From NCBI GenBank assembly GCA_000403335.2, contig KE159617.1:787757-851756 (forward strand): 64,000 bases of DNA. Direction: 5' to 3'. A model generated the notes under the pieces. That model searched no databases and was not told where the DNA came from. It saw nothing but the letters and a program-made list of their open reading frames with translations. The position numbers and the translations under genes are program-made. Source of the stretch: Lachnospiraceae bacterium MD335. GTDB taxonomy: Bacteria > Bacillota > Clostridia > Lachnospirales > Lachnospiraceae. Positions 1 to 64,000 of this stretch are shown piece by piece (positions within the stretch are counted from its first letter, which is position 1; each line of letters opens with the position of its first letter).

Positions 1-1621
<1,621 letters not shown>

Positions 1622-1724
1622 CTGACAAGCATGGTTGGTGCTGTGGGTAAGAGGATAGGAAAAAGAGGTTTATAAGGTTTCTGTGTTCGGTTTTGAGGGA
1701 ATACTCTCAATTGATAGATAAGAT

Positions 1725-1798
1725 GGCGAAGTAGCTCAGCTGGCTAGAGCACACGGTTCATACCCGTGGTGTCGAGGGTTCAAGTCCCCCCTTCGCTA
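1725..1798 (+). tRNA. tRNA-Met (anticodon CAT)
   Basis: The 74-nt sequence folds as a cloverleaf. The acceptor GGCGAAG pairs with CTTCGCT followed by discriminator A. The D arm starts at GCTC, the anticodon loop is TTCATAC (CAT) on a CACGG/CCGTG stem, and the T arm carries GGTTCAAGTCC. CCA is not encoded; a T-run follows directly. The 7-bp acceptor stem with a G-T first pair fits elongator Met. A CAT anticodon could also be Ile2 (lysidine-modified), which cannot be excluded by eye. It lies about 100 nt after the 23S 3' end and is probably transcribed with the rRNA operon. Confidence 0.93.
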
Positions 1799-1854
1799 TT
1801 TTTTATTGTCTTATAGCAGACAGCTTTCAATTTTGATAAATTGTTAAAAATTTG

Positions 1855-1883
1855 TTGACTTTAATCGGTAAAGGTGATAAGAT
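1855..1883 (+). promoter_or_regulatory. Sigma-A promoter of the cold-shock gene
   Basis: TTGACT at 1855-1860 and TAAGAT at 1878-1883 are separated by exactly 17 nt. Transcription would start near 1890, giving a leader of about 155 nt before the cold-shock ATG. A long structured leader of this size is typical of cspA-family mRNAs, where it controls temperature-dependent stability and translation. Confidence 0.75.
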
Positions 1884-1889
1884 TTTATA

Positions 1890-2045
1890 GTATTCAATTA
1901 GAACTATTAGCTGACTTGTTCTGCAAATCATTCCATTTGAATTGCAGTGCAAGTTATTTTTCTGTAACGATGAAGATACTTAATATTTCAGCTTTTTTAG
2001 GTGTAAGGACGAATACGCAAATACTTTTATATGGAGGTTCTAAGA
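1890..2045 (+). promoter_or_regulatory. Long 5' leader of the cold-shock mRNA
   Basis: About 155 nt lie between the predicted start of transcription and the cold-shock ATG, with no convincing gene. The 66-codon frame that crosses it has no ribosome-binding site and ends inside the csp coding region. By analogy with cspA thermosensor leaders it may refold with temperature, but I did not derive a specific structure. Confidence 0.45.
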
Positions 2046-2258
2046 ATGAACAACGGTACGGTAAAGTGGTTTAATGCTCAGAAGGGCTATGGCTTCATCA
2101 CAAACGAGGGTACAGGGGAGGATGTTTTTGTACATTTCTCAGCAATCAATACAGATGGCTATAAGACTCTTGAAGAAGGTCAGAAAGTTGTTTTTGATAT
2201 TGAGCAGGACCCTAAGAACAGCGCTAAGCTCAGAGCGGCAAACGTTACGCTTGCTTAA
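2046..2258 (+). CDS. Cold-shock protein (CspA family)
   Basis: This is a 70-residue single cold-shock domain, the full usual length. It is an OB-fold single-strand nucleic-acid binder that acts as an RNA chaperone in the cytoplasm. RNP1 (KGYGFIT) and RNP2 (VFVHFSAI) are both present, after the typical GTVKWFNAQ opening. The start at 2046 is chosen because GGAGG lies 8 nt upstream; an in-frame ATG 15 nt earlier overlaps that site. The gene is monocistronic: it has its own promoter and a long leader upstream and a strong hairpin terminator just downstream. Confidence 0.96.
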
Positions 2259-2270
2259 TGAAAGGTATCT

Positions 2271-2305
2271 AAAAATCCCTGTAAGGTTTCTTACAGGGAT
2301 TTTTT
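2271..2305. terminator. Bidirectional rho-independent terminator between csp and dapL
   Basis: The hairpin arms ATCCCTGTAA and TTACAGGGAT enclose a short GGTTTC loop, with A-runs before and T-runs after. It can therefore end both the plus-strand csp transcript and the minus-strand dapL transcript. It sits 12 nt after the csp stop and 8 nt from the dapL stop. Confidence 0.92.
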
Positions 2306-2313
2306 GTCTGACT

Positions 2314-3510
2314 TTAAAAAAGTTTGTTTATTCGTTCCATTGCCTCAATTGTATTTTCGCGGTTTCCAAATGAAGTAAGCCGGAAAAATTTCTGACCGTT
2401 TTTGCCGAAGCCCGCACCGGGAGTTCCCACAATTTGAGCGTGGCATAAAAGGTAGTCGAAGAAATCCCATGAGTCCATATTGTTCGGACATTCAAACCAA
2501 ATATACGGAGAGTTGACACCGCCGAAATACCGGATATTTTTTTGTGCGAGTCCTTCCGCAATAATTCGGGCATTTTCCTGATAATATTGAATATTTTTCT
2601 TACACTGAGCCATACCCTCAACAGAGAAGACGGCAGCGGCACCTTTTTGGACAATATAGGATACGCCGTTAAATTTTGTCGTTTGACGGCGGTTCCACAT
2701 TGCATTGAGAGACATTTGTGCTGTGTTTGATGCCGTAAAAGTTAAGTCCTTTGGAACAATAGTGTAGCCGCAGCGTGTGCCTGTAAAACCTGCTGTCTTT
2801 GAAAGCGAGCAGAATTCAATAGCACATTTTTTAGCGCCGTCTATTGCAAAAATGCTTCTTGGAAGTGTTTCGTCGGTGATAAAACATTCATATGCCGAAT
2901 CGTAGAGGATAACGGCATTGTTTTCAAGCGCATAGTCAACCCACTCTTTGAGCTGTTCCTTGTTGTAGGCAGCACCTGTGGGATTATTGGGGGAACAGAT
3001 ATAAATAATGTCGGCGTGTACGCTGTGGTCGGGCATGGGTAGAAAGTTATTTTGAATATTTGCGTCAATGTAGGTGATGTTTCTGCCATTCATAATGTTT
3101 GTGTCAACGTACACGGGATAAACGGGATCAGGAATCAGAATGACATTGTCTTTATCAAATAGGTCGGTTATGTTTCCGGTATCGCTTTTAGCGCCATCGG
3201 AAACAAATACTTCGTCAGCATCGATTATAACGTTATTTTGTTTGTAGTAGTCAACAATCGCTTCGCGCAGGAATGCATAGCCTTGTTCGGGACCGTAGCC
3301 TTTGAAGGTTTCGGCATTTGCAAGAGCGTTAACACCTTCATGGAGTTGGGAAATAACCGCAGGACCAATCGGAAGCGTGACATCCCCGATCCCAAGACGG
3401 ATTACTCTTTTGTCAGGATTAGTGGATATGTAGGAGTTGACACGATGTGAAATTTCGGAGAAAAGATAGCTTTCCTTCAGATTAAGATAGTTTTCATTTA
3501 GCTTTGGCAT
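2314..3510 (-). CDS. dapL: LL-diaminopimelate aminotransferase
   Basis: DapL is a 398-residue fold-type I PLP enzyme that makes LL-diaminopimelate directly from tetrahydrodipicolinate and glutamate, bypassing the succinylated or acetylated intermediates. It supplies lysine and peptidoglycan. Family hallmarks visible are RLGIGDVTLPIG near the N-terminus, GYGPEQGYAFLREAI, the PNNPTG PLP-binding motif, the Schiff-base lysine in CSLSKTAGFTG, and a C-terminal FFRLTSFG with the carboxylate-binding arginine. The length is normal. It is transcribed alone on the minus strand from a near-consensus promoter and shares a terminator with csp. DapL is common in clostridia, consistent with the proposed lineage. 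Confidence 0.95.
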   Translation of the reverse strand: MPKLNENYLNLKESYLFSEISHRVNSYISTNPDKRVIRLGIGDVTLPIGPAVISQLHEGVNALANAETFKGYGPEQGYAFLREAIVDYYKQNNVIIDADEVFVSDGAKSDTGNITDLFDKDNVILIPDPVYPVYVDTNIMNGRNITYIDANIQNNFLPMPDHSVHADIIYICSPNNPTGAAYNKEQLKEWVDYALENNAVILYDSAYECFITDETLPRSIFAIDGAKKCAIEFCSLSKTAGFTGTRCGYTIVPKDLTFTASNTAQMSLNAMWNRRQTTKFNGVSYIVQKGAAAVFSVEGMAQCKKNIQYYQENARIIAEGLAQKNIRYFGGVNSPYIWFECPNNMDSWDFFDYLLCHAQIVGTPGAGFGKNGQKFFRLTSFGNRENTIEAMERINKLF

Positions 3511-3572
3511 AATAATATTCCTTTCTTTTCAGTATTGAAATAATAGTTGTTCTTATTAGAAACACTAAAATT

Positions 3573-3601
3573 ATCATATACGCATTTTATCGATTTGTCA
3601 A
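3573..3601 (-). promoter_or_regulatory. Near-consensus sigma-A promoter of dapL
   Basis: On the minus strand, TTGACA (3601-3596) and TATGAT (3578-3573) are separated by 17 nt. The -35 box is perfect and the -10 differs from consensus at one position. It faces dapL and lies about 62 nt upstream of its start codon. Confidence 0.85.
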
Positions 3602-3713
3602 ATTCTATAGAAGCGAACTTGCATTCTGCCTTAGAGTGTGGTAAGTTTAATCGGGAGAGTGATGAGGCAGTTTTTTATGGATATACTATAGTTGACAGAT
3701 GAGGAGGATTAAG

Positions 3714-4265
3714 ATGTTTGAAAATGAGATATTAGATGCAAAACGGGTTGCTGAGGAATTTTTGGAACAGGCAAAATTAAAGGAAGGAAATCTTGTGGTG
3801 ATTGGATGCTCTACAAGTGAGATTGCAGCGAAAAGTATTGGATCGTATTCGAATGAAGCGCTTGGGGAGGCGGTTTTTACTGCAATATATGAAACACTTT
3901 GTGCGCAGGGACTAAATGTGGCTGCGCAGTGCTGTGAGCATTTGAACAGGGCGCTTATTATGGAAGCGGAGGCTGCGCAGCAATATGGATATGAGATTGT
4001 AAATGTGATGCCGATGCCAAAAGCGGGAGGTTCTTTTGCTACGGCAGCGTGGAAGCATATGAAACACCCGGCGGCTGTGGAGCATGTGCAGGCACATGCA
4101 GGAATTGATATTGGTGATACGTTGATCGGAATGCATCTTAGGGCAGTGGCAGTGCCGCTTCGGATTGCGCATCCGTCAATTGGCTGCGCGCATATTGTAT
4201 GTGCACGGACAAGGGCGAAATATATTGGCGGCGAACGGGCACATTATAATGAGGAAATGGCATAA
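3714..4265 (+). CDS. TIGR01440/UPF0340 family protein (YwlG-like)
   Basis: The 183-residue cytosolic protein belongs, by recognition, to the YwlG/UPF0340 family, whose biochemical role is not established. Conserved-looking elements are VVIGCSTSEIAAKSIG near the N-terminus, AAQCCEHLNRALI in the middle, and DTLIGMHLRAVAVPLR followed by a glycine- and arginine-containing tail. The start at 3714 has GAGGAGG 8 nt upstream; the ATG 15 nt earlier would overlap that site. It is read away from dapL and is followed by an 80-nt AT-rich gap. In Bacillus the homologue sits near glyA, so the context here does not reveal function. Confidence 0.8.
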   Translation: MFENEILDAKRVAEEFLEQAKLKEGNLVVIGCSTSEIAAKSIGSYSNEALGEAVFTAIYETLCAQGLNVAAQCCEHLNRALIMEAEAAQQYGYEIVNVMPMPKAGGSFATAAWKHMKHPAAVEHVQAHAGIDIGDTLIGMHLRAVAVPLRIAHPSIGCAHIVCARTRAKYIGGERAHYNEEMA

Positions 4266-4343
4266 ATTTTAAAAAATATCTTTTCTAAAGGATACGTTTT
4301 ATGTTATAATCGGTATATCTATATGGAAGCGAAAGGGTAAGCA

Positions 4344-5321
4344 ATGTCACAAGAGCAGGAACACGTAGAACCGGAAGAGAAAACGGCGCAAAAATTTGCG
4401 AAAGAAAGCAGAAATATAGGAAATATAATGAATACATTTCTGTTGATACTGGTATTTATGATGCTGTGTATCTGCACAGTGCTCTTGGTGCTGGTAGTCA
4501 ATTTAAATAAAGAAGTGGGCAGCATTAACACGAAGCTTATGGCATTGCAGACATCCGGTAATCAGCCCGAAGTGTATGAGAAAACGGAGGATGTCGTTGA
4601 CATCAACGGAAGCAGTGTAGACCAAACGGAAGCGGCAGACATTGCTGAGGTCGATGCATTGGAAAATAAGCTTGTGTGGGACGAAAATGCAGACCAAAGT
4701 TCCGGCATTAGGAGAGTTTATTTGACTTTTGATGATGGTCCTAGCGCAAACACGGACAGGATTCTTGATATTTTGGACGAGTATGGTGTAAAGGCAACCT
4801 TTTTTGTTGTAGGTAAGGAAAATTATGCGCAGCAATATCGCCGGATTGTTGAGGACGGGCATACATTGGCAATGCATTCCTATAGTCATGTATACGGTGA
4901 TATTTACAGCTCATTGGATGCGTATCGGCAGGATTTGGAGAAATTACGTTCTTTTCTGTATGAGGTTACGGGTGTAGAGTGCAGCATCGTGCGTTTCCCG
5001 GGCGGAAGCAGTAACACTATCAGCAGGGTTGATATGCACGCGTTGATTGATTATCTTGACAGTGAAAATATGGTATACTTTGACTGGAATGTGTCGAGCG
5101 GTGATGCTTCGGGACTTCACAGGAGCGCAGATCAAATTGCAGCAAACGTTTTGGATAATATAGAGAAATACAATAATGCGGTCGTTTTAATGCACGATGC
5201 GTCAGGAAAGAACACTACGGTTGATGCATTGCCGACGATTATAGAAACTTTATTGAAGTCTGAGGATACGGTGCTTTTACCAATTTCCGAGGATACGGTA
5301 AAGGTACAGCATATACACTGA
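4344..5321 (+). CDS. Membrane-anchored polysaccharide deacetylase (NodB domain)
   Basis: This 325-residue protein has a short charged cytoplasmic N-terminus, one membrane segment at about residues 31-54, a variable acidic linker, and an extracellular NodB-type deacetylase domain from about residue 125. All five catalytic motifs are visible: TFDDGP with D130/D131, H178-x3-H182 for the metal, RFPGG, the DWN motif, and LMHD near the C-terminus. It probably removes N-acetyl groups from peptidoglycan or another cell-wall glycan outside the cell, like PgdA/PdaC enzymes. A TATAAT at 4305-4310 may be its -10 box, but I see no good -35. A bactofilin gene follows 64 nt downstream. Confidence 0.9.
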   Translation: MSQEQEHVEPEEKTAQKFAKESRNIGNIMNTFLLILVFMMLCICTVLLVLVVNLNKEVGSINTKLMALQTSGNQPEVYEKTEDVVDINGSSVDQTEAADIAEVDALENKLVWDENADQSSGIRRVYLTFDDGPSANTDRILDILDEYGVKATFFVVGKENYAQQYRRIVEDGHTLAMHSYSHVYGDIYSSLDAYRQDLEKLRSFLYEVTGVECSIVRFPGGSSNTISRVDMHALIDYLDSENMVYFDWNVSSGDASGLHRSADQIAANVLDNIEKYNNAVVLMHDASGKNTTVDALPTIIETLLKSEDTVLLPISEDTVKVQHIH

Positions 5322-5385
5322 CTATACATTACGCTGACAGAGCACTTTGGTGCTTACAAATAATAAAAGTGAAGGAGATTATACA

Positions 5386-6339
5386 ATGGGTTTTTTTCAG
5401 GATTTAAAGCAGGATTTATCACAGACAGTAGCGGACATTAACGCGGACGAAACATTGGGCGATATGGAGCTTGACGTAGATATGTCAACATCATCGGAAG
5501 AGTTGTTTGGCAGTGTGGCAGCGGAAGATTTTGCAGATGTCGGAGCGATGCTTGAGAAAGAGGTTCCTGTGCTTAATGATGAGCCGGCGGCATTGGAGGA
5601 TGAGCCAGAGGCTTTGCTTGTCAGCCTTGACGAAAATGAGAGTATGCCGAATGCTGCTTTGGAAATGGATGAGCCTGCTGCAGAGGAGGCGCCTGTTATG
5701 GAAGCGCCTGTTGTTGAGGAAAAAATAGAGAATGATGAGATAAGTGAGGCAGATGTGGATATGGAAGAATTGTTAAATGAAGTAGAGCAGAACATAGAGG
5801 AGTCGTCATTTATGGAGGCTGCGCCGCAGGAGGCACAGACAGATGATATGGAAATGAGTGCGGAGGCATCAACGGATACGGCTGTTATCACATCAGGCAT
5901 GAATATTACCGGTGATGTGACAAGCAGCGGCAATATGAATTTAATCGGAAATATTACGGGTAATATTGATATTCTCGGAAAGCTCAATGTGACGGGAGGT
6001 ATTACAGGTAATTCGTCAGCGGCGGAAATCTATGCGGAGTCGGCACAGATTAACGGCGAGATTAAGAGCAAGGGAAGCGTAAAGATTGGACAGAGTTCTG
6101 TGGTAATCGGCAACATTTTTGCGACGAGCGCAGTGATTGCCGGCGCCGTAAAGGGTGATATTGACGTGCATGGTCCGGTTATTTTGGATACATCAGCGAT
6201 TGTAATGGGCAACATTAAGTCGAAGTCGGTACAGATTAACAACGGTGCCGTGATTGAGGGTATGTGTTCACAGTGCTATGCAGATGTCAGCCCGACGTCA
6301 TTCTTTAATGATGTGAAGAAGAACAGAAAACAGGCTTAA
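5386..6339 (+). CDS. Bactofilin-type polymer-forming protein with acidic N-terminal extension
   Basis: The 317-residue protein has two parts. Residues 1 to about 175 are highly acidic and low in complexity, rich in E, A, D and M, and probably disordered. From about residue 177 there is a repetitive beta-helix with the short-period G-N-I / G-x-I pattern of bactofilins (for example GNITGNIDILGK and GDIDVHGPVILD). Bactofilins polymerise without nucleotide and often scaffold cell-wall enzymes at the membrane. The start at 5386 follows GAAGGAG by 9 nt. The neighbouring wall deacetylase upstream fits a morphogenetic role, which is inference. The long acidic extension is unusual compared with canonical bactofilins of 100-200 residues. 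Confidence 0.85.
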   Translation: MGFFQDLKQDLSQTVADINADETLGDMELDVDMSTSSEELFGSVAAEDFADVGAMLEKEVPVLNDEPAALEDEPEALLVSLDENESMPNAALEMDEPAAEEAPVMEAPVVEEKIENDEISEADVDMEELLNEVEQNIEESSFMEAAPQEAQTDDMEMSAEASTDTAVITSGMNITGDVTSSGNMNLIGNITGNIDILGKLNVTGGITGNSSAAEIYAESAQINGEIKSKGSVKIGQSSVVIGNIFATSAVIAGAVKGDIDVHGPVILDTSAIVMGNIKSKSVQINNGAVIEGMCSQCYADVSPTSFFNDVKKNRKQA

Positions 6340-6359
6340 AGAGAAGATGAGGCGGCGGT

Positions 6360-7055
6360 ATGAAAAGAATTTTACTCAAATTAAGCGGGGAAGCGCTTGC
6401 GGGAGAGAAGAAAACAGGTTTTGACGAGCAGACGGTTATGGCGGTGGCGCGTCAGGTTAAGGAGATTGCCGACAGCGGTGTTCAGGTGGGCATTGTGATT
6501 GGCGGCGGCAATTTTTGGAGAGGAAGAACGAGTGAAACGATTGACCGTACCAAAGCAGATCAGATTGGGATGCTGGCGACCGTGATGAACTGTATTTATA
6601 CATCGGAGATTTTCCGGTTTGCGGGTATGGAAACAGAGGTGTACACACCGTTTCAATGTGCGGCGTTCACGGAGCTTTTTTCAAAGGACAGGGCAGTAGA
6701 GGCGTTGGAAAAAGGAAAGATTATCTTTTTTGCAGGCGGCATCGGACACCCGTATTTTTCCACGGATATGGGTACGGTGCTTAGGGCCGTGGAGATTGAG
6801 GCGGATATGATTTTGTCTGCACGTGCGGTTGACGGTGTATATGATTCTGATCCAAAGTTAAATAAGGACGCCAAAAAGTTTGATACCATACCGATTAAGG
6901 AGGTTGTGGACAAACAGCTTGGTGTTATGGATTTGGCGGCGGCAGTGCTTTGCATGGAAAATAAAATGCCGATGACGATATTTGGATTAAACGAAGAAAA
7001 CAGCATTATCAATACCGTGCGGGGAAATTCCAACGGAACGGTGATTACCGTGTAG
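6360..7055 (+). CDS. pyrH: UMP kinase
   Basis: PyrH is a 231-residue amino-acid-kinase-fold enzyme that phosphorylates UMP to UDP in pyrimidine nucleotide synthesis. It opens with KRILLKLSGEAL, carries VIGGGNFWRGR for phosphate binding, and has the ADQIGMLATVMN and DGVYDSDPK segments typical of bacterial, GTP-regulated, hexameric UMP kinases. The length is normal. It begins 20 nt after the bactofilin gene and heads the pyrH-frr-uppS-cdsA-dxr-rseP-ispG-polC block. The usual upstream partners rpsB and tsf are absent here. Confidence 0.97.
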   Translation: MKRILLKLSGEALAGEKKTGFDEQTVMAVARQVKEIADSGVQVGIVIGGGNFWRGRTSETIDRTKADQIGMLATVMNCIYTSEIFRFAGMETEVYTPFQCAAFTELFSKDRAVEALEKGKIIFFAGGIGHPYFSTDMGTVLRAVEIEADMILSARAVDGVYDSDPKLNKDAKKFDTIPIKEVVDKQLGVMDLAAAVLCMENKMPMTIFGLNEENSIINTVRGNSNGTVITV

Positions 7056-7106
7056 CCTGCAGAGCAGCCGGAAACAGAGATTAATAAAAATCAGGAGGAT
7101 AAAACA

Positions 7107-7658
7107 ATGGACGCAAGAGTAAAGACCTATGATGACAAGATGCAGAAGGCATTGGATTTTCTTTTATCGGATTATCAGACAATCCGCGCGGGACGTGCAA
7201 ATCCTCACGTGTTGGATAAAATTAAGGTTGACTATTATGGTACGCCGACACCGATCCAACAGGTGGGAAATATTACGGTACCCGAGGCAAGGATGATACA
7301 GATTGCGCCGTGGGAGAAGAGCCTGATTAAGGAGATTGAGAAGGCGATTATGGCTTCCGATGTGGGGATTACGCCTAACAACGACGGCGTCGTAATCCGG
7401 CTTGTGTTTCCGGAGCTTACGGAGGAGCGCAGAAAAGAGCTTGTGAAGGAAGTTAAGAAGAAGGGTGAGGAGTGTAAGGTCGCAATCAGAAATATCAGAC
7501 GCGATGCAAACGATTCGTTTAAAAAGCTTGCAAAAACTGAAATTTCGGAGGACGAGATTAAGGATTTAGAGGACTCTGTTCAGAAGAGTACGGATAAATA
7601 TATTAAGGATGTTGACAAGGCTGTCGAGGAGAAGTCGAAGGAAATTCTTACCGTATAG
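7107..7658 (+). CDS. frr: Ribosome recycling factor
   Basis: RRF is a 183-residue two-domain protein that, with EF-G, splits post-termination ribosomes. Domain I helices (MDARVKTYDDKMQKAL and the charged C-terminal helices) flank the domain II insertion with YYGTPTPIQQVGNITVPEAR. The RAGRANPHVLD motif is present. The start is supported by AGGAGG 8 nt upstream. It lies 51 nt after pyrH, in the arrangement conserved across bacteria, and is followed by a short hairpin with a T-rich tail that may partially terminate transcription. Confidence 0.97.
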   Translation: MDARVKTYDDKMQKALDFLLSDYQTIRAGRANPHVLDKIKVDYYGTPTPIQQVGNITVPEARMIQIAPWEKSLIKEIEKAIMASDVGITPNNDGVVIRLVFPELTEERRKELVKEVKKKGEECKVAIRNIRRDANDSFKKLAKTEISEDEIKDLEDSVQKSTDKYIKDVDKAVEEKSKEILTV

Positions 7659-7701
7659 AACAAATGTTCTCAAAAAACGAATTTATATATTCTGCAATTA
7701 T

Positions 7702-7730
7702 GAGGGCACTGAACGCGCCCTCTTTGCTTT
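7702..7730 (+). terminator. Weak hairpin terminator after frr
   Basis: GAGGGC at 7702-7707 pairs with GCCCTC at 7717-7722 around a 9-nt loop, followed by TTTGCTTT. The six-pair stem with a broken T-tract suggests partial termination, allowing read-through into uppS. Confidence 0.5.
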
Positions 7731-7736
7731 ATGCGT

Positions 7737-7855
7737 ACGGGCACCCAAAGGAAATATGTCATCAAACCGATAAATCGGTTCGCTGACGGGTGCCTGGCGC
7801 GAGGAGTAGGGGAAGATGAATCTTTTCTGCTCGATTATGCACACGGGCACCCAAA
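7737..7855 (+). repeat. Structured frr-uppS spacer with duplicated GGGCACCC arm
   Basis: ACGGGCACCCAAA occurs twice, at 7737-7749 and 7843-7855. A single complementary arm GGGTGCC lies between them at 7788-7794 and can pair with either copy. Inside the first helix is a perfect 7-bp hairpin, AACCGAT/ATCGGTT at 7765-7780. The two possible long helices are mutually exclusive, as in some leader RNAs. The spacer contains an in-frame upstream extension of uppS, but no good ribosome-binding site supports it as coding. Confidence 0.55.
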
Positions 7856-7907
7856 TGAAGTGGGTTACATAAGATTACATAGAAAATCTTGGAAAGGGAA
7901 TGCTGAT

Positions 7908-8624
7908 ATGGAAAGGAACGTACCAAATCATGTGGCGATTATTCTCGACGGAAACGGGCGCTGGGCAAAGGCGAAGGGACTTCCGCGCACAGCCGGACAT
8001 ATTCAGGGGGCAAAGGCAGTGGAGGCAATCTGTGAGGATGCTTATAATATGGGCATCAATTATCTTACAGTGTATGCGTTTTCGACAGAAAACTGGAACC
8101 GTCCCGAGAAGGAAGTGGAAATGCTGATGAAGCTGCTGCGCGATTACATGAAAAACAGCTTGAAGCGTGCGCAGAAAAACAATATGTGTGTCAGGGTTTT
8201 GGGAGATAAATCAAAGCTTGCGGCGGATATTCAAAAGAGTATTTATGAGCTGGAGGAAGCAACGAAAAAGAATACGGGACTTCATTTTCAGATTGCGATT
8301 AATTACGGAAGCCGAGACGAGATTACAAGGGCGGTAAAAAAGCTTTTGGAACAGGTGGAACAGGGAAAGTTTTCAGCAGCGGAACTTGATGAGCAGCGCA
8401 TTGCGGCAGAGCTTGATACGGCGGGGCTGCCGGACCCTGACCTGATGATACGCACTTCGGGAGAACAGCGGATATCAAATTTCATGCTTTGGCAGCTTGC
8501 GTATGCAGAATTTTATTATACTTCCGTGCCTTGGCCTGACTTTGACAAGGCGGAGCTTGAGAAGGCAGTGCTGGCTTACAATAACAGGGACAGAAGATTT
8601 GGACTTGTCAAGGAGGAAGGTTGA
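7908..8624 (+). CDS. uppS: Isoprenyl transferase (undecaprenyl diphosphate synthase)
   Basis: UppS is a cis-prenyltransferase of 238 residues from this start. It condenses isopentenyl diphosphate onto farnesyl diphosphate to give undecaprenyl diphosphate, the lipid carrier for wall glycans. The catalytic aspartate is D14 in IILDGNGRWAK. GHIQGAKAVE, YLTVYAFSTENWNRP and the C-terminal DLMIRTSGEQRISNF with WPDF are all family signatures. An in-frame opening extends 177 nt upstream, but that part crosses hairpins and lacks family similarity. I chose 7908 because GGAAAGGG lies about 9 nt upstream and the protein then matches the usual length. Confidence 0.96.
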   Translation: MERNVPNHVAIILDGNGRWAKAKGLPRTAGHIQGAKAVEAICEDAYNMGINYLTVYAFSTENWNRPEKEVEMLMKLLRDYMKNSLKRAQKNNMCVRVLGDKSKLAADIQKSIYELEEATKKNTGLHFQIAINYGSRDEITRAVKKLLEQVEQGKFSAAELDEQRIAAELDTAGLPDPDLMIRTSGEQRISNFMLWQLAYAEFYYTSVPWPDFDKAELEKAVLAYNNRDRRFGLVKEEG

Positions 8625-8705
8625 AAATTGAAATTTTCAACCGGAAAGTTTGTGCTTGATAGCGATGTGAACTTGTTCACATGAAACTCGCATGCTGAGA
8701 AAGGG
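8619..8705 (+). repeat. Two-hairpin intergenic element between uppS and cdsA
   Basis: A perfect 11-bp inverted repeat, GGTTGAAAATT/AATTTTCAACC with a 2-nt loop, spans 8619-8642 and contains the uppS stop codon. A second perfect 8-bp hairpin, ATGTGAAC/GTTCACAT, lies at 8665-8682. Between them is TTTGTGCTT, which recurs in the element at 28.1 kb. Similar two-hairpin arrangements precede cysS and the gene at 39.3 kb, suggesting a dispersed family. Confidence 0.6.
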
Positions 8706-8707
8706 GC

Positions 8708-9574
8708 ATGGTTATAAAAATGAGTATTTTTGGAAAAATCAGCAAGGAGAGGACAGTCAGTGCGGTAATTTTGGCGGCAGCGGCGCTTGCGTCAATTCTT
8801 CCGGGCGGTATTATTCTTGCCTTGACTTTGTATGTGGTGTCAATTATCGGATTTTTGGAGCTGACGAAGGTGTGCGGTGTGAGAGCGCGTAAAGCGTCAG
8901 GGGATTATGGGAAAATGAATGCGCTTGAGCTGGCGGGCATCGGGTGCATCACATTGTATTATGGGATTACGTATTTGGTACAGGATACGTCGTACGCTAT
9001 GCCGCTTGTGATATGTATGTTAATCGTACTGATGTTTGTATATGTATTCGGCTTTTCGAAATATCATGCAAATCAGGTGATGAATACGTACTTTTCCCTG
9101 ATTTATGCGCCTGTGATGCTGTCGTTTGTGTTTTTGACAAGGCAGTTGGAAAACGGGATTTATTTGGTGTGGATGATTTTTATCAGCTCTTGGATTTCGG
9201 ATACGTGTGCATATTTGGTGGGTGTGATGATTGGAAAGCATAAGCTGGCTCCGGTGCTTAGCCCTAAAAAGTCGATTGAGGGCGCGGTGGGCGGCGTAGT
9301 CGGTGCGGCTGCTGCGGGAGCGCTGTTTGGGGCGTATTTGGACAGTGCGCTTTTTACGGAGAACTTTGTTGTTTTACTTGCGGTTGTGGGCGGCGTAGGT
9401 TCCGTTATTTCACAGGTAGGGGATTTGGCTGCATCCGCGATTAAGAGAAATCATGAGATTAAGGACTACGGAAAGCTGATTCCGGGGCACGGCGGGATTA
9501 TGGATCGGTTTGACAGTGTGATTTTTACGGCGCCGATTACGTATTTTTTGATTATAATGCTCGGGAATATTTAA
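8708..9574 (+). CDS. cdsA: Phosphatidate cytidylyltransferase (CDP-diglyceride synthase)
   Basis: CdsA is a 288-residue polytopic membrane enzyme that makes CDP-diacylglycerol from phosphatidate and CTP, the precursor of the major phospholipids. About eight hydrophobic segments are visible. The C-terminal signature is present as SQVGDLAASAIKR, KDYGKLIPGHGGIMDRFDS. The start is uncertain: ATG at 8708 sits very close to the AAAGGGG run, while ATG at 8720 lies 13 nt from it. It is in the conserved uppS-cdsA-dxr order and is separated from uppS by a two-hairpin spacer. Confidence 0.95.
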   Translation: MVIKMSIFGKISKERTVSAVILAAAALASILPGGIILALTLYVVSIIGFLELTKVCGVRARKASGDYGKMNALELAGIGCITLYYGITYLVQDTSYAMPLVICMLIVLMFVYVFGFSKYHANQVMNTYFSLIYAPVMLSFVFLTRQLENGIYLVWMIFISSWISDTCAYLVGVMIGKHKLAPVLSPKKSIEGAVGGVVGAAAAGALFGAYLDSALFTENFVVLLAVVGGVGSVISQVGDLAASAIKRNHEIKDYGKLIPGHGGIMDRFDSVIFTAPITYFLIIMLGNI

Positions 9575-9598
9575 TATACTATATGGAGGATAACGAAA

Positions 9599-10741
9599 GT
9601 GAAAAAAATTGCGATACTCGGTTCTACCGGTTCGATTGGCACGCAGACACTGGAGATTGTGCGGGAAAATCCTGACCTTGAGGTTGTGGGACTTGCGGCT
9701 GGTGCAAATATTGATTTGTTTGAACGACAGGTGCGGGAATTCCAGCCAAAGCTTGTATCTTTACAGAGCGAGGCGGCGTGCAGGGAGCTGAGAACAAGGC
9801 TTGCGGATATGCAGGTTGCGGTTGTGTGCGGTATGGACGGACTGATTCAGATTGCCGAGATGGAGGAGTCGCAGGTGCTTGTGACGGCGATTGTGGGGAT
9901 GATTGGCATTCGTCCGACAATTGCGGCGATTCAGAAGGGAAAGGACATTGCGCTTGCAAATAAAGAGACGCTTGTGACAGCAGGGCATATTATTATGCCG
10001 CTCGCAAAGGAGCGGGGCGTGTCCATCCTTCCGGTTGACAGTGAGCATAGTGCGATTTTCCAGTCCTTGCAGGGCGAAAACAGAGAACGGGTGAGCAGGC
10101 TTTTGATTACGGCTTCGGGCGGACCGTTCCGGGGAAAAACAAGAGAGCAGCTTGAGACGGTGCGGCTTGAGGATGCATTGCATCATCCAAACTGGTCAAT
10201 GGGAAATAAGATTACGATTGACTCCGCAACGCTTGTCAACAAAGGACTTGAAGTTATGGAAGCAAAGTGGCTTTTCGGCGTGGATTTGGATCAGATACAG
10301 GTCGTTGTACATCCGCAGAGTATTATCCATTCGATGGTGGAGTATGTGGACGGCGGCATTATGGCGCAGCTTGGTATGCCGGACATGAAGCTGCCGATAC
10401 AGTATGCGCTCTTTTATCCGGACAGACGGCCGATGAAGGGTGAGCGGGTGGATTTTTATGCGCTTGGAAGCATTACGTTTGAACGGCCGGACATGGAGAC
10501 CTTTACGGGGCTGAAGCTTGCGATGCGTGCGGCTGGTGAGGGCGGAAGCGTTCCAACGGTGTTTAACGCGGCAAACGAGAAGGCGGTGAGCCTGTTTTTG
10601 AACAAAAAGATACGGTTTCTTCAGATTGCGGAGATTATTGAGATGTGTATGGATGCGCATAAACGGATTGAGGCTCCGAATGTGGAGGAAATTCTTGCAA
10701 GTGAGCAGGAAACGTACGAACTGATTGCGACGAAATTTTGA
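9599..10741 (+). CDS. dxr: 1-deoxy-D-xylulose 5-phosphate reductoisomerase
   Basis: Dxr is a 380-residue NADPH-dependent enzyme that converts DXP to 2-C-methyl-D-erythritol 4-phosphate, the second step of the MEP isoprenoid pathway. The N-terminal dinucleotide motif GSTGSIG, the ALANKETLVTAG segment, the metal and substrate region PVDSEHSAIFQ, and ASGGPFRG are visible. The start is GTG at 9599, with GGAGG 10 nt upstream. It is co-transcribed with uppS, cdsA, rseP and ispG; ispF is 17 kb away. The presence of dxr, ispG and ispF shows a MEP-pathway organism. Confidence 0.97.
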   Translation: MKKIAILGSTGSIGTQTLEIVRENPDLEVVGLAAGANIDLFERQVREFQPKLVSLQSEAACRELRTRLADMQVAVVCGMDGLIQIAEMEESQVLVTAIVGMIGIRPTIAAIQKGKDIALANKETLVTAGHIIMPLAKERGVSILPVDSEHSAIFQSLQGENRERVSRLLITASGGPFRGKTREQLETVRLEDALHHPNWSMGNKITIDSATLVNKGLEVMEAKWLFGVDLDQIQVVVHPQSIIHSMVEYVDGGIMAQLGMPDMKLPIQYALFYPDRRPMKGERVDFYALGSITFERPDMETFTGLKLAMRAAGEGGSVPTVFNAANEKAVSLFLNKKIRFLQIAEIIEMCMDAHKRIEAPNVEEILASEQETYELIATKF

Positions 10742-10760
10742 TGGGAGTAGAGAATAGAGT

Positions 10761-11858
10761 ATGGTAATGACAATAATCGTATTTATACTTGTATTTGGCG
10801 TAGTGGTGATTTCGCATGAGTTAGGGCATTTTCTCATTGCAAAGCTCAACGGTATCAGGGTGCTTGAGTTTGCGATTGGTATGGGACCTTCGATTGTGAA
10901 GTTTACAAAAGGGGGGACGCGCTATGTCCTGAAGCTTTTGCCGATTGGCGGGGCGTGTATGTTTGAGGGCGAGGACGGCGTGTATGAGAAGAAGGATGAG
11001 GACGGCAAGGAGAATGCGAAAGCGCCATCCGAGACCGGGGCGCTTGGAAAAGCCTTTAACGAGGTGAACGTGTGGGCAAGGATTGCGACGGTGTTTGCCG
11101 GACCGTTTTTTAATATTATTCTTGCGTTCTTGCTTTCGTTGATTGTGGTCGGTTTTTCCGGTGAAATCCTTCCGGTTGTGCATTCGATTACCGAAGGATA
11201 CCCTGCACAGGAGGCGGGGCTGCTTCCAGGAGACGTGATTACGCATGTGGACGGCGAACGCGTTTTTTTACAGGGAGAGGTGACGATTGCTTCGGCGATG
11301 AACAAGGGCGAGCCGATGGAGATTGCGTATCGGCGCGGCAATGAAAAGCATACGGCAACGGTTTTGCCGAAATTTAGCAGCGACGATAACCGGTATTATA
11401 TCGGGTTTACAATCGGTGAAACAATCGAGTGTAAAGGGTTTGACCTGATTAAGTATAGCGCGCTTGAGGTGCGTTACTGGCTGAAAGCGACAGTAAAGAG
11501 TCTGATTATGCTCGTTCAGGGAAAGCTTTCTGCAAATGATTTGTCAGGACCTGTGGGAATTGCGGTGACGATTGACGAAACGATTGATACCGTAAAGCCG
11601 TACGGGATTTCGTCGGTGGTGCTTACGATGATTAATTTTGCCGTACTGTTAAGCGTGAACCTGGGCGTGATGAATCTGCTCCCGCTTCCGGCGCTTGACG
11701 GGGGCAGACTGTTGTTTATGCTTGTAGAGGTGGTGCGCGGGAAGCCGGTGCCGCCGGAGAAGGAAGGCGTTGTGCATTTTGTGGGATTTGTGTTATTGAT
11801 GATGCTTATGGTATTTGTGCTTTATAATGATATTGCGCGTATTTTTGCGCAAGGCTAA
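10761..11858 (+). CDS. rseP: Site-2 intramembrane zinc metalloprotease (RseP/RasP family)
   Basis: The 365-residue M50 protease cleaves transmembrane segments of anti-sigma factors and signal-peptide remnants. The zinc motif HELGH lies in the first membrane helix (H19, E20, H23). A PDZ domain occupies roughly residues 130-200. The third zinc ligand is in the NLLPLPALDGG motif near residue 313, followed by two C-terminal helices. An acidic insert, ECGEDG-like in character, sits near residue 75. The symbol rseP (rasP in Bacillus) follows family usage. It lies between dxr and ispG, the conserved position. Confidence 0.94.
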   Translation: MVMTIIVFILVFGVVVISHELGHFLIAKLNGIRVLEFAIGMGPSIVKFTKGGTRYVLKLLPIGGACMFEGEDGVYEKKDEDGKENAKAPSETGALGKAFNEVNVWARIATVFAGPFFNIILAFLLSLIVVGFSGEILPVVHSITEGYPAQEAGLLPGDVITHVDGERVFLQGEVTIASAMNKGEPMEIAYRRGNEKHTATVLPKFSSDDNRYYIGFTIGETIECKGFDLIKYSALEVRYWLKATVKSLIMLVQGKLSANDLSGPVGIAVTIDETIDTVKPYGISSVVLTMINFAVLLSVNLGVMNLLPLPALDGGRLLFMLVEVVRGKPVPPEKEGVVHFVGFVLLMMLMVFVLYNDIARIFAQG

Positions 11859-11915
11859 AGATTAAAGATTTTTTCACGTGGTAGATTGGTAACATGGAAA
11901 ATATTGGAGGAAAAG

Positions 11916-12974
11916 ATGTTTCGGGATCATACAAAAGTAGTTCAGATAGGGAATAAGGTTATAGGCGGCGGAAATCCGGTTTTAATTCAATCGATGACAA
12001 ATACAAAGACAAATGATGTGGCGGCGACGGTAGCTCAGATTCATCGTCTTGAGACGGCAGGGTGTGAGATTATCCGCTGCACGGTGCCGGATATGGATGC
12101 GGCAAAAGCAGTGGCGCAGATTAAGAAGGAGATTTCCATTCCACTGGTTGCGGATATTCATTTTGATTATAAGATGGCGATTGCGGCGATGGAGAACGGC
12201 GCTGACAAAATCCGTATTAATCCCGGAAATATCGGCGGACGCGATAAGGTGGCAGAGGTCGTGCGTGCGGCGAAGGAACGCAATATTCCGATCCGCGTCG
12301 GAGTGAACAGCGGTTCGTTGGAAAAGGAGCTGGTTGAGAAGTATCATGGTGTTACTGCGGAGGGCATTGTGGAGAGTGCGCTTGATAAGGTGCGGCTGAT
12401 TGAGGATTTGGGATATGATAATTTGGTAATCAGTATCAAGTCTTCCGATGTGATGATGTGCGTAAAGGCGCATGAGCTGCTTGCAGGTCAGACGAAATAT
12501 CCGCTCCATGTGGGCATTACGGAGTCGGGAACAGTCACAAGCGGAAATATTAAGTCGGCTGTGGGGCTTGGCATTATTTTAAATCAGGGCATTGGAGATA
12601 CAATTCGTGTATCGCTTACGGGAGACCCGGTTGAAGAGATTAAGAGCGCGAAGCTGATTTTGCGCACGCTTGGGCTTCGCAAAGGCGGGATTGAGGTGGT
12701 GTCTTGTCCGACGTGCGGCAGGACGAATATTGACTTAATCGGGCTTGCCAATCAGGTGGAAAACATGGTTCAGGGTTATGACCTTGACATTAAGGTAGCG
12801 GTTATGGGCTGCGCGGTGAACGGACCGGGAGAGGCGAAAGAGGCGGACATCGGCATTGCGGGCGGCATCGGCGAAGGACTTTTAATAAAAAAAGGCGAGA
12901 TTGTGAGAAAAGTGCCGGAGGATGCGCTTTTGGCAACCCTGAAGGAAGAACTTGACGCGTGGGGAAAAAGCTAA
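11916..12974 (+). CDS. ispG: 4-hydroxy-3-methylbut-2-enyl diphosphate synthase, flavodoxin/ferredoxin type
   Basis: IspG is a 352-residue 4Fe-4S enzyme of the penultimate MEP-pathway step, converting MEcPP to HMBPP. The TIM-barrel half begins with [22 protein letters not shown]. The C-terminal iron-sulfur half carries [12 protein letters not shown] and [13 protein letters not shown], supplying the three cluster cysteines. The start at 11916 has GGAGG 5 nt upstream; the TTG 30 nt earlier is not needed. The length is that of the two-domain bacterial form. Two hairpins follow before polC. Confidence 0.97.
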
Positions 12975-13053
12975 GAAACTCTAAAAACGGCAAGGGACGC
13001 CGTTTAAGAGATTTCTAAGTTTTTGGAAGAATGCCAAGTGCAGGCATTCTTTT
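12974..13053 (+). terminator. Tandem hairpins between ispG and polC
   Basis: The first hairpin has arms AAACGGC (12985-12991) and GCCGTTT (12999-13005), extended by an outer AGAAACTCT/AGAGATTTCT pairing. The second has AGAATGCC (13028-13035) and GGCATTCT (13043-13050) followed by TTT. The second resembles a weak terminator, so polC may be partly uncoupled from ispG. Confidence 0.6.
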
Positions 13054-13080
13054 GCGCAAAGAAGATAGAGATGAGGACGA

Positions 13081-16000
13081 ATGGAAAAGAGATTTTTTGA
13101 GGCATTTCCTAATTTGAAGCTTGAAGGTGTGCTGCATGATTTGTGTGAGCAGACGGTGGTGGAGAAAATTACTGCCACGAGAAGAAAGGATTTGCTGCGT
13201 ATCTATATCCGCAGTGCGCGTTTGATTGAAAAAGAACATATTTATCGCGTGGAGCACGAGATTAAGAAGCAGTTTTTTGCGCAGGATACTATTACGATAA
13301 AGATTTATGAGCGGTTTGTGCTTTCGGGACAGTATACGCCAGAGAAGCTTATGGATCTCTATAAGGAGAGCATACTGCTTGAATTAAAAGCGTGTGAACA
13401 TATGCTGTATACGATGTTTTGTCAGGCGGACATAAATTTTTTGGATGAGGGCACAATGGAGCTTGTCCTTGAGGACGGCGTGATTGCAAAGTCCAAGGAG
13501 GATGCGCTTGTCGGAATTTTGGATAAGGTGATGAACGAGCGGTGCGGGTTTCGCGTAAAGTTTCTTGTTTCGTATAAGGAAGCGAAGACGGGAAAATATA
13601 AGGAGGACGATGAAATCCGCATTCAGAAGATTGTGGAGCATATCACAAGCCGTATCGGTGCGGCAGCCGCAGGTTCGGAGCATGAGAATGAGCCGATATT
13701 GACCCCGAAAGTCAACAACAAGGGCGTAGCCGCAGAAAAAAAGGAGACTTCTTCTCCTTCTTTTTCGGTGGAGAAAAAAGGTTTTCAGCGTGCTGACAAC
13801 GGTAAAGACAGAGGCTTTCAGAGAAGGGCGCTCAAGCGTTCCGATAATCCGAATGTTATTTTCGGGCGTGATTTTGAGGACGAGACAATCAATATTGAAG
13901 AGATTTGGGGCGAGATGGGCGAGGTTGCCATCCGCGGCAAGGTGCGTGTGCTTGATAAGCGTGAGATCCGCAATGAGCGGACGATTGTGAGCTTTGAGAT
14001 TACGGATTTTACGGACACGATTAAGGTGAAAATGTTTGTGCACAACGAGCAGCTTTCGGAGCTTTTGGACGAGCTGAAAGAGGGCGGCTTTTACAGGCTG
14101 AAAGGCGTTACGGTAAATGATACGTTTGACAGGGAGCTGACAATCGGTTCGGTGGTCGGTGTGGCAAAAATACCGGATTTTACGACGGTGCGCATGGACA
14201 ACAGTGCGCGGAAGCGCGTGGAGCTGCACTGTCATACAAAAATGAGCGATATGGACGGCGTTTCAGACGTGAAGGATATTATTAAGCGCGCAAAGAAGTG
14301 GGGGCATAAGGCGATTGCCATAACGGATCACGGATGTGTGCAGGCGTTTACCGATGCGAACCACAGCGTTTCGCCGGATGATGATTTTAAAATTATTTAC
14401 GGCGTGGAAGGGTATCTTGTAGATGATTCCAAAGAAATTGTGACGAATAATAAGGGGCAGACACTCGACGAGACTTTTGTGGTGTTTGACATTGAGACGA
14501 CGGGCTTTTCGCCGGTCACAAACCGCATTATAGAGATTGGCGCGGTGAAGGTAAAAGCGGGAGAAATTGTTGAGCGGTTTTCAACGTTTGTCAATCCGGA
14601 AGTACCGATACCGTTTGAGATTGAAAAGCTGACAGGCATTAACGACAGTATGGTAATGGAAGCGCAGACGATTGAGACCGTGCTTTTGGAATTCCTTGCG
14701 TTTGTGGGGGACGCGGTTTTGGTCGCGCACAATGCGGGCTTTGACGTGGGCTTTATACAGGAGAACGCAAAGCGGCAGGGGATTGCGACGGACTTTACGT
14801 ATGTGGATACCGTGGGAACTGCGCGGACGCTGCTTACGGGGCAGGCGAAATATACGCTTGACGCGGTGGCAAAGACGCTTGGCATATCGCTTGAAAATCA
14901 TCATCGTGCGGTGGACGATGCGGAGTGTACGGCGCAGATTTTCGTTAAATTTATGGCAATGTTGAAAAAGGACGATGTGGAGACGCTTGCGGCATTGAAT
15001 GAACTTGGCAAAACGAGCGTAAATGCGGTGCGTAAGCTTCACTCGTATCATATTATTATTCTTGCCAAAAATCAGACGGGCAGGATTAATCTGTACAAGC
15101 TGATTTCGGCATCGCATTTGACATATTTTTATAAACGTCCGTTGATTCCGAAAACGCTGATTGAACAGTACAGAGAGGGACTGATTATCGGAAGCGCCTG
15201 CGAAGCGGGAGAGCTGTTCCGGGCGCTTCTTGACGGGCAGGGCGATGAGCGGATTGCCGAAATTGTGCGGTTTTATGATTATTTGGAGATACAGCCGATT
15301 GGAAATAATAAGTTTATGATTGCGTCGGAGCGGCACAGGGATATTCACTCGGAGGAAGATTTGATTGCGCTCAACAAGCGGGTTGTGAAGCTTGGCGAGC
15401 AGTTTCATAAGCCGGTGGTGGCGACGTGCGACGTGCATTTTTTGGACCCGCAGGATGAGGTATACCGCCGCATTATTATGACGGGTAAGGGGTTTAAGGA
15501 TGCGGATGATCAGGCGCCGCTTTACCTGCGTACGACAGAAGAGATGCTGGACGAGTTTGCGTACTATCTTGGAAGCGAGAAGGCGGAGGAGATTGTGGTG
15601 ACAAACACAAACCGGATTGCCGACATGTGTGATAAAATCACGCCGGTACGTCCTGATAAGTGTCCGCCCGTGATTGAGAACAGTGACCAGCAGCTGCGCG
15701 ACATCTGCTACCGCAAGGCGTATGAGATGTATGGAAAGCCCTTGCCGGATATTGTGGAGGCACGGCTGGAGCGAGAACTCAATTCCATTATCAGCAATGG
15801 CTTTGCCGTGATGTATATTATTGCGCAGAAGCTTGTGTGGAAGTCGGTGGAGGACGGGTATTTAGTGGGCTCGAGAGGGTCTGTCGGTTCTTCTTTTGTG
15901 GCGACGATGGCGGGAATTACGGAGGTGAATCCGCTCAGTCCGCATTATTATTGCAAAAAATGCCATTACAGCGACTTTGATTCGGAGGAAGTGAAAAAGT

Positions 16001-17577
16001 ATGCAGGAATGGCGGGGTGCGACATGCCGGATAAAATCTGTCCGCAATGCGGGGAAAAGCTTGTAAAGGACGGTTTTGACATTCCGTTTGAGACGTTTTT
16101 AGGCTTTAAGGGCAATAAGGAGCCGGATATTGACTTGAATTTTTCCGGTGAGTATCAGAGCAAGGCGCATAAGTATACGGAGGTTATTTTCGGCTACGGT
16201 CAGACGTTTCGTGCGGGAACAATCGGTACGCTGGCGGATAAGACGGCGTTTGGATATGTGAAGCGGTATTATGAGGAGCGGGGCGTGAGCAAGCGCACAA
16301 GCGAGATTAACCGCATTGTCGAGGGGTGCGTCGGCGTACGCAGAACGACGGGACAGCATCCGGGCGGTATTGTGGTGCTTCCGGTGGGGGAGGAGATTAA
16401 CTCGTTTACACCGGTGCAGCATCCGGCAAACGATATGACGACCGACACGGTGACGACGCATTTTGATTACCATTCGATTGACCATAACCTTTTAAAGCTG
16501 GATATTCTCGGGCACGACGATCCGACGATGATTCGAATGCTGCAGGATTTGACGGGGCTTGATCCGACGCAGATACCGCTTGACGATGAAGATGTCATGT
16601 CGCTTTTCCAAAATACGTCGGCGCTTGGCATTGCGCCGGAGGATATTGGCGGCTGTAAGCTTGGCTGTCTTGGCATACCGGAGTTCGGAACGGATTTTGC
16701 CATGCAGATGGTTATCGACTGTCAGCCGAAGCATTTTTCCGATTTGGTGCGGATTTCGGGTCTTTCTCATGGAACGGATGTTTGGCTTGGGAACGCGCAG
16801 ACGCTCATTCAGGAAGGAAAGGCGACGATTTCTACGGCAATTTGTACGCGTGATGATATTATGACGTATCTGATTGGTATGGGGCTTGATTCGGAGGAGT
16901 CGTTTAAGATTATGGAAGCGGTGCGTAAGGGAATGGTTGCGCGCGGCAAGTGCAAGGACTGGGACGTATGGAAGAAGGATATGCTTGACCATAATGTGCC
17001 GGACTGGTATGTGTGGTCGTGCGAAAAGATACAGTATATGTTCCCGAAGGCGCATGCGGCGGCGTATGTTATGATGGGCTGGAGGATTGCCTACTGCAAG
17101 GTGAATTATCCGCTTGCCTATTACTGTGCGTTTTTCAGTATCCGTGCGTCGGCATTTTCTTACGAGATTATGTGTCAGGGAAGAGAGCATTTGGAACGTA
17201 TTTTGGCGGATTACAGAAAACGTTCGGATACGCTTACCAACAAGGAGCAGGATGCGGTGCGGGATATGCGTATTGTGCAGGAGATGTATGCGCGGGGATT
17301 TGTATTTGAGCCGATTGACATTTTCAGGGCGCATTCGCGGGATTTTCAGATTGTGGACGGGAAGATTATGCCGTCGCTTAGCAGTATAGACGGTCTTGGA
17401 GAGAAGGCGGCGGACGCTGTTATGGAGGCGGCAAAGAACGGACCGTTTTTATCAAAAGATGATTTTAGAAGCAGGACGAAGGTGTCAAAGACGGTGATTG
17501 ATTTAATGAGCGATTTGGGGCTTTTGGGAGATATACCGGAGTCCAACCAAATGAGTTTGTTTGACTTAGTGGGATAA
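13081..17577 (+). CDS. polC: DNA polymerase III alpha subunit, PolC type
   Basis: This 1498-residue Gram-positive replicase synthesises the chromosome. Domains in order are: N-terminal domain with a variable linker to about residue 250; OB domain; PHP domain part 1 (HCHTKMSDMDG, H383); an inserted DEDD proofreading exonuclease (VFDIETTGFS, D470 and E472; HHRAVDDAE later); PHP part 2; a zinc finger around residues 957-990 with two CxxC pairs; and the polymerase core with PDIDLNFSG (D1016, D1018) and KLDILGHDD (D1141). The length is a little above the roughly 1440 residues of Bacillus. It lies downstream of ispG, the standard Firmicute location. Confidence 0.98.
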   Translation: MEKRFFEAFPNLKLEGVLHDLCEQTVVEKITATRRKDLLRIYIRSARLIEKEHIYRVEHEIKKQFFAQDTITIKIYERFVLSGQYTPEKLMDLYKESILLELKACEHMLYTMFCQADINFLDEGTMELVLEDGVIAKSKEDALVGILDKVMNERCGFRVKFLVSYKEAKTGKYKEDDEIRIQKIVEHITSRIGAAAAGSEHENEPILTPKVNNKGVAAEKKETSSPSFSVEKKGFQRADNGKDRGFQRRALKRSDNPNVIFGRDFEDETINIEEIWGEMGEVAIRGKVRVLDKREIRNERTIVSFEITDFTDTIKVKMFVHNEQLSELLDELKEGGFYRLKGVTVNDTFDRELTIGSVVGVAKIPDFTTVRMDNSARKRVELHCHTKMSDMDGVSDVKDIIKRAKKWGHKAIAITDHGCVQAFTDANHSVSPDDDFKIIYGVEGYLVDDSKEIVTNNKGQTLDETFVVFDIETTGFSPVTNRIIEIGAVKVKAGEIVERFSTFVNPEVPIPFEIEKLTGINDSMVMEAQTIETVLLEFLAFVGDAVLVAHNAGFDVGFIQENAKRQGIATDFTYVDTVGTARTLLTGQAKYTLDAVAKTLGISLENHHRAVDDAECTAQIFVKFMAMLKKDDVETLAALNELGKTSVNAVRKLHSYHIIILAKNQTGRINLYKLISASHLTYFYKRPLIPKTLIEQYREGLIIGSACEAGELFRALLDGQGDERIAEIVRFYDYLEIQPIGNNKFMIASERHRDIHSEEDLIALNKRVVKLGEQFHKPVVATCDVHFLDPQDEVYRRIIMTGKGFKDADDQAPLYLRTTEEMLDEFAYYLGSEKAEEIVVTNTNRIADMCDKITPVRPDKCPPVIENSDQQLRDICYRKAYEMYGKPLPDIVEARLERELNSIISNGFAVMYIIAQKLVWKSVEDGYLVGSRGSVGSSFVATMAGITEVNPLSPHYYCKKCHYSDFDSEEVKKYAGMAGCDMPDKICPQCGEKLVKDGFDIPFETFLGFKGNKEPDIDLNFSGEYQSKAHKYTEVIFGYGQTFRAGTIGTLADKTAFGYVKRYYEERGVSKRTSEINRIVEGCVGVRRTTGQHPGGIVVLPVGEEINSFTPVQHPANDMTTDTVTTHFDYHSIDHNLLKLDILGHDDPTMIRMLQDLTGLDPTQIPLDDEDVMSLFQNTSALGIAPEDIGGCKLGCLGIPEFGTDFAMQMVIDCQPKHFSDLVRISGLSHGTDVWLGNAQTLIQEGKATISTAICTRDDIMTYLIGMGLDSEESFKIMEAVRKGMVARGKCKDWDVWKKDMLDHNVPDWYVWSCEKIQYMFPKAHAAAYVMMGWRIAYCKVNYPLAYYCAFFSIRASAFSYEIMCQGREHLERILADYRKRSDTLTNKEQDAVRDMRIVQEMYARGFVFEPIDIFRAHSRDFQIVDGKIMPSLSSIDGLGEKAADAVMEAAKNGPFLSKDDFRSRTKVSKTVIDLMSDLGLLGDIPESNQMSLFDLVG

Positions 17578-17609
17578 GAGATACGGCTGTCAAAGCATGG
17601 AGGTTCGTG

Positions 17610-18521
17610 ATGAAAGGAAAAATGGAAAGAGCGCTCGCGATTGAGCCGGAGGTAAAAATCGGAAGGAATGACGATTGCTGGTGCGGGAGCGGGAAGAAGT
17701 ATAAGAAGTGTCACTGTGATTTTGACGCGAAGCTGGACGAGTACAGGAGGAACAAAATTCTTGTGCCGCCGCGCCGTATTTTGAAAAATCCGGTGCAGAT
17801 AGAGAAAGTCCGCGAGAGCGCAAAGATTAATATTGAAATTTTGGACTATATCGGAGCGCACATCAAGGCGGGGATTACGACGCAGGAGATTGATGCGTGG
17901 GTGTGTGAGCTTACGAAACGCCGCGGTGCGGTTGCGGCGACATTAAATTTTGAAGGGTTTCCGAAAAGCGTGTGCACTTCGATTAATGATGTTGTGTGCC
18001 ACGGTATTCCTTCTGAGGATGTGGTTCTGAAAGAAGGCGATATTGTGAATGTGGACGCGTCAACGATATATAACGGGTATTTTTCGGATTCTTCGCGGAT
18101 GTATTGTATCGGAGAGGTGTCAGCCGACAAGAGGCGTCTTGTGGAAATCGCGAAGCAGAGCCTTGATGTGGGACTGCAGTATGTGCAGCCGTGGCGCAAA
18201 ATTGGCGATATGGGGGCAGCGATTAACGCGTTTGTGATGGAGAACGGGTATTCGGTGGTGCGGCAGATCGGCGGTCACGGCGTGGGACTTGAATTTCATG
18301 AGGACCCGTGGGTGAGCTATGTGTGTCCAAAGGATACGGGGATGCTTATGGCGCCGGGAATGATGTTCACGATTGAGCCGATGATTAATATGGGAAGTGC
18401 GGAGATTTATATTTCCGACGAGGACGGCTGGACGGTTTACACGGAGGACGGTATGCCTTCCGCGCAGTGGGAGATACAGGTGCTTGTGACGGAGGACGGG
18501 TATGAAATTATTTCCTATTAG
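17610..18521 (+). CDS. map: Methionine aminopeptidase type I with N-terminal SEC-C motif
   Basis: The 303-residue enzyme removes initiator methionine from nascent proteins. Residues about 15-35 form a SEC-C zinc motif (CWCGSGKKYKKCHC), which may bind ribosomes or SecA partners. The catalytic pita-bread domain follows, with metal ligands in VNVDAS, GYFSDSSR, GGHGVG, FTIEP and QWEIQVLV. Clostridial genomes often carry this SEC-C form beside a shorter Map near the ribosomal operon, so this may be a second copy. ATG at 17610 is preferred over the adjacent GTG because GGAGG lies 6 nt upstream. Confidence 0.94.
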   Translation: MKGKMERALAIEPEVKIGRNDDCWCGSGKKYKKCHCDFDAKLDEYRRNKILVPPRRILKNPVQIEKVRESAKINIEILDYIGAHIKAGITTQEIDAWVCELTKRRGAVAATLNFEGFPKSVCTSINDVVCHGIPSEDVVLKEGDIVNVDASTIYNGYFSDSSRMYCIGEVSADKRRLVEIAKQSLDVGLQYVQPWRKIGDMGAAINAFVMENGYSVVRQIGGHGVGLEFHEDPWVSYVCPKDTGMLMAPGMMFTIEPMINMGSAEIYISDEDGWTVYTEDGMPSAQWEIQVLVTEDGYEIISY

Positions 18522-18536
18522 TGCAGGGGAAAATGT

Positions 18537-18917
18537 ATGAAAAAAAAGGATGTTTTTTTGCTTATGCTTTTGTTGGCAGCGGCAGCAGCGGCGGCAATTT
18601 TTCTGCGGTTTTCAGGAGAACAGGAGGCGCGGCGGATTGTTGTGACGGTTGACGGCGCGGTTTTTGGGACATACAGTCTTTTTGAGGAGCGGACTGTTGA
18701 TGTGGAGAATGCGTTCGGACACAACAGGATTGTCATAGAAAACGGCTCCGCTTATATGGAGGCTGCCGATTGTCCTGATAAATACTGTATGACGTACAAG
18801 CCGGTTTCGCGGACAAACGAGAGTATTATCTGCCTTCCGCACCGTTTGGCGGTGCGTGTCGAGGGTGCAGGAAGCACAGGCGGAAAACAGACGGAAATAG
18901 ACGGGATAGCACAGTAA
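18537..18917 (+). CDS. NusG domain II-containing membrane-anchored protein
   Basis: The 126-residue protein has one N-terminal membrane segment (about residues 5-22) and an extracytoplasmic domain that resembles NusG domain II (DUF1312). The signature CPDKYCM, followed by a second cysteine in SIICLPHRL, is characteristic of this family. Its function is unknown. In clostridia it is regularly paired with the Gx-type membrane protein, sometimes with an FMN-binding ApbE protein, which suggests a redox or isoprenoid-linked membrane role. Here its stop codon abuts the start of that partner gene directly. Confidence 0.85.
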   Translation: MKKKDVFLLMLLLAAAAAAAIFLRFSGEQEARRIVVTVDGAVFGTYSLFEERTVDVENAFGHNRIVIENGSAYMEAADCPDKYCMTYKPVSRTNESIICLPHRLAVRVEGAGSTGGKQTEIDGIAQ

Positions 18918-19406
18918 ATGAAAAAAACTGAACAAATAGCGTACTGCGCGATGCTTACGGCGCTTTCCATGATTTTTAGTTATATTGAGGCACTGCTTCC
19001 GCTTTCCATTGGCATTCCGGGGGTTAAGCTCGGACTCTCTAATTTGGTCGTGGTAACAGGGCTTTCGTTCCTGCCTGTCGGGTGGGTGTTTTTGGTGCTT
19101 GTGTTAAAAGTGACACTTGTGTCATTTTTGTTTGGGAATTTCTCTATATGGATTTACAGTATGGCGGGCGGTGTGCTTAGTTTTTTTGTGATGCTTGCAG
19201 TGAAACGAAGAAAGGGGTTTTCTTTGGTCGGCGTAAGCATAGCGGGCGGCGTCAGCCATAATGCGGGGCAGTTGGCTGTGGCGGCGCTTACGGTGAAGAG
19301 CCTTGCACCGCTTTATTATCTGCCGGTACTAATCGCTGCGGGCGCTGTGGCGGGGGCAGTGATTGGCATTGTATCGCAGAGGGTGCAGAAGCATATTGTG
19401 AGATGA
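18918..19406 (+). CDS. Gx transporter family / heptaprenyl diphosphate synthase component I-like membrane protein
   Basis: The 162-residue protein has about five hydrophobic segments and resembles the Hpre_diP_synt_I family, related to ECF-type S components. The N-terminal region, with YIEALLPLSIGIPGVKLGLSN, is the conserved part of this family. The biochemical role is uncertain: the old name comes from a proposed link to polyprenyl synthesis, while the fold suggests small-molecule transport. It starts at the nucleotide following the NusG-II gene, so the pair is almost certainly translated together. Confidence 0.85.
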   Translation: MKKTEQIAYCAMLTALSMIFSYIEALLPLSIGIPGVKLGLSNLVVVTGLSFLPVGWVFLVLVLKVTLVSFLFGNFSIWIYSMAGGVLSFFVMLAVKRRKGFSLVGVSIAGGVSHNAGQLAVAALTVKSLAPLYYLPVLIAAGAVAGAVIGIVSQRVQKHIVR

Positions 19407-19445
19407 GCGAATGGCGGGGAAAGAGAAGTATTTTGACAATAATTG

Positions 19446-19474
19446 TTGACCAATGGTTCCACATAACGTATAAT
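19446..19474 (+). promoter_or_regulatory. Sigma-A promoter upstream of the chemoreceptor gene
   Basis: TTGACC at 19446-19451 and a perfect TATAAT at 19469-19474 are spaced by 17 nt. They lie about 90 nt upstream of the chemoreceptor ATG. Confidence 0.85.
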
Positions 19475-19561
19475 TATAGTGTAAAATCACTAAAAACCTG
19501 CTCAGGATTACATAAATATTCAACAAATTGTGTAAAATGAGTGCTTTACGGAGGTCGTGGG

Positions 19562-21274
19562 ATGGAAAAAAATGCTATAAATGATGAGATGCAAATGGTG
19601 GCAGTTGGCAAAAACAGCCAAATTGCGAGGCTGAAAAAGATTGCAAAGGAAACGAAGGTTTCGCTTGTGATTGGCATTGTGCTGTTGATTTTGTTTTTTT
19701 TGTCAATGGTCAACTTTGCAGTGGAGTCAGGTCATCAGATTGACTGCACCATGTATCTGAACCAATACAGATTAGGTTCTAAAGCATTGACATCAGCAGT
19801 CCGCTGCTATGCGGTTACGGGGAATAAGATGTACTATGATGCGTACATGCAGGAGCTCGAGGTTGATAAGAACAGAGATATTGCATGGGCGGGATTGGAA
19901 GCAAACAACCTGACAGCGAAAGAATGGGATACGTTAAACGAGATCGCGTCCCTTTCAAACGGGCTGGTTCCGCTTGAGGAAAATGCGATGGCATCGGTAA
20001 CTGCGGGAGATTTGAAATCGGCGGCGGATTTCGTGTTTGGGAAAGAGTATAACGATACGGCGGCGACCATCAGCAGCCTGACGGATGATTTGATTACACA
20101 GGTACAGGACCGGTTAAAGGGCAGAAAGAATGCGATGCTTATTTTGCAGACCTTATGTGCGGCGCTGTTTTTGTTCAGCTTTATCAAAATGGCAAGACAG
20201 TGCACCAAGACGGTGGGCTTTGCCAATAAGGAGCTGCTGCATCCGATCGTTAAGGTATCCGATCAGATGAAGGTGCTTGCTTCAGGAAATTTACATACGG
20301 ATCTGAATCTTGCCGCCGACGACAGCGAGGTGGGAAGAATGGTGGATGATATTACCACCATGAAGGATATTCTTGTAGGAATTATCGAGGAGATTGGCTT
20401 TGCGCTTGAGCAGATGGGACAGGGCAACTATAAGGTTTCCATTGAGCGGGAATATGTGGGTGAATATATTCAGATTGAGCAGTCCCTGAAAAAGATTATC
20501 GAGGAGATGCGTGTTGCAATCGGTGATATTTCGACTGCGACGCAGGAGATTGACAGCGGCGCGGGACAGCTTGCGCAGGCGGCGACCGATTTGGCGGATT
20601 CGTGCACGTCACAGGCATGTCAGGTATCGGACATGGTTTCGCAGATTACGCAGCTTCGTGAGAGCATCAGCTACAATGAAAAAGAGGCGGAAGAGGCAGT
20701 AAAGATTTCCAACCTTGCAAGCTCGACGCTTGTGGCGGCGGGCGAGAAGATGAGTGAGCTTGACACGGCGATGAATGAAATTAATGAGTGCTCAAGACAG
20801 ATTAATGTGGTAACGTCGTCAATTTCGGAGCTTGCCGACGAGATTGAGATGCTTTCCCTGAATGCATCCATAGAGTCCGCGAGGGCAGGAGAGGCAGGAC
20901 GAGGTTTTGCCGTGGTTGCGGAACAGGTGAAAAAGCTTGCTGAGGCGTCGCTTGAGGCGGCAGGTCAGACAAGTGAACTGATTGAGCGGACAACACAGGC
21001 GGTTGATGCAGGTATGCGTATTGCAAAAGAATCGGCAGAGTGTATGGAGGATGTACAGATGGGCGCTGAGGAAACGGCGTCACGCATCAACGGGATTGTT
21101 GAGAAGCTCAAGTCGGAAGTGGACAGCATTGTACATATCAATGACGGTATCAACGTGATTGCAGGGCTTGTGGACAACAACTCCGCAACGTCGCAGGAGA
21201 CGGCGGCAATCGGCGAGGAGTTAAAGTCGCAGGTAGATTCGATGGTGGATCTGATGGGAAGATTTCGTATATAA
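19562..21274 (+). CDS. Methyl-accepting chemotaxis protein
   Basis: The 570-residue receptor has two membrane helices (about residues 32-54 and 190-208) enclosing an extracellular helical sensor of roughly 130 residues. A HAMP-like linker follows, then a long coiled-coil signalling domain. The hairpin tip reads [26 protein letters not shown], split here as the conserved [14 protein letters not shown] core, which contacts CheA and CheW. The ligand is not evident. The start at 19562 has GGAGG 7 nt upstream. It has its own strong promoter and no che genes nearby. Its presence suggests a motile organism or one with chemosensory control. Confidence 0.94.
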
Positions 21275-21303
21275 AAAGAATAAAACAATTTTTAAAACAG
21301 TGC

Positions 21304-21332
21304 TTGACAAACGTCAGGCATTGTTTTATGAT
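21304..21332 (+). promoter_or_regulatory. Near-consensus promoter of the metal-efflux operon
   Basis: Perfect TTGACA (21304-21309) and TATGAT (21327-21332) are spaced by 17 nt. The predicted transcription start falls within the operator palindrome immediately downstream, the usual layout for an ArsR-family autorepressor. Confidence 0.9.
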
Positions 21333-21335
21333 AAA

Positions 21336-21357
21336 CATATGAATAATTGTTCATATG
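21336..21357 (+). promoter_or_regulatory. ArsR/CadC-type operator palindrome
   Basis: CATATGAA and TTCATATG form perfect 8-bp arms around a 6-nt AT-rich centre (TAATTG). The imperfect 12-2-12 style palindrome with TGAA/TTCA cores is the usual operator of ArsR/SmtB repressors. It sits across the likely +1 position of the promoter just upstream. Confidence 0.85.
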
Positions 21358-21394
21358 AATGTGCGTTGTAAAAATAAGTAAAGGCGGTGAATGT

Positions 21395-21775
21395 GTGGCA
21401 GAACAAAACATGTATGAAGCGGAGTGTTGTGAGGAGCATTTGATTCATAACGAACTGTTGCAGAAGGTAGACGGAAAGATGCCTGATGAGCAGGAAATTT
21501 CAGATTTGTCCGATTTATTTAAGGTATTTGGGGACGCGACAAGGCTCAGGATTTTGTTTGTACTTTTTGAGTCGGAGATGTGTGTATGCGACCTTGCAGA
21601 AGTTTTAAATATGACGCAGTCGGCAATATCCCACCAGCTCAAGGTATTGAAGCAGTCAAAGCTTGTGACGAACCGGCGTGAGGGGAAATCCATTTTTTAT
21701 TCGCTTGCCGACAGCCATGTGCGCAGCATTATCGCACAGGGGCGCGACCATATTGAAGAAGATATAAAAAAATAA
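21395..21775 (+). CDS. ArsR/SmtB-family metal-sensing repressor (CadC-like)
   Basis: The 126-residue winged-helix repressor should release its operator when it binds a toxic metal. Thiol ligands typical of Cd/Pb/Zn sensors are present: an N-terminal C11-C12 pair and C63-x-C65 in the ELCVCDL-type motif of helix alpha-3. This matches the layout of plasmid CadC. The recognition helix region reads MTQSAISHQLKVLKQSKLV. The start is GTG at 21395 with AAGGCGGTGA upstream; the longer reading frame would run back towards the operator. It is followed by a metal-binding protein and a P1B ATPase, supporting a Cd/Zn/Pb efflux role. Confidence 0.93.
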   Translation: MAEQNMYEAECCEEHLIHNELLQKVDGKMPDEQEISDLSDLFKVFGDATRLRILFVLFESEMCVCDLAEVLNMTQSAISHQLKVLKQSKLVTNRREGKSIFYSLADSHVRSIIAQGRDHIEEDIKK

Positions 21776-21798
21776 AATGCAGAAAGGAAAATAAAGAT

Positions 21799-22017
21799 AT
21801 GAAAAAGAAATTTAAGCTTGAGGATTTGGACTGTGCAAACTGCGCGGCAAAAATGGAGGACGCAATCAAGAAGATTGACGGCGTGAATGACGCATCAGTT
21901 AGTTTTTTGGCGCAGAAAATGACAATTGACGCCGTTGACGACCGCTTCGACGCAATTATGAAAGAGGTTCAGGCGGTATGTGCAAAGGTGGAGCCGGATT
22001 GTAAAATTCTGCTGTAA
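21799..22017 (+). CDS. Free-standing heavy-metal-associated (HMA) domain protein
   Basis: This 72-residue protein is a single ferredoxin-like HMA domain. The metal motif is DCANCAAKME, a GMTCxxC-type CxxC. It probably hands metal to the ATPase encoded next, which lacks the N-terminal HMA domain usual for CadA/ZntA pumps. The acidic residue before the first cysteine fits Zn/Cd/Pb rather than copper specificity. It lies 23 nt after the repressor gene and before a terminator-like hairpin. Confidence 0.9.
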   Translation: MKKKFKLEDLDCANCAAKMEDAIKKIDGVNDASVSFLAQKMTIDAVDDRFDAIMKEVQAVCAKVEPDCKILL

Positions 22018-22057
22018 GCCTATATTGTGAAATGATTATCAAACAATTGTTCAATCT

Positions 22058-22092
22058 GCCCTAAGCCTGAATAATATGGGCTTAGGGCTTTA
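22058..22092 (+). terminator. Hairpin between the HMA gene and the P-type ATPase gene
   Basis: GCCCTAAGCC (22058-22067) and GGCTTAGGGC (22079-22088) form a perfect 10-bp stem followed by TTT. It lies inside the operon, so it may act as a partial terminator that lowers ATPase expression relative to the repressor and HMA protein. Just upstream, AACAATTGTTCA at 22042-22053 is another short palindrome resembling an operator half-site. Confidence 0.75.
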
Positions 22093-22126
22093 TCATATAA
22101 AAATGATGTGGAACGGAGGGAGAATT

Positions 22127-24010
22127 ATGACAAAAAAACAAAAAAAGATGCTATTGCGCATTATCATTTCTTTTGTATTGTTAGTGGCGCTTATGCTGTG
22201 TGAACATTTTGGTGTATTGCCCGAAAACATATGGGTACAGCTTGTACTCTTTGCAGTGCCGTATCTGATTATCGGTTATGATATTATAGGAAAGGCGGCA
22301 AGAAACATTCGTCACGGGCAGGTGTTTGATGAAAACTTTTTAATGATGCTTGCGACGTTTGGTGCGTTCGGGGCGCGTGATTTTTCGGAGGCTGCTGCGG
22401 TGATGCTTTTTTATCAGGTGGGTGAACTGTTTCAAAGCTATGCAGTGGGAAAATCGCGTCAGTCAATTGCGGATATGATGGATATTTGCCCGGAATATGC
22501 TAACATTGAGGAGAACGGAACGCTGACGCAGGTTGATCCGGACGATGTGGAAGTCGGAAGCGTTATCGTGATAAAGCCGGGAGAGCGCGTGCCGCTTGAC
22601 GGTATTGTGCTTGAGGGCGAGTCGCTAATTGATACGGCGGCGCTTACAGGGGAATCCGTGCCAAGAAGGACGGCAGCAGGTGAGGAAATCATCAGCGGCT
22701 GCGTGAACGGCAGCGGTACCTTAAAGGTGCGCACGACGAAGGAGTTTGACGACTCGACCGTCTCAAAGATTTTGGAGCTTGTGGAGAATGCAAGCTCAAA
22801 CAAGGCAAAAGCCGAAAATTTTATCACAAAGTTTGCAAGGTATTATACGCCGATTGTCACGATTGCAGCCGTGATACTGGCAATCCTGCCGCCGCTTCTT
22901 TTTGGGGGAGGCTGGAGTGAATGGGTTCACAGGGCTTGTATTTTCCTTGTAATCTCGTGCCCGTGTGCGCTTGTGATTTCCGTTCCGCTTGGCTTTTTCG
23001 GCGGAATCGGCGCGGCGTCGCGCATTGGCGTGCTCGTAAAGGGAGGTAATTATCTTGAGGCGGTGGCGGAAATGACGACAATCGTCTTTGATAAGACCGG
23101 AACGCTTACAAAGGGCGAATTTAAGGTGACAGGGCTTTATCCGGAAAACGGATTTACGGCGGCGTCGCTTTTGGAGCTTGCGGCACACGCGGAAGGGTAT
23201 TCCAACCACCCGATTGCGGAGTCCGTTCGGGCGGCGTATTTGGAACAAAGCGGCAACGAGATTGATATAAGCCGTGTGGAGGATGCCGCGGAGCAGGCAG
23301 GACATGGGATTTGCGTTGCGGTGGACGGCAGGAACGTGCTTATCGGAAATGAGAAATTAATGAAGGCGAACGGAATCCAAACAGATAATACATCCGTTAT
23401 GGAGAGTGGTACGGTCTGTTATGTGGCATGTGATAACGTGTATGCAGGTGCGGTGGTGATTTCGGATACCGTTAAGGAAGGCGCGCGTGAGGCGCTTGCC
23501 GATATGAAAACAGTCGGCGTGAAAAAGTGCGTGATGCTGACAGGAGACCGGACAGCGGCTGCCGAGGCGGTGGCAAGGGAGCTTGGGATTGATGAAGTTC
23601 ATGCACAGCTTCTGCCTGCCGATAAGGTGACACGCGTGGAGGCGCTGTTAAGCAGCTGCGGCAAGAATGAGCGTTTGGCATTTGCGGGCGACGGTATTAA
23701 CGACGCGCCGGTGCTTGCGCGGGCGGACATTGGTTTTGCGATGGGCAGCATGGGTTCCGATGCCGCAATCGAGGCTGCGGACGTGGTGCTTATGGACGAC
23801 GATGTAAGAAAAATTGCCGCGGTGGTAAGAATTGCGCGAAAGACGCTTCGGATTGTAAAGCAGAATATTGTGTTTGCGCTTGCCGTAAAGGCGTTGGTGC
23901 TGCTGCTTGGCGCGCTTGGCATGGCAAGCATGTGGGAAGCGGTGTTTGCGGATGTTGGCGTTGCCGTGATTGCGATTTTGAATTCGATGCGTACATTAAA
24001 AACAGATTGA
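22127..24010 (+). CDS. P1B-type heavy-metal-translocating ATPase (Zn/Cd/Pb exporter)
   Basis: The 627-residue pump uses ATP to export divalent soft metals. It has the transmembrane metal site CPC (C278-P279-C280), the TGES actuator loop, phosphorylated D322 in DKTGTLTKGE, the nucleotide-domain SNHPIAES histidine-proline motif, and GDGINDAP. There is no N-terminal HMA domain; that domain is encoded by the separate 72-residue gene just upstream. The start at 22127 has GGAGGGAG 6 nt upstream. Linked to a CadC-like repressor, it is most likely a CadA/ZntA-class exporter. Confidence 0.95.
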   Translation: MTKKQKKMLLRIIISFVLLVALMLCEHFGVLPENIWVQLVLFAVPYLIIGYDIIGKAARNIRHGQVFDENFLMMLATFGAFGARDFSEAAAVMLFYQVGELFQSYAVGKSRQSIADMMDICPEYANIEENGTLTQVDPDDVEVGSVIVIKPGERVPLDGIVLEGESLIDTAALTGESVPRRTAAGEEIISGCVNGSGTLKVRTTKEFDDSTVSKILELVENASSNKAKAENFITKFARYYTPIVTIAAVILAILPPLLFGGGWSEWVHRACIFLVISCPCALVISVPLGFFGGIGAASRIGVLVKGGNYLEAVAEMTTIVFDKTGTLTKGEFKVTGLYPENGFTAASLLELAAHAEGYSNHPIAESVRAAYLEQSGNEIDISRVEDAAEQAGHGICVAVDGRNVLIGNEKLMKANGIQTDNTSVMESGTVCYVACDNVYAGAVVISDTVKEGAREALADMKTVGVKKCVMLTGDRTAAAEAVARELGIDEVHAQLLPADKVTRVEALLSSCGKNERLAFAGDGINDAPVLARADIGFAMGSMGSDAAIEAADVVLMDDDVRKIAAVVRIARKTLRIVKQNIVFALAVKALVLLLGALGMASMWEAVFADVGVAVIAILNSMRTLKTD

Positions 24011-24058
24011 AAACGAAAATGTTCATCCGGCAGCATTGTGAAAGGAGCAGTTTTATAA

Positions 24059-26491
24059 ATGGAAATACATGTGCCGGTCAGGCAGCTTGTGGAGTTTATT
24101 CTGCGAGAGGGCGACATTGACAACAGAAAATCGGCAGGTTCAGACAATGCAATGCAGGAAGGCAGCCGCATTCATCGGATGATACAACGCGCAATGGGCA
24201 GTGAGTATCATGCGGAGGTTGGATTAAAATATGCATGGGACGCAGGCGGTTATGAGATTGTGGTGGAGGGAAGAGCCGATGGGATTATAGATTACGACTA
24301 TGGAAGTTTCGGCAATGAGCGCGCAGCGCACGGCGAAACGCAGGTGGTAATTGATGAAATCAAGAGCACCTATCGGGAACTGAAGCGCATTCATGAGGCA
24401 GCGGGCGTTCATATGGCGCAGGCAAAGTGTTATGCATATATTTACGCGAAGGAAAACTGCCTTCCCGCAATTGGCGTACAGGTGACTTACTGCAATATTG
24501 AGACGCAGGAGACGAAATATTTTAAGGAAACATACGAGTTTGCCGCGTTGGAGGAGTGGTTTGATAATCTTTTAATGGAGTATAAGAAATGGGCGGATTT
24601 TCGCTTTGCGTGGGAAAAGGTCCGTACAGAATCCATAAAAAACCTTTCGTTTCCGTTTTCGTACCGGGATGGGCAAAAAGAGCTTGTCACGTATGTGTAT
24701 CAGACAATTTATCACAGAAGAAAGCTGTTTTTGGAGGCGCCCACGGGGGTGGGAAAGACAATATCCACAGTATTCCCCGCATTAAAAGCAATGGGAGAGG
24801 GGATGGCGGAAACGCTCTTTTATCTGACGGCAAAGACGATTACGCGCACGGTGGCGCAGGAGTGTTTTGGACTTTTGCAGGAACATGGGATGCAGATTAA
24901 GACGGTTGTGCTGACGGCACGGGATAAAATCTGTTTTCTGAAAGAAGCGCAGCAGGAGGGAACGCCTTCGTGCGTGCATGAAGGCGGGGCGGAGTGCAAT
25001 CCGGACGCCTGTCCTTACGCCAAGGGGCACTATGACAGAATTAATGATGCGATGTATGACCTTTTGATACATGAGGACCATTTTACGCGGGAGAAGGTTA
25101 AGGAATATGCAGTTAAGCACATGGTCTGTCCGTTTGAGCTGAGTCTTGACATGAGTCTTTTTTCCGATGCGGTAATTTGCGATTATAATTATGTCTTTGA
25201 CCCGCGCGTGTATCTCAAACGGTTTTTCGATGAAAATCAGGCGGGAAAAGACTATGTATTTTTGATTGACGAGGCGCACAATTTACTGGAGCGGGGCAGG
25301 GAGATGTACAGCGCGGCGCTGTTCAAGAATGCGTTTTTATCCGTGAAACGCCTGATTAAGGATATGGCTCCGAAGGCGGCGAAGCTTCTTGACAAATGCA
25401 ATAAGGAGCTTTTGGCAATGAAAAGACAGTGTGAGGATTATCAAAAGCAGGAGGGCATTGACGGATTTGTCAATGCTCTTACACGCGTGTATGCGGCATT
25501 TGATGATTTTTTGGACGAGCATGACAACTTTCCCGACAAGAAAGAAATTTTGGAATTTTATTTTGAAATGTCCCATTTTTTAAATATGTATGAGATTATG
25601 GACGGCAATTATGTGGTGTACAGTCAACTGATGGACGACGGTGATTTTATGCTCAAGCTCTTTTGCGTCAACCCTGCCGAAAACTTAAAGGCTTGTATGC
25701 AGAAGGGAAGAAGCAGTATCCTGTTTTCTGCGACGCTTTTGCCAATCCAGTATTATAAGCGGTTGCTCGGCGGCGAAGAAAAAGACTATGAGGTCTATGC
25801 GAAATCGACGTTTCGTGAGGAGAAGAAGGCGCTTTTTATTGCCAATGACGTTACGAGCAAATACACAAGAAGGAGCGGCGATGAATTTCGCCGTATTGCC
25901 CGTTATATTTATGAAACGGTGTGCCAGCGGTATGGAAATTATATGGTGTTTCTGCCGTCGCATCTATTTTTGGAGCGTGTGTACGATTGCTTTATGGAGG
26001 AGTTTTTCGACGCGGAATTTATGGAGTGCATTGTGCAGGAGGACTATATGAGCGAGGCAAGGCGTGAGGAATTTCTGCTGCGGTTTCGGGGCAATGCGGA
26101 TTATGGGATTTTAATCGGCTTTTGTGTGATGGGCGGTATTTTTTCGGAGGGCATTGACTTAAAGCATGACAGTCTTATTGGTGCGTTTATCGTGGGAACC
26201 GGTATTCCGCAGGTAGGCTGTGAGCGGGAGCTTTTGAAGCAGTATTTTGACGAACAGGGTGACAATGGTTTTGACTACGCATACCGCTATCCGGGCATGA
26301 ACAAGGTGCTGCAGTCGGCGGGGCGTGTGATCCGCACGGCGGAAGATGTGGGGATCGTGGCGCTTTTGGACGAGCGGTTTTTGGAATATTCGTACCGGCG
26401 CATGTTTCCGAGGGAATGGAGCAGCTATGAGATTGTGAGCGTTGACAAAATTGCGGGACGCGTGGAAAAATTTTGGAACGACTGGCTTTGA
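24059..26491 (+). CDS. XPD/DinG-like superfamily 2 helicase with N-terminal PD-(D/E)xK-like nuclease domain
   Basis: The 810-residue protein combines two activities. Residues about 1-190 resemble a RecB/Cas4-type nuclease, with D99-E100-x-K102 as the probable catalytic core. Residues about 200-810 are an XPD/Rad3-type helicase: Walker A with K233, DEAH box at 404-407, and C-terminal motifs including an SAGRVIR arginine finger. Candidate iron-sulfur cluster ligands between Walker A and DEAH are C292, C305, C313, C318 and C357. It probably unwinds and cuts damaged or branched DNA. It has no obvious operon partner, starting 48 nt after the metal pump. The exact pathway is unknown. Confidence 0.85.
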   Translation: MEIHVPVRQLVEFILREGDIDNRKSAGSDNAMQEGSRIHRMIQRAMGSEYHAEVGLKYAWDAGGYEIVVEGRADGIIDYDYGSFGNERAAHGETQVVIDEIKSTYRELKRIHEAAGVHMAQAKCYAYIYAKENCLPAIGVQVTYCNIETQETKYFKETYEFAALEEWFDNLLMEYKKWADFRFAWEKVRTESIKNLSFPFSYRDGQKELVTYVYQTIYHRRKLFLEAPTGVGKTISTVFPALKAMGEGMAETLFYLTAKTITRTVAQECFGLLQEHGMQIKTVVLTARDKICFLKEAQQEGTPSCVHEGGAECNPDACPYAKGHYDRINDAMYDLLIHEDHFTREKVKEYAVKHMVCPFELSLDMSLFSDAVICDYNYVFDPRVYLKRFFDENQAGKDYVFLIDEAHNLLERGREMYSAALFKNAFLSVKRLIKDMAPKAAKLLDKCNKELLAMKRQCEDYQKQEGIDGFVNALTRVYAAFDDFLDEHDNFPDKKEILEFYFEMSHFLNMYEIMDGNYVVYSQLMDDGDFMLKLFCVNPAENLKACMQKGRSSILFSATLLPIQYYKRLLGGEEKDYEVYAKSTFREEKKALFIANDVTSKYTRRSGDEFRRIARYIYETVCQRYGNYMVFLPSHLFLERVYDCFMEEFFDAEFMECIVQEDYMSEARREEFLLRFRGNADYGILIGFCVMGGIFSEGIDLKHDSLIGAFIVGTGIPQVGCERELLKQYFDEQGDNGFDYAYRYPGMNKVLQSAGRVIRTAEDVGIVALLDERFLEYSYRRMFPREWSSYEIVSVDKIAGRVEKFWNDWL

Positions 26492-26566
26492 TTGGGAAAA
26501 TTTGTTTCCTTTTGCCGTAGTTTATGGTAGTATAGAAACAAATAAAATAAATGGAGGAGATTTATC

Positions 26567-28069
26567 ATGGCGGATATCAAAAAGCTTCAAAACGGCAGCG
26601 ATATTAGAGGAATTGCATGCGAGGGCGTGGAAGGAGAGCACGTCAATCTTACGGAGGAAGCAGGAAACCGTATCGGCGGCGGTTTTGTCAGATGGCTTGC
26701 CGAAAAAAAGGGAAAGAAACCGCAGGAGCTTCGGATTGGCATCGGTCATGATTCGCGCATTACGGCGGACAGCCTGTTTTCGGCAGCGGCAAAGGGCATT
26801 GCGGCGACAGGTGCAAAGGTCTATGCATGCGGACTGGTATCGACGCCTTCGATGTTTATGACGACGGTATTTGACGAGTTTGGATTTGACGGTGCGATTA
26901 TGATTACGGCAAGCCATCTTCCGTTTAACAGAAACGGATACAAATTCTTTGACAGGGACGGCGGACTGGAGCATGACGACATCACAAAGATTTTGGAAAC
27001 GGCGTCAGGGCTTTCGGTTGAGGAGGCAAGCCTTGACGGTGTGGAAAAAGCAGACTCGATTTCGGTATATTGTGATTTTTTAAAGGATAAGATAAGAAAG
27101 AGTATCAATGCCGCAGACTATGATAAGCCGCTTGCGGGCTTACATATCGTAGTCGATACGGGAAACGGCGCGGGCGGCTTTTTTGTGGAGAAGGTGTTAA
27201 ATCCGCTTGGTGCGGATACGTCGGGCAGCCAGTTTTTGGAGCCGGACGGACACTTTCCAAACCATATTCCGAACCCTGAAAATAAGCAGGCGATGGAGTC
27301 CATCCGACAGGCGGTGCTTGGCAATCAGGCGGATTTGGGTATTATCTTTGATACGGACGTTGACCGTATGTCGGCGGTTCTTCCAAACGGCGACGAGGTA
27401 AACCGTGACGCGATTATTGCGATGATGACGGCGATTATCGCGGAGGATTATCCGGGCGGCACGATTGTCACGGATTCGGTCACAAGCGACCGTCTGACGC
27501 GTTTTATCGAGAGCATCGGCATGAAACATCACCGTTATATGCGCGGTTATAAAAATGTCATTAACGAGTCTATTCGCCTGAACAATGCGGGAACCGTTTC
27601 GCCGCTTGCGATTGAGACATCGGGACATGGTGCGCTGAGTGAGAATTATTTCCTTGACGATGGAGCGTATATGGCAGTGAAGCTTCTGATTGCGCTGGCA
27701 AAGGCGGCGAAGCAGAACAAACCGCTCGCGGCGTTTATCGAGACGCTTGAGAAGGGATTTGAGGAGCGGGAATACCGTTTTAAGATTGATGACGACAATT
27801 TTAAGGAATATGGACAAAATGCACTGAATACATTCGAGGAAAGGGCGAAGGCAAAAGGTTTTCAGATTGCGCCCAATTCGTATGAGGGCATTCGGATTAC
27901 GTTTGATACGGACGAGGTAAAGGGGTGGCTTTTGCTGCGCATGTCGCTGCACGATCCGCAGATGCCGTTAAATATTGAAGGCGTGCGGGAAGGCGACTGC
28001 GACAGACTCTATGATATTGTGCTGGAGCTGCTTGAAGGATTCGATAAGTTAGTGATACCTAATAGGTGA
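26567..28069 (+). CDS. Phosphohexomutase (phosphomannomutase/phosphoglucomutase family)
   Basis: The 500-residue protein belongs to the alpha-D-phosphohexomutase superfamily, which interconverts 1- and 6-phosphosugars. The phosphoserine loop is TASHLPFNRNGYKF, the metal loop is DTDVDRMS, and the sugar-binding region reads ETSGHGALSENYFLDDG. The active-site loop has LPF where most mutases have NP, and the protein opens with NGSDIRGIACEG, so it is a divergent clostridial type. The sugar cannot be assigned from sequence alone. It may supply hexose-1-phosphate for surface glycans. The start has GGAGG 9 nt upstream. Confidence 0.88.
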   Translation: MADIKKLQNGSDIRGIACEGVEGEHVNLTEEAGNRIGGGFVRWLAEKKGKKPQELRIGIGHDSRITADSLFSAAAKGIAATGAKVYACGLVSTPSMFMTTVFDEFGFDGAIMITASHLPFNRNGYKFFDRDGGLEHDDITKILETASGLSVEEASLDGVEKADSISVYCDFLKDKIRKSINAADYDKPLAGLHIVVDTGNGAGGFFVEKVLNPLGADTSGSQFLEPDGHFPNHIPNPENKQAMESIRQAVLGNQADLGIIFDTDVDRMSAVLPNGDEVNRDAIIAMMTAIIAEDYPGGTIVTDSVTSDRLTRFIESIGMKHHRYMRGYKNVINESIRLNNAGTVSPLAIETSGHGALSENYFLDDGAYMAVKLLIALAKAAKQNKPLAAFIETLEKGFEEREYRFKIDDDNFKEYGQNALNTFEERAKAKGFQIAPNSYEGIRITFDTDEVKGWLLLRMSLHDPQMPLNIEGVREGDCDRLYDIVLELLEGFDKLVIPNR

Positions 28070-28072
28070 TAA

Positions 28073-28141
28073 GGTTGAAAATTAAAATTTCAAACAACAA
28101 ATTTGTGCTTATGCCCAAATTTGAAAAAACTGGCAGGGGGT
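28073..28141 (+). repeat. Intergenic hairpin element upstream of ispF
   Basis: GGTTGAAAATT opens the element, as in the one before cdsA, followed by AAAATTTCAA to make an imperfect hairpin. CAAATTTGTGCTT and a second CAAATTTG follow. The shared order GGTTGAAAATT ... TTTGTGCTT is the reason to group it with the 8.6-kb element. It ends just before the ispF ribosome-binding site. Confidence 0.5.
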
Positions 28142-28148
28142 AATTTTT

Positions 28149-28715
28149 GTGAGAATAGGAATGGGGTATGACGTACACCGTTTGGTTGAAGGACGGGATT
28201 TGATTATCGGCGGTGTGGCAATTCCGTATGAGCTTGGGCTGTTGGGACATTCAGATGCAGACGTGCTGCTCCATGCAATATCCGACGCGCTTTTGGGCGC
28301 GGCGGCGCTTGGGGACATCGGGAAACATTTTCCTGATACCGACCCTGCGTACAAAGGCATATCAAGCCTTGTACTGCTGGAGCGGGTGGGCGCGCTGTTA
28401 GAGGAAAACATGTTTTTTATCGAAAACATTGACGCCACGATTATTGCGCAGGCGCCGAAAATGCGTCCGCATATTGATAAAATGAGGGAAAATATTGCAA
28501 ACGCGCTGCATTTAACGTTGGATCAGATTAACGTAAAGGCGACGACGGAGGAAGGTCTTGGCTTTACGGGTGAGGGCAGGGGTATTTCGGCACAGGCGGT
28601 CTGCATGCTCACAAGTCCAAGGGAGATGGCGACAATGGAAACTTCGAAACGAACAGCGGCGCAGGATTGCGAAGGCTGCGGCGGATGTAAGAAATCACAG
28701 ATTATCTACGAATAA
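28149..28715 (+). CDS. ispF: 2-C-methyl-D-erythritol 2,4-cyclodiphosphate synthase
   Basis: IspF is a trimeric zinc enzyme that cyclises CDP-methylerythritol phosphate in the MEP pathway. The metal ligands are in GYDVHRL and [25 protein letters not shown] and the C-terminal [19 protein letters not shown] are signatures. At 188 residues it is about 30 longer than usual. The extra tail contains C174-x2-C177-x2-C180, a possible metal-binding or iron-sulfur site not part of the IspF fold. The start is GTG at 28149 with GGGGG 8 nt upstream. It is separated from dxr and ispG by 15 kb, and ispD is not in the window. Confidence 0.95.
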
Positions 28716-28810
28716 AAATCGGGTGCCGCTTTGCTTTTTGTTCCAATGATTTACACTGTTGCAATTTTTTACAAAATAAAGATACAGATGAGAGAATGGA
28801 GGAATATGTT

Positions 28811-29536
28811 ATGTCAATGATTACAACACCACATATTAACGCGGAGGCAGACGCTTTTGGAAAGACGGTTCTGATGCCGGGAGACCCGCTGCGCTCGAAA
28901 TTTATTGCGGAGAATTTTTTGGAGAATGCGCAGCTTGTAAATAATATCAGAGGAATACAGGGCTATACGGGCGCCTATAAAGGAACGAAGGTGAGTGTTA
29001 TGGCAAGCGGCATGGGAATGCCGACGACAGGAATTTACACGTATGAGCTGTTCAACTTTTTCAACGTGGATAATATTATGCGGATTGGTTCAACAGGCGC
29101 AATGCAGGAGCACGTGCATGTGCGCGACATTGTGATTGGCATGGGGGCATGTACCAATTCAAACTATGCAAGCCAGTACGGACTTGGCGGTACGTTTGCG
29201 CCGATTGCAAGCTATCCGCTGATGAAAGAGGCGATTGCGCAGGCTGATGCAGCCGGGGCAAACTATCACGTGGGAAATATCCTTTCGTCAGATGTGTTTT
29301 ATAATGACAGCAAGGACGCGAATGCAGGCTGGCAGAAGATGGGCGTGCTCTGCGCGGAGATGGAGGCTGCGGCGCTCTATATGAACGCGGCGCGCTGCGG
29401 TAAAAATGCGCTTGCAATCCTTACCGTTTCGGACAGTCTTGTAACCGGTGAGGAAACGACTGCCGAGGAGCGGCAGAATTCCTTTACACAAATGATGGAG
29501 ATTGCGCTGAATACAGCCGTAAATATTGAAAAATAA
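28811..29536 (+). CDS. deoD: Purine-nucleoside phosphorylase, DeoD type
   Basis: The 241-residue hexameric nucleoside phosphorylase cleaves purine (deoxy)nucleosides with phosphate to salvage bases. TPHINAEADAFGKTVLMPGDPLR at the N-terminus (phosphate-binding), RIGSTGAM, the MEMEAAAL-type EMEAAALY segment and VSDSLVTGE, with the catalytic aspartate, are diagnostic. The start is ATG 28811 with GGAGG 8 nt upstream. It lies between ispF and cysE without an obvious functional partner. Confidence 0.96.
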   Translation: MSMITTPHINAEADAFGKTVLMPGDPLRSKFIAENFLENAQLVNNIRGIQGYTGAYKGTKVSVMASGMGMPTTGIYTYELFNFFNVDNIMRIGSTGAMQEHVHVRDIVIGMGACTNSNYASQYGLGGTFAPIASYPLMKEAIAQADAAGANYHVGNILSSDVFYNDSKDANAGWQKMGVLCAEMEAAALYMNAARCGKNALAILTVSDSLVTGEETTAEERQNSFTQMMEIALNTAVNIEK

Positions 29537-29558
29537 CATTTGTCAGAAGGAATGCAAA

Positions 29559-30248
29559 ATGGGACTGATTAAAAATATCAAAAATGAAATCAAGGTCATT
29601 CGGGAGCGTGATCCGGCAATTCACTCCAATATGGAGGTTTTTCTCTATCCGAGTTTTAAGGTTATGCTCCATTACAGGGTAGCGCACAGGCTGTACAAGA
29701 ACGGACACTTTTTCCTTGCAAGGTGGATTTCGCAGCGCGCCGTCAGAAAGACGGGGATTGAAATTCACCCGGGAGCCACGATTGGGGAAAACTTTTTTAT
29801 CGACCACGGAAACGGCGTAATTATCGGAGAGACGGCCGTTGTGGGAAACAATGTCACGCTCTATCAGGGCGTGACGCTTGGCGGTACGGGAAAGGAACAC
29901 GGCAAGCGCCACCCGACAATCGGTGACAATGTGATGATCAGTGCCGGTGCAAAGGTGCTCGGTTCTTTTCAGGTGGGCGAAAATTCCAAAATCGGCGCGG
30001 GAAGCGTAGTGATTGAGGAGGTGCCGCCAAACTGTACGGTAGTCGGCGTGCCGGGCAGAGTAGTTCGGCACAACAATCAGAAGTTAGTCCGCGAAGACTT
30101 AAATCAGGTTGATCTTCCTGATCCCGTAAATGAGGACATCCGGACGCTGCAATACGAAAATTCACAGCTGGCAAACCGGATTATTGAGCTTGAAAAAGAG
30201 ATGAAACAATTACGTAAAACAATGGAAAATACAGATGGAAATACATAA
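29559..30248 (+). CDS. cysE: Serine O-acetyltransferase
   Basis: The 229-residue enzyme acetylates serine with acetyl-CoA, the first step of cysteine synthesis. An N-terminal helical part (RERDPAIHSNMEVFLYPSFK) is followed by a left-handed beta-helix of hexapeptide repeats from about residue 70, with IDHGNGVIIGETAVVG and GGTGKEHGKRHPTIG carrying catalytic histidines. A charged C-terminal helix ends the protein. AGAAGGAA lies upstream of the chosen ATG. It precedes cysS, an arrangement conserved from Bacillus, coupling cysteine synthesis to tRNA charging. Confidence 0.94.
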   Translation: MGLIKNIKNEIKVIRERDPAIHSNMEVFLYPSFKVMLHYRVAHRLYKNGHFFLARWISQRAVRKTGIEIHPGATIGENFFIDHGNGVIIGETAVVGNNVTLYQGVTLGGTGKEHGKRHPTIGDNVMISAGAKVLGSFQVGENSKIGAGSVVIEEVPPNCTVVGVPGRVVRHNNQKLVREDLNQVDLPDPVNEDIRTLQYENSQLANRIIELEKEMKQLRKTMENTDGNT

Positions 30249-30251
30249 ATA

Positions 30252-30296
30252 AAACGAACAAGTTCGTTTGGGAAATTCGTGCCCCGGCACAAATTT
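30252..30296 (+). repeat. Paired hairpins between cysE and cysS
   Basis: AAACGAAC/GTTCGTTT form a perfect 8-bp hairpin with a 2-nt loop at 30252-30269. A second, imperfect hairpin (AAATTCGTGCC and GGCACAAATTT) follows at 30273-30296. The arrangement of two short hairpins before a ribosome-binding site is the same as at the other intergenic elements in this window. I see no T-box motif here, although cysS is a frequent T-box target. Confidence 0.55.
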
Positions 30297-30326
30297 GCGG
30301 ACTTTGAAAGGAGTAAAGCGACAAAA

Positions 30327-31748
30327 ATGGAAAACAGATTATCCTTTTACAATACACTTACCAAAAAGGTAGAGCAGTTTATTCCGAATGAGGACGGGAA
30401 GGTAACAATGTATACTTGCGGACCCACCGTCTATCACTTTGCACACATCGGAAACCTGAGAAGTTATATTATGGAGGATTTGCTGGAAAAGACGCTGCGC
30501 TATATCGGTTATGACGTGAAACGCGTTATGAATATTACCGATGTGGGGCATTTGTCAAGCGATGCGGATACAGGCGAGGATAAGATGCTAAAGGGCGCAA
30601 AGCGTGAGCATAAGTCCGTCATGGAAATCGCCAAATTTTATACGGATGCGTTTTTTAGCGACTGCAAAAAGCTCAATATCAAGACGCCTGATGTGGTGGA
30701 GCCTGCGACCAACTGTATTGCGGAGTTTATCCATATGATTACGGCGCTGCTTGAAAAAGGATATGCGTATGAAAGCGGCGGAAACATTTATTTTGACACA
30801 TCAAAGTTAAACGATTATTATGTATTTTCGAGTCAGAGCGAGAAAGAGCTTTTGGTCGGCGTGCGCGATGATGTGGAAGAGGACGCCAACAAGAAAAATA
30901 AGAGCGATTTTGTGCTTTGGTTCACAAAGTCAAAGTTTGACGCGCAGGAATTAAAATGGGATAGCCCGTGGGGCATGGGGTATCCCGGCTGGCATATTGA
31001 GTGCTCGTGCATCAGCATGAAGCATTTGGGCGAGTATATGGATATTCACTGCGGCGGCGTGGACAATATTTTCCCGCACCACACAAATGAGATTGCGCAG
31101 AGTGAGGCTTATGTAGGGCATAAGTGGTGCAATTATTGGTTTCATGTGCACCATTTAAACGATAAATCCGGCAAAATGAGCAAGTCAAAGGGGGATTTCC
31201 TTACGGTATCCCTTTTGGAAAAAAAGAACTATAATCCCTTGGTATACCGCTTTTTCTGTCTTCAGTCGCATTACAGGAAGCCGTTGGAGTTTTCCTTTGA
31301 GGTGCTTGATAATATGAGTGCGGCGTACGACAAGCTTGTGAAAAAAATCGGGACCCTTGACAAGGAGGGAGCAGTTGATAAAGAGAAATTTGACTTGTAC
31401 AGAAGAAAGTTTGAGGACGCGCTCTGTGACGATTTGAACTCGTCAATGGCAATTACCGTACTTTATGACATGCTCAAAGACGAGATGTCAGACGCGACAA
31501 AGCATGCGCTTGCACAAAGCTTTGACGCGGTGCTTTCGCTTGACCTTACGACGGCGCATGCCGCAAAGGAGGCGGACAGTACAGTGGATGCCGCGCTTGA
31601 GGCGTATGTGCTTGCAAAAATTGAGGAGCGCAAGGCGGCAAAGAAAGAGAAGGATTTTGCAAAGGCAGACGCAATCAGAAACGAGCTTTTGGAAAAAGGC
31701 ATTGCGCTTGAGGATACGCGCGAGGGCGTGAAGTGGAAAAAAATTTAA
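30327..31748 (+). CDS. cysS: Cysteinyl-tRNA synthetase
   Basis: CysS is a 473-residue class Ia synthetase that charges tRNA-Cys. The HIGH-type motif is FAHIGNLR, the KMSKS loop is GKMSKSKG, and the zinc ligands include C in YTCGPTVY, the WHIECSC motif and the downstream histidine region HHTNEIAQSEA. The C-terminal anticodon-binding part is normal. GGAG lies 13 nt upstream of the chosen ATG, slightly long. It is followed by mrnC, rlmB and sigH in the order conserved in Firmicutes. Confidence 0.97.
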   Translation: MENRLSFYNTLTKKVEQFIPNEDGKVTMYTCGPTVYHFAHIGNLRSYIMEDLLEKTLRYIGYDVKRVMNITDVGHLSSDADTGEDKMLKGAKREHKSVMEIAKFYTDAFFSDCKKLNIKTPDVVEPATNCIAEFIHMITALLEKGYAYESGGNIYFDTSKLNDYYVFSSQSEKELLVGVRDDVEEDANKKNKSDFVLWFTKSKFDAQELKWDSPWGMGYPGWHIECSCISMKHLGEYMDIHCGGVDNIFPHHTNEIAQSEAYVGHKWCNYWFHVHHLNDKSGKMSKSKGDFLTVSLLEKKNYNPLVYRFFCLQSHYRKPLEFSFEVLDNMSAAYDKLVKKIGTLDKEGAVDKEKFDLYRRKFEDALCDDLNSSMAITVLYDMLKDEMSDATKHALAQSFDAVLSLDLTTAHAAKEADSTVDAALEAYVLAKIEERKAAKKEKDFAKADAIRNELLEKGIALEDTREGVKWKKI

Positions 31749-31781
31749 GAACTTACAGGAAGGTTGGAAAGGACCATTCAT

Positions 31782-32213
31782 ATGGGAGATATACTTTCGG
31801 AAATACGCGCTTCATTTGGCGGGGGAAAAACGGACCTTAGGACGTATTCTCCGCTCACATTCGCCTATATCGGTGATGCCGTGTTTGAGATTATCATACG
31901 GACAGCGATTGTGGAGCAGGGACAGCGTCCCGCAAACGTACTGCATAAGCATAAGGCGAAAATTGTCTGTGCAAAAACGCAGGCAAAGATGCTTGACGCC
32001 GTTTATGAGGAGTTGAGCGAAGAGGAGCAGGATATTTACCGGCGCGGCAGAAATGCAAAGATTCATTCTATGGCAAAAAATGCAAGCCTTTCGGATTACA
32101 AGAAAGCGACGGGGTTTGAAGCGCTTTGCGGGTATCTTTTTTTAGCGGACAATATGGAACGGGTGATTGTAATTGTAAAAAGGGCGTTGGACCTTGCGGA
32201 GATTGAACTGTAA
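31782..32213 (+). CDS. mrnC: Mini-ribonuclease 3
   Basis: The 143-residue RNase III-like catalytic domain, without a double-stranded RNA-binding domain, matures 23S rRNA ends in Firmicutes. The signature LTFAYIGDAVFEI carries the metal-binding aspartate, and the second acidic motif lies in FEALCGYLFL. The preferred start is ATG 31782 (GAAAGGA 8 nt upstream); a TTG 18 nt earlier is in frame. It sits between cysS and rlmB, as in Bacillus. Confidence 0.95.
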   Translation: MGDILSEIRASFGGGKTDLRTYSPLTFAYIGDAVFEIIIRTAIVEQGQRPANVLHKHKAKIVCAKTQAKMLDAVYEELSEEEQDIYRRGRNAKIHSMAKNASLSDYKKATGFEALCGYLFLADNMERVIVIVKRALDLAEIEL

Positions 32214-32225
32214 AAGGAATAAGGT

Positions 32226-32978
32226 ATGAGATACGAAGAATTTACGATAGAGGGCAGAAATGCCGTGATAGAGGCGTTTCGTGCAGGAAAACCGATTGAT
32301 AAGCTTTTTATACTGGATGGGGCGCAGGACGGACCAATTCAGACGATTAAGCGTGAGGCAAGAAAGCATGACACGATTGTTAAGTTTGTGACAAATGAGC
32401 GTCTTGACCAGTTGAGCGAGACGGGAAAGCATCAGGGTGTGATTGCATACACGGCAGCATACGAGTATGCGCAGGTGGAGGATATTCTCGCCGCGGCGCG
32501 GGAAAAAAACGAGCCGCCCTTCGTGATACTGCTTGACAATATTGAGGACCCCCACAATTTGGGAGCGATTATCCGAACCGCAAATCTTGCAGGTGCGCAC
32601 GGCGTGATTATTCCAAAAAACCGTGCCGCAGGGCTGACTGCGACGGTGGCAAAGGCATCCGCGGGCGCATTGAATTACACGCCCGTGGCAAGAGTGACGA
32701 ATCTTTCCAAGACAATGGAGGATTTGAAAAAAGAGGGATTGTGGTTTGTGTGCGCGGATATGGACGGCACTTCCATGTATCAGCTTGATTTGAAGGGAGC
32801 AATCGGACTTGTCATCGGAAATGAGGGGGAAGGCGTGGGACGGCTTGTAAAAGAGCGGTGCGATTTCGTCGCTTCCATTCCGATGAAAGGGGACATTGAT
32901 TCCCTGAACGCATCGGTGGCGGCAGGCGTGCTTGCCTATGAGATCGTGAGGCAGCGGCATTCTTTATGGGGAGGATGA
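32226..32978 (+). CDS. rlmB: 23S rRNA (guanosine-2'-O)-methyltransferase, TrmH/RlmB family
   Basis: The 250-residue SPOUT methyltransferase has an N-terminal substrate-binding domain (EGRNAVIEAFRAG) and a C-terminal knotted SAM-binding domain with VILLDNIEDPHNLGAIIRTA, GLVIGNEGEGVGRLV and IPMKGDIDSLNASVAAG. It methylates a 23S rRNA guanosine (G2251 in E. coli numbering) at the ribose. Its stop is one nucleotide before the sigH GTG, and the sigH ribosome-binding site lies inside its 3' end, so the two are translationally coupled. Confidence 0.94.
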   Translation: MRYEEFTIEGRNAVIEAFRAGKPIDKLFILDGAQDGPIQTIKREARKHDTIVKFVTNERLDQLSETGKHQGVIAYTAAYEYAQVEDILAAAREKNEPPFVILLDNIEDPHNLGAIIRTANLAGAHGVIIPKNRAAGLTATVAKASAGALNYTPVARVTNLSKTMEDLKKEGLWFVCADMDGTSMYQLDLKGAIGLVIGNEGEGVGRLVKERCDFVASIPMKGDIDSLNASVAAGVLAYEIVRQRHSLWGG

Positions 32979-32979
32979 A

Positions 32980-33615
32980 GTGACGGAAAAATATAAAGGA
33001 CTATCAGACGAGGAGCTGATTGACCGGCTGCGGCAGGGCGAAAACGGAATTACGGATTTTATTATGGACAAGTACAAAAACCTTGTACGCAAAAAAGCGA
33101 AATCCATGTACATCTTAGGCGCGGATAATGACGACCTGATACAGGAGGGCATGATTGGGCTGTTTAAGGCGATACGGGATTATGACGCGGGGCGCGACGC
33201 AAACTTTTATACATTTGCCGATTTGTGTATTTCAAGACAGATGTACAATGCAGTACAGGCTTCAAGACGGGAGAAGCATGCGCCGCTTAACACCTATATA
33301 TCGCTGTATGCGAGCATGGCGGAGCCAGAGAGCGACGAGCGGGGAACGCAGCTTGTGAACATTCTTGTGTCAGAGGTGGAAACGGACCCCGAAAAACTGT
33401 TTATCGACAAGGAAAACGTGGCGCATATTGAGGCGATTATCGATAAGGAACTAAGCGGTTTTGAAAAGCAGGTGCTTGACTTGTATCTTACGGGAATGCG
33501 TTATTCCCAAATCGCAAAGGTACTCGCAAGAGATGAAAAATCGACCGATAATGCGCTGCAGCGGCTCAAAGCAAAGCTGCGCCGTGCCGTAGACTACAAA
33601 AAAGACAGAAAGTAA
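32980..33615 (+). CDS. sigH: RNA polymerase sigma factor SigH (Spo0H)
   Basis: The 211-residue sigma-70-type factor directs early sporulation and transition-phase genes. Region 2 reads DDLIQEGMIGLFKAIRDYD and continues FYTFADLCISRQMYNAVQ. Region 4 has YSQIAKVLARDEKSTDNALQRLK. The start is GTG at 32980 with GGGGAGGATGA upstream. The cysE-cysS-mrnC-rlmB-sigH order is the standard Firmicute arrangement; yacP, often between rlmB and sigH, is missing. Its presence suggests an organism descended from spore formers, but does not prove sporulation. Confidence 0.94.
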   Translation: MTEKYKGLSDEELIDRLRQGENGITDFIMDKYKNLVRKKAKSMYILGADNDDLIQEGMIGLFKAIRDYDAGRDANFYTFADLCISRQMYNAVQASRREKHAPLNTYISLYASMAEPESDERGTQLVNILVSEVETDPEKLFIDKENVAHIEAIIDKELSGFEKQVLDLYLTGMRYSQIAKVLARDEKSTDNALQRLKAKLRRAVDYKKDRK

Positions 33616-33635
33616 AATAGAAAGTAAGACAACAA

Positions 33636-35264
33636 ATGAATGATAAATATGAGGCAAAATACGATGTATTGAAAAAATATTTTGGCTACGATTCCTTTCG
33701 AAGCGGGCAGGAAACGGTGATTGATGCGGTTTTAGACGGTCAGGACGCGTTTGGCATTATGCCGACGGGAGCGGGGAAATCGATGTGTTATCAAATTCCC
33801 GCATTGATGCTTTCCGGCATTACCTTAGTGATTTCGCCGCTGATCAGTCTGATGAAGGATCAGGTGGCGGCGTTAAATCAGGCAGGTGTGTATGCGGCAT
33901 ATCTCAACAGCTCGCTGACGCAGGGACAGTATTTGAAAGCGCTCCAATTTGCAAAAAACGGAAAATATAAGATTATTTATGTGGCTCCGGAGAGACTGCT
34001 TACGGAGTCTTTTCTTGATTTTGCCGTGCATGCCGATATTTCATTTATCAGCGTGGACGAGGTGCACTGTGTTTCACAGTGGGGGCAGGATTTTAGGCCA
34101 AGTTATTTAAAAATCGTGGATTTTGTGCAGAAGCTGAAAAAACGTCCCGTGCTTGGCGCGTTTACGGCGACAGCGACGGCAGAAGTGCGCAATGATGTCA
34201 TGAAAATATTACAACTGAAAGACCCGAAAATTGTGACGACAGGTTTTGACCGGGAAAACCTTTCTTTTTTTGTGAAACATGCAAAGGACCGGAAAGCTGC
34301 CCTTTTTGCCATTTTGCGCGAGCATTATGACGAGAGCGGGATTATCTACTGCATCACGAGAAAGCTTGTCGAGGAAGTATATGGACTGCTTGCTGACAGG
34401 GGCATTGAGGCGGCAAAATACCATGCGGGTATGACGGACGAGGAGCGGGTGCGCAATCAGGATGCGTTTACTTCGGACAGGGTGCGTATTATGGTTGCGA
34501 CAAATGCGTTCGGAATGGGAATTGACAAGCCCGACGTACGGTTTGTCATTCATTACAATATGCCGAAAAATATGGAAAGCTATTATCAGGAGGCGGGACG
34601 TGCGGGACGCGACGGAGAAAAATCAGCATGTTATTTAATCTACAATCCGCAGGACGTGCATACAAACCGGTATTTTATCGAAAATAACCGTGAGAATGAG
34701 GAACTGGATAAAGTGCAGCTGGAGCAGGTTTTGGAAAAAGACAGGGAACGGCTCAAACAAATGACATTTTACTGTCATACAAGGTACTGCTACAGGAAAT
34801 ATATGCTTAATTATTTTGGGGAGAAGGCGGATTCCTTTTGCGGAAACTGCGGGAACTGTCTGAAACAGCTTGAAGCGCAGGAATATCAGCAGATGTTGGA
34901 TAAAAACCCGCTGTACGATGCGAAGGTGAAACTGAAGAAGCCGCAGCCGGTAAAAAGACCGTCCTCCCAAAATCCCAAACTTTATGACAGCCTGCGCCTG
35001 CTTCGAAACAGGCTTGCCAAAGAAAGCAGTGTGCCGGCATATGTGATTTTTACGGATAAAACGATAAAGGAAATGAGTATGTATCTGCCAATGAATAAAG
35101 AGCAGATGATGCAGATTAGCGGTGTGGGCGAGGTAAAATATGAGAAGTACGGAGCGCGGTTTTTGGCGGAAATCAAACGTTACAGGAGCGAGGAGCACAT
35201 TGATGAAACTGCCGTGACGGCGCATGCAAAGATAAGATTTTCATCGGATCACAGGGAGAATTAG
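33636..35264 (+). CDS. recQ: ATP-dependent DNA helicase RecQ
   Basis: The 542-residue 3'-5' SF2 helicase functions in recombination repair. Walker A is MPTGAGKSMCYQ, the box II is DEVH (in ISVDEVHCVSQWG), and motif VI is YYQEAGRAGRDG. A zinc-binding domain contains C-x-n-C with FCGNCGNC at about residue 405. The C-terminal HRDC domain follows at about residues 455-525. It is shorter than E. coli RecQ and has a compact winged-helix region, as in many clostridial RecQ proteins. It starts 20 nt after sigH. Confidence 0.94.
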   Translation: MNDKYEAKYDVLKKYFGYDSFRSGQETVIDAVLDGQDAFGIMPTGAGKSMCYQIPALMLSGITLVISPLISLMKDQVAALNQAGVYAAYLNSSLTQGQYLKALQFAKNGKYKIIYVAPERLLTESFLDFAVHADISFISVDEVHCVSQWGQDFRPSYLKIVDFVQKLKKRPVLGAFTATATAEVRNDVMKILQLKDPKIVTTGFDRENLSFFVKHAKDRKAALFAILREHYDESGIIYCITRKLVEEVYGLLADRGIEAAKYHAGMTDEERVRNQDAFTSDRVRIMVATNAFGMGIDKPDVRFVIHYNMPKNMESYYQEAGRAGRDGEKSACYLIYNPQDVHTNRYFIENNRENEELDKVQLEQVLEKDRERLKQMTFYCHTRYCYRKYMLNYFGEKADSFCGNCGNCLKQLEAQEYQQMLDKNPLYDAKVKLKKPQPVKRPSSQNPKLYDSLRLLRNRLAKESSVPAYVIFTDKTIKEMSMYLPMNKEQMMQISGVGEVKYEKYGARFLAEIKRYRSEEHIDETAVTAHAKIRFSSDHREN

Positions 35265-35305
35265 TTACTGTTAAGCGGTTATACCGTGTTTTCAGGAAAA
35301 AATCA

Positions 35306-35335
35306 TTGTATTATTTTGGTAAGATGTATTATGAT
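35306..35335 (+). promoter_or_regulatory. Possible sigma-A promoter upstream of the DUF3048 gene
   Basis: TTGTAT (35306-35311) and TATGAT (35330-35335) are separated by 18 nt, lying 50 nt upstream of the coding start. The match is fair, not perfect. Confidence 0.5.
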
Positions 35336-35384
35336 AGAATATGAGGAGCAATGCAACAGAAACAGAAATGGAGGATTTTTAGCA

Positions 35385-36524
35385 ATGAGAGGAAAAAGAT
35401 GGATTCAGAAGATAACGGCGGCAGCGCTTGCGGCAGCAGTGGCAGTATCGCTTTCGGGTACAGGCTTTGCGAAGGAGACAGTGGTATATGCGGCGGAGGA
35501 AGCCGCACAGGCGGCTGTGCCGCAGGTTTTACCGCAGCCGACACCCGAGGAGGCTTATGCGGCCGCAGGATTTGTCAGAAGTGTGTATACAAACGAGTGG
35601 ATACCCGCAGAGCAGGCGGGCGTCAGACCCATTGCAGTCATGATGCCGACCGACAGGATAGCGCAGCCTTCCTATGGTATCAGCAATGCCAAGATTTTGT
35701 ATGAGATTATGGAAGAGGGCGAGATTTCAAGGCAGATGGCAATCATTGACGATTGGACAGGGCTTCCAAAAATCGGAAACGTGAGAAGCTGCCGTGCTTA
35801 TTATCTGCCCGAGGCTACGGAATGGGACCCGATTTTGGTCCATTTTGGCGGCGTTGTCTATATGAAGGACAGAATAACGGCGCCTGATATAAACAATATT
35901 ACCGGGGCGCAGCAGTACGGTGTCGCCGGAGGAACGCCGGGAGCTGAAGCGTTTTTCAGGACGACGGACAGAAAAGCGCCGCACAACGCATATACGAGCG
36001 CACCGGGCATTGTCAATGCATGCGCGCAGCTTGGCTATCCGTTGAACATAAGGCAGGGTGTTTATAATCCAAAGCATTTTACATTTGCCCAGGGCATTAA
36101 TACACTGGAACAGTACGGCGCGGCGGCAGCAACGGCAAATGCCATTGATTTGTCGCAGATTTATACGTACACAAAGAGCGCGTTCGTCTATAATCCTGCG
36201 GACGGTTTGTACTATAAATCCATTCATGGAAAACCGCAGACGGACGGCTTGAACGGAGAACAGCTTAAATTTGCAAATGTCATTGTACAGAATACAAAGT
36301 GGGTACGTTTGGATGATAAGGGATACCTTGCTTTTCAAAATATTGACAACACGGAGGACGGCTATTATTTTACAAAGGGTAAGTGTATCCATGTAACATG
36401 GCAGAAAATGGGCGATTATCTGCCTACCGTTTACTATGACGATTTCGGAAACGAGATACAGTTAAATGAAGGGAAAACTTATATTGCGGTAGCGCAAAAA
36501 GGAAGATCGGTGCTTTATAATTAG
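35385..36524 (+). CDS. Secreted DUF3048-domain protein (YerB-like)
   Basis: The 379-residue protein begins with a signal peptide (about residues 1-32; KITAAALAAAVAVSLSG core ending in an A-x-A type site) and no lipobox cysteine. The DUF3048 domain follows, with RPIAVMMPTDRIAQPSYGI, YEIMEEGEISRQMAI and NVRSCRAYY. The C-terminal part binds the usual YerB C-terminal domain region. DUF3048 proteins are common in Firmicutes, and their function is not established. GGAGG lies 10 nt upstream of ATG 35385. The next gene follows 19 nt downstream. Confidence 0.88.
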   Translation: MRGKRWIQKITAAALAAAVAVSLSGTGFAKETVVYAAEEAAQAAVPQVLPQPTPEEAYAAAGFVRSVYTNEWIPAEQAGVRPIAVMMPTDRIAQPSYGISNAKILYEIMEEGEISRQMAIIDDWTGLPKIGNVRSCRAYYLPEATEWDPILVHFGGVVYMKDRITAPDINNITGAQQYGVAGGTPGAEAFFRTTDRKAPHNAYTSAPGIVNACAQLGYPLNIRQGVYNPKHFTFAQGINTLEQYGAAAATANAIDLSQIYTYTKSAFVYNPADGLYYKSIHGKPQTDGLNGEQLKFANVIVQNTKWVRLDDKGYLAFQNIDNTEDGYYFTKGKCIHVTWQKMGDYLPTVYYDDFGNEIQLNEGKTYIAVAQKGRSVLYN

Positions 36525-36543
36525 GCAGAAATGGGAGAGTGTT

Positions 36544-37365
36544 ATGAAATTTGAACAGATAAAGGTGGATGTAAAGGATGCAGTGAAAGCGCGGCTTTCG
36601 CTCTATATACAGGAGAGTTATCCGCAAATGTACGGTGACAGGAAACGTCCGGTCATATTGATTTGTCCGGGCGGCGGCTATGAGCATATATCTGTCCGGG
36701 AAGGGGAGCCGATTGCTTTTCAGTTTCTTGCGGCAGGCTGTCACGCAGCGGTTCTTCAGTACGACGTTGTGGGCGACGGCATGGAGCATCCGCTGCCGAT
36801 TATGGAGCTTGCGTGGGCAGTTTCATATCTTCGGGAACATGCGGACGCGTATGCAATTGACCGGGATAAAGTGATCGTGGCAGGCTTTTCCGCAGGCGGT
36901 CATTTGGCGGCAAGCCTTGGATGCTTTTGGGACAGGCAGTGGCTTTCGGATTTGGTGTGCATGAGCAAAAGCTGTTATAAGCCCAATGGGCTGATTTTGG
37001 CATATCCGGTGATTACGTCGGGTGAACACGCTCATGAACCGTCGTTTGCGCGTCTGATGGGAAAACATGCATCGGCGGGACTGACTGCGCTTTTAAGTCT
37101 TGAAAATCAGGTGACGGATAAGGTGCCGCCGGTATTTATGTGGCACACCTGTGAGGATGCTTCCGTACCGCTTGAAAATTCACTTTTATTCGCCAAGGCG
37201 TTAAGGGAGGCAGGCGTAAGCTTCGAGTATCATGTATTTCCGCACGGCATTCACGGGCTTTCCCTTGCCACGCAGGAGACGACGATGCTTGACAAGAATG
37301 CGGTGGAGCCGCAATGTGAACAGTGGGTTTCGCTTTGTATGAACTGGATGAAATACAACGTATGA
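36544..37365 (+). CDS. Alpha/beta hydrolase (BD-FAE/acetyl-esterase type)
   Basis: The 273-residue enzyme looks like a cytosolic carbohydrate or xylan acetyl esterase of the BD-FAE group. CPGGGYEHIS forms the oxyanion region, the nucleophile serine is in AGFSAGGHLAAS, the acid is probably in TCEDASVP, and the histidine in FPHGIHG. There is no signal peptide. It may remove acetyl groups from imported sugars; the adjacent sugar-binding-type lipoprotein 24 nt downstream is consistent with this but not proof. Confidence 0.88.
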   Translation: MKFEQIKVDVKDAVKARLSLYIQESYPQMYGDRKRPVILICPGGGYEHISVREGEPIAFQFLAAGCHAAVLQYDVVGDGMEHPLPIMELAWAVSYLREHADAYAIDRDKVIVAGFSAGGHLAASLGCFWDRQWLSDLVCMSKSCYKPNGLILAYPVITSGEHAHEPSFARLMGKHASAGLTALLSLENQVTDKVPPVFMWHTCEDASVPLENSLLFAKALREAGVSFEYHVFPHGIHGLSLATQETTMLDKNAVEPQCEQWVSLCMNWMKYNV

Positions 37366-37389
37366 TATGGATTTAAGGAGAAGCCGCCT

Positions 37390-39117
37390 ATGAATATGCT
37401 TAGGAGGAACGTGTTTGCACTGCGTGCAGTGACGATAGTCGTGACAGTTTTTCTGCTGACAGGCTGCGGGCAGCAGCAGGAGGAGCTGCCCGAGGCGGAT
37501 TTAGGGCAGGAGCAAAGCACAAACGATACCGAAAAGAGCGCACCGCCGTCAGACGTGGATTACAGTCTGTCCGATATTGTGGTCGGAATAGACGGCTGGA
37601 GCGCGTTTGATGAGAATGTGACAATAAGGATTCCCGTATATGACAGACATATTGAGGGGGCGCCGGATGTCACAAAGAATTACTGGACGGATTGGATTCA
37701 GGAAAATTTCGGCGATAAATATAACATTACAGTAGAGTATGCGGCGATAAACAGAACGGATGTCCTGACAACTTATGAGGCGCTTGCACAGCAGGGGGAG
37801 CTGCCGACAATTTTGATGGAATATGATTTTCCAAAACTTGCACAGTGGGCAGGAAAAGGGTGGCTTGCAGAGTTTGAATTTGATGAATTTATGAAGGTTG
37901 CGCCCAATTATTATCAGCGGATGGTTGATTTGGGACAGCTTTCTTATACCCGGCTAGACGGAAAAACATATTTTGCGTTGGCAGAAAGACCGTATTATAA
38001 TACGGACTATGGATTTGTGACGCTTTACAGAAAAGACTGGTTGGAACAGATTGGCTATGAAACATATCCGGATAATTGGGCGGATGAGAAAGAGATGTTG
38101 TTGAAGCTCAAAGACAGCGACATCTGTAAATATCCTTGCGGCGGGAAAATGCTGTCGGGATCGGGTATGGACAGAAATTATGAGTACAGAACCTTTCCGC
38201 TTGATGAAGAAAATTGGGCGTGTTACGGTGATTACGCGATTCCTGCGCTTGGAGACGAAGCGAATAAAAGGCTGCTTAAAAGAGAAAATGAAAAATACAA
38301 TTTAGGTCTTATTGAGCCGCAGTTTGACACAATTGATGAGGAAACGGCGAGAGACAATTTTGCAAAAGGAAAAACGCTTTATTATCAGGGATATGTGGCG
38401 GCGGATTTGGACTGGGTGAATGCATTTTATGAAAATAATCCCAATGGAGAGCTTGCGGTGAAAATTACGAAAAATATCGTAGACCGCGAGGGCGGAACGG
38501 TACCTGCACTGCGCGCAAACAATCCGTTTGGTATGATGGTTGGCTTTTCTTCTGAGGCGGATGAAGATCAGATAAAAGCGGCATGGATGTATATGGAATG
38601 GATGACTTTGGACAAAAATCTGTTTACCATGCAGTGGGGAATTGCCGGAGAAAATTACATTCTTGCCCAAAACGGTGTTCCGACACCTGTTTTAAATTAT
38701 GAGGGCGAATGCATTCAGGGCGTCGGCAACAACAAAGATTACTGGTGTATCACGACGGAGGCACGGATTGCGGGAGGCATTGAGGATATTGTGGCGTTGA
38801 GTGCGCCGAAGAATATTCCGCAGGATTTTACGTCGGAACTGATTGAGAATTATTACGGACAGCTTGAAGCCGCGGAGGCAGGGTATGCCGTTTCGGATTG
38901 TAATTTTGCGGTGGCGTTGGAGTCTGTGGCAGAGTATCAGTCGTCGCTGCTGGATTTGTACCGCCAATACCGTTATCAGATTACCAAATGCGCACCGGAG
39001 AATTTTGAACGGCTGTACGACGAGCTTGCTAAGAAGTATGCGGACGCGGGTTATCAGAATATTGTCGATGAACGAAGGGAAGCCTATAAGGCAGGTAAGA
39101 GCACGCGATTGCAATAA
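37390..39117 (+). CDS. ABC-type extracellular solute-binding lipoprotein
   Basis: The 575-residue protein has a lipoprotein signal peptide with lipobox LLTGC (cysteine at about residue 29), a glutamate- and glutamine-rich linker, and a two-lobed solute-binding fold of the family 1 (carbohydrate) type. Segments such as ILMEYDFPKLAQWAGKG and YNTDYGFVTLYRKDWLEQIGY are typical of LplA-like oligosaccharide-binding proteins of clostridia. It has no permease or ATPase gene beside it, so it is an orphan. The ligand is unknown; a plant polysaccharide fragment is plausible with the adjacent esterase. Confidence 0.88.
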   Translation: MNMLRRNVFALRAVTIVVTVFLLTGCGQQQEELPEADLGQEQSTNDTEKSAPPSDVDYSLSDIVVGIDGWSAFDENVTIRIPVYDRHIEGAPDVTKNYWTDWIQENFGDKYNITVEYAAINRTDVLTTYEALAQQGELPTILMEYDFPKLAQWAGKGWLAEFEFDEFMKVAPNYYQRMVDLGQLSYTRLDGKTYFALAERPYYNTDYGFVTLYRKDWLEQIGYETYPDNWADEKEMLLKLKDSDICKYPCGGKMLSGSGMDRNYEYRTFPLDEENWACYGDYAIPALGDEANKRLLKRENEKYNLGLIEPQFDTIDEETARDNFAKGKTLYYQGYVAADLDWVNAFYENNPNGELAVKITKNIVDREGGTVPALRANNPFGMMVGFSSEADEDQIKAAWMYMEWMTLDKNLFTMQWGIAGENYILAQNGVPTPVLNYEGECIQGVGNNKDYWCITTEARIAGGIEDIVALSAPKNIPQDFTSELIENYYGQLEAAEAGYAVSDCNFAVALESVAEYQSSLLDLYRQYRYQITKCAPENFERLYDELAKKYADAGYQNIVDERREAYKAGKSTRLQ

Positions 39118-39153
39118 AATATGTCAATATTTGTTTCTTTTTAAAAAATATTG

Positions 39154-39272
39154 TGATATAATGAGCGCAAGAGAGCAAAGCGGACTTGTACATTTTGCGA
39201 ACGGCGAATGATGATCATAAATTGAAAATTTATGATATAATGAGCGCAAGAGAGCAAAGCGGACTTGTGCTC
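39154..39272 (+). repeat. Tandem 36-bp direct repeat with embedded hairpins
   Basis: A 36-nt sequence beginning TGATATAATGAGCGCAAG occurs identically at 39154-39189 and 39233-39268, 79 nt apart. Between them is a perfect 10-bp hairpin, ATCATAAATT/AATTTATGAT at 39214-39236. The second copy continues into GAGCGCAAG ... CTTGTGCTC (39242-39272), a 9-pair hairpin with one G-T pair that is lost in the first copy. The 195-nt gap between the lipoprotein gene and the next gene holds nothing else visible. Confidence 0.85.
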
Positions 39273-39312
39273 ATAATAGTACAAAAAGAAAAATGAGAAA
39301 GGGGAATTTAAG

Positions 39313-39774
39313 ATGGCGGAAAGCCTGAAACTTTCAAGAGAAGAAATTATTATCTGCTATAAGGAAGATGTGGAACGGTTGTTAAAGTTCCTTCCGTGGC
39401 TTGAAAAAAAAAGCGGAAGCGCAGCATCAAGCGTCTATAGCGGAGAAGGGATAGAAAAAAGTTCAATGCCCGTTCCGGTCTATGATTCCACACTTCTTAG
39501 TTTCATCAAAGAAATACGGACAACGGATTTTTTAAACCGCAATTATGTATATACTTTTTCGCGGTATCGGATTAAGACGGCGAGGGATGAACTAAGGGTG
39601 ATTGACGCCTGCTCTTTGCAGGAAGTATCAGTGCTTGGCGACATTCTTTCCAAATATGTGCTTCGCGGTGACGTGAAGGGCGCAGTATGGTCAGAGGGTG
39701 TGGCAAACGGAGTGTATTTGGCGCTGCTGTTGAAATTAAAGGACTTGATGGAAATCAGAAATCCGCACGCGTAA
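39313..39774 (+). CDS. Hypothetical protein, 153 residues
   Basis: I do not recognise this cytosolic, mostly helical protein. It begins LSREEIIICYKEDVERLLKFLPWLEKK, has a serine-rich stretch at about residues 38-58, and ends with a hydrophobic helix YLALLLKLKDLMEI. AAAGGGG lies upstream of the ATG. It lies between the repeat-rich spacer and a TetR regulator gene 43 nt downstream in the same direction, and may be the target or partner of that regulator. No enzyme motif is visible. Confidence 0.7.
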   Translation: MAESLKLSREEIIICYKEDVERLLKFLPWLEKKSGSAASSVYSGEGIEKSSMPVPVYDSTLLSFIKEIRTTDFLNRNYVYTFSRYRIKTARDELRVIDACSLQEVSVLGDILSKYVLRGDVKGAVWSEGVANGVYLALLLKLKDLMEIRNPHA

Positions 39775-39817
39775 AAAGCAAGAACAGGCGGACTTGGAGA
39801 GGAGCGTGGCTGCAGAC

Positions 39818-40402
39818 ATGGGAGACAAGTCACTACGGAAAAAAAATCAAATTTTGGAGGCTGCAAGAGAAGTGTTTTTCAAACGCGGATATAGGGCAGT
39901 GACGATGAAGGACATCGTTGAGGCGTGCGGTATTAGCCGCGGAGGACTTTACCTGTATTTTGCAAACACCAAAGAGCTTTTTGAGGAAGTGCTGGATCGG
40001 GAATACCGAACACTTCAGTCCGTGCTTGATGCTCCTGCCTCTAAGAACGCCAATCCCGGTGAAATTTTGCTTATGTATCTTGACGAGCAGAAGAAAGAAA
40101 TTTTGCGGAAAGATACTCTTGCGGCAGCAAGATATGAATATATGTTCGAAAATCGCTTCTCGGAGGATGGCATGTCTGCAAAGAACCATTTTGTAAAGAC
40201 CGTAAAAGCGTTGGAACAGTTGATTGCGGACGGTGTGGCGCAGGAATGGATGGTCTGCGAAAGCCCGAAAGAGGCAGCAAAAAATATTGCATATACCTTG
40301 GAGGGAATGAAAGCTGCCGCACAGACAATCGGCATATCGGCAAAGACCGTGGACAGCCAAATCGCATATATTATGGGGACGCTTGGCATGGTGATTAAAT
40401 GA
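39818..40402 (+). CDS. TetR/AcrR family transcriptional regulator
   Basis: The 194-residue regulator has an N-terminal helix-turn-helix (ILEAAREVFFKRGYRAVTMKDI, split around the recognition helix GISRGGLYLYFANTKEL) and a helical C-terminal ligand domain. The ligand is unknown. The start is not certain: ATG 39818 has GGAG 13 nt upstream, while GTG 39806 and TTG 39794 are in frame and nearer. It follows the hypothetical protein gene and ends in a strong terminator. Confidence 0.9.
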   Translation: MGDKSLRKKNQILEAAREVFFKRGYRAVTMKDIVEACGISRGGLYLYFANTKELFEEVLDREYRTLQSVLDAPASKNANPGEILLMYLDEQKKEILRKDTLAAARYEYMFENRFSEDGMSAKNHFVKTVKALEQLIADGVAQEWMVCESPKEAAKNIAYTLEGMKAAAQTIGISAKTVDSQIAYIMGTLGMVIK

Positions 40403-40418
40403 TCAAGAGTGATAAATA

Positions 40419-40449
40419 AAAGTTGAGTGTGCTGACACTCAACTTTTTT
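40419..40449 (+). terminator. Rho-independent terminator after the TetR gene
   Basis: AGTTGAGTG (40421-40429) and CACTCAACT (40436-40444) form a perfect 9-bp stem with a 6-nt loop, followed by a T-run. It lies inside the longest reading frame of the next gene, which supports the GTG start further downstream. Confidence 0.93.
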
Positions 40450-40467
40450 ACGCAGGAGGGAACGCCG

Positions 40468-41178
40468 GTGTACCGGGTAGGGATTTGTGACGATGAAAAA
40501 AATACATGTACGGCAATTGAAAAAATGGTCTGCGAGTATGCAAAGCAAAATACGTTTACACTCGAGACCTTTATTTGGCATACGGGGGAGGCGCTCTGTG
40601 AAGCGCTTGCAAAAACAACGCTTGATTTGCTGTTTTTGGATATTGAGCTTATCACCACAAGCGGTATTGCGGTAGGACGGTATATCAGAAATGAGCTTGA
40701 ATACCATGAGATGGGAATTGTATATATTTCGGCAAAGAGCAGTTATGCGATGGAACTGTTTAAAATACGTCCGCTTGATTTTCTGATAAAGCCCGTAAAA
40801 TATGAGGATGTGGCACAAATGATTGCGTCTGCGCGAATGCTTGCCCGCAGGAACAAGCTGATTTTTGAATACCGCACAAAGGGAAACTACGGAACGATAC
40901 CATATAAGGATATTGTCTGTTTTATAAGTGACAATAAAAAAATCAATGTTATGACGTCCGCTTCCGCGATTGTATTTAATGGGCGTCTGCGCGACCTTCT
41001 CCCGCAGCTTCCCGACAATTTCATTCAGATACACCAGTCTTATATTATTAACCTTGACCATATGCTTTCCTGTAAGTATGATTCCGTAAAAATGTCAGAC
41101 GGGACACAGCTTGGCATCAGTCAGCCGTACAGAAAGGAAGTCCGCAGGCAGATTGCGGAATTTAACTGGGGGGAGTAA
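40468..41178 (+). CDS. LytTR-family response regulator
   Basis: The 236-residue protein has an N-terminal receiver domain with the phosphoacceptor D58 (LLFLDIEL), a VGICDDEKNT acidic pocket and a K in FLIKPVKYED. The C-terminal LytTR DNA-binding domain follows, from about residue 130 (YKDIVCFISDNKKINV, FIQIHQSYIINL). The start is GTG 40468 with AGGAGG 8 nt upstream; the longer frame would run through the terminator. Such regulators often control peptide, bacteriocin or quorum functions and autoregulate via paired 9-bp sites; I saw no clear site here. It is coupled to the kinase gene that follows. Confidence 0.93.
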   Translation: MYRVGICDDEKNTCTAIEKMVCEYAKQNTFTLETFIWHTGEALCEALAKTTLDLLFLDIELITTSGIAVGRYIRNELEYHEMGIVYISAKSSYAMELFKIRPLDFLIKPVKYEDVAQMIASARMLARRNKLIFEYRTKGNYGTIPYKDIVCFISDNKKINVMTSASAIVFNGRLRDLLPQLPDNFIQIHQSYIINLDHMLSCKYDSVKMSDGTQLGISQPYRKEVRRQIAEFNWGE

Positions 41179-41179
41179 G

Positions 41180-42250
41180 GTGATTCTCTATATCTATTAC
41201 AAATACATGCATTCCTTTTTGGATACTGCAAATGTGAACCGTATGCGGGAACTGTCTGTTTATCTGCTGATGCTGCTGTGGCTTTTGACGATCACACCGT
41301 CGCTTCCCGCGCATTGGGAAAGCCTGTCCGTATTCTTAATGATATTTTTGCTGACATGGCAGTATGAGGCGCCGTTTGTCAAAAAGCTTTCGCTTGCGCT
41401 GTTTATTTATGGAAGCTATGTTTTTTGTATGCTGTTTACAGGGTATCTGTTGATCCTTTTTGACAGAAATATGCGCACAGATACATTTGCAGCGGCGCAA
41501 AGCGTTTTGTTTCTGATTTTTATGTATCTCGGCGAGCAGTTGGCAGAGTTTGCGGCGGAACGTGCGGGGAGGCTGCGCCGGCGGCTTGCGGAAAGCGAGC
41601 GTGCAAAAAGACAGCTTTTAGGGTATGCCAATCAAATGGCAGTTATGAAACGCTCTGAAGAGAAGGTCAGAGGGCTGCGCCATGATTTAAAGCACCATTT
41701 AAATGAGCTGATGTTTTTGGCAGAGCGCGATGAGGCATCCGAAATCAAGGAATATATCAAAAGCATGGATGCCTTTATGACCTATTCCAGGGAGTATGTT
41801 TCAAGCGGCAACACAGATATTGACAGTCTGCTCAATTTGATGCTGGATTTTGCGAAAAAAGAGCTTTGCGATGTCTCGTGCAAGGTAAGTATTCCAAGAG
41901 AGCTTGCCATAAAGCCGTTTGACCTCAATGTCATTTTGGGAAATCTGCTCGATAATGCGATTCTTGCGGCGAAGCAGACACCGGAACAATATTTGAAGGT
42001 TCGAATCAGCTATAAACCGGAAATGCTGCTGATTTTAATTGAAAACAGTTATCAGGGCAGTGTGCATAAGTATAAGGGACAGTACCGTTCAACCAAAAAA
42101 GACGGTTTGGAGCACGGTTTAGGACTGGAAAATGTGCGCCATGTTGTAGAACAGTATGACGGAAATTTGGAAATAACAGATGAAAACCAACTGTTCCGGG
42201 TAAAGGCAGTATTGTATGTGCCTGCCCAAAAAGAACGGATTTCGCCGTAG
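41180..42250 (+). CDS. GHKL-domain sensor histidine kinase (AgrC/NatK-like)
   Basis: The 356-residue kinase has an N-terminal multi-helix membrane sensor of about five segments (residues 20-130), a coiled-coil linker, the phosphoacceptor region LRHDLKHHLNEL with H168, and a GHKL ATPase domain with NLLDNAILAA and DGLEHGLGLENV. The start is GTG at 41180, one nucleotide after the regulator stop, with GGGGGGAG upstream. It forms a two-component system with the LytTR protein. No signal-peptide precursor or AgrB-like gene is nearby, so the input is unknown. A hairpin terminator follows. Confidence 0.92.
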   Translation: MILYIYYKYMHSFLDTANVNRMRELSVYLLMLLWLLTITPSLPAHWESLSVFLMIFLLTWQYEAPFVKKLSLALFIYGSYVFCMLFTGYLLILFDRNMRTDTFAAAQSVLFLIFMYLGEQLAEFAAERAGRLRRRLAESERAKRQLLGYANQMAVMKRSEEKVRGLRHDLKHHLNELMFLAERDEASEIKEYIKSMDAFMTYSREYVSSGNTDIDSLLNLMLDFAKKELCDVSCKVSIPRELAIKPFDLNVILGNLLDNAILAAKQTPEQYLKVRISYKPEMLLILIENSYQGSVHKYKGQYRSTKKDGLEHGLGLENVRHVVEQYDGNLEITDENQLFRVKAVLYVPAQKERISP

Positions 42251-42264
42251 CATATAGGAATTTC

Positions 42265-42292
42265 GCCCGCAGTAAAACAAAGCGGGCTTTTT
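42265..42292 (+). terminator. Rho-independent terminator after the sensor kinase
   Basis: GCCCGC (42265-42270) pairs with GCGGGC (42282-42287) across an 11-nt loop, followed by five T residues. Confidence 0.88.
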
Positions 42293-42341
42293 ATGTTATA
42301 GTGTTGCCACCTTAGAGTATGACAAAATGGGAGTGACACAT

Positions 42342-43001
42342 ATGACAAGAGAAGAAGAATCACGCTTTGTGGACGGAGCATTTCAGGCGCTTGTGCAAAG
42401 AGGAGCAGCAAAGCCGCACATGTTTGAACCTTCTGCGGTTACGGATGCGGAAATTGATGCATTTGAGCAGCGGTTTGGCGTAAAGCTGCCGACGCTGTTC
42501 CGCACATATCTTTGTGCATATTATTATGCCTTTTCGGTGATTTGCGCGCCGATTCCATTGGATGGTATGGAGACGGCGCGTGCAGGAATGGACTGTGAAA
42601 AAGGTCTTTGGTGGATTGAGCTGCTATCGCTTCCGAAAGAAAACCCGCTCAAAGATCTTTACGGGTTGATGGAAAGCTTTCGGGAAGTCTGCACCAACAA
42701 GGACTTGGTAGGGCTTGATTTGGAAAGTATAAAAGATCTTGTGCCGATTGGAGAGTGGGACGGAATACTCTGTATTGATTTGAGTGACGGAACGCTTTGC
42801 AGCTTTGCACAGACGGAGTTTGACTGGAAAAAGGCGGGATACCTTGATGAACACGGAATTGCGCACGGAATTAAAAGGCTGAACGGTTTTCAAGAGCTTT
42901 TGGAGGTGTATTTTTACGGAACGTATGATGCGGCGTATGAGGAGCAGATAATGAAAAATCAGGAAGAAAAGCCGGATTATTCCGCATATATTCAAAGATA
43001 G
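42342..43001 (+). CDS. SMI1/KNR4-like (SUKH) domain protein
   Basis: The 219-residue protein resembles the SUKH superfamily: EIDAFEQRFGVKLPTLFRTYL matches the typical helical opening, followed by a hydrophobic aromatic core (WWIELLSL) and GILCIDLSDGTLCSF. Bacterial SUKH proteins are often immunity proteins for contact-dependent toxins, but many are solitary and of unknown role. No toxin gene is visible next to it. GGGAGTGA lies upstream of ATG 42342. It is followed by a small membrane protein gene. Confidence 0.78.
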   Translation: MTREEESRFVDGAFQALVQRGAAKPHMFEPSAVTDAEIDAFEQRFGVKLPTLFRTYLCAYYYAFSVICAPIPLDGMETARAGMDCEKGLWWIELLSLPKENPLKDLYGLMESFREVCTNKDLVGLDLESIKDLVPIGEWDGILCIDLSDGTLCSFAQTEFDWKKAGYLDEHGIAHGIKRLNGFQELLEVYFYGTYDAAYEEQIMKNQEEKPDYSAYIQR

Positions 43002-43016
43002 GGTTTGATACGGACA

Positions 43017-43364
43017 ATGCTCACGATAAAAATAAAAATCGGATTTGATAATAAACGCATACAAAAGAAGAAAACCGGCATCAATACCGCGGTGTGGCTT
43101 GCAGCATTTTTCGACAGCGCGGTGTGGCTTTTGGATACGACACTTTTGCTGCGGCTTTTGGATACAATACCGTTCTATCCATTTGGATTTGTCTTTATGG
43201 CAGGGGTATTTCTTATGTATTTGCTTTATTTAATGCTAAAAACACGTTTTTTGCGCAGAAAATACGGAGGAAAACGCTGCGGGGAGGAATTCGGGCATAT
43301 GGGAACGCTGCTTGCGGCAGTCAGTATCGTACTGGTGTTTGGTAAGATTGTGCTGAGTTTATAA
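43017..43364 (+). CDS. Small hypothetical membrane protein
   Basis: This 115-residue protein has a basic N-terminus and about three hydrophobic segments, starting at TAVWLAAFFDSAVWLLD, PFGFVFMAGVFLMYLLYL and MGTLLAAVSIVLVF. I do not recognise it. It begins 15 nt after the SUKH gene, without a strong ribosome-binding site, so translation may be coupled or the call may be wrong. The coding region contains short internal repeats (GCGGTGTGGCTT twice, and CTTTTGGATAC twice). Confidence 0.55.
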   Translation: MLTIKIKIGFDNKRIQKKKTGINTAVWLAAFFDSAVWLLDTTLLLRLLDTIPFYPFGFVFMAGVFLMYLLYLMLKTRFLRRKYGGKRCGEEFGHMGTLLAAVSIVLVFGKIVLSL

Positions 43365-43371
43365 AAAGCTG

Positions 43372-43400
43372 TTGACAATTATCCGTTCTTTTGGCTTAAT
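43372..43400 (+). promoter_or_regulatory. Possible sigma-A promoter of the PurF-like gene
   Basis: Perfect TTGACA (43372-43377) is spaced 17 nt from CTTAAT (43395-43400). The -10 box is imperfect. It lies 47 nt upstream of the PurF-like coding start. Confidence 0.6.
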
Positions 43401-43446
43401 TATATATGGAAGATTTTAAATGCCGGAAGAAGGAGCGGAGGTAAAT

Positions 43447-44856
43447 ATGGGAGGCTTTTTTGGTGTAGCATCACAACAGGACTGTGTATTTGATTTGTTT
43501 TTTGGAATTGATTACCATTCTCATTTGGGAACAAGACGGGGCGGTATGGCGGTATACGGGAAGGACGGGTTTAACCGTGCCATACACAATATAGAGAATG
43601 CACCCTTTCGGACGAAGTTTGACAAGGATGTTCATGAGATGCAGGGCAATTATGGTATTGGCTGTATTTCGGATTATGAGCCGCAGCCTTTGATTATTCG
43701 TTCCCATCACGGAACGTATGCGATTACGACGGTCGGAAAGATTAACAATACGGAAGAGCTGATACAGCGTCTTTTTGATGTGGGACATGCGCATTTTTTG
43801 GAGATGAGCGGAGGAGAAGTCAATGCCACAGAGCTTGTGGCGGCGCTGATTAACCGCAAGGAAAATCTGATTGAGGGTATTAACTTTGCATTGGAAGTCA
43901 TTGACGGCTCACTTTCGATTGTATTGATGAATAAAGCGGGAATTTACGCCGCGCGGGACAAGCATGGCAGAATGCCGGTTGTGGTTGGCAAAAAGGATGA
44001 AGGCTATTGTGTGTCCTTTGAAAATTTTGCTTACAAAAATTTAGGATACTGTGACTATAAGGAGCTGGGGCCGGGAGAGGTTGTCGTTGTGACGGAAAAG
44101 GACTGCCTTACACTTTCCAACCCCAATGACGAGAATTTGAAAATCTGTACTTTTCTGTGGGTATATTATGGCTATCCTTCGAGTTCGTATGAAGGCGTCA
44201 GCGTGGAGCAGATGCGCTATAACTGCGGCGCTAAAATGGCGCAGCGTGATAACGTAAAACCAGATACCGTGGCTGGTGTGCCGGATTCGGGCATTGCACA
44301 CGCGATTGGATATGCAAATGAGTCGGGCATTCCTTTTTCAAGACCGTTTATTAAATATACACCGACTTGGCCGCGTTCGTTTATGCCGACCATTCAGAGT
44401 AAGCGCGACCTGATTGCAAGGATGAAGCTGCTTGCGGTTGACGAATTAATTAAAGATAAGAGTCTGCTTTTGATTGACGATTCGATTGTCAGGGGAACAC
44501 AGCTTCGGGAAACGACAGAATTTTTGTATCAGAGCGGGGCGAAGGAGGTCCATATCCGACCGGCATGCCCGCCGCTTTTATACGGCTGTAAATATCTGAA
44601 TTTCTCGCGTTCGTCGTCAGAGATGGACTTGATTACAAGGCGCGTGATTGAGCGGCTTGAGAACGGAAACGTCACGGATGAAATTTTGCAGGAGTATGCC
44701 GATCCGGAGTCGCAGAAGTATGAGACGATGGTCGAGGAGATTCGCAAAGAACTGAATTTTACTTCCCTTCGGTTTAACAGACTTGACGATATGCTTGACG
44801 CGACGGGGCTGGAGCGGTGCAAGCTGTGTACGTACTGCTGGGATGGAAAGGAATAA
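43447..44856 (+). CDS. PurF-like amidophosphoribosyltransferase paralogue without the catalytic Cys1
   Basis: The 469-residue protein has the class II glutaminase plus phosphoribosyltransferase layout of PurF. The PRPP loop LLIDDSIVRGTQ is intact. Cysteines C234, C381, C458 and C461 are spaced like the 4Fe-4S ligands of Bacillus PurF. The glutaminase N-terminus is MGGFFGV where PurF has CGxFGI, so the nucleophilic cysteine is replaced by glycine, and the HRGQE region reads TRRGG. The start at 43447 has GGAGG 5 nt upstream and no processed propeptide supplies a cysteine. It may use ammonia or have a different role. The symbol purF is withheld for this reason. Confidence 0.85.
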   Translation: MGGFFGVASQQDCVFDLFFGIDYHSHLGTRRGGMAVYGKDGFNRAIHNIENAPFRTKFDKDVHEMQGNYGIGCISDYEPQPLIIRSHHGTYAITTVGKINNTEELIQRLFDVGHAHFLEMSGGEVNATELVAALINRKENLIEGINFALEVIDGSLSIVLMNKAGIYAARDKHGRMPVVVGKKDEGYCVSFENFAYKNLGYCDYKELGPGEVVVVTEKDCLTLSNPNDENLKICTFLWVYYGYPSSSYEGVSVEQMRYNCGAKMAQRDNVKPDTVAGVPDSGIAHAIGYANESGIPFSRPFIKYTPTWPRSFMPTIQSKRDLIARMKLLAVDELIKDKSLLLIDDSIVRGTQLRETTEFLYQSGAKEVHIRPACPPLLYGCKYLNFSRSSSEMDLITRRVIERLENGNVTDEILQEYADPESQKYETMVEEIRKELNFTSLRFNRLDDMLDATGLERCKLCTYCWDGKE

Positions 44857-44896
44857 AAAACAGGTATAAGACCTGAAAGGAATTAGAAAAATATGG

Positions 44897-44946
44897 AAAA
44901 TCTGATGTAAAGCGGGAAGAAATAATGATTTGCATCAGATTTTTTG
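44897..44946 (+). terminator. Terminator after the PurF-like gene
   Basis: AATCTGATG (44899-44907) and CATCAGATT (44933-44941) form a perfect 9-bp stem with a long loop, followed by TTTTTG. The stretch from here to 45173 is AT-rich without a gene; no convincing promoter pair was found in it, although the glycan island must start there. Confidence 0.75.
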
Positions 44947-45185
44947 TTTTTACAGACCTTTTCGTCAATGCCAATCAGATGAAAAAAGAATTGTCATTTA
45001 AGTTATAATATGATAGAATTATGACGATATACAATTATGTAGACATAAAAAGTTTAAATTTTGTTGCGATATAATTTTAAATGGTAAATATACCGGAACG
45101 GTTTATAGATTTACTATAAGGGGAGAATAATAAGAATTTTGAGATAAAGAAACGGCATGTATGGTGCCAATAAGTGGGGGAGCAT

Positions 45186-47732
45186 ATGAGGAAAGCGCAG
45201 AAGAGGCAGATTGATGAATTGGTAAAACAGCTTGAACAGGCACATGATCAGATAAAGGAATATGTTGATGAAAACAGTAATCAGTCTGCGATGGAGCTTT
45301 TGAGAGACTGTCAGAATGCCGGAATTTCCATAGGAACGCTTATTGAAAGTACAGAAGGTGAAGGACACCAAACCGTATCAGTTCTTGAGGAATATTGTGA
45401 ACTGGCATATCAGCTTCATGAAAACCTGGCAGAAGGAAAAGAAACGAATGCAAACAAAGTACATAAGATATTGAGGCAGAAACTGATCAAAGTGTCAAAC
45501 AGTATAAAACATGACATTCCGCTTAGAAAGGAAGCTGTTTTCCTTCCATATAAGGCTAGTATGTGGGACAGCTTAGAGAGCGTATGGCAGGCGGCTGACG
45601 CAGATCCCAATTGTGACACATATGTGATTCCGATTCCCTATTATGATAGAAATCCGGACGGTAGTTTCGGACAAATGCACTGTGAAGCAGACCAATACCC
45701 AGATTACGTTCCGGTTACGAAGTACGATGAGTTTGATTTTGGCATACATCATCCGGATATGATTTTTATACATAATCCTTATGATAATATGAACCTTGTT
45801 ACGAGCATTCATCCTTTTTTTTATTCGGATAAAATGAAAAAGGTTACGGATTGTCTTGTATATATTCCATACTTTGTTACATCGGGAGGGGTGTCGGAAT
45901 CAAAGGCAATGTGTCCGGCATATATGAATGCGGATTATATTGTGATACAGTCAGAAGAATATCGAAAATATTTTGATATGCGAATAAATGATAAAAAATT
46001 CCTTGTGTTTGGCTCACCAAAGTTTGATAGTGTAATAAATAAATGTAAAAACCCACCTGAACCGTCAATAGAATGGAAAGAGTCAATGGCGGGAAAAAAG
46101 ATATATTTTTATAATACCAGTATTGCAGGAATGTTAGCTAATACAGATATATTTCTAAAAAAGATGCGATACATATTTGATGTTTTTAAACAAAGGAAAG
46201 ATGCGTGTCTTCTGTGGCGTCCTCATCCATTGTTGGGAGCAACGTTTGATGCAATGAGAAAGCAATATAAGCCTCAGTTTGAGGCACTTAGGAAGGAATT
46301 TGAAGAAGAGCAAATAGGTATTTTTGATAATACAGTTGACATAGAACACACAATAGCGCTGTCTGATGCTTATATAGGCGATGCAGGGTCAAGTGTTATT
46401 GCTTTATTTGGCATTACAGGGAAGCCGCTGTTTATCCTTAGTAATTATATCCTTACGCCTCCGGAAAAGGATGACTGGCGGGGGACATGGATCTATTATG
46501 CGTTTGACATGTGGCCGAGTGATAAATATCTAATCACACAAAATAACCAATTATGGATATCGGAAGGTAATGAATATCATTATAGATTTTATATGAACTT
46601 GGAATGCCAGTATTCAGGCAATTACTATTATAAAAAGGCAGTAGAAATAAAGAGTAAGATCTATGTATTGCCATTTATTGCAAATGATCTTCTTATAATA
46701 GAAAATAAAAAAATCAGAAAAATAAATTTGAAACCGTATATTACACAGTGGTCTTTCCATGACTACTTCTATAATGAAAAATATATTTTTTTAATTCCGA
46801 ACCAATATCCGTATCTTGTCAGATTTGACATTGATACAGAGAAAATCAGCTATGTCGATGGAATAAGACAATTCAATACAAGGAATGTGAGAGGTGAATG
46901 GCTTTCGGGCGGTGTGGCGGTATATAAAAATGATTTGATCTTTGCGTCGCCAGTGGATAATCAATTTGTTTTTATGGACATGAATACTTTAAAAACCCGA
47001 ATAGTCAGCAGTAATTCAAAATGTAATGTTGGAGCAATGAAAATCGTTCCATATGGTGACGAATTGTGGATGTTGCCGATGAACGGTACGACAGTTATAT
47101 GTTGGAATATTAAAACAGGAAAGACAGAGGAATATAATGACGTACCAAAAGGATTTAAGTCGTTTAAATTGCCATATGAATTTGAATGTGATGAAAAACC
47201 ATTTGGAAATATTGCTGTTTCCAATGATAGTGGCAGGGAGAATATTATTTTATCGCCGCATTTGGGAAATATGTATTTGACGTTAGATAGGAAAACAGGA
47301 AAGATGGAAGAATGGAAAACGCCGGTTACATTCAAAAATTATGGTAAAAATGGATATTTTTTTACAAGCAGTATGGGGGGGTTTGTTACAAGGCAGATGC
47401 CGCAAGATGGTGCGGTTCATCAGATATTTGATGCCGCTGAGAGAAAATTATACGATGTCAATATTGATACTAAGGAGTTTAGAGAAGTAGAGATAGCATT
47501 TGATTATAGTGATGTGAGAGAGCATGAGTCAGGTTTTGCAGAGCAGACAGTACAAATGCCGTATGCTTTGTATGAGAGTGCATTCAATTCATTAAAAGAT
47601 TTTTTGGATAACAATATAACAGGAAATCCATTTAATCGGGAAAGACAGCTCAAAGCATTTGCTAAAATGAATGTCAATATGGATGGGACAAGTGGGAAAA
47701 AAGTCTATGACTATGTGAAAGGCAGGATTTAA
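45186..47732 (+). CDS. CDP-glycerol glycerophosphotransferase-like protein with C-terminal propeller-like domain
   Basis: The 848-residue protein opens with a helical region (residues 1-110), then a GT-B-type domain (about 110-440) with the TagB/TagF-like LLWRPHPL, SDAYIGDAGSSVIALFGITGKPLFIL and other motifs. It would transfer a phospho-alcohol from CDP to a glycan. From about residue 445 to 790 there are repeated strand-rich segments of 40-50 residues, for example LVRFDIDTEKISYVDGI and VFMDMNTLKTRIVSS, reminiscent of WD40 or kelch propellers. The acceptor is unknown. GGGGAG lies close upstream of ATG 45186. It starts the glycan island and shares one nucleotide with the next gene. Confidence 0.82.
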   Translation: MRKAQKRQIDELVKQLEQAHDQIKEYVDENSNQSAMELLRDCQNAGISIGTLIESTEGEGHQTVSVLEEYCELAYQLHENLAEGKETNANKVHKILRQKLIKVSNSIKHDIPLRKEAVFLPYKASMWDSLESVWQAADADPNCDTYVIPIPYYDRNPDGSFGQMHCEADQYPDYVPVTKYDEFDFGIHHPDMIFIHNPYDNMNLVTSIHPFFYSDKMKKVTDCLVYIPYFVTSGGVSESKAMCPAYMNADYIVIQSEEYRKYFDMRINDKKFLVFGSPKFDSVINKCKNPPEPSIEWKESMAGKKIYFYNTSIAGMLANTDIFLKKMRYIFDVFKQRKDACLLWRPHPLLGATFDAMRKQYKPQFEALRKEFEEEQIGIFDNTVDIEHTIALSDAYIGDAGSSVIALFGITGKPLFILSNYILTPPEKDDWRGTWIYYAFDMWPSDKYLITQNNQLWISEGNEYHYRFYMNLECQYSGNYYYKKAVEIKSKIYVLPFIANDLLIIENKKIRKINLKPYITQWSFHDYFYNEKYIFLIPNQYPYLVRFDIDTEKISYVDGIRQFNTRNVRGEWLSGGVAVYKNDLIFASPVDNQFVFMDMNTLKTRIVSSNSKCNVGAMKIVPYGDELWMLPMNGTTVICWNIKTGKTEEYNDVPKGFKSFKLPYEFECDEKPFGNIAVSNDSGRENIILSPHLGNMYLTLDRKTGKMEEWKTPVTFKNYGKNGYFFTSSMGGFVTRQMPQDGAVHQIFDAAERKLYDVNIDTKEFREVEIAFDYSDVREHESGFAEQTVQMPYALYESAFNSLKDFLDNNITGNPFNRERQLKAFAKMNVNMDGTSGKKVYDYVKGRI

Positions 47733-49072
47733 TGACAAAGGTAATTACATATGGAACATTTGACCTCTTTCACGAAGGTCACTATCGCCTTCTCCAAAGA
47801 GCAAAGGCACTCGGGGATTATCTGATTGTAGGTGTAACGACCGAGAAATATGATATGGAAAGAGGAAAGCTCAATGTTATTGATCCGTTGATGACACGTA
47901 TTGAGAATGTCAGGAAATCCGGTTTTGCAGATGAAATCATTATAGAAGAGGCAAGCGGCCAAAAAGTCAGCGATGTGCAGAAATACCATATTGATATTTT
48001 TACGGTTGGCTCTGACTGGGTTGGACAGTTTGATTATATGCAGAATTACTGCAAAGTAGTTTATATAGAGAGAACAAAAAATATATCCAGCACCATGCTG
48101 CGTGAACAGAATAAACAAATACAAAAAATCGGCATAATCGGAACAGGCAGAATTGCCAATCGCTTTGTGCCTGAGGTAAAACTTGTAAGCGGCATTAGCG
48201 TACAGGGGGTATACAATCCGCATACGGAGAGTGCAAAAAAGTTTTCACAAAATTGGGAGATTGATTTCTATGAAGAAATAGAAGACTTTTTTAAGGATGT
48301 TGATGTTGTGTATGTGGCGTCGCCGCATGAAACGCATTATGATTATGTGAAGGCGGCTTTAAAACATGGAAAACATGTGCTGTGTGAAAAACCGATGGTT
48401 TTAAAAAAAGCACAATCAGAGGAACTGTTTGCCTATGCGAAGGAATGCGGATTAATATTGTTTGAAGGAATAAAAACTGCGTATTGTCCGGGATTTGAAA
48501 AACTTTTGGGTATTGCCTGTACTGGCACAATTGGGCGCATTAAATATATAGATGCATGTTTTACAAAGTTAGAATCTCCTAATAATCGTGAGCTGACAGA
48601 TAAGCGTTATGGTGGAAGTTTTACAGAACTTGGCAGTTACTGCCTGCTTCCAATCATTAAGTTATTTGGTATTGACTATCAGGATATTCGTTTTGAGAGC
48701 ATACATGATGACAATGAACTTGATATTTTTACGAAGGTTTCGCTGACTTATCAAGAAGGGATTGCGGTTGCCACATGCGGTTTAGGTGTTAAAGCGGAAG
48801 GCCGATTGCTTATTGCGGGAACAAAGGGATATATTGTAGTGGAAGCGCCGTGGTGGAAAACGACTTGTTTTGAAGTTCATTATGAAGATCCGACACAGGT
48901 GGACAAGTATTCGGAAAGGTTTCTCGGAACGGGATTACGTTATGAAATTAAGGATTTTTTAAATATGATTAATGGAAATGATAAGAGTGATTTTAAACTG
49001 ACACGTGGGGAGACGGTCGCAATTGCAGAAATTGTGGAGAAGTTTTTAGCATATGAAGGAAGAGCAGTGTAA
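47732..49072 (+). CDS. Fusion: TagD-like cytidylyltransferase and Gfo/Idh/MocA oxidoreductase
   Basis: The 446-residue protein joins two enzymes. Residues 1 to about 130 are a glycerol-3-phosphate cytidylyltransferase-like domain: [14 protein letters not shown] is the CTP-binding HxGH motif, and [12 protein letters not shown] is the second signature. Residues about 133-446 are an NAD(P)-dependent oxidoreductase with GIIGTGRIA and the CEKPM motif. The pairing suggests one protein that makes a reduced alcohol phosphate and activates it with CTP, but the substrate is unknown. Its ATG overlaps the previous stop by one nucleotide, and it overlaps the LicD gene by 20 nt. Confidence 0.88.
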
Positions 49073-49916
49073 AAAGAATATCCGAGAAGAATTTGAATAT
49101 ACGCCGGAAAGAATTAGAAAAATCCAGCTAATAGAGCTTGAAATGCTTAAAGAAGCAGACAGGATTTGCAGGAAAAATAATATTCATTATGAGTTGGATG
49201 GAGGCACGCTTTTAGGAGCAGTCAGACATAAGGGTTTTATTCCGTGGGACGATGATATTGATATTAGAATGCTTCGAAAAGATTATGATAAGTTCTGCGA
49301 GATTTGCAAAAATGAGCTTGATTCAGAAAAATTTTTTCTGCAGACGTATCATACAGATCCTGGTTATCGATGGGGATATGCAAGGATTCTTAGAAAGGGC
49401 ACCTGTTTTAGCCGCAAAAATCAGGAAATGCTCACAATGAAAAGAGGTATCTTTATTGATATATTCCCTTGTGATAATATGCCCGAGTCGTTCGTATGGA
49501 AAGCGGTGTATAATTTTAGATGTTTTATGGCAAGAAAAATTGCATATTCTCCTGTAGGTGCGATACATGAACCAAACAAATTGAAAAGAATAGGATACTA
49601 TTTTCTGCGTCTTATTCCACGGGAAGCTTCCATTAGAGAATTTGACAGATTGGCATATCAGTATAATGATAAAAAAACAAGACTGATAAGAACGCCTGCA
49701 TGGGGTTATAAGCAGGAAGCGAAAGGGTATCTCAGACAATGGATGGATGAGTATTGTGAATTGGAATTTGAGGGGGAAAAGTTTTTGGCGCCGGCGGATT
49801 ATGACGGGTATTTAAGTTATTTGTTTGATAAGAACTATATGATACTGCCGCCGGAAAGCGAAAGGACTCCTAAACATACCAGTACGTATATTAGCTTTGG
49901 GGAAGAAGAAACATAA
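49053..49916 (+). CDS. LicD-family phospho-alcohol transferase
   Basis: The 287-residue protein is of the LicD family, nucleotidyltransferase-fold enzymes that transfer phosphocholine or a related group from a CDP donor to surface glycans. The signature [27 protein letters not shown] supplies the metal-binding DDDID; I quote it in parts: [12 protein letters not shown] and WDDDIDI. The C-terminal helical region is typical. It overlaps the upstream fusion gene by 20 nt and lies just before the nucleotidyltransferase-PLP fusion, which may make its donor. Confidence 0.93.
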
Positions 49917-49941
49917 AAAGATTTGTAAAGAGGTTAAAGGA

Positions 49942-51852
49942 ATGAATGAGCTGGAGTTTCAAAAACTAAGAAAAAAGTCAGAAGATGGTATGGTATTGTC
50001 GGATGAAGAATTGGAGTGCTTGAAACCATACAGAGTAGATAATGCTATTATTATGGCAGCAGGGTACAGTGCAAGATGTATGCCGCTTTCAAATGTGATG
50101 CCGAAAGGATTGTTTCGGGTAAAGGGAGAAATTCTGATAGAACGGGAGATAGAGCAGCTGTTGGCAGCAGGAATCAAAGAGATTATTGTTGTCACGGGAT
50201 TTATGCAAGAGAAATTTGCGTATCTTCAGGAGAAGTATGGCGTTGTGCTGGTGTATAACGAGGATTATGACAAATATAATAATATGTCTTCTTTGTATGC
50301 GGCGAAAGCATATATGAAGAATTCATATATTTTATGTTCTGACAATTACTATGAAGAAAATGTATTTCATCAATATGTTTATACATCTTGCTATTCATGT
50401 GTGTACTCAGAAGAATATTGTGACGAATTCTGTGTGACTTCGGTTGATAGTGAAGGATATATAGAAGAAATTCACAGAGGAGGAGCAAAGGCATGGTATA
50501 CGATTGGTGATGCCTTCTTTAATGTACAATTTTCAGAAAAGTTTTGTTATTTTATGGTGAAAGAATGGGATGACTTACAAACAAGAAATATGTTGATGGA
50601 TGATTTTCATATTAAACATATTAAGGATTTAAGATTAAAAAAGGTGGAACGCCCCGGACGTAGTATTCTTGAGTTTGACACCTTGGAGGAAATTAAAGAA
50701 TATGATCCTTGTTTTTCGCAGTTTATCAAAGAAAATTTAGACAGCGATAATGTAGTTATAAAAACATTTTCAAAATATGCAGATATAAAATCGTATCATT
50801 CTGTTCCGACAGAGCAGCTTAGCGGCAGGCTTCATTTGAATGAAAATCTGTTTGGTCCTTCGCCTAAGTGTTACGAGGCGCTCAAAGCCATTACACAGGA
50901 GGATTTGGCATTGTATGATTTGTCAAATAAGGATTATTTACTGGATGCAATATCTTCGTCAAGTGGTATATCGACAAACAATATATTTATGCATAATGGT
51001 TCGTCAGAGGTGATTAAATCAATATTCAGTATTCTTTTGAATGAAAGAGACACCGTATTGGTTTCTGCACCGGGGTGGAGTTATTATAAGAGTGTTGCAA
51101 ATGCAAAATTTGCAGATTGCATTACATACGAAGTGCAGGAATGTGAAGAAAGTTATGTATGCAATATTGAGGACTTAATGGAAAAGGCAAAAAAGTATCA
51201 TCCCAAAATCATTGTTATTACTTCACCGCATATGCCTACAGGTGCAAGAGTGGGATATAAGGATGTCGAGAAGGTAATAGCAGAAAATAAAGATTCTGTC
51301 ATTATGCTAGACCAGGCATATTGGGGATATGATGACAATACGAATGTATTCGAAAAGAAAATTATCACGAAGTACAGTAATGTGGTAATTACAAGAACCT
51401 TTTCAAAGTTTTATGGTTTAGCAAATATCCGCATCGGATACGGGCTGTGCAGTTATCCGCTGCGCAGGACAATTGGGTTGGACCTCCCACTGTTTAAAGT
51501 ATGCGGGATAAGCCGGAAAATAGCATATGAGGCAATTAAGGATACAGAATATTATCAAAAAATGAAAGAGGAAACGATTGCAGTGCGGGACTGGTTTATA
51601 GATGCATTGAATGCAATCAGTCAGGTTAAGGCATATGCTTCAATATCAAATTTTGTATTTATACGTTTGGAACATGCGGATGCAGACAAGGTTCGGGCAT
51701 ATATGGAAGAGAATAATATTTTAATCAGACTGTTTACAGATAAGGATGCACTCCGCTTAAGAATTACAATCGCACCAAAGGATGTTATGGAACGTGTATT
51801 GTTTCAATTAAAGCGGGCACTTGCAAATAGGAATGAACGGACAGTTCTATAA
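49942..51852 (+). CDS. Fusion: sugar/phosphocholine-type nucleotidyltransferase and HisC/CobD-like PLP enzyme
   Basis: The 636-residue protein has an N-terminal nucleotidyltransferase domain (about residues 33-235) with NAIIMAAGYSARCMPLS and a PKGLFRV motif, like LicC and PntC. From about residue 295 it has a fold-type I PLP enzyme with HLNENLFGPSP and the Schiff-base lysine K489 in TRTFSKFYGLANIRIGYG. That domain resembles HisC and the CobD threonine-phosphate decarboxylase. An attractive inference is that the PLP half makes an amino-alcohol phosphate, such as phosphoethanolamine from phosphoserine, which the other half couples to CMP for LicD. AAAGAGG lies 9 nt upstream of ATG 49942. Confidence 0.85.
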   Translation: MNELEFQKLRKKSEDGMVLSDEELECLKPYRVDNAIIMAAGYSARCMPLSNVMPKGLFRVKGEILIEREIEQLLAAGIKEIIVVTGFMQEKFAYLQEKYGVVLVYNEDYDKYNNMSSLYAAKAYMKNSYILCSDNYYEENVFHQYVYTSCYSCVYSEEYCDEFCVTSVDSEGYIEEIHRGGAKAWYTIGDAFFNVQFSEKFCYFMVKEWDDLQTRNMLMDDFHIKHIKDLRLKKVERPGRSILEFDTLEEIKEYDPCFSQFIKENLDSDNVVIKTFSKYADIKSYHSVPTEQLSGRLHLNENLFGPSPKCYEALKAITQEDLALYDLSNKDYLLDAISSSSGISTNNIFMHNGSSEVIKSIFSILLNERDTVLVSAPGWSYYKSVANAKFADCITYEVQECEESYVCNIEDLMEKAKKYHPKIIVITSPHMPTGARVGYKDVEKVIAENKDSVIMLDQAYWGYDDNTNVFEKKIITKYSNVVITRTFSKFYGLANIRIGYGLCSYPLRRTIGLDLPLFKVCGISRKIAYEAIKDTEYYQKMKEETIAVRDWFIDALNAISQVKAYASISNFVFIRLEHADADKVRAYMEENNILIRLFTDKDALRLRITIAPKDVMERVLFQLKRALANRNERTVL

Positions 51853-51857
51853 AATTG

Positions 51858-52919
51858 ATGAAGGGAAGAGATGTAAAAAGCATGCTAAAGGTATTGGATA
51901 CATTTAGGGAAAAACTGGATGAAGTGATGTGTAAAACAATAGGAAAAAGAGTTGTATTGTATGGATACAATCGTACGGGACAATTTTTGGAATGGTATGC
52001 AGAGTATTATCACAGTATAAAAATAGATTACATCATTACGATGGACTGGTCAGCAGGTGTGCCGAGAAATTTTCCGCTTTTTTGTGATACATTATTTGAT
52101 TTCGGATATCAGGATGTAAAGGATTCCGTTGTATGGTTAGCATTGCCTAAAGATGAAGCGATCGTAAGAAAGCTGGAACAAGCGGGCTATGTGGAAGGAG
52201 AAACATGGTTTCCTTTTTTGGATATTGTGTATGGAGATGGTTATATCATTCCTGAACATGATGAGGATGATGTGTTTTTAAGAAGAAAATCGGGAATTAG
52301 GGATATTCAGTTTATGGAATGGTTGGAATATATTTATGATTGTAATTATGTTGAACGTATTTCCAATCAATATTTTGAGGGTGATGGAAAAGAGGAACGA
52401 ATCAGCTATGTAATTTCAACACAAAAAGAGATATTTCCGATTTTGGAAAAGTGTCATTGCATTCCTCAGGAAAACGACGCAATTTTCGACTTTGGATGCG
52501 GAAAAGGGGGAGCAATGCTTGCGTTTTTAGATTATGGTTTTCGAAAGGTTGCAGGAGTAGAGTATGAGAAGAAAATATTTGATATTATGCTCTCTAATTT
52601 TGCAAAACTTGGAATTGAAGTTAATGGAGAGCAGGTGTCATGTATCTGTGGTGATGCAGCAGATGTAAAGAGCGAATTGGATGAATACAATTGGTTCTAT
52701 TATTTTGAACCGTTTAAAAGGACATTGTTTATTAAAACAATAGAAAATATAACCGACAGTATAAAACGTAAACCACGCAAGGTTTATATTATTAATATTA
52801 ATCCGGTATATTATGATGAAATTATAAAAAGTGGATTTTTCATTTTGACAAATCAATTCACGATAGCCACGAGACAAAAAGTGGTAGATGTTTTTGTCTC
52901 AAAAAATGAGTTTCAATAA
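51858..52919 (+). CDS. SAM-dependent methyltransferase with N-terminal nucleotide-binding-like domain
   Basis: The 353-residue protein has an N-terminal small Rossmann-like domain (RVVLYGYNRTGQFLEWY) of the sort often found in glycan-locus enzymes. A C-terminal class I methyltransferase domain follows from about residue 185, with the SAM motif FDFGCGKGGAM at about residue 210 and the acidic GVEYEKK. The substrate is unknown; it may methylate a sugar or the amino-alcohol of the island. Start is uncertain: ATG 51858 or ATG 51882, neither with a strong ribosome-binding site. Confidence 0.82.
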   Translation: MKGRDVKSMLKVLDTFREKLDEVMCKTIGKRVVLYGYNRTGQFLEWYAEYYHSIKIDYIITMDWSAGVPRNFPLFCDTLFDFGYQDVKDSVVWLALPKDEAIVRKLEQAGYVEGETWFPFLDIVYGDGYIIPEHDEDDVFLRRKSGIRDIQFMEWLEYIYDCNYVERISNQYFEGDGKEERISYVISTQKEIFPILEKCHCIPQENDAIFDFGCGKGGAMLAFLDYGFRKVAGVEYEKKIFDIMLSNFAKLGIEVNGEQVSCICGDAADVKSELDEYNWFYYFEPFKRTLFIKTIENITDSIKRKPRKVYIININPVYYDEIIKSGFFILTNQFTIATRQKVVDVFVSKNEFQ

Positions 52920-52933
52920 AAGAGGAATAAACT

Positions 52934-54151
52934 ATGCAGGATTACAAAATTACAGTTGTAATACCTATTTATAATGAGGAGACCTATTTGGATCAATGTG
53001 TTTCAAGTGTATGTAATCAGACATATAAAAATCTTGAAATTATTTTAGTTGATGACGGCTCCCAAAAAGAGTGTGCGGTTCAATGCGATAAGTACGCCTT
53101 AAATGACGAGCGAATAAAAGTAATCCATAAAAAAAACGGAGGATTATTAAGAGCAAGAAGAACGGGGATACTTGCTGCAACTGGAGATTATATCTGCTTT
53201 GTAGATGCGGATGATTGGATTGAAGCGCAACTATGTGCAGAATATGCAAAAAAAATAACATATGAACCAGATTTTGTGGCGAGTTCAAATTATTATAGAA
53301 ATTATGCTGACGGTAGTTTTGTGGAGGTATTTCAAAATACAGTTGACGGTTATTATGGAAAAGAATCATTTGAAAAAATGGTATTAAATAAATATATTAC
53401 ACTGGACCATTTTTATGATACCCGATTTCCGCTTACGATGTGCCTGTATCTGTTTCGAACAGATATAGCCCGAAAAATTACAGAAAAATGGGACAGCAGG
53501 ATAAAGATATCTGAAGATTATGCTTTTGTAACATTGTGTCTGTTAAATGCGGCAACGGCTGCCGTCACTCCGTATAGAGGGTATCATTACAGATGCAATA
53601 GAAATTCAATGTGTTATACGATAGAAAATGCAAAAGATGCTTACAAGGATGTCCATGATTTGATTTGTAAAGAAATAGCTCAATCCGAATATAACAAAGA
53701 AATACTGTATAAGAAAAATAATTATGCACTATATCAAACCTTGATGATTATGGATTATGCGCCGTTATTAGAATTGTCTGATCAGTATTTGTTTCCGTAT
53801 ACTTGTGTAACAAGGGGAAGCAGGATTGCCCTGTATGGAATGGGTTCAACAGGTGTACAAATGTATCGGGCGTTAGCAGGGAATAACCATTATGAAATTG
53901 TCGCTTTGATTGATAAAAATTATAAGGCGTTTGAAGGAAGCGAATATAATGTTATGGGACCTGATGTACTCAATATGATTGATTATGATTTTGTGGTTAT
54001 TTCCATTTTGTATGCAAATGTAAGGGAAGAGGCAAAAAAAGAATTGATGGCATTAGGAGTTGAAGAGAAAAAAATAGCGGAGCCTGATGAGATTGTATTA
54101 AGTGTGAATTATGTATATGAAAAGGAAGGATTTGTGACATGGAAAAGATAA
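52934..54151 (+). CDS. GT2 glycosyltransferase with C-terminal Rossmann-like domain
   Basis: The 405-residue protein begins with a GT-A family 2 domain: TVVIPIYNEETYLDQCVSSV, VDDGS, and the DxD-type FVDADDWI. At about residue 295 it continues into a separate nucleotide-binding-like domain (SRIALYGMGSTGVQMYRAL, followed by VALIDKNYKAF). No membrane segments are visible, so it is a cytosolic or peripheral transferase. The sugar donor and acceptor are unknown. It overlaps the following methyltransferase gene by 13 nt, whose own N-terminus carries a related domain. Confidence 0.9.
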   Translation: MQDYKITVVIPIYNEETYLDQCVSSVCNQTYKNLEIILVDDGSQKECAVQCDKYALNDERIKVIHKKNGGLLRARRTGILAATGDYICFVDADDWIEAQLCAEYAKKITYEPDFVASSNYYRNYADGSFVEVFQNTVDGYYGKESFEKMVLNKYITLDHFYDTRFPLTMCLYLFRTDIARKITEKWDSRIKISEDYAFVTLCLLNAATAAVTPYRGYHYRCNRNSMCYTIENAKDAYKDVHDLICKEIAQSEYNKEILYKKNNYALYQTLMIMDYAPLLELSDQYLFPYTCVTRGSRIALYGMGSTGVQMYRALAGNNHYEIVALIDKNYKAFEGSEYNVMGPDVLNMIDYDFVVISILYANVREEAKKELMALGVEEKKIAEPDEIVLSVNYVYEKEGFVTWKR

Positions 54152-55062
54152 TTATTTTTGGAGTTGGAAAGAATCTTGATTATTTGTTACAGGCTCAGTA
54201 TACAGCTGGATTTGATGTTGTGGCGTATTGTGATAATGATATTAAGAAGCAAGGAGCGTTTGTTAATGGAATAGAAGTTATTGTACCGTGTAAATTAAAA
54301 GATTACAAATTTGATTATATATATGTTTCATCAGAAAAGTATTTTAACACCATAAGGCAGCAGTTAATAAGCGAATTTGGGATTCCTTCAGAGGTTATTA
54401 AGTGTTTCAAACTAAGAAAATATGACGGTGAAATGGGATTTTGGAAAGAACGTTTTAAAGAAGATGGTGGCAGTTTTCGAAATGAGCATTATAGACAGTT
54501 GATGTTGGGGATTGCCCAGGAAAAAGATGATAAATTTTTGGAAAGAAAAATAGTAGCTGATTTTGGATGTGGACCAAGGGGAAGTCTTATGTGGACGGAT
54601 AAGCCTTTGATAAAATTAGGAATTGATGTGTTGGCAGGAGAATATTTAGAAAATTTTGGACGAGAGCTTATCCAGCATAATATGGTCTATGTGACATCGA
54701 GTGAAGATAAAATTCCAATCCCTGATGCATTTTGTGATTATGTGTTTACGATAAATTCGTTGGATCATGTTGATCATTTACAACAGATGATGCAGGAAAT
54801 ATTACGCATATTAAAACCGGGGGGAGACATACTGGCAAGCTTTAATCTAAATGAACCTAAAACAGCGTGTGAACCTCAGACGCTAACGGAAGATATTATA
54901 AAAACACAGATTTTAGAAAGTTTTGAGATTGTTTCATATAGAATGGCGTATCAGGAAGAAAACGATGCATACGCAAACATATGGAAAAATAATTTTACAG
55001 ATATCATAGAGAACAATAAACCAGGAGTTTTATGGGTGCGAGCGAAAAAAATAAATGGTTGA
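54139..55062 (+). CDS. SAM-dependent methyltransferase with N-terminal Rossmann-like domain
   Basis: The 307-residue protein has an N-terminal domain beginning EKIIIFGVGKNLDYLLQA, with VVAYCDND, resembling the C-terminal domain of the glycosyltransferase encoded just upstream. From about residue 125 it is a class I methyltransferase (VADFGCGPRGSLM, SLDHVDHLQQMMQEILRILKPGG, typical of Methyltransf_11). The gene overlaps its upstream neighbour by 13 nt, so the two are translationally coupled. The target may be the glycan made by the cluster. Confidence 0.87.
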   Translation: MEKIIIFGVGKNLDYLLQAQYTAGFDVVAYCDNDIKKQGAFVNGIEVIVPCKLKDYKFDYIYVSSEKYFNTIRQQLISEFGIPSEVIKCFKLRKYDGEMGFWKERFKEDGGSFRNEHYRQLMLGIAQEKDDKFLERKIVADFGCGPRGSLMWTDKPLIKLGIDVLAGEYLENFGRELIQHNMVYVTSSEDKIPIPDAFCDYVFTINSLDHVDHLQQMMQEILRILKPGGDILASFNLNEPKTACEPQTLTEDIIKTQILESFEIVSYRMAYQEENDAYANIWKNNFTDIIENNKPGVLWVRAKKING

Positions 55063-55080
55063 ATGGATGGTGTAAACAAT

Positions 55081-56133
55081 ATGCTGGGGTTTTGTAAAAA
55101 CATTCAGATCGGCAGACGGGAAATTTCGGAAAAGGAAAAAACTTTTATTATAGCAGAGGCTGGAGTCAATCATAATGGGGACATGAACATTGCAAAAAAA
55201 ATGATCGACGTGGCAGCAGATGCGGGAGTTGATGCAGTAAAGTTTCAGACATTTAAAACAGATCAGTTAATATTAAAAAATATTGAAAAAGCGCCTTATC
55301 AAAAGCTTACAACAAATAGCAGTGAATCGCAGTATAAAATGTTAAAGCGTTTGGAGATGACACGGGAGCAGACAGCAGAACTGTTGGATTATTGTAATAA
55401 AAAGAAAATTATTTTCCTGTCAACGCCTTTTGAAAAAGTGAGTTTGGATGAACTTGATGAATTAGGCGTTTGGGCATTTAAAATTGCGGCAACGGATTTG
55501 ACTAATATACAGTTTTTAAGACAGACTGCAAAAAAGGGAAAACCGATTATTCTTTCAGCGGGAATGTGTTATTTGGAGGAGGTAAGACGTGCATTAGAGG
55601 CAATTTATCCAATTAATAAAGATTTGATTCTCTTACAATGTACGGCTAATTATCCAATACTGAATGAGGAAGCAAACATTGGTGTAATTCGCACATTTAA
55701 AAAGTCATTTGATATATTGGTTGGTTATTCCGATCACTCGCAAGGTGTCGGTGCATCACCTTATGCGGTTGCAGCAGGGGCGAAGGTGATAGAAAAGCAT
55801 TTTACCTTAGATAAAAATATGGAAGGACCAGATCATAAGGCCTCTGTGACACCAAAGGAATTAAGGCAGTTGGTCAGCGATATAAGACGAGTTGAGGATT
55901 ACTTAGGTGATGGTATTAAAATACCTTCTTGTTCCGAACAGATGACGAGAAAATCGCTGCAGAAATGTTTGGTGGCAAATAAGGATATTAAACAAGGTGA
56001 AATTTTTACGGAAGAAAATATTGTGGCAAAGAGGACAAATGGAGAAGGAATATCTGCACTATATTTTGATGATGTGATTGGGAAGAAGGCGTTACACGCG
56101 TTTAAAATGAATGAATTGATTGATTATAAATAA
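55081..56133 (+). CDS. N-acetylneuraminate/legionaminate synthase family protein (NeuB-like)
   Basis: The 350-residue TIM-barrel synthase condenses a six-carbon amino sugar with phosphoenolpyruvate to a nine-carbon nonulosonic acid. IIAEAGVNHNGD, VDAVKFQTFKTDQL, FKIAATDLTN, GYSDHSQG and AKVIEKHFTLD are characteristic. A C-terminal SAF (antifreeze-like) domain follows from about residue 285. The product could be a sialic, legionaminic or related acid and cannot be told from sequence. ATG 55063 is also in frame, but 55081 has the better ribosome-binding site (GGATGG). It follows the methyltransferase by 18 nt. Confidence 0.93.
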   Translation: MLGFCKNIQIGRREISEKEKTFIIAEAGVNHNGDMNIAKKMIDVAADAGVDAVKFQTFKTDQLILKNIEKAPYQKLTTNSSESQYKMLKRLEMTREQTAELLDYCNKKKIIFLSTPFEKVSLDELDELGVWAFKIAATDLTNIQFLRQTAKKGKPIILSAGMCYLEEVRRALEAIYPINKDLILLQCTANYPILNEEANIGVIRTFKKSFDILVGYSDHSQGVGASPYAVAAGAKVIEKHFTLDKNMEGPDHKASVTPKELRQLVSDIRRVEDYLGDGIKIPSCSEQMTRKSLQKCLVANKDIKQGEIFTEENIVAKRTNGEGISALYFDDVIGKKALHAFKMNELIDYK

Positions 56134-56145
56134 GAGAGGCAGAAA

Positions 56146-57009
56146 ATGATATATGTATCATCAGCGTGTATAAAAGAACGGAGTATTGCAGAAGTAATTA
56201 AGCGCTTTGCACAATGCGGTATTAAAAATATCGAATTGTCAGGCGGAACAGATTATTATAAAAGCATTGAGCATGATTTGGTTGAATTGGCAGATTTATA
56301 CGGTCTTACTTATGCGTGTCATGCGTATTTTCCACCGCCTAAAGTTCCTTTTGTAGTGAATCTTGCTTCCTGTAATGATGAAATATATCAGCAATCAATA
56401 GCGCATTATGTTCAATGTATTGAGATGCTAAAGCGCATTGGCTGCCATGTTTTGTCTGTTCATGCAGGATTTTTAGTGGAAGTTCGAGCGGATGAGATAG
56501 GAAAAGTATTAAGCAGCAAAACTATATATGATGAGGGTAAAGCATACGACAGGTTTTGCTCTGCGTATCAACAGATAGAAAGACAATGTGCTTTATGTGA
56601 TATAGAGTTGTATTTAGAAAACAACGTTCTTAGTATGAAAAACTATATAAGTTTTGGAAATCAAAATTATATGATGATGACTGATTATATGTCCATTATG
56701 AAAATGAAAAAGCAGATGGATTTTAAGCTTCTTTTAGATTTGGGGCATTTACATGTTTCTTCGCATACATTAGGACTTGATTATGCAAAGGAGTGTGCAT
56801 TGCTTAGAGACCACAGTCATTGGTTTCACCTTAGTGAGAACGATGGAAGCTCTGATGAACACAGCCCCTTAAGAGAGGGGAGCAGAATCATGGAGGAATT
56901 TTGTAAAATTAACGATCAATGTAATAATATTACATTAGAGACGATAGGAAATATGAGAGAAATTTTAACAAGTATTAACTTGTTGAAAAGTTTACAAGGT
57001 AGTATTTGA
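56146..57009 (+). CDS. Sugar phosphate isomerase/epimerase family protein (AP-endonuclease-2 fold)
   Basis: The 287-residue protein looks like a xylose-isomerase-like TIM barrel. Metal-binding candidates are the histidine of HAYFPPP, VHAGF, the glutamate of ELYLENNV, DLGHLHVSS and ETIGN. Members of this superfamily isomerise or epimerise sugars, and are frequently found in nonulosonate loci. Its specific reaction here is not known. It could stand in for the missing epimerase of the pathway, which is inference. It starts 12 nt after neuB-like gene. Confidence 0.85.
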   Translation: MIYVSSACIKERSIAEVIKRFAQCGIKNIELSGGTDYYKSIEHDLVELADLYGLTYACHAYFPPPKVPFVVNLASCNDEIYQQSIAHYVQCIEMLKRIGCHVLSVHAGFLVEVRADEIGKVLSSKTIYDEGKAYDRFCSAYQQIERQCALCDIELYLENNVLSMKNYISFGNQNYMMMTDYMSIMKMKKQMDFKLLLDLGHLHVSSHTLGLDYAKECALLRDHSHWFHLSENDGSSDEHSPLREGSRIMEEFCKINDQCNNITLETIGNMREILTSINLLKSLQGSI

Positions 57010-57037
57010 CGGGGGTATGCAATAGGAAGGGCAGCGT

Positions 57038-58456
57038 ATGGAAATGAATAAAATGATATGTAGTCAGACAGCAACAATTAGGGATGCGATGTTGTGTATT
57101 GATGGAAACACAAAAGGAACGGCTTTTATAACAGATGAAGAGGGAAAGCTTGTCGGGGTTGTGACAGATGGTGATATAAGGCGAGCGTTGATGGAGGGGT
57201 ATGGGTTAAATAATTCTGTTAAGACGTGCATGAATAAGGAGTTTGTTTATGCGTTGGTCAGTGATAATATTAAAGATATAACAGAAAAATTTAATTTAGC
57301 TGTAAAAATTATACCAATTGTAGATGAAGAAATGCATCCGCTCGATTTTGTTGAATATAACGAAAATATACATATACCGCTGGCACAGCCGCAATTGTGT
57401 GGTAATGAATACAAATACTTAATGGATGCATTTTTCTCTACTTGGATATCAAGTACAGGGAAATATGTAACGCAGTTTGAAGAAAAGTTTTCAAAGTACT
57501 GTGGGGTTCAGTACGGAATTGCAACATCGAATGGCACAACTGCGCTGCATTTGGCTTTGGCAGCTTTAGGAATTGGTGCAGGTGATGAAGTGATAGTGCC
57601 AGATATCACATTTGCGGCTACAATCAATGCGGTGCTTTATACAGGGGCAACACCTGTGATTGTAGATATTGAAAAAGATAGTTGGTGCATTAATCCAGAT
57701 AAGATAGAAAAAGCAATTACATTAAATACGAAGGTAATTATACCCGTACATATATACGGGCAGCCGTGTGATATGGGGCGCATCTGTGATATTGCAAGAA
57801 ATCATAATTTATATATAGTAGAGGATTGTGCAGAAGCGCATGGTGCGGAATGGAAACATAAAAAAGTAGGTTCTTTTGGAATAATATCCTGCTTTTCATT
57901 TTTTGGAAACAAGGTGATTACTACTGGGGAAGGTGGAATGTGCGTTACCAACAACAGAGAATTAAATGATAGAATGCTTGTATTACGCGATCATGGGATG
58001 AGCAGAGAAAGAAAATATTATCATGAAGTGGTAGGCTTCAACTACCGAATGACAAATATGCAGGCAGCTATAGGAGTGGCTCAGTTAGAAAATATTGATG
58101 AGATTTTGGAATGGCGTCAGTCCCTTGAGGAAAAATATAGAAGCATATTTTCAAAAATTTTAGAATTACAGATGCAAAAAAATGATTTTAAAGATAGAAA
58201 AAAGATAGCATGGCTTGTTTCTGTGCTGGTCGATCCTAATAAAAGGGATGCAGTACTACAAAATCTTAAGGAAAATAATATTGATGCAAGACCATTTTTT
58301 ATTCCGCTAAGTGAAATGGAAATTTATAAAAAGTATGCACAAGACTGTACAGTAAGCAGACAGATTTCAAGAATGGGGTTGAATTTGCCTACAACCTGTG
58401 AGATTGATGATAAAAAAATTGAACGTATGGCACAAGTGGTTGAGTCAATATTATAA
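57038..58456 (+). CDS. Fusion: CBS-domain pair and DegT/DnrJ/EryC1 sugar aminotransferase
   Basis: The 472-residue protein has two N-terminal CBS motifs (about residues 1-115; GTAFITDEEGKLVGVVTDGDIRRAL is quoted as VGVVTDGDIRRAL) joined to a DegT-type PLP aminotransferase from about residue 120. The Schiff-base lysine is K292 in FFGNKVITTGEGG. DegT enzymes aminate keto-sugars. CBS pairs normally sit on the GlcN-1-phosphate guanylyltransferase (PtmE/LegX type) of legionaminate loci, so finding them on the aminotransferase is unusual. CBS domains may bind nucleotide and regulate it. AGGAAGG lies 7 nt upstream of the start. Confidence 0.9.
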   Translation: MEMNKMICSQTATIRDAMLCIDGNTKGTAFITDEEGKLVGVVTDGDIRRALMEGYGLNNSVKTCMNKEFVYALVSDNIKDITEKFNLAVKIIPIVDEEMHPLDFVEYNENIHIPLAQPQLCGNEYKYLMDAFFSTWISSTGKYVTQFEEKFSKYCGVQYGIATSNGTTALHLALAALGIGAGDEVIVPDITFAATINAVLYTGATPVIVDIEKDSWCINPDKIEKAITLNTKVIIPVHIYGQPCDMGRICDIARNHNLYIVEDCAEAHGAEWKHKKVGSFGIISCFSFFGNKVITTGEGGMCVTNNRELNDRMLVLRDHGMSRERKYYHEVVGFNYRMTNMQAAIGVAQLENIDEILEWRQSLEEKYRSIFSKILELQMQKNDFKDRKKIAWLVSVLVDPNKRDAVLQNLKENNIDARPFFIPLSEMEIYKKYAQDCTVSRQISRMGLNLPTTCEIDDKKIERMAQVVESIL

Positions 58457-58472
58457 GAGGAGAAAACATAAC

Positions 58473-58882
58473 ATGTGTGGAGTTATGAAAACATGCCCGA
58501 TATGTGGGGGAGAAGTATGCTTGGCACATAAGGGAACCAGAGATGATGAATTGACAGATGTTTATTGAAGTATGTATCAGAAATTGCAAATTCGTGCAAG
58601 GGGGTCGAATTTGGAAAGCGTGAACGGCAGCATGTGAATGACACGAGAATTGTTTGTGCGAAAAATATTGAAGAGTATAATGAAAAGTTTGATATTTTAT
58701 TATCAGGACAGGTACAAAGATATTCGATAGCAAATCATTTGCTGTGGTTAGCCAAGGGAATACCGGGAGGTCATGACAAATGGAAGTTTATAGATACAAT
58801 GGATCTTAACAACGCATATTATGAAAAACTGAAAGAACTGGAGATGCGTGCTACCTTGTTTTTTATATTAAAGAAAAAATAA
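58473..58882 (+). pseudogene. Deleted relic of a class I methyltransferase gene
   Basis: A good ribosome-binding site (AAGAGGAG) precedes ATG 58473, which encodes 31 residues including a zinc ribbon start (CPICGGEVC) before a stop at 58566-58568. A second frame from 58565 encodes 105 residues ending FFILKKK, with the segment DILLSGQVQRYSIANHLLWLAKG that looks like the C-terminal part of the same sort of protein. The SAM-binding middle is absent. A deletion of much of the gene, with a frame change, explains the arrangement better than two genes. It is the only clearly decayed gene of the island. Confidence 0.65.
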
Positions 58883-58906
58883 TTGAAATGGGATACAAGG
58901 ATGAAA

Positions 58907-59533
58907 ATGAAATTGATTATATTTGGATGTGGAGGTCATGCGAGAAGTGTTGCAAATGCAATTATAAGTAATGGGGATGCCTTGGATATACTTTTTGCAG
59001 ACAACAATGCAAAACCTGACGAAATAATTATGGGATTTCCGGTCATATATGATTATGACTTGAGTGGAGATTGGAAATATATAATAGCTGTTGGTGATAA
59101 TAATAAAAGAAGAGAAATATATGATGATCTGCAAAACAAGAAAAAGGGAAAATGCATCTCGGTTGTGTCTCAAATGGCATATATCGGGGAAGAAACAGAA
59201 ATAGGTGTTGGAACATTTATTGCTCCATATGCTTATGTGGGACCTCAGGCAGAGATAGGTGTTAATACAATTATTAATACAGGAAGCATTATAGAGCATG
59301 AAGCGGCTATTGGAAATCATACACATATTGCACCGCGTGCGACAATCTGTGGGCGTTCCAAAATTGGAAATAATGTATTTTGCGGGGCTGGAAGCACAAT
59401 AATTGATAATATAAGTATCTGTGACGATGTTATTGTCGGTGCAGGTGCAGTTGTGTTAGAAGATATTACTGAAAAGGGAACATATGCAGGCATCCCGGCG
59501 CGTAGAGTGAAAAGGATACCTATACTAAAGTAA
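58907..59533 (+). CDS. Sialic-acid-type acetyltransferase (NeuD/PglD family)
   Basis: The 208-residue protein has an N-terminal Rossmann-like domain (LIIFGCGGHARSVANAI) and a left-handed beta-helix from about residue 85 (IGVGTFIAPYAYVGPQAEIGVNTII, quoted in part). The catalytic histidine is probably in IIEHEA and a second in NHTHIAPRA. It would acetylate an amino group of the nonulosonate precursor or product. ATG 58907 is preferred: AAGG lies 6 nt upstream. It follows the methyltransferase relic. Confidence 0.92.
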   Translation: MKLIIFGCGGHARSVANAIISNGDALDILFADNNAKPDEIIMGFPVIYDYDLSGDWKYIIAVGDNNKRREIYDDLQNKKKGKCISVVSQMAYIGEETEIGVGTFIAPYAYVGPQAEIGVNTIINTGSIIEHEAAIGNHTHIAPRATICGRSKIGNNVFCGAGSTIIDNISICDDVIVGAGAVVLEDITEKGTYAGIPARRVKRIPILK

Positions 59534-59581
59534 GTATAGGGTTTAAAGTAATTTGCATTTTGTGTAAGGATGGAGTGTTAT

Positions 59582-60568
59582 ATGAATATATGTGTTATTG
59601 GATTAGGGTCAATGGGAAAAAGAAGGATAAGGCTCTTACAAAAACTTGATTGCCGTTTTGTTATCATTGGAATTGACAGTAATGCAGAAAGAGCGAGGGC
59701 TGTTGCCGACGAGTATGGAATAGATTGTTACTCTGCATTTTCAGATGTTCATGAAAAGTTTGATTGTGTATTTGTCTGTACATCGCCACAGGCACATTCG
59801 TTAATTATTAAAAAATGCCTTGAGAAGAATCTGAATGTGTTTACAGAAATAAATCTGATTAGTGACTTGTATGATGAGAACATTAGATTGGCAAAAAAGA
59901 AAGGAAAAGTGCTATTTCTGTCATCCACTCCGTTATACAAAGAAGAAATGCAGATAATTGACAAGAAAATAAAACAAAATGGTAAAACATGTGCATATCA
60001 ATATCATGTAGGTCAATATTTGCCGGACTGGCATCCTTGGGATAAGTTGAATGAATTCTTTGTAAGTAACAGGAATACAAACGGATGCAGGGAGTTTTTG
60101 GCAATTGAATTGCCTTGGATACAAGAAACATTTGGGAAAATAAAAGCAGTACATGTAATAAAAACAAATCTGACTGATTTGGATCTGGAATTTCCGGACA
60201 CTTACTTTATTCAAATAGAACATGAAAAAGGAAACATTGGAAATTTAACGATAGATGTTGTGAGCAGACAAGCAGTCAGAAGAATGGAGATTTTTAACGA
60301 AGATTTATATATCAGATGGGATGGAACACCGGATTCGCTGTATGAAAAAGATATACCATCAGGTGAATTGAAGCAGATATCAGCAGGTAGATATATTCAT
60401 GAAAATGGATACAATGCGTCGATTAATGAATACGCGTACATGAAAGAAATAGAAGCATTTTTAGAAGCAATAAAAGGAACGGAACCTTTATACAGTTTTG
60501 AAAAGGATAAAGAGACATTAAAAATTATTGATGAAATTGAGAGGAATACATGTGATGAGCAAAAATGA
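59582..60568 (+). CDS. Gfo/Idh/MocA oxidoreductase, first of two paralogues
   Basis: The 328-residue NAD(P)-dependent oxidoreductase has an N-terminal Rossmann fold with VIGLGSMGKRRIRLL, and the catalytic-region segment YQYHVGQYLPDWHPWDKLNEF. The same two regions recur in the gene at 62585. The usual EKP motif is replaced by FTEINLIS. It probably oxidises or reduces a sugar intermediate of the pathway. GGATGGAG lies upstream of ATG 59582. It overlaps the next gene by 14 nt. Confidence 0.9.
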   Translation: MNICVIGLGSMGKRRIRLLQKLDCRFVIIGIDSNAERARAVADEYGIDCYSAFSDVHEKFDCVFVCTSPQAHSLIIKKCLEKNLNVFTEINLISDLYDENIRLAKKKGKVLFLSSTPLYKEEMQIIDKKIKQNGKTCAYQYHVGQYLPDWHPWDKLNEFFVSNRNTNGCREFLAIELPWIQETFGKIKAVHVIKTNLTDLDLEFPDTYFIQIEHEKGNIGNLTIDVVSRQAVRRMEIFNEDLYIRWDGTPDSLYEKDIPSGELKQISAGRYIHENGYNASINEYAYMKEIEAFLEAIKGTEPLYSFEKDKETLKIIDEIERNTCDEQK

Positions 60569-61856
60569 AGAATATGGAGAAAAGGCGCATTTATGGATAC
60601 CAGCCGGAGCACATACATATAGCAGAACGGATGAGGTATTTCCGGGAAATGCTCCAAAGGTCATAGAACGCAGTAAAGGAGTATACACATGGGATGTGGA
60701 TGGAAATGAGTATATTGATTACGGAATGGCCTGCAGATCGGTGACTGTTGGATATGATTATGACAGAATTTCAGATGCTGCGATAAAGCAGATACATAAT
60801 GGAAATACAGCAACTAAAGCATCAAAAATTGAGATTGAGGCTGCAGAAGCAATGTGTAATTTGTTTCCTTGGGTTGATATGGTGAAATTTGCTAAGAACG
60901 GATCAACCGTAACGTCTGCGGCAACAAAGCTTGCGAGAGCATATACAGGGAGAAAATATATTGCACGGTGCAAAGAACATGCGTTCTTTTCTTACGATGA
61001 TTGGTTTATTGGCAGTACGGTTATGAATGCAGGGGTACCACAGGAGATTCAGGATCTGACATTGCAGTTCAATTTTAATGATATTGCTTCTGTAAAAGCT
61101 TTATTTGAAGAATACAAGGGTGAGATTGCGACACTGATTATGGAGCCATGCGATACACAAGAGCCTGAAAACAATTTTTTACAGGAGGTAGGAAAACTTT
61201 GTAAGGAATACGGTGTTGTTTATATTTTGGATGAGATGATAACAGGGTTTCGATGGGATATACAGGGCGCTTGCAAATATTATGGCGTAGAACCGGATTT
61301 AGTTACTTTTGGAAAGGGGATGGCAAATGGATTTTCAGTTGCTGCATTGGGCGGAAAACGAGAAATTATGGATTTGGGCGGACTGACGCCTGGAAGAGAA
61401 CGGGTGTTTCTTATTTCCACGACGCACGGGGCAGAAATGAGTAGTTTGGGAGCACTTGTGGAAACAATTAACGTATATAAGGAATTAAATGTCACAGACC
61501 ATATATGGGATATGGGAAGAAGGCTTGTGAAAGGTCTGAATGAGATAGCAAAGGAACATTCATTACAGGACTATTTCTATTTGGAAGGAGCGCAATGTTC
61601 CCCGAATCTTGTAGTATGCGGTAAAGATGCAAAACCATCGTTTGAATATCGTACGGTATTTCTACAGGAGATGCTTAAAGCAGGGATACTTATGCCTTAC
61701 ATTGCAATTGCATATGAACATACAAAAAACGAGATAGACAGAACTTTAGAGGCAGCTGAAAAAGCAATGAAAATATATAAAGACGCGTTAAATGCTGATG
61801 TGGGACGTTTTATTGAAGGAAACATCATTAAGCCGGTGTTTCGGAAGTATAATTAA
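60555..61856 (+). CDS. Class III aminotransferase (glutamate-1-semialdehyde aminomutase-like)
   Basis: The 433-residue PLP protein resembles GSA aminomutases, with the Schiff-base lysine K254 in FGKGMANGFS, the DEMITGFRW motif and a FAKNGSTVT phosphate region. Its place inside a nonulosonate cluster indicates a sugar- rather than tetrapyrrole-related function; proteins of this type in flagellin and LPS loci transfer amino groups to sugars. ATG 60555 has GAGGAA about 10 nt upstream and overlaps the oxidoreductase gene. Together with the CBS-DegT protein, the island has two aminotransferases of different fold class. Confidence 0.9.
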   Translation: MSKNEEYGEKAHLWIPAGAHTYSRTDEVFPGNAPKVIERSKGVYTWDVDGNEYIDYGMACRSVTVGYDYDRISDAAIKQIHNGNTATKASKIEIEAAEAMCNLFPWVDMVKFAKNGSTVTSAATKLARAYTGRKYIARCKEHAFFSYDDWFIGSTVMNAGVPQEIQDLTLQFNFNDIASVKALFEEYKGEIATLIMEPCDTQEPENNFLQEVGKLCKEYGVVYILDEMITGFRWDIQGACKYYGVEPDLVTFGKGMANGFSVAALGGKREIMDLGGLTPGRERVFLISTTHGAEMSSLGALVETINVYKELNVTDHIWDMGRRLVKGLNEIAKEHSLQDYFYLEGAQCSPNLVVCGKDAKPSFEYRTVFLQEMLKAGILMPYIAIAYEHTKNEIDRTLEAAEKAMKIYKDALNADVGRFIEGNIIKPVFRKYN

Positions 61857-61871
61857 GAAGGAAGAATGGTT

Positions 61872-62588
61872 ATGTATAAAGGGTACAAAACTTTGGCGGT
61901 TGTCACGGCAAGAGGGGGGTCCAAGGGCCTTTTAGGGAAAAATGTTAAGGTTTTGAATGGGAAACCGTTAATTGCGTGGACGCTTGAACAAGTGAAAAAC
62001 AGTCAATTTATAGATAAGTTAGTTGTTTCGACAGACAGTGGTGAGATTGCTAAAGTATGTGAAGCATATGGTGTAAAAGTTCCCCAATTGCGACCGGATT
62101 ATTTAGCTACAGATAATGCCTCATCAATGGATGTGTTGGAGTATACGATTCAAAACGAAGAGAACGATGGCTGCGTGTATGATTATATCATGCTGTTGGA
62201 GCCTACTTCACCTTTGCGTAAGAAGGGGGACCTTGATAATATTATCAAGTTAGCAGGAGATAATCCGACCAGGGATGGAGTGATCTCAGTTGGAGAGGTA
62301 CAACTGGAGCATCCGATGATCGTTAAAAAAATTGCGGAAAATGGCGCAATTATTCCATATCTTTCAGAGAATATAAAGATATATCAAAGACAGCAGTATG
62401 ACGAAGCCTTGTTTCCATATGGTGTCGGTTATTTAATTAAAAATTCCGCGTTTAGAAAGGCGCATACAATTTATACAGATAATGTGATCCCTTATTTTAT
62501 AGAACGATGGCAGAATTATGAAATAGATGATATTTATGATTTTAAATGCGTTGAAACAATTATGCAGATGGAGATGGATAAAATATGA
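61872..62588 (+). CDS. Acylneuraminate cytidylyltransferase (CMP-nonulosonate synthetase, NeuA-like)
   Basis: The 238-residue enzyme activates the nonulosonic acid with CTP to give the CMP-sugar used by glycosyltransferases. The N-terminal CTP-binding motif ARGGSKGLLGKNVK is clear, followed by VVSTDSGEIAKVC, YIMLLEPTSPLR and a C-terminal dimerisation region. It resembles PtmB/LegF-type CMP-legionaminate synthetases as much as NeuA. ATG 61872 has GAAGG 8 nt upstream; an ATG 6 nt earlier is in frame. It overlaps the next gene by 4 nt (ATGA). Confidence 0.94.
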   Translation: MYKGYKTLAVVTARGGSKGLLGKNVKVLNGKPLIAWTLEQVKNSQFIDKLVVSTDSGEIAKVCEAYGVKVPQLRPDYLATDNASSMDVLEYTIQNEENDGCVYDYIMLLEPTSPLRKKGDLDNIIKLAGDNPTRDGVISVGEVQLEHPMIVKKIAENGAIIPYLSENIKIYQRQQYDEALFPYGVGYLIKNSAFRKAHTIYTDNVIPYFIERWQNYEIDDIYDFKCVETIMQMEMDKI

Positions 62589-63586
62589 AAAATTATTTAA
62601 TAATCGGATTAGGGTCTATGGGGAAAAGAAGGATTAGGTGTTTAAAAGCCTTGGGAATAGATTCACAAAATATTTATGGAATAGATAAGAGAGAAGACAG
62701 ACGTATTGAATCAAAAACAAAATATGGGATAAATGTGGCTGAAGAAGAAAGTGATATAGATTTCAATGGAATAAATGCAGTTATTGTTTCGCTGCCTCCG
62801 GACAAACACTATGAAGGAGTCGAAATTGCATTCAGATATAAAAAGCCGGTTTTTGTTGAAGCCAGCGTTGTGTTGGCAGATGCTAAAAAGATTGAAAATA
62901 ACAATATAGACCATATATTTGTTGCACCTTCCTGTACATTTTTGTTTCATCCGGTATTAAAAGAAGTTAAAAAAATTGTAGCATCTAAAATGTATGGAAA
63001 AGTCTGTAATTTTTCCTATCATAGTGGACAGTATCTTTTGGATTGGCATCCTTGGGAAGAAGTAAATGCATTTTATGTAAGTAACAGGATGACTGGAGGT
63101 GCAAGGGAGATTGTGCCTTTTGAGTTGACATGGATTGTTGATGTAATGGGATATCCAAAAGAAGTAAAAGGATATTTTAAGAAAACAAGAGACCTAGGAT
63201 GTGACATCGAGGACAGTTATGCATGTCTGTTGAATTATGAGGACATGGTGGGAAATTTAATGGTAGATGTTATAGGGCGGAATGCTTTGAGAAATTTAGT
63301 TATTAATTTTGAAGAAGCGCAGCTTCAGTGGCGTTGTGATGCGGACAGTCTTGAAGTTTATGAAGCCCAGACAGGCACATGGAGGTCGATTGTACTGGAA
63401 AATATGATACACGAAGAAGGATACAGTAAAACAATTAATGAAAATATGTATATAGACGAGATAAATGCTTTTTTACAAGGGATACAGAATAGACAGTGTT
63501 ACCCAAATACGATAGAGAAAGATATTCATGTATTGGAGCTGCTTGAGCAGATAGAAAATTCCGATGGTGGATTTTACAGAAAGTAA
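62585..63586 (+). CDS. Gfo/Idh/MocA oxidoreductase, second paralogue
   Basis: The 333-residue protein is similar to the one at 59582: LIIGLGSMGKRRIRCL near the N-terminus, and YHSGQYLLDWHPWEEVNAF with FYVSNRMTGGAREIVPFEL. A domain substitution in the EKP position (FVEASVV) is again seen. The two paralogues may act on successive or related sugar intermediates, or form a heteromer. Its start overlaps the CMP-sugar synthetase stop by 4 nt, indicating translational coupling. Confidence 0.9.
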   Translation: MKNYLIIGLGSMGKRRIRCLKALGIDSQNIYGIDKREDRRIESKTKYGINVAEEESDIDFNGINAVIVSLPPDKHYEGVEIAFRYKKPVFVEASVVLADAKKIENNNIDHIFVAPSCTFLFHPVLKEVKKIVASKMYGKVCNFSYHSGQYLLDWHPWEEVNAFYVSNRMTGGAREIVPFELTWIVDVMGYPKEVKGYFKKTRDLGCDIEDSYACLLNYEDMVGNLMVDVIGRNALRNLVINFEEAQLQWRCDADSLEVYEAQTGTWRSIVLENMIHEEGYSKTINENMYIDEINAFLQGIQNRQCYPNTIEKDIHVLELLEQIENSDGGFYRK

Positions 63587-63618
63587 AAGAAAACACGAGA
63601 AATCTTAGGAGATATCAC

Positions 63619-64000
63619 ATGCAATCTATAAATATGCACTTACTGTGTTGTGATTCAGATAAGGAATTAATGCAATTAAAAAGTATTTGCAAGTCAGATT
63701 ATATAGTGGCAACAGGTAAATATTCATTTTACAGAAAAATAAAAGAAGCGGAAAAACAAGTTATTTTTTTGGAGTCAGATGAGATTAATCCTTATGAAAC
63801 CGTATGGGACATTTTGGATCAGATTAATCATGTTGTTGACGATAAGGAGAATGCATATAAGTATACGAGCTTGTTTGACTTTTCATATGATATTGAGGGA
63901 GGATTTCCGACAAGAGTCGCTTGCATGATAAATAATCTAAAGCTTATTCATCATATTGTTGAAAATTATTCGGTTGACAATATTTTCATTTTTGATAATG
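63619..64000 (+). CDS. Unidentified glycan-island protein, N-terminal part (runs off the window)
   Basis: An open frame from ATG 63619 runs to the window edge, 127 codons without a stop. It is preceded by AGGAG at 63607-63611 and lies 32 nt after the oxidoreductase gene. The peptide contains SDYIVATGKYSFYRKI, QVIFLESDEINPYETV and a later VACMINNLKLIHHIVENY. I do not recognise the family; position suggests a transferase that uses the activated nonulosonate. This is inference. Confidence 0.75.
   Translation, partial: MQSINMHLLCCDSDKELMQLKSICKSDYIVATGKYSFYRKIKEAEKQVIFLESDEINPYETVWDILDQINHVVDDKENAYKYTSLFDFSYDIEGGFPTRVACMINNLKLIHHIVENYSVDNIFIFDN

Follow-up and report, generated by a model that had tools for sequence, protein, structure and literature searches.

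Activation with CDP followed by phosphotransfer has already been proposed for two flagellin glycans, the type A glycan of C. difficile and the b-type glycan of P. aeruginosa (PMC10714395, PMC11833859). The C. difficile glycan requires a LicC-like and a TagF/epimerase-like protein (PMC10714395). The genes concerned (CD0240-CD0244) form a small cluster beside flagellar genes which includes a methyltransferase, and the phosphatase-like protein CD0241; no nonulosonate is described for it. The product carries a phosphodiester-linked substituent on the flagellin sugar, with LicC-like activation yielding a CDP donor (proposed to be CDP-threonine) and a transferase that looks like glycerophosphotransferases and also like UDP-GlcNAc 2-epimerases (PMC4441256, PMC10714395). 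In P. aeruginosa PAO1, four genes in the flagellar locus (PA1088-PA1091) are described for a glycan of one sugar, a deoxyhexose bearing phosphodiester-linked N,N-dimethylthreonine, for which a CDP-linked donor was proposed and no nonulosonate is described (PMC11833859). The legionaminate pathways of C. jejuni and of B. subtilis (sps) comprise a LegC/SpsC-type aminotransferase, a LegH-type acetyltransferase, a NeuB-type synthase and a cytidylyltransferase (PMC7439481; gene roles, PMC13317340).

Here, we describe a gene island of Lachnospiraceae bacterium MD335, found in an analysed stretch of 64,000 nucleotides (the window), that combines elements of both chemistries. It resembles the C. difficile cluster in a LicC-like domain (in I04, Table 1), in methyltransferases and, in I01, in the same double fold likeness of the transferase, so that I04 and I01 are candidates, at the level of domain, fold and profile, for the roles of CD0242 and CD0244. 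It differs from the type A system in the fusion of LicC to a PLP enzyme, in an additional TagD-Gfo fusion and LicD, and in being remote from flagellins. Because a CD0241-type phosphatase (no HAD-type family among the Pfam matches of the 26 island ORFs) and a flagellar location are missing, the island is not a member of the type A or b-type systems. All four legionaminate enzyme types named above have counterparts in the island, those of the aminotransferase and the cytidylyltransferase being putative. The island differs from those pathways in the lack of a dehydratase, in the absence of NeuC/LegG above cut-off from the genome and in its additional enzymes, namely a GSA-like aminotransferase, two of Gfo/Idh type and a TIM barrel. 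A wall teichoic acid locus was considered and rejected, as the canonical TagF polymerase (PF04464) had no match at E 1e-30 in the genome. Searching the literature for CDP-glycerol glycerophosphotransferases together with flagellin glycosylation returned nothing, a weak negative given that PMC4441256 words it differently, and at the abstract level LicD combined with flagellin gave only titles on other topics.

Extent and gene content of the island

The island spans 29 kb, from 45,174 to 74,223 in window numbering, and thus extends approximately 10.2 kb beyond the window end. It holds 26 ORFs with a largest intergenic gap of 162 nt. G+C content is 34.9-36.7% in its three parts compared with 46.5-47.3% in the flanks, giving the block a foreign look. 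Promoter-like sites (81 found, 82.3 expected) and terminator-like sites (9 found, 8.7 expected) occur at chance level and are therefore uninformative on transcription units, lending no support to a single operon.

Limits, gene content and fusions were read directly from the data. Domain, profile and structure matches bear out the TagB/F-like, TagD-like, LicD, LicC-like and NeuB/NeuA/NeuD genes named in the initial annotation, as well as its three fusions, which correspond to TagD with Gfo/Idh (I02), LicC with a HisC/CobD-like enzyme (I04) and CBS with DegT (I10). The description of the genes as mostly overlapping was overstated, since only 6 of 25 junctions overlap, all among the 15 within the window. 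Following the sequence past 64 kb, as had been suggested there, yielded a second TagF-like protein (I17) and the island's far limit, but no flippase, and the nearest flagellin lies approximately 240 kb away. Relatives of I05 adjoin those of I01 and I02 in two other loci, L077 (51%) and L124 (48%). I11 had no family match and no relative among the compared loci at E 0.01.

Table 1. Island ORFs beginning within the window (window numbering).
ORF	Assignment	Position	Strand	Basis or features
I01	TagB/F-like phosphotransferase	45174..47732	+	Helical N-terminal region, GT-B domain, C-terminal beta-propeller
I02	TagD-like cytidylyltransferase + Gfo/Idh oxidoreductase fusion, predicted CDP-polyol synthase	47732..49072	+	
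I03	LicD phosphotransferase	49053..49916	+	PF04991 1.2e-45
I04	LicC-like cytidylyltransferase + HisC/CobD-like PLP enzyme, predicted CDP-amino-alcohol synthase	49897..51852	+	
I05	N-terminal domain + methyltransferase-like domain	51855..52919	+	Weak, 1.5e-4, below cut-off
I06	GT2 glycosyltransferase	52934..54151	+	Family match
I07	Methyltransferase with Rossmann-like N-terminal domain	54139..55062	+	Family match
I08	NeuB-type nonulosonate synthase	55063..56133	+	TIGR03569 over cut-off
I09	Xylose-isomerase-like TIM barrel, orphan sugar isomerase or epimerase	56146..57009	+	PF01261 9.8e-17
I10	CBS domain + DegT (LegC/PseC-type) aminotransferase fusion	57038..58456	+	Family matches
I11	105-aa ORF, possibly not a gene	58565..58882	+	ORF call
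I12	NeuD/PglD-type acetyltransferase	58883..59533	+	TIGR03570 over cut-off
I13	Gfo/Idh oxidoreductase	59570..60568	+	Family match
I14	GSA-like class III aminotransferase (PRK06209 type)	60528..61856	+	
I15	NeuA/PseF-like cytidylyltransferase	61866..62588	+	Solved-structure match
I16	Gfo/Idh oxidoreductase	62585..63586	+	35% identical to I13
I17	Second TagF-like protein, 608 aa	63619..65445 (window holds 63619..64000)	+	PF04464 1.1e-6, weak

Predicted CDP-donor fusions and the TagF-like transferase

Bcs1/Acs1 of H. influenzae is a bifunctional CDP-ribitol synthase that carries out sugar-phosphate reduction and CDP attachment in one polypeptide. The same two activities are predicted for the single polypeptide I02, although its parts are unrelated, namely a TagD-type cytidylyltransferase (solved-structure match 1coz, 1e-30) and a Gfo/Idh reductase (3e9m, 6.6e-32). 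Both halves were found in a single ORF in 75 of the 80 I02 loci fetched, with records of the fusion from Lachnospiraceae, Paenibacillus, Selenomonadaceae, Bacteroidales, Akkermansia, Fibrobacter and Actinobacteria. In case of I04, the LicC-like half matches 1jyk (2.7e-34), while the PLP domain, which may be a decarboxylase or a transaminase, reaches neither the cut-off of the HisC model (202.6 bits against 276.55) nor that of the CobD model (121 bits against 290.55). A comparable arrangement, nucleotidyltransferase fused to PLP enzyme, is present in PDB 6pd1, PntC fused to an AEP transaminase; however, the match of I04 to it spans the nucleotidyl domain only and the PLP partner in I04 is HisC/CobD-like. 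The PLP partner of LicC differs by lineage, being SHMT-like in the Paenibacillus locus L098. The sole other full-length I04 relative found belongs to G029, in a capsule-like locus that also carries LicD and TagD-like genes and a probable flippase, judged by eye.

The I01 protein of the window itself had no Pfam match, and PF04464 was matched by 2 of 22 family members (best 6.7e-7). Profile comparison of the I01 family with TagF-type proteins gave an E value of 3.1e-5 and a probability of 73%, where the TagF-type set consisted of the 10 of 12 loci picked by motif, the two without the motif having been dropped. This test is uneven in that its controls (NeuC, E 0.21; GT4, E 0.6) were single sequences and not profiles. 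In the predicted fold (mean pLDDT 87.7), Foldseek ranked a UDP-GlcNAc 2-epimerase first and TagF second, with UDP-GlcNAc 2-epimerases forming the majority of the top 15. The motifs GSPKxD, RPHPL and SDAYIGDxxxS are kept in a 22-row alignment of the window protein and 21 of 33 relatives, some of them 5'-trimmed to the aligned start. We considered I01 as a UDP-GlcNAc 2-epimerase replacing NeuC and rejected this assignment based on the TagF-like conserved motifs, the profile match and the fact that I01 recurs in numerous loci lacking a NeuB-like best hit.

Nonulosonate genes and their pairing with CDP chemistry

I08 is a NeuB-type synthase (TIGR03569, 411.9 bits against the NnaB cut-off of 399.65), as expected of a legionaminate pathway, and I12 is NeuD-type (TIGR03570, 195.5 bits, cut-off 160.8). 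I10 scored 364 bits with the LegC-family model, under the cut-off of 420, and I15 matches the solved CMP-Neu5Ac synthetase 6ifd (3.4e-33) while remaining under the cut-off of the PseF model. No NeuC/LegG hydrolysing 2-epimerase was found in the genome, which is 97.84% complete (best PF02350 score 21.8 bits, cut-off 30.6). No 4,6-dehydratase was found in the island; PF02719 proteins are encoded outside it, the best being C14:97969 (a 655-aa frame) and C14:79458. I09, without a close solved relative (best E 0.0042), is by position only a candidate for the hydrolysis and 2-epimerisation step of NeuC/LegG.

Four other genomes also place nonulosonate-type genes alongside TagF-like, LicD or TagD-Gfo ones, with varying completeness: G273 (C51), L136, G252 (no TagD-Gfo gene in the examined stretch) and L151 (no NeuB in the examined stretch). 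A chance junction, in this strain, of two unrelated loci that share no product is very improbable, because this pairing recurs and G+C is uniform across both parts, even though a NeuB-like gene is lacking from most I02 loci (NeuB as best hit in 1 of 80, GSA-like in 1 of 80).

Proposed pathway and acceptor

Our leading, still tentative explanation is a horizontally acquired cytoplasmic protein-glycosylation island, most likely for flagellin. Here, I10, I12, I08 and I15, together with a 4,6-dehydratase encoded elsewhere, would produce a CMP-activated legionaminate-like nonulosonate that may be tailored by two oxidoreductases and one aminotransferase (I13, I16 and I14), and glycosyltransferases would assemble the chain. 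In parallel, I02 would form a polyol phosphate by reduction of a sugar phosphate and couple it to CTP, and I04 would convert a phospho-amino acid or keto phosphate to a phospho-amino-alcohol before the same coupling. I01, I03 and I17 would decorate the glycan with phospho-alcohol or phospho-amine groups, and I05, I07 and downstream methyltransferases may methylate it. The substrates, products, step order, acceptor and any N-methylation in this scheme are inferred. A more specific version, a nonulosonate protein glycan with two CDP-derived phosphodiester substituents (an I02-type polyol and a LicC-PLP amino-alcohol) made without NeuC, with 2-epimerisation by an unrelated enzyme such as I09, is in its entirety unlikely. 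Describing the pathway as wholly undescribed, as the initial annotation could be read, is too strong given the similar CDP logic already put forward for the type A glycan of C. difficile and the b-type glycan of P. aeruginosa; the exact chemistry looks undescribed, though related blocks exist elsewhere.

Relatives of I01 were found in 56 of 299 same-family genomes. Of their 77 listed places, 9 have a listed flagellin no more than 10 kb away, compared with 0 of 96 for control genes (Fisher p 5e-4; read by hand, among the matches listed). This recurrence and closeness to flagellins are likewise direct readings. In the examined stretches, for which there was no control set, flagellar genes are present in 13 of 80 I02 loci and absent from 67; 7 of the 33 I02 loci also holding I01 have them. 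In the Paenibacillus loci L098 and L106, fliD and fliS are followed by the module; the strains with this arrangement of the core module are P. jilunlii CGMCC 1.10239 and P. oryzae 1DrF-4. A relative of the GSA-like I14 is located inside a flagellar cluster in G626, and another approximately 18.5 kb from a flagellin in G252.

Several observations run against the flagellin reading. Although this genome has 12 flagellin-domain matches, the distance given above means that the island is not beside flagellar genes, no Maf-type (PF01973) transferase was found in the genome, the G029 locus is capsule-like and the Foldseek matches of I01 are mostly epimerases.

The initial annotation had left a surface polymer and a glycoprotein side by side, and the finding of CDP-alcohol/amine and nonulosonate chemistry in one uniform island is in line with its general idea. 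A capsule or wall polymer, with a nonulosonate repeat unit bearing phospho-alcohol or phospho-amine substituents and a flippase or transporter encoded elsewhere, is possible but doubtful. LicD, TagD and TagF-like families are classically tied to surface polymers, and both the G029 locus and the distance from flagellins fit this explanation. However, family and domain searches recognised no flippase, polymerase or exporter among the 26 ORFs, no PF04464 protein reached the above threshold in the genome and I01 relatives are often beside flagellins, which makes a glycoprotein likelier than a free polymer. Glycosylation of a protein other than flagellin, secreted or on the surface, such as an S-layer protein or adhesin, would follow identical gene logic and would agree with the distance from flagellins and with a second island at C14:392 kb, which has an I01 relative and no flagellar genes in the stretch read. 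Since no acceptor-protein candidate gene was seen adjoining the island and relatives point to flagellin, we regard this explanation as quite unlikely.

If the proposed pathway is true, the phosphodiester decoration of C. difficile and P. aeruginosa flagellin would be one case of a broader chemistry with interchangeable CDP-donor modules. Given the spread of the TagD-Gfo fusion over many taxa, establishing the activity of one such enzyme would annotate many genomes. The fusions of LicC with a HisC/CobD-like or SHMT-like partner offer donors that can be tested directly, and the lack of a NeuC step leaves a gap in nonulosonate synthesis that is likewise open to testing.

Extent and gene content of the island

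The window spans G000:C1:787757-851756 of a 4.96-Mb host genome in 19 contigs, and the island is a run of plus-strand ORFs that starts at 45174 and ends at 74223 in window numbering, beyond the window end (same contig, locus L003, whose coordinates become window positions on adding 61243). The run comprises 26 ORFs, including one doubtful 105-aa frame (I11), which may be a gene remnant or no gene at all. The largest intergenic gap is 162 nt, and overlap was observed at 6 of the 25 junctions of the whole island, fewer than the "mostly overlapping" of the initial annotation implies. G+C is 36.1% (45186-55062), 36.7% (55063-63586) and 34.9% (part past the window) compared with 47.3% in window 1-45000, 47.0% immediately downstream and 46.5% farther downstream. 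A gene encoding both a glutamine amidotransferase and a phosphoribosyltransferase domain precedes the island, and a macAB-like exporter and mraZ/mraW (read by eye) follow it. An SMI1/KNR4 (SUKH-type) protein is encoded upstream at 42327-43001.

Domain searches confirmed the gene families initially named in the island and bore out the three fusions, namely TagD-like with Gfo/Idh (I02), LicC-like with HisC/CobD-like (I04) and CBS with DegT (I10). Past the window the island adds GT4, GT11 and GT2, a second TagF-like protein, FkbM and further methyltransferases, a second DegT and a WbuC-like cupin matching below the cut-off. Domain searches of all 26 island ORFs turned up nothing assignable to a flippase, polymerase or exporter family.

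Locations of selected features
Feature	Location	Strand	Context
105-aa ORF (I11)	window 58565-58882	+	without relatives; between DegT fusion (I10) and NeuD
LicC-like+SHMT-like fusion	L098:12274-14580		directly after LicD in I01-I02-LicD module
LicC-like+SHMT-like fusion	L099:7969-10284		directly after LicD in I01-I02-LicD module
LicC-like+SHMT-like fusion	L106:12292-14595		directly after LicD in I01-I02-LicD module
PF01973 protein	L178:5405-7219	-	genome G626; beside flagellin, Polysacc_synt_2 dehydratase, GSA-like aminotransferase

CDP-linked genes

We read I01, the first TagF-like protein, as a predicted CDP-alcohol phosphotransferase. The window protein itself gave no Pfam match, while 2 of 22 family members matched PF04464 and the family profile scored E 3.1e-5 (probability 73%) against that of 10 TagF-type proteins. 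In an AlphaFold2 model (mean pLDDT 87.7, 22-row alignment), Foldseek related the GT-B part to UDP-GlcNAc 2-epimerases, with TagF at rank 2 (3.8e-9), and the C-terminal part to beta-propellers such as virginiamycin B lyase. CD0244 of C. difficile is reportedly also similar to both TagF-type and UDP-GlcNAc 2-epimerase families (PMC10714395, PMC4441256). A second host relative of I01, an 806-aa ORF at G000:C14:392409 (L081), opens another glycan island, in which GT11 and small methyltransferase-like genes are related to those at the end of the window island.

Scanning GTDB genomes for I02 yielded at least 578 relatives among at least 589 pattern-matching stretches. Within the best 80, whose stretches are often cut at contig ends, both halves lay in a single ORF in 75, and best-hit neighbours were LicD (46), I01 (33) and glycerophosphodiester phosphodiesterase (22; Pfam-confirmed in one case). 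No such phosphodiesterase was detected in the window island. Two loci (L073, L077) carry PdxA-like genes, read by eye, adjoining LicD and a second, unfused TagD, which suggests another CDP-linked small molecule.

I04 matches at E 1e-30 occurred in 84 of 299 same-family genomes, and a match across both domains only in this genome and G029 (C-terminal partners of other long frames checked in part). In L098, L099 and L106, the LicC-like protein has a different PLP partner, SHMT-like by Pfam in the first and by eye in the others. The PLP partner seems exchangeable, suggesting that this slot would set which phospho-amine gets activated. Among solved relatives of the HisC-like I04 domain is 6oux, whose title reads "Threonine phosphate decarboxylase-like enzyme"; Cj1436/Cj1437 and SMUL_1544 are presumably serine-phosphate decarboxylase or related enzymes.

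Nonulosonate genes and recurrence of the pairing

The nonulosonate set consists of NeuB, NeuD, a NeuA-like protein and a LegC-type aminotransferase. The island has no dehydratase, PF02719 proteins being present on contig C14, and no host protein scored above the cut-off for NeuC/WecB. I09, a xylose-isomerase-like TIM barrel between NeuB and the aminotransferase, might by position alone be guessed to supply the missing NeuC step. The GSA-like aminotransferase I14 is rare, with relatives at E 1e-100 in 2 of 298 other same-family genomes and 1 of 390 in an overlapping class sample. A second, pseudaminate-like locus was read by eye on C14.

Both chemistries together are recurrent, yet not the rule. 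G273 (C51) carries I01, I02 and LicD followed by NeuB (33%), GSA-like (30%) and NeuA-like (29%) matches, and Anoxynatronum buryatiense (L136) has I02, NeuB (35%) and a short NeuA match. In the stretches examined, G252 (C39) combines TagF-like and LicD matches with NeuC, NeuB (45%), NeuA (54%) and a GSA-like protein, without TagD-Gfo, while L151 holds I02, LicD, HisC-like, dehydratase-like, GSA-like and DegT genes, without NeuB. NeuB was a best hit in 1 of the best 80 I02 loci (of at least 578).

Possible relation to flagellin glycans

Among the flagellin matches listed, and with distances read by hand for both sets, 9 of 77 listed I01 places lay within 10 kb of a flagellin compared with 0 of 96 LicC/HisC places in the same genomes (p 5e-4). 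Flagellar genes also occurred in 13 of the 80 I02 loci and in 7 of the 33 with I01, counts that have no control set. Further, in Paenibacillus (L098, L106) the I01-I02-LicD module with the LicC-SHMT-like fusion comes after fliD and fliS, and in G626 an I14 relative belongs to a cluster that includes flagellar genes and a member of PF01973, the Maf family. The host genome itself argues against a flagellin link: the nearest of its 12 flagellin-domain matches is ~240 kb from the island, PF01973 is absent, and its main flagellin region gave no best hits to CDP or nonulosonate genes, although GT2 genes are present. In the flagellar locus at G000:C1:365-392 kb (L171, L172), several flagellin genes are interspersed with GT2 genes.

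The mechanism that the island most resembles is that described for C. difficile and P. aeruginosa flagellin glycans, for which CDP-linked donors are proposed rather than demonstrated in the passages cited (PMC10714395, PMC4441256, PMC11833859). The island differs from the C. difficile type A cluster on two features and is not a member of it. It is real, composite, mobile-looking and recurrent in kind, and it likely works through CDP-dependent addition of phosphodiester groups to a protein glycan that contains a nonulosonate.
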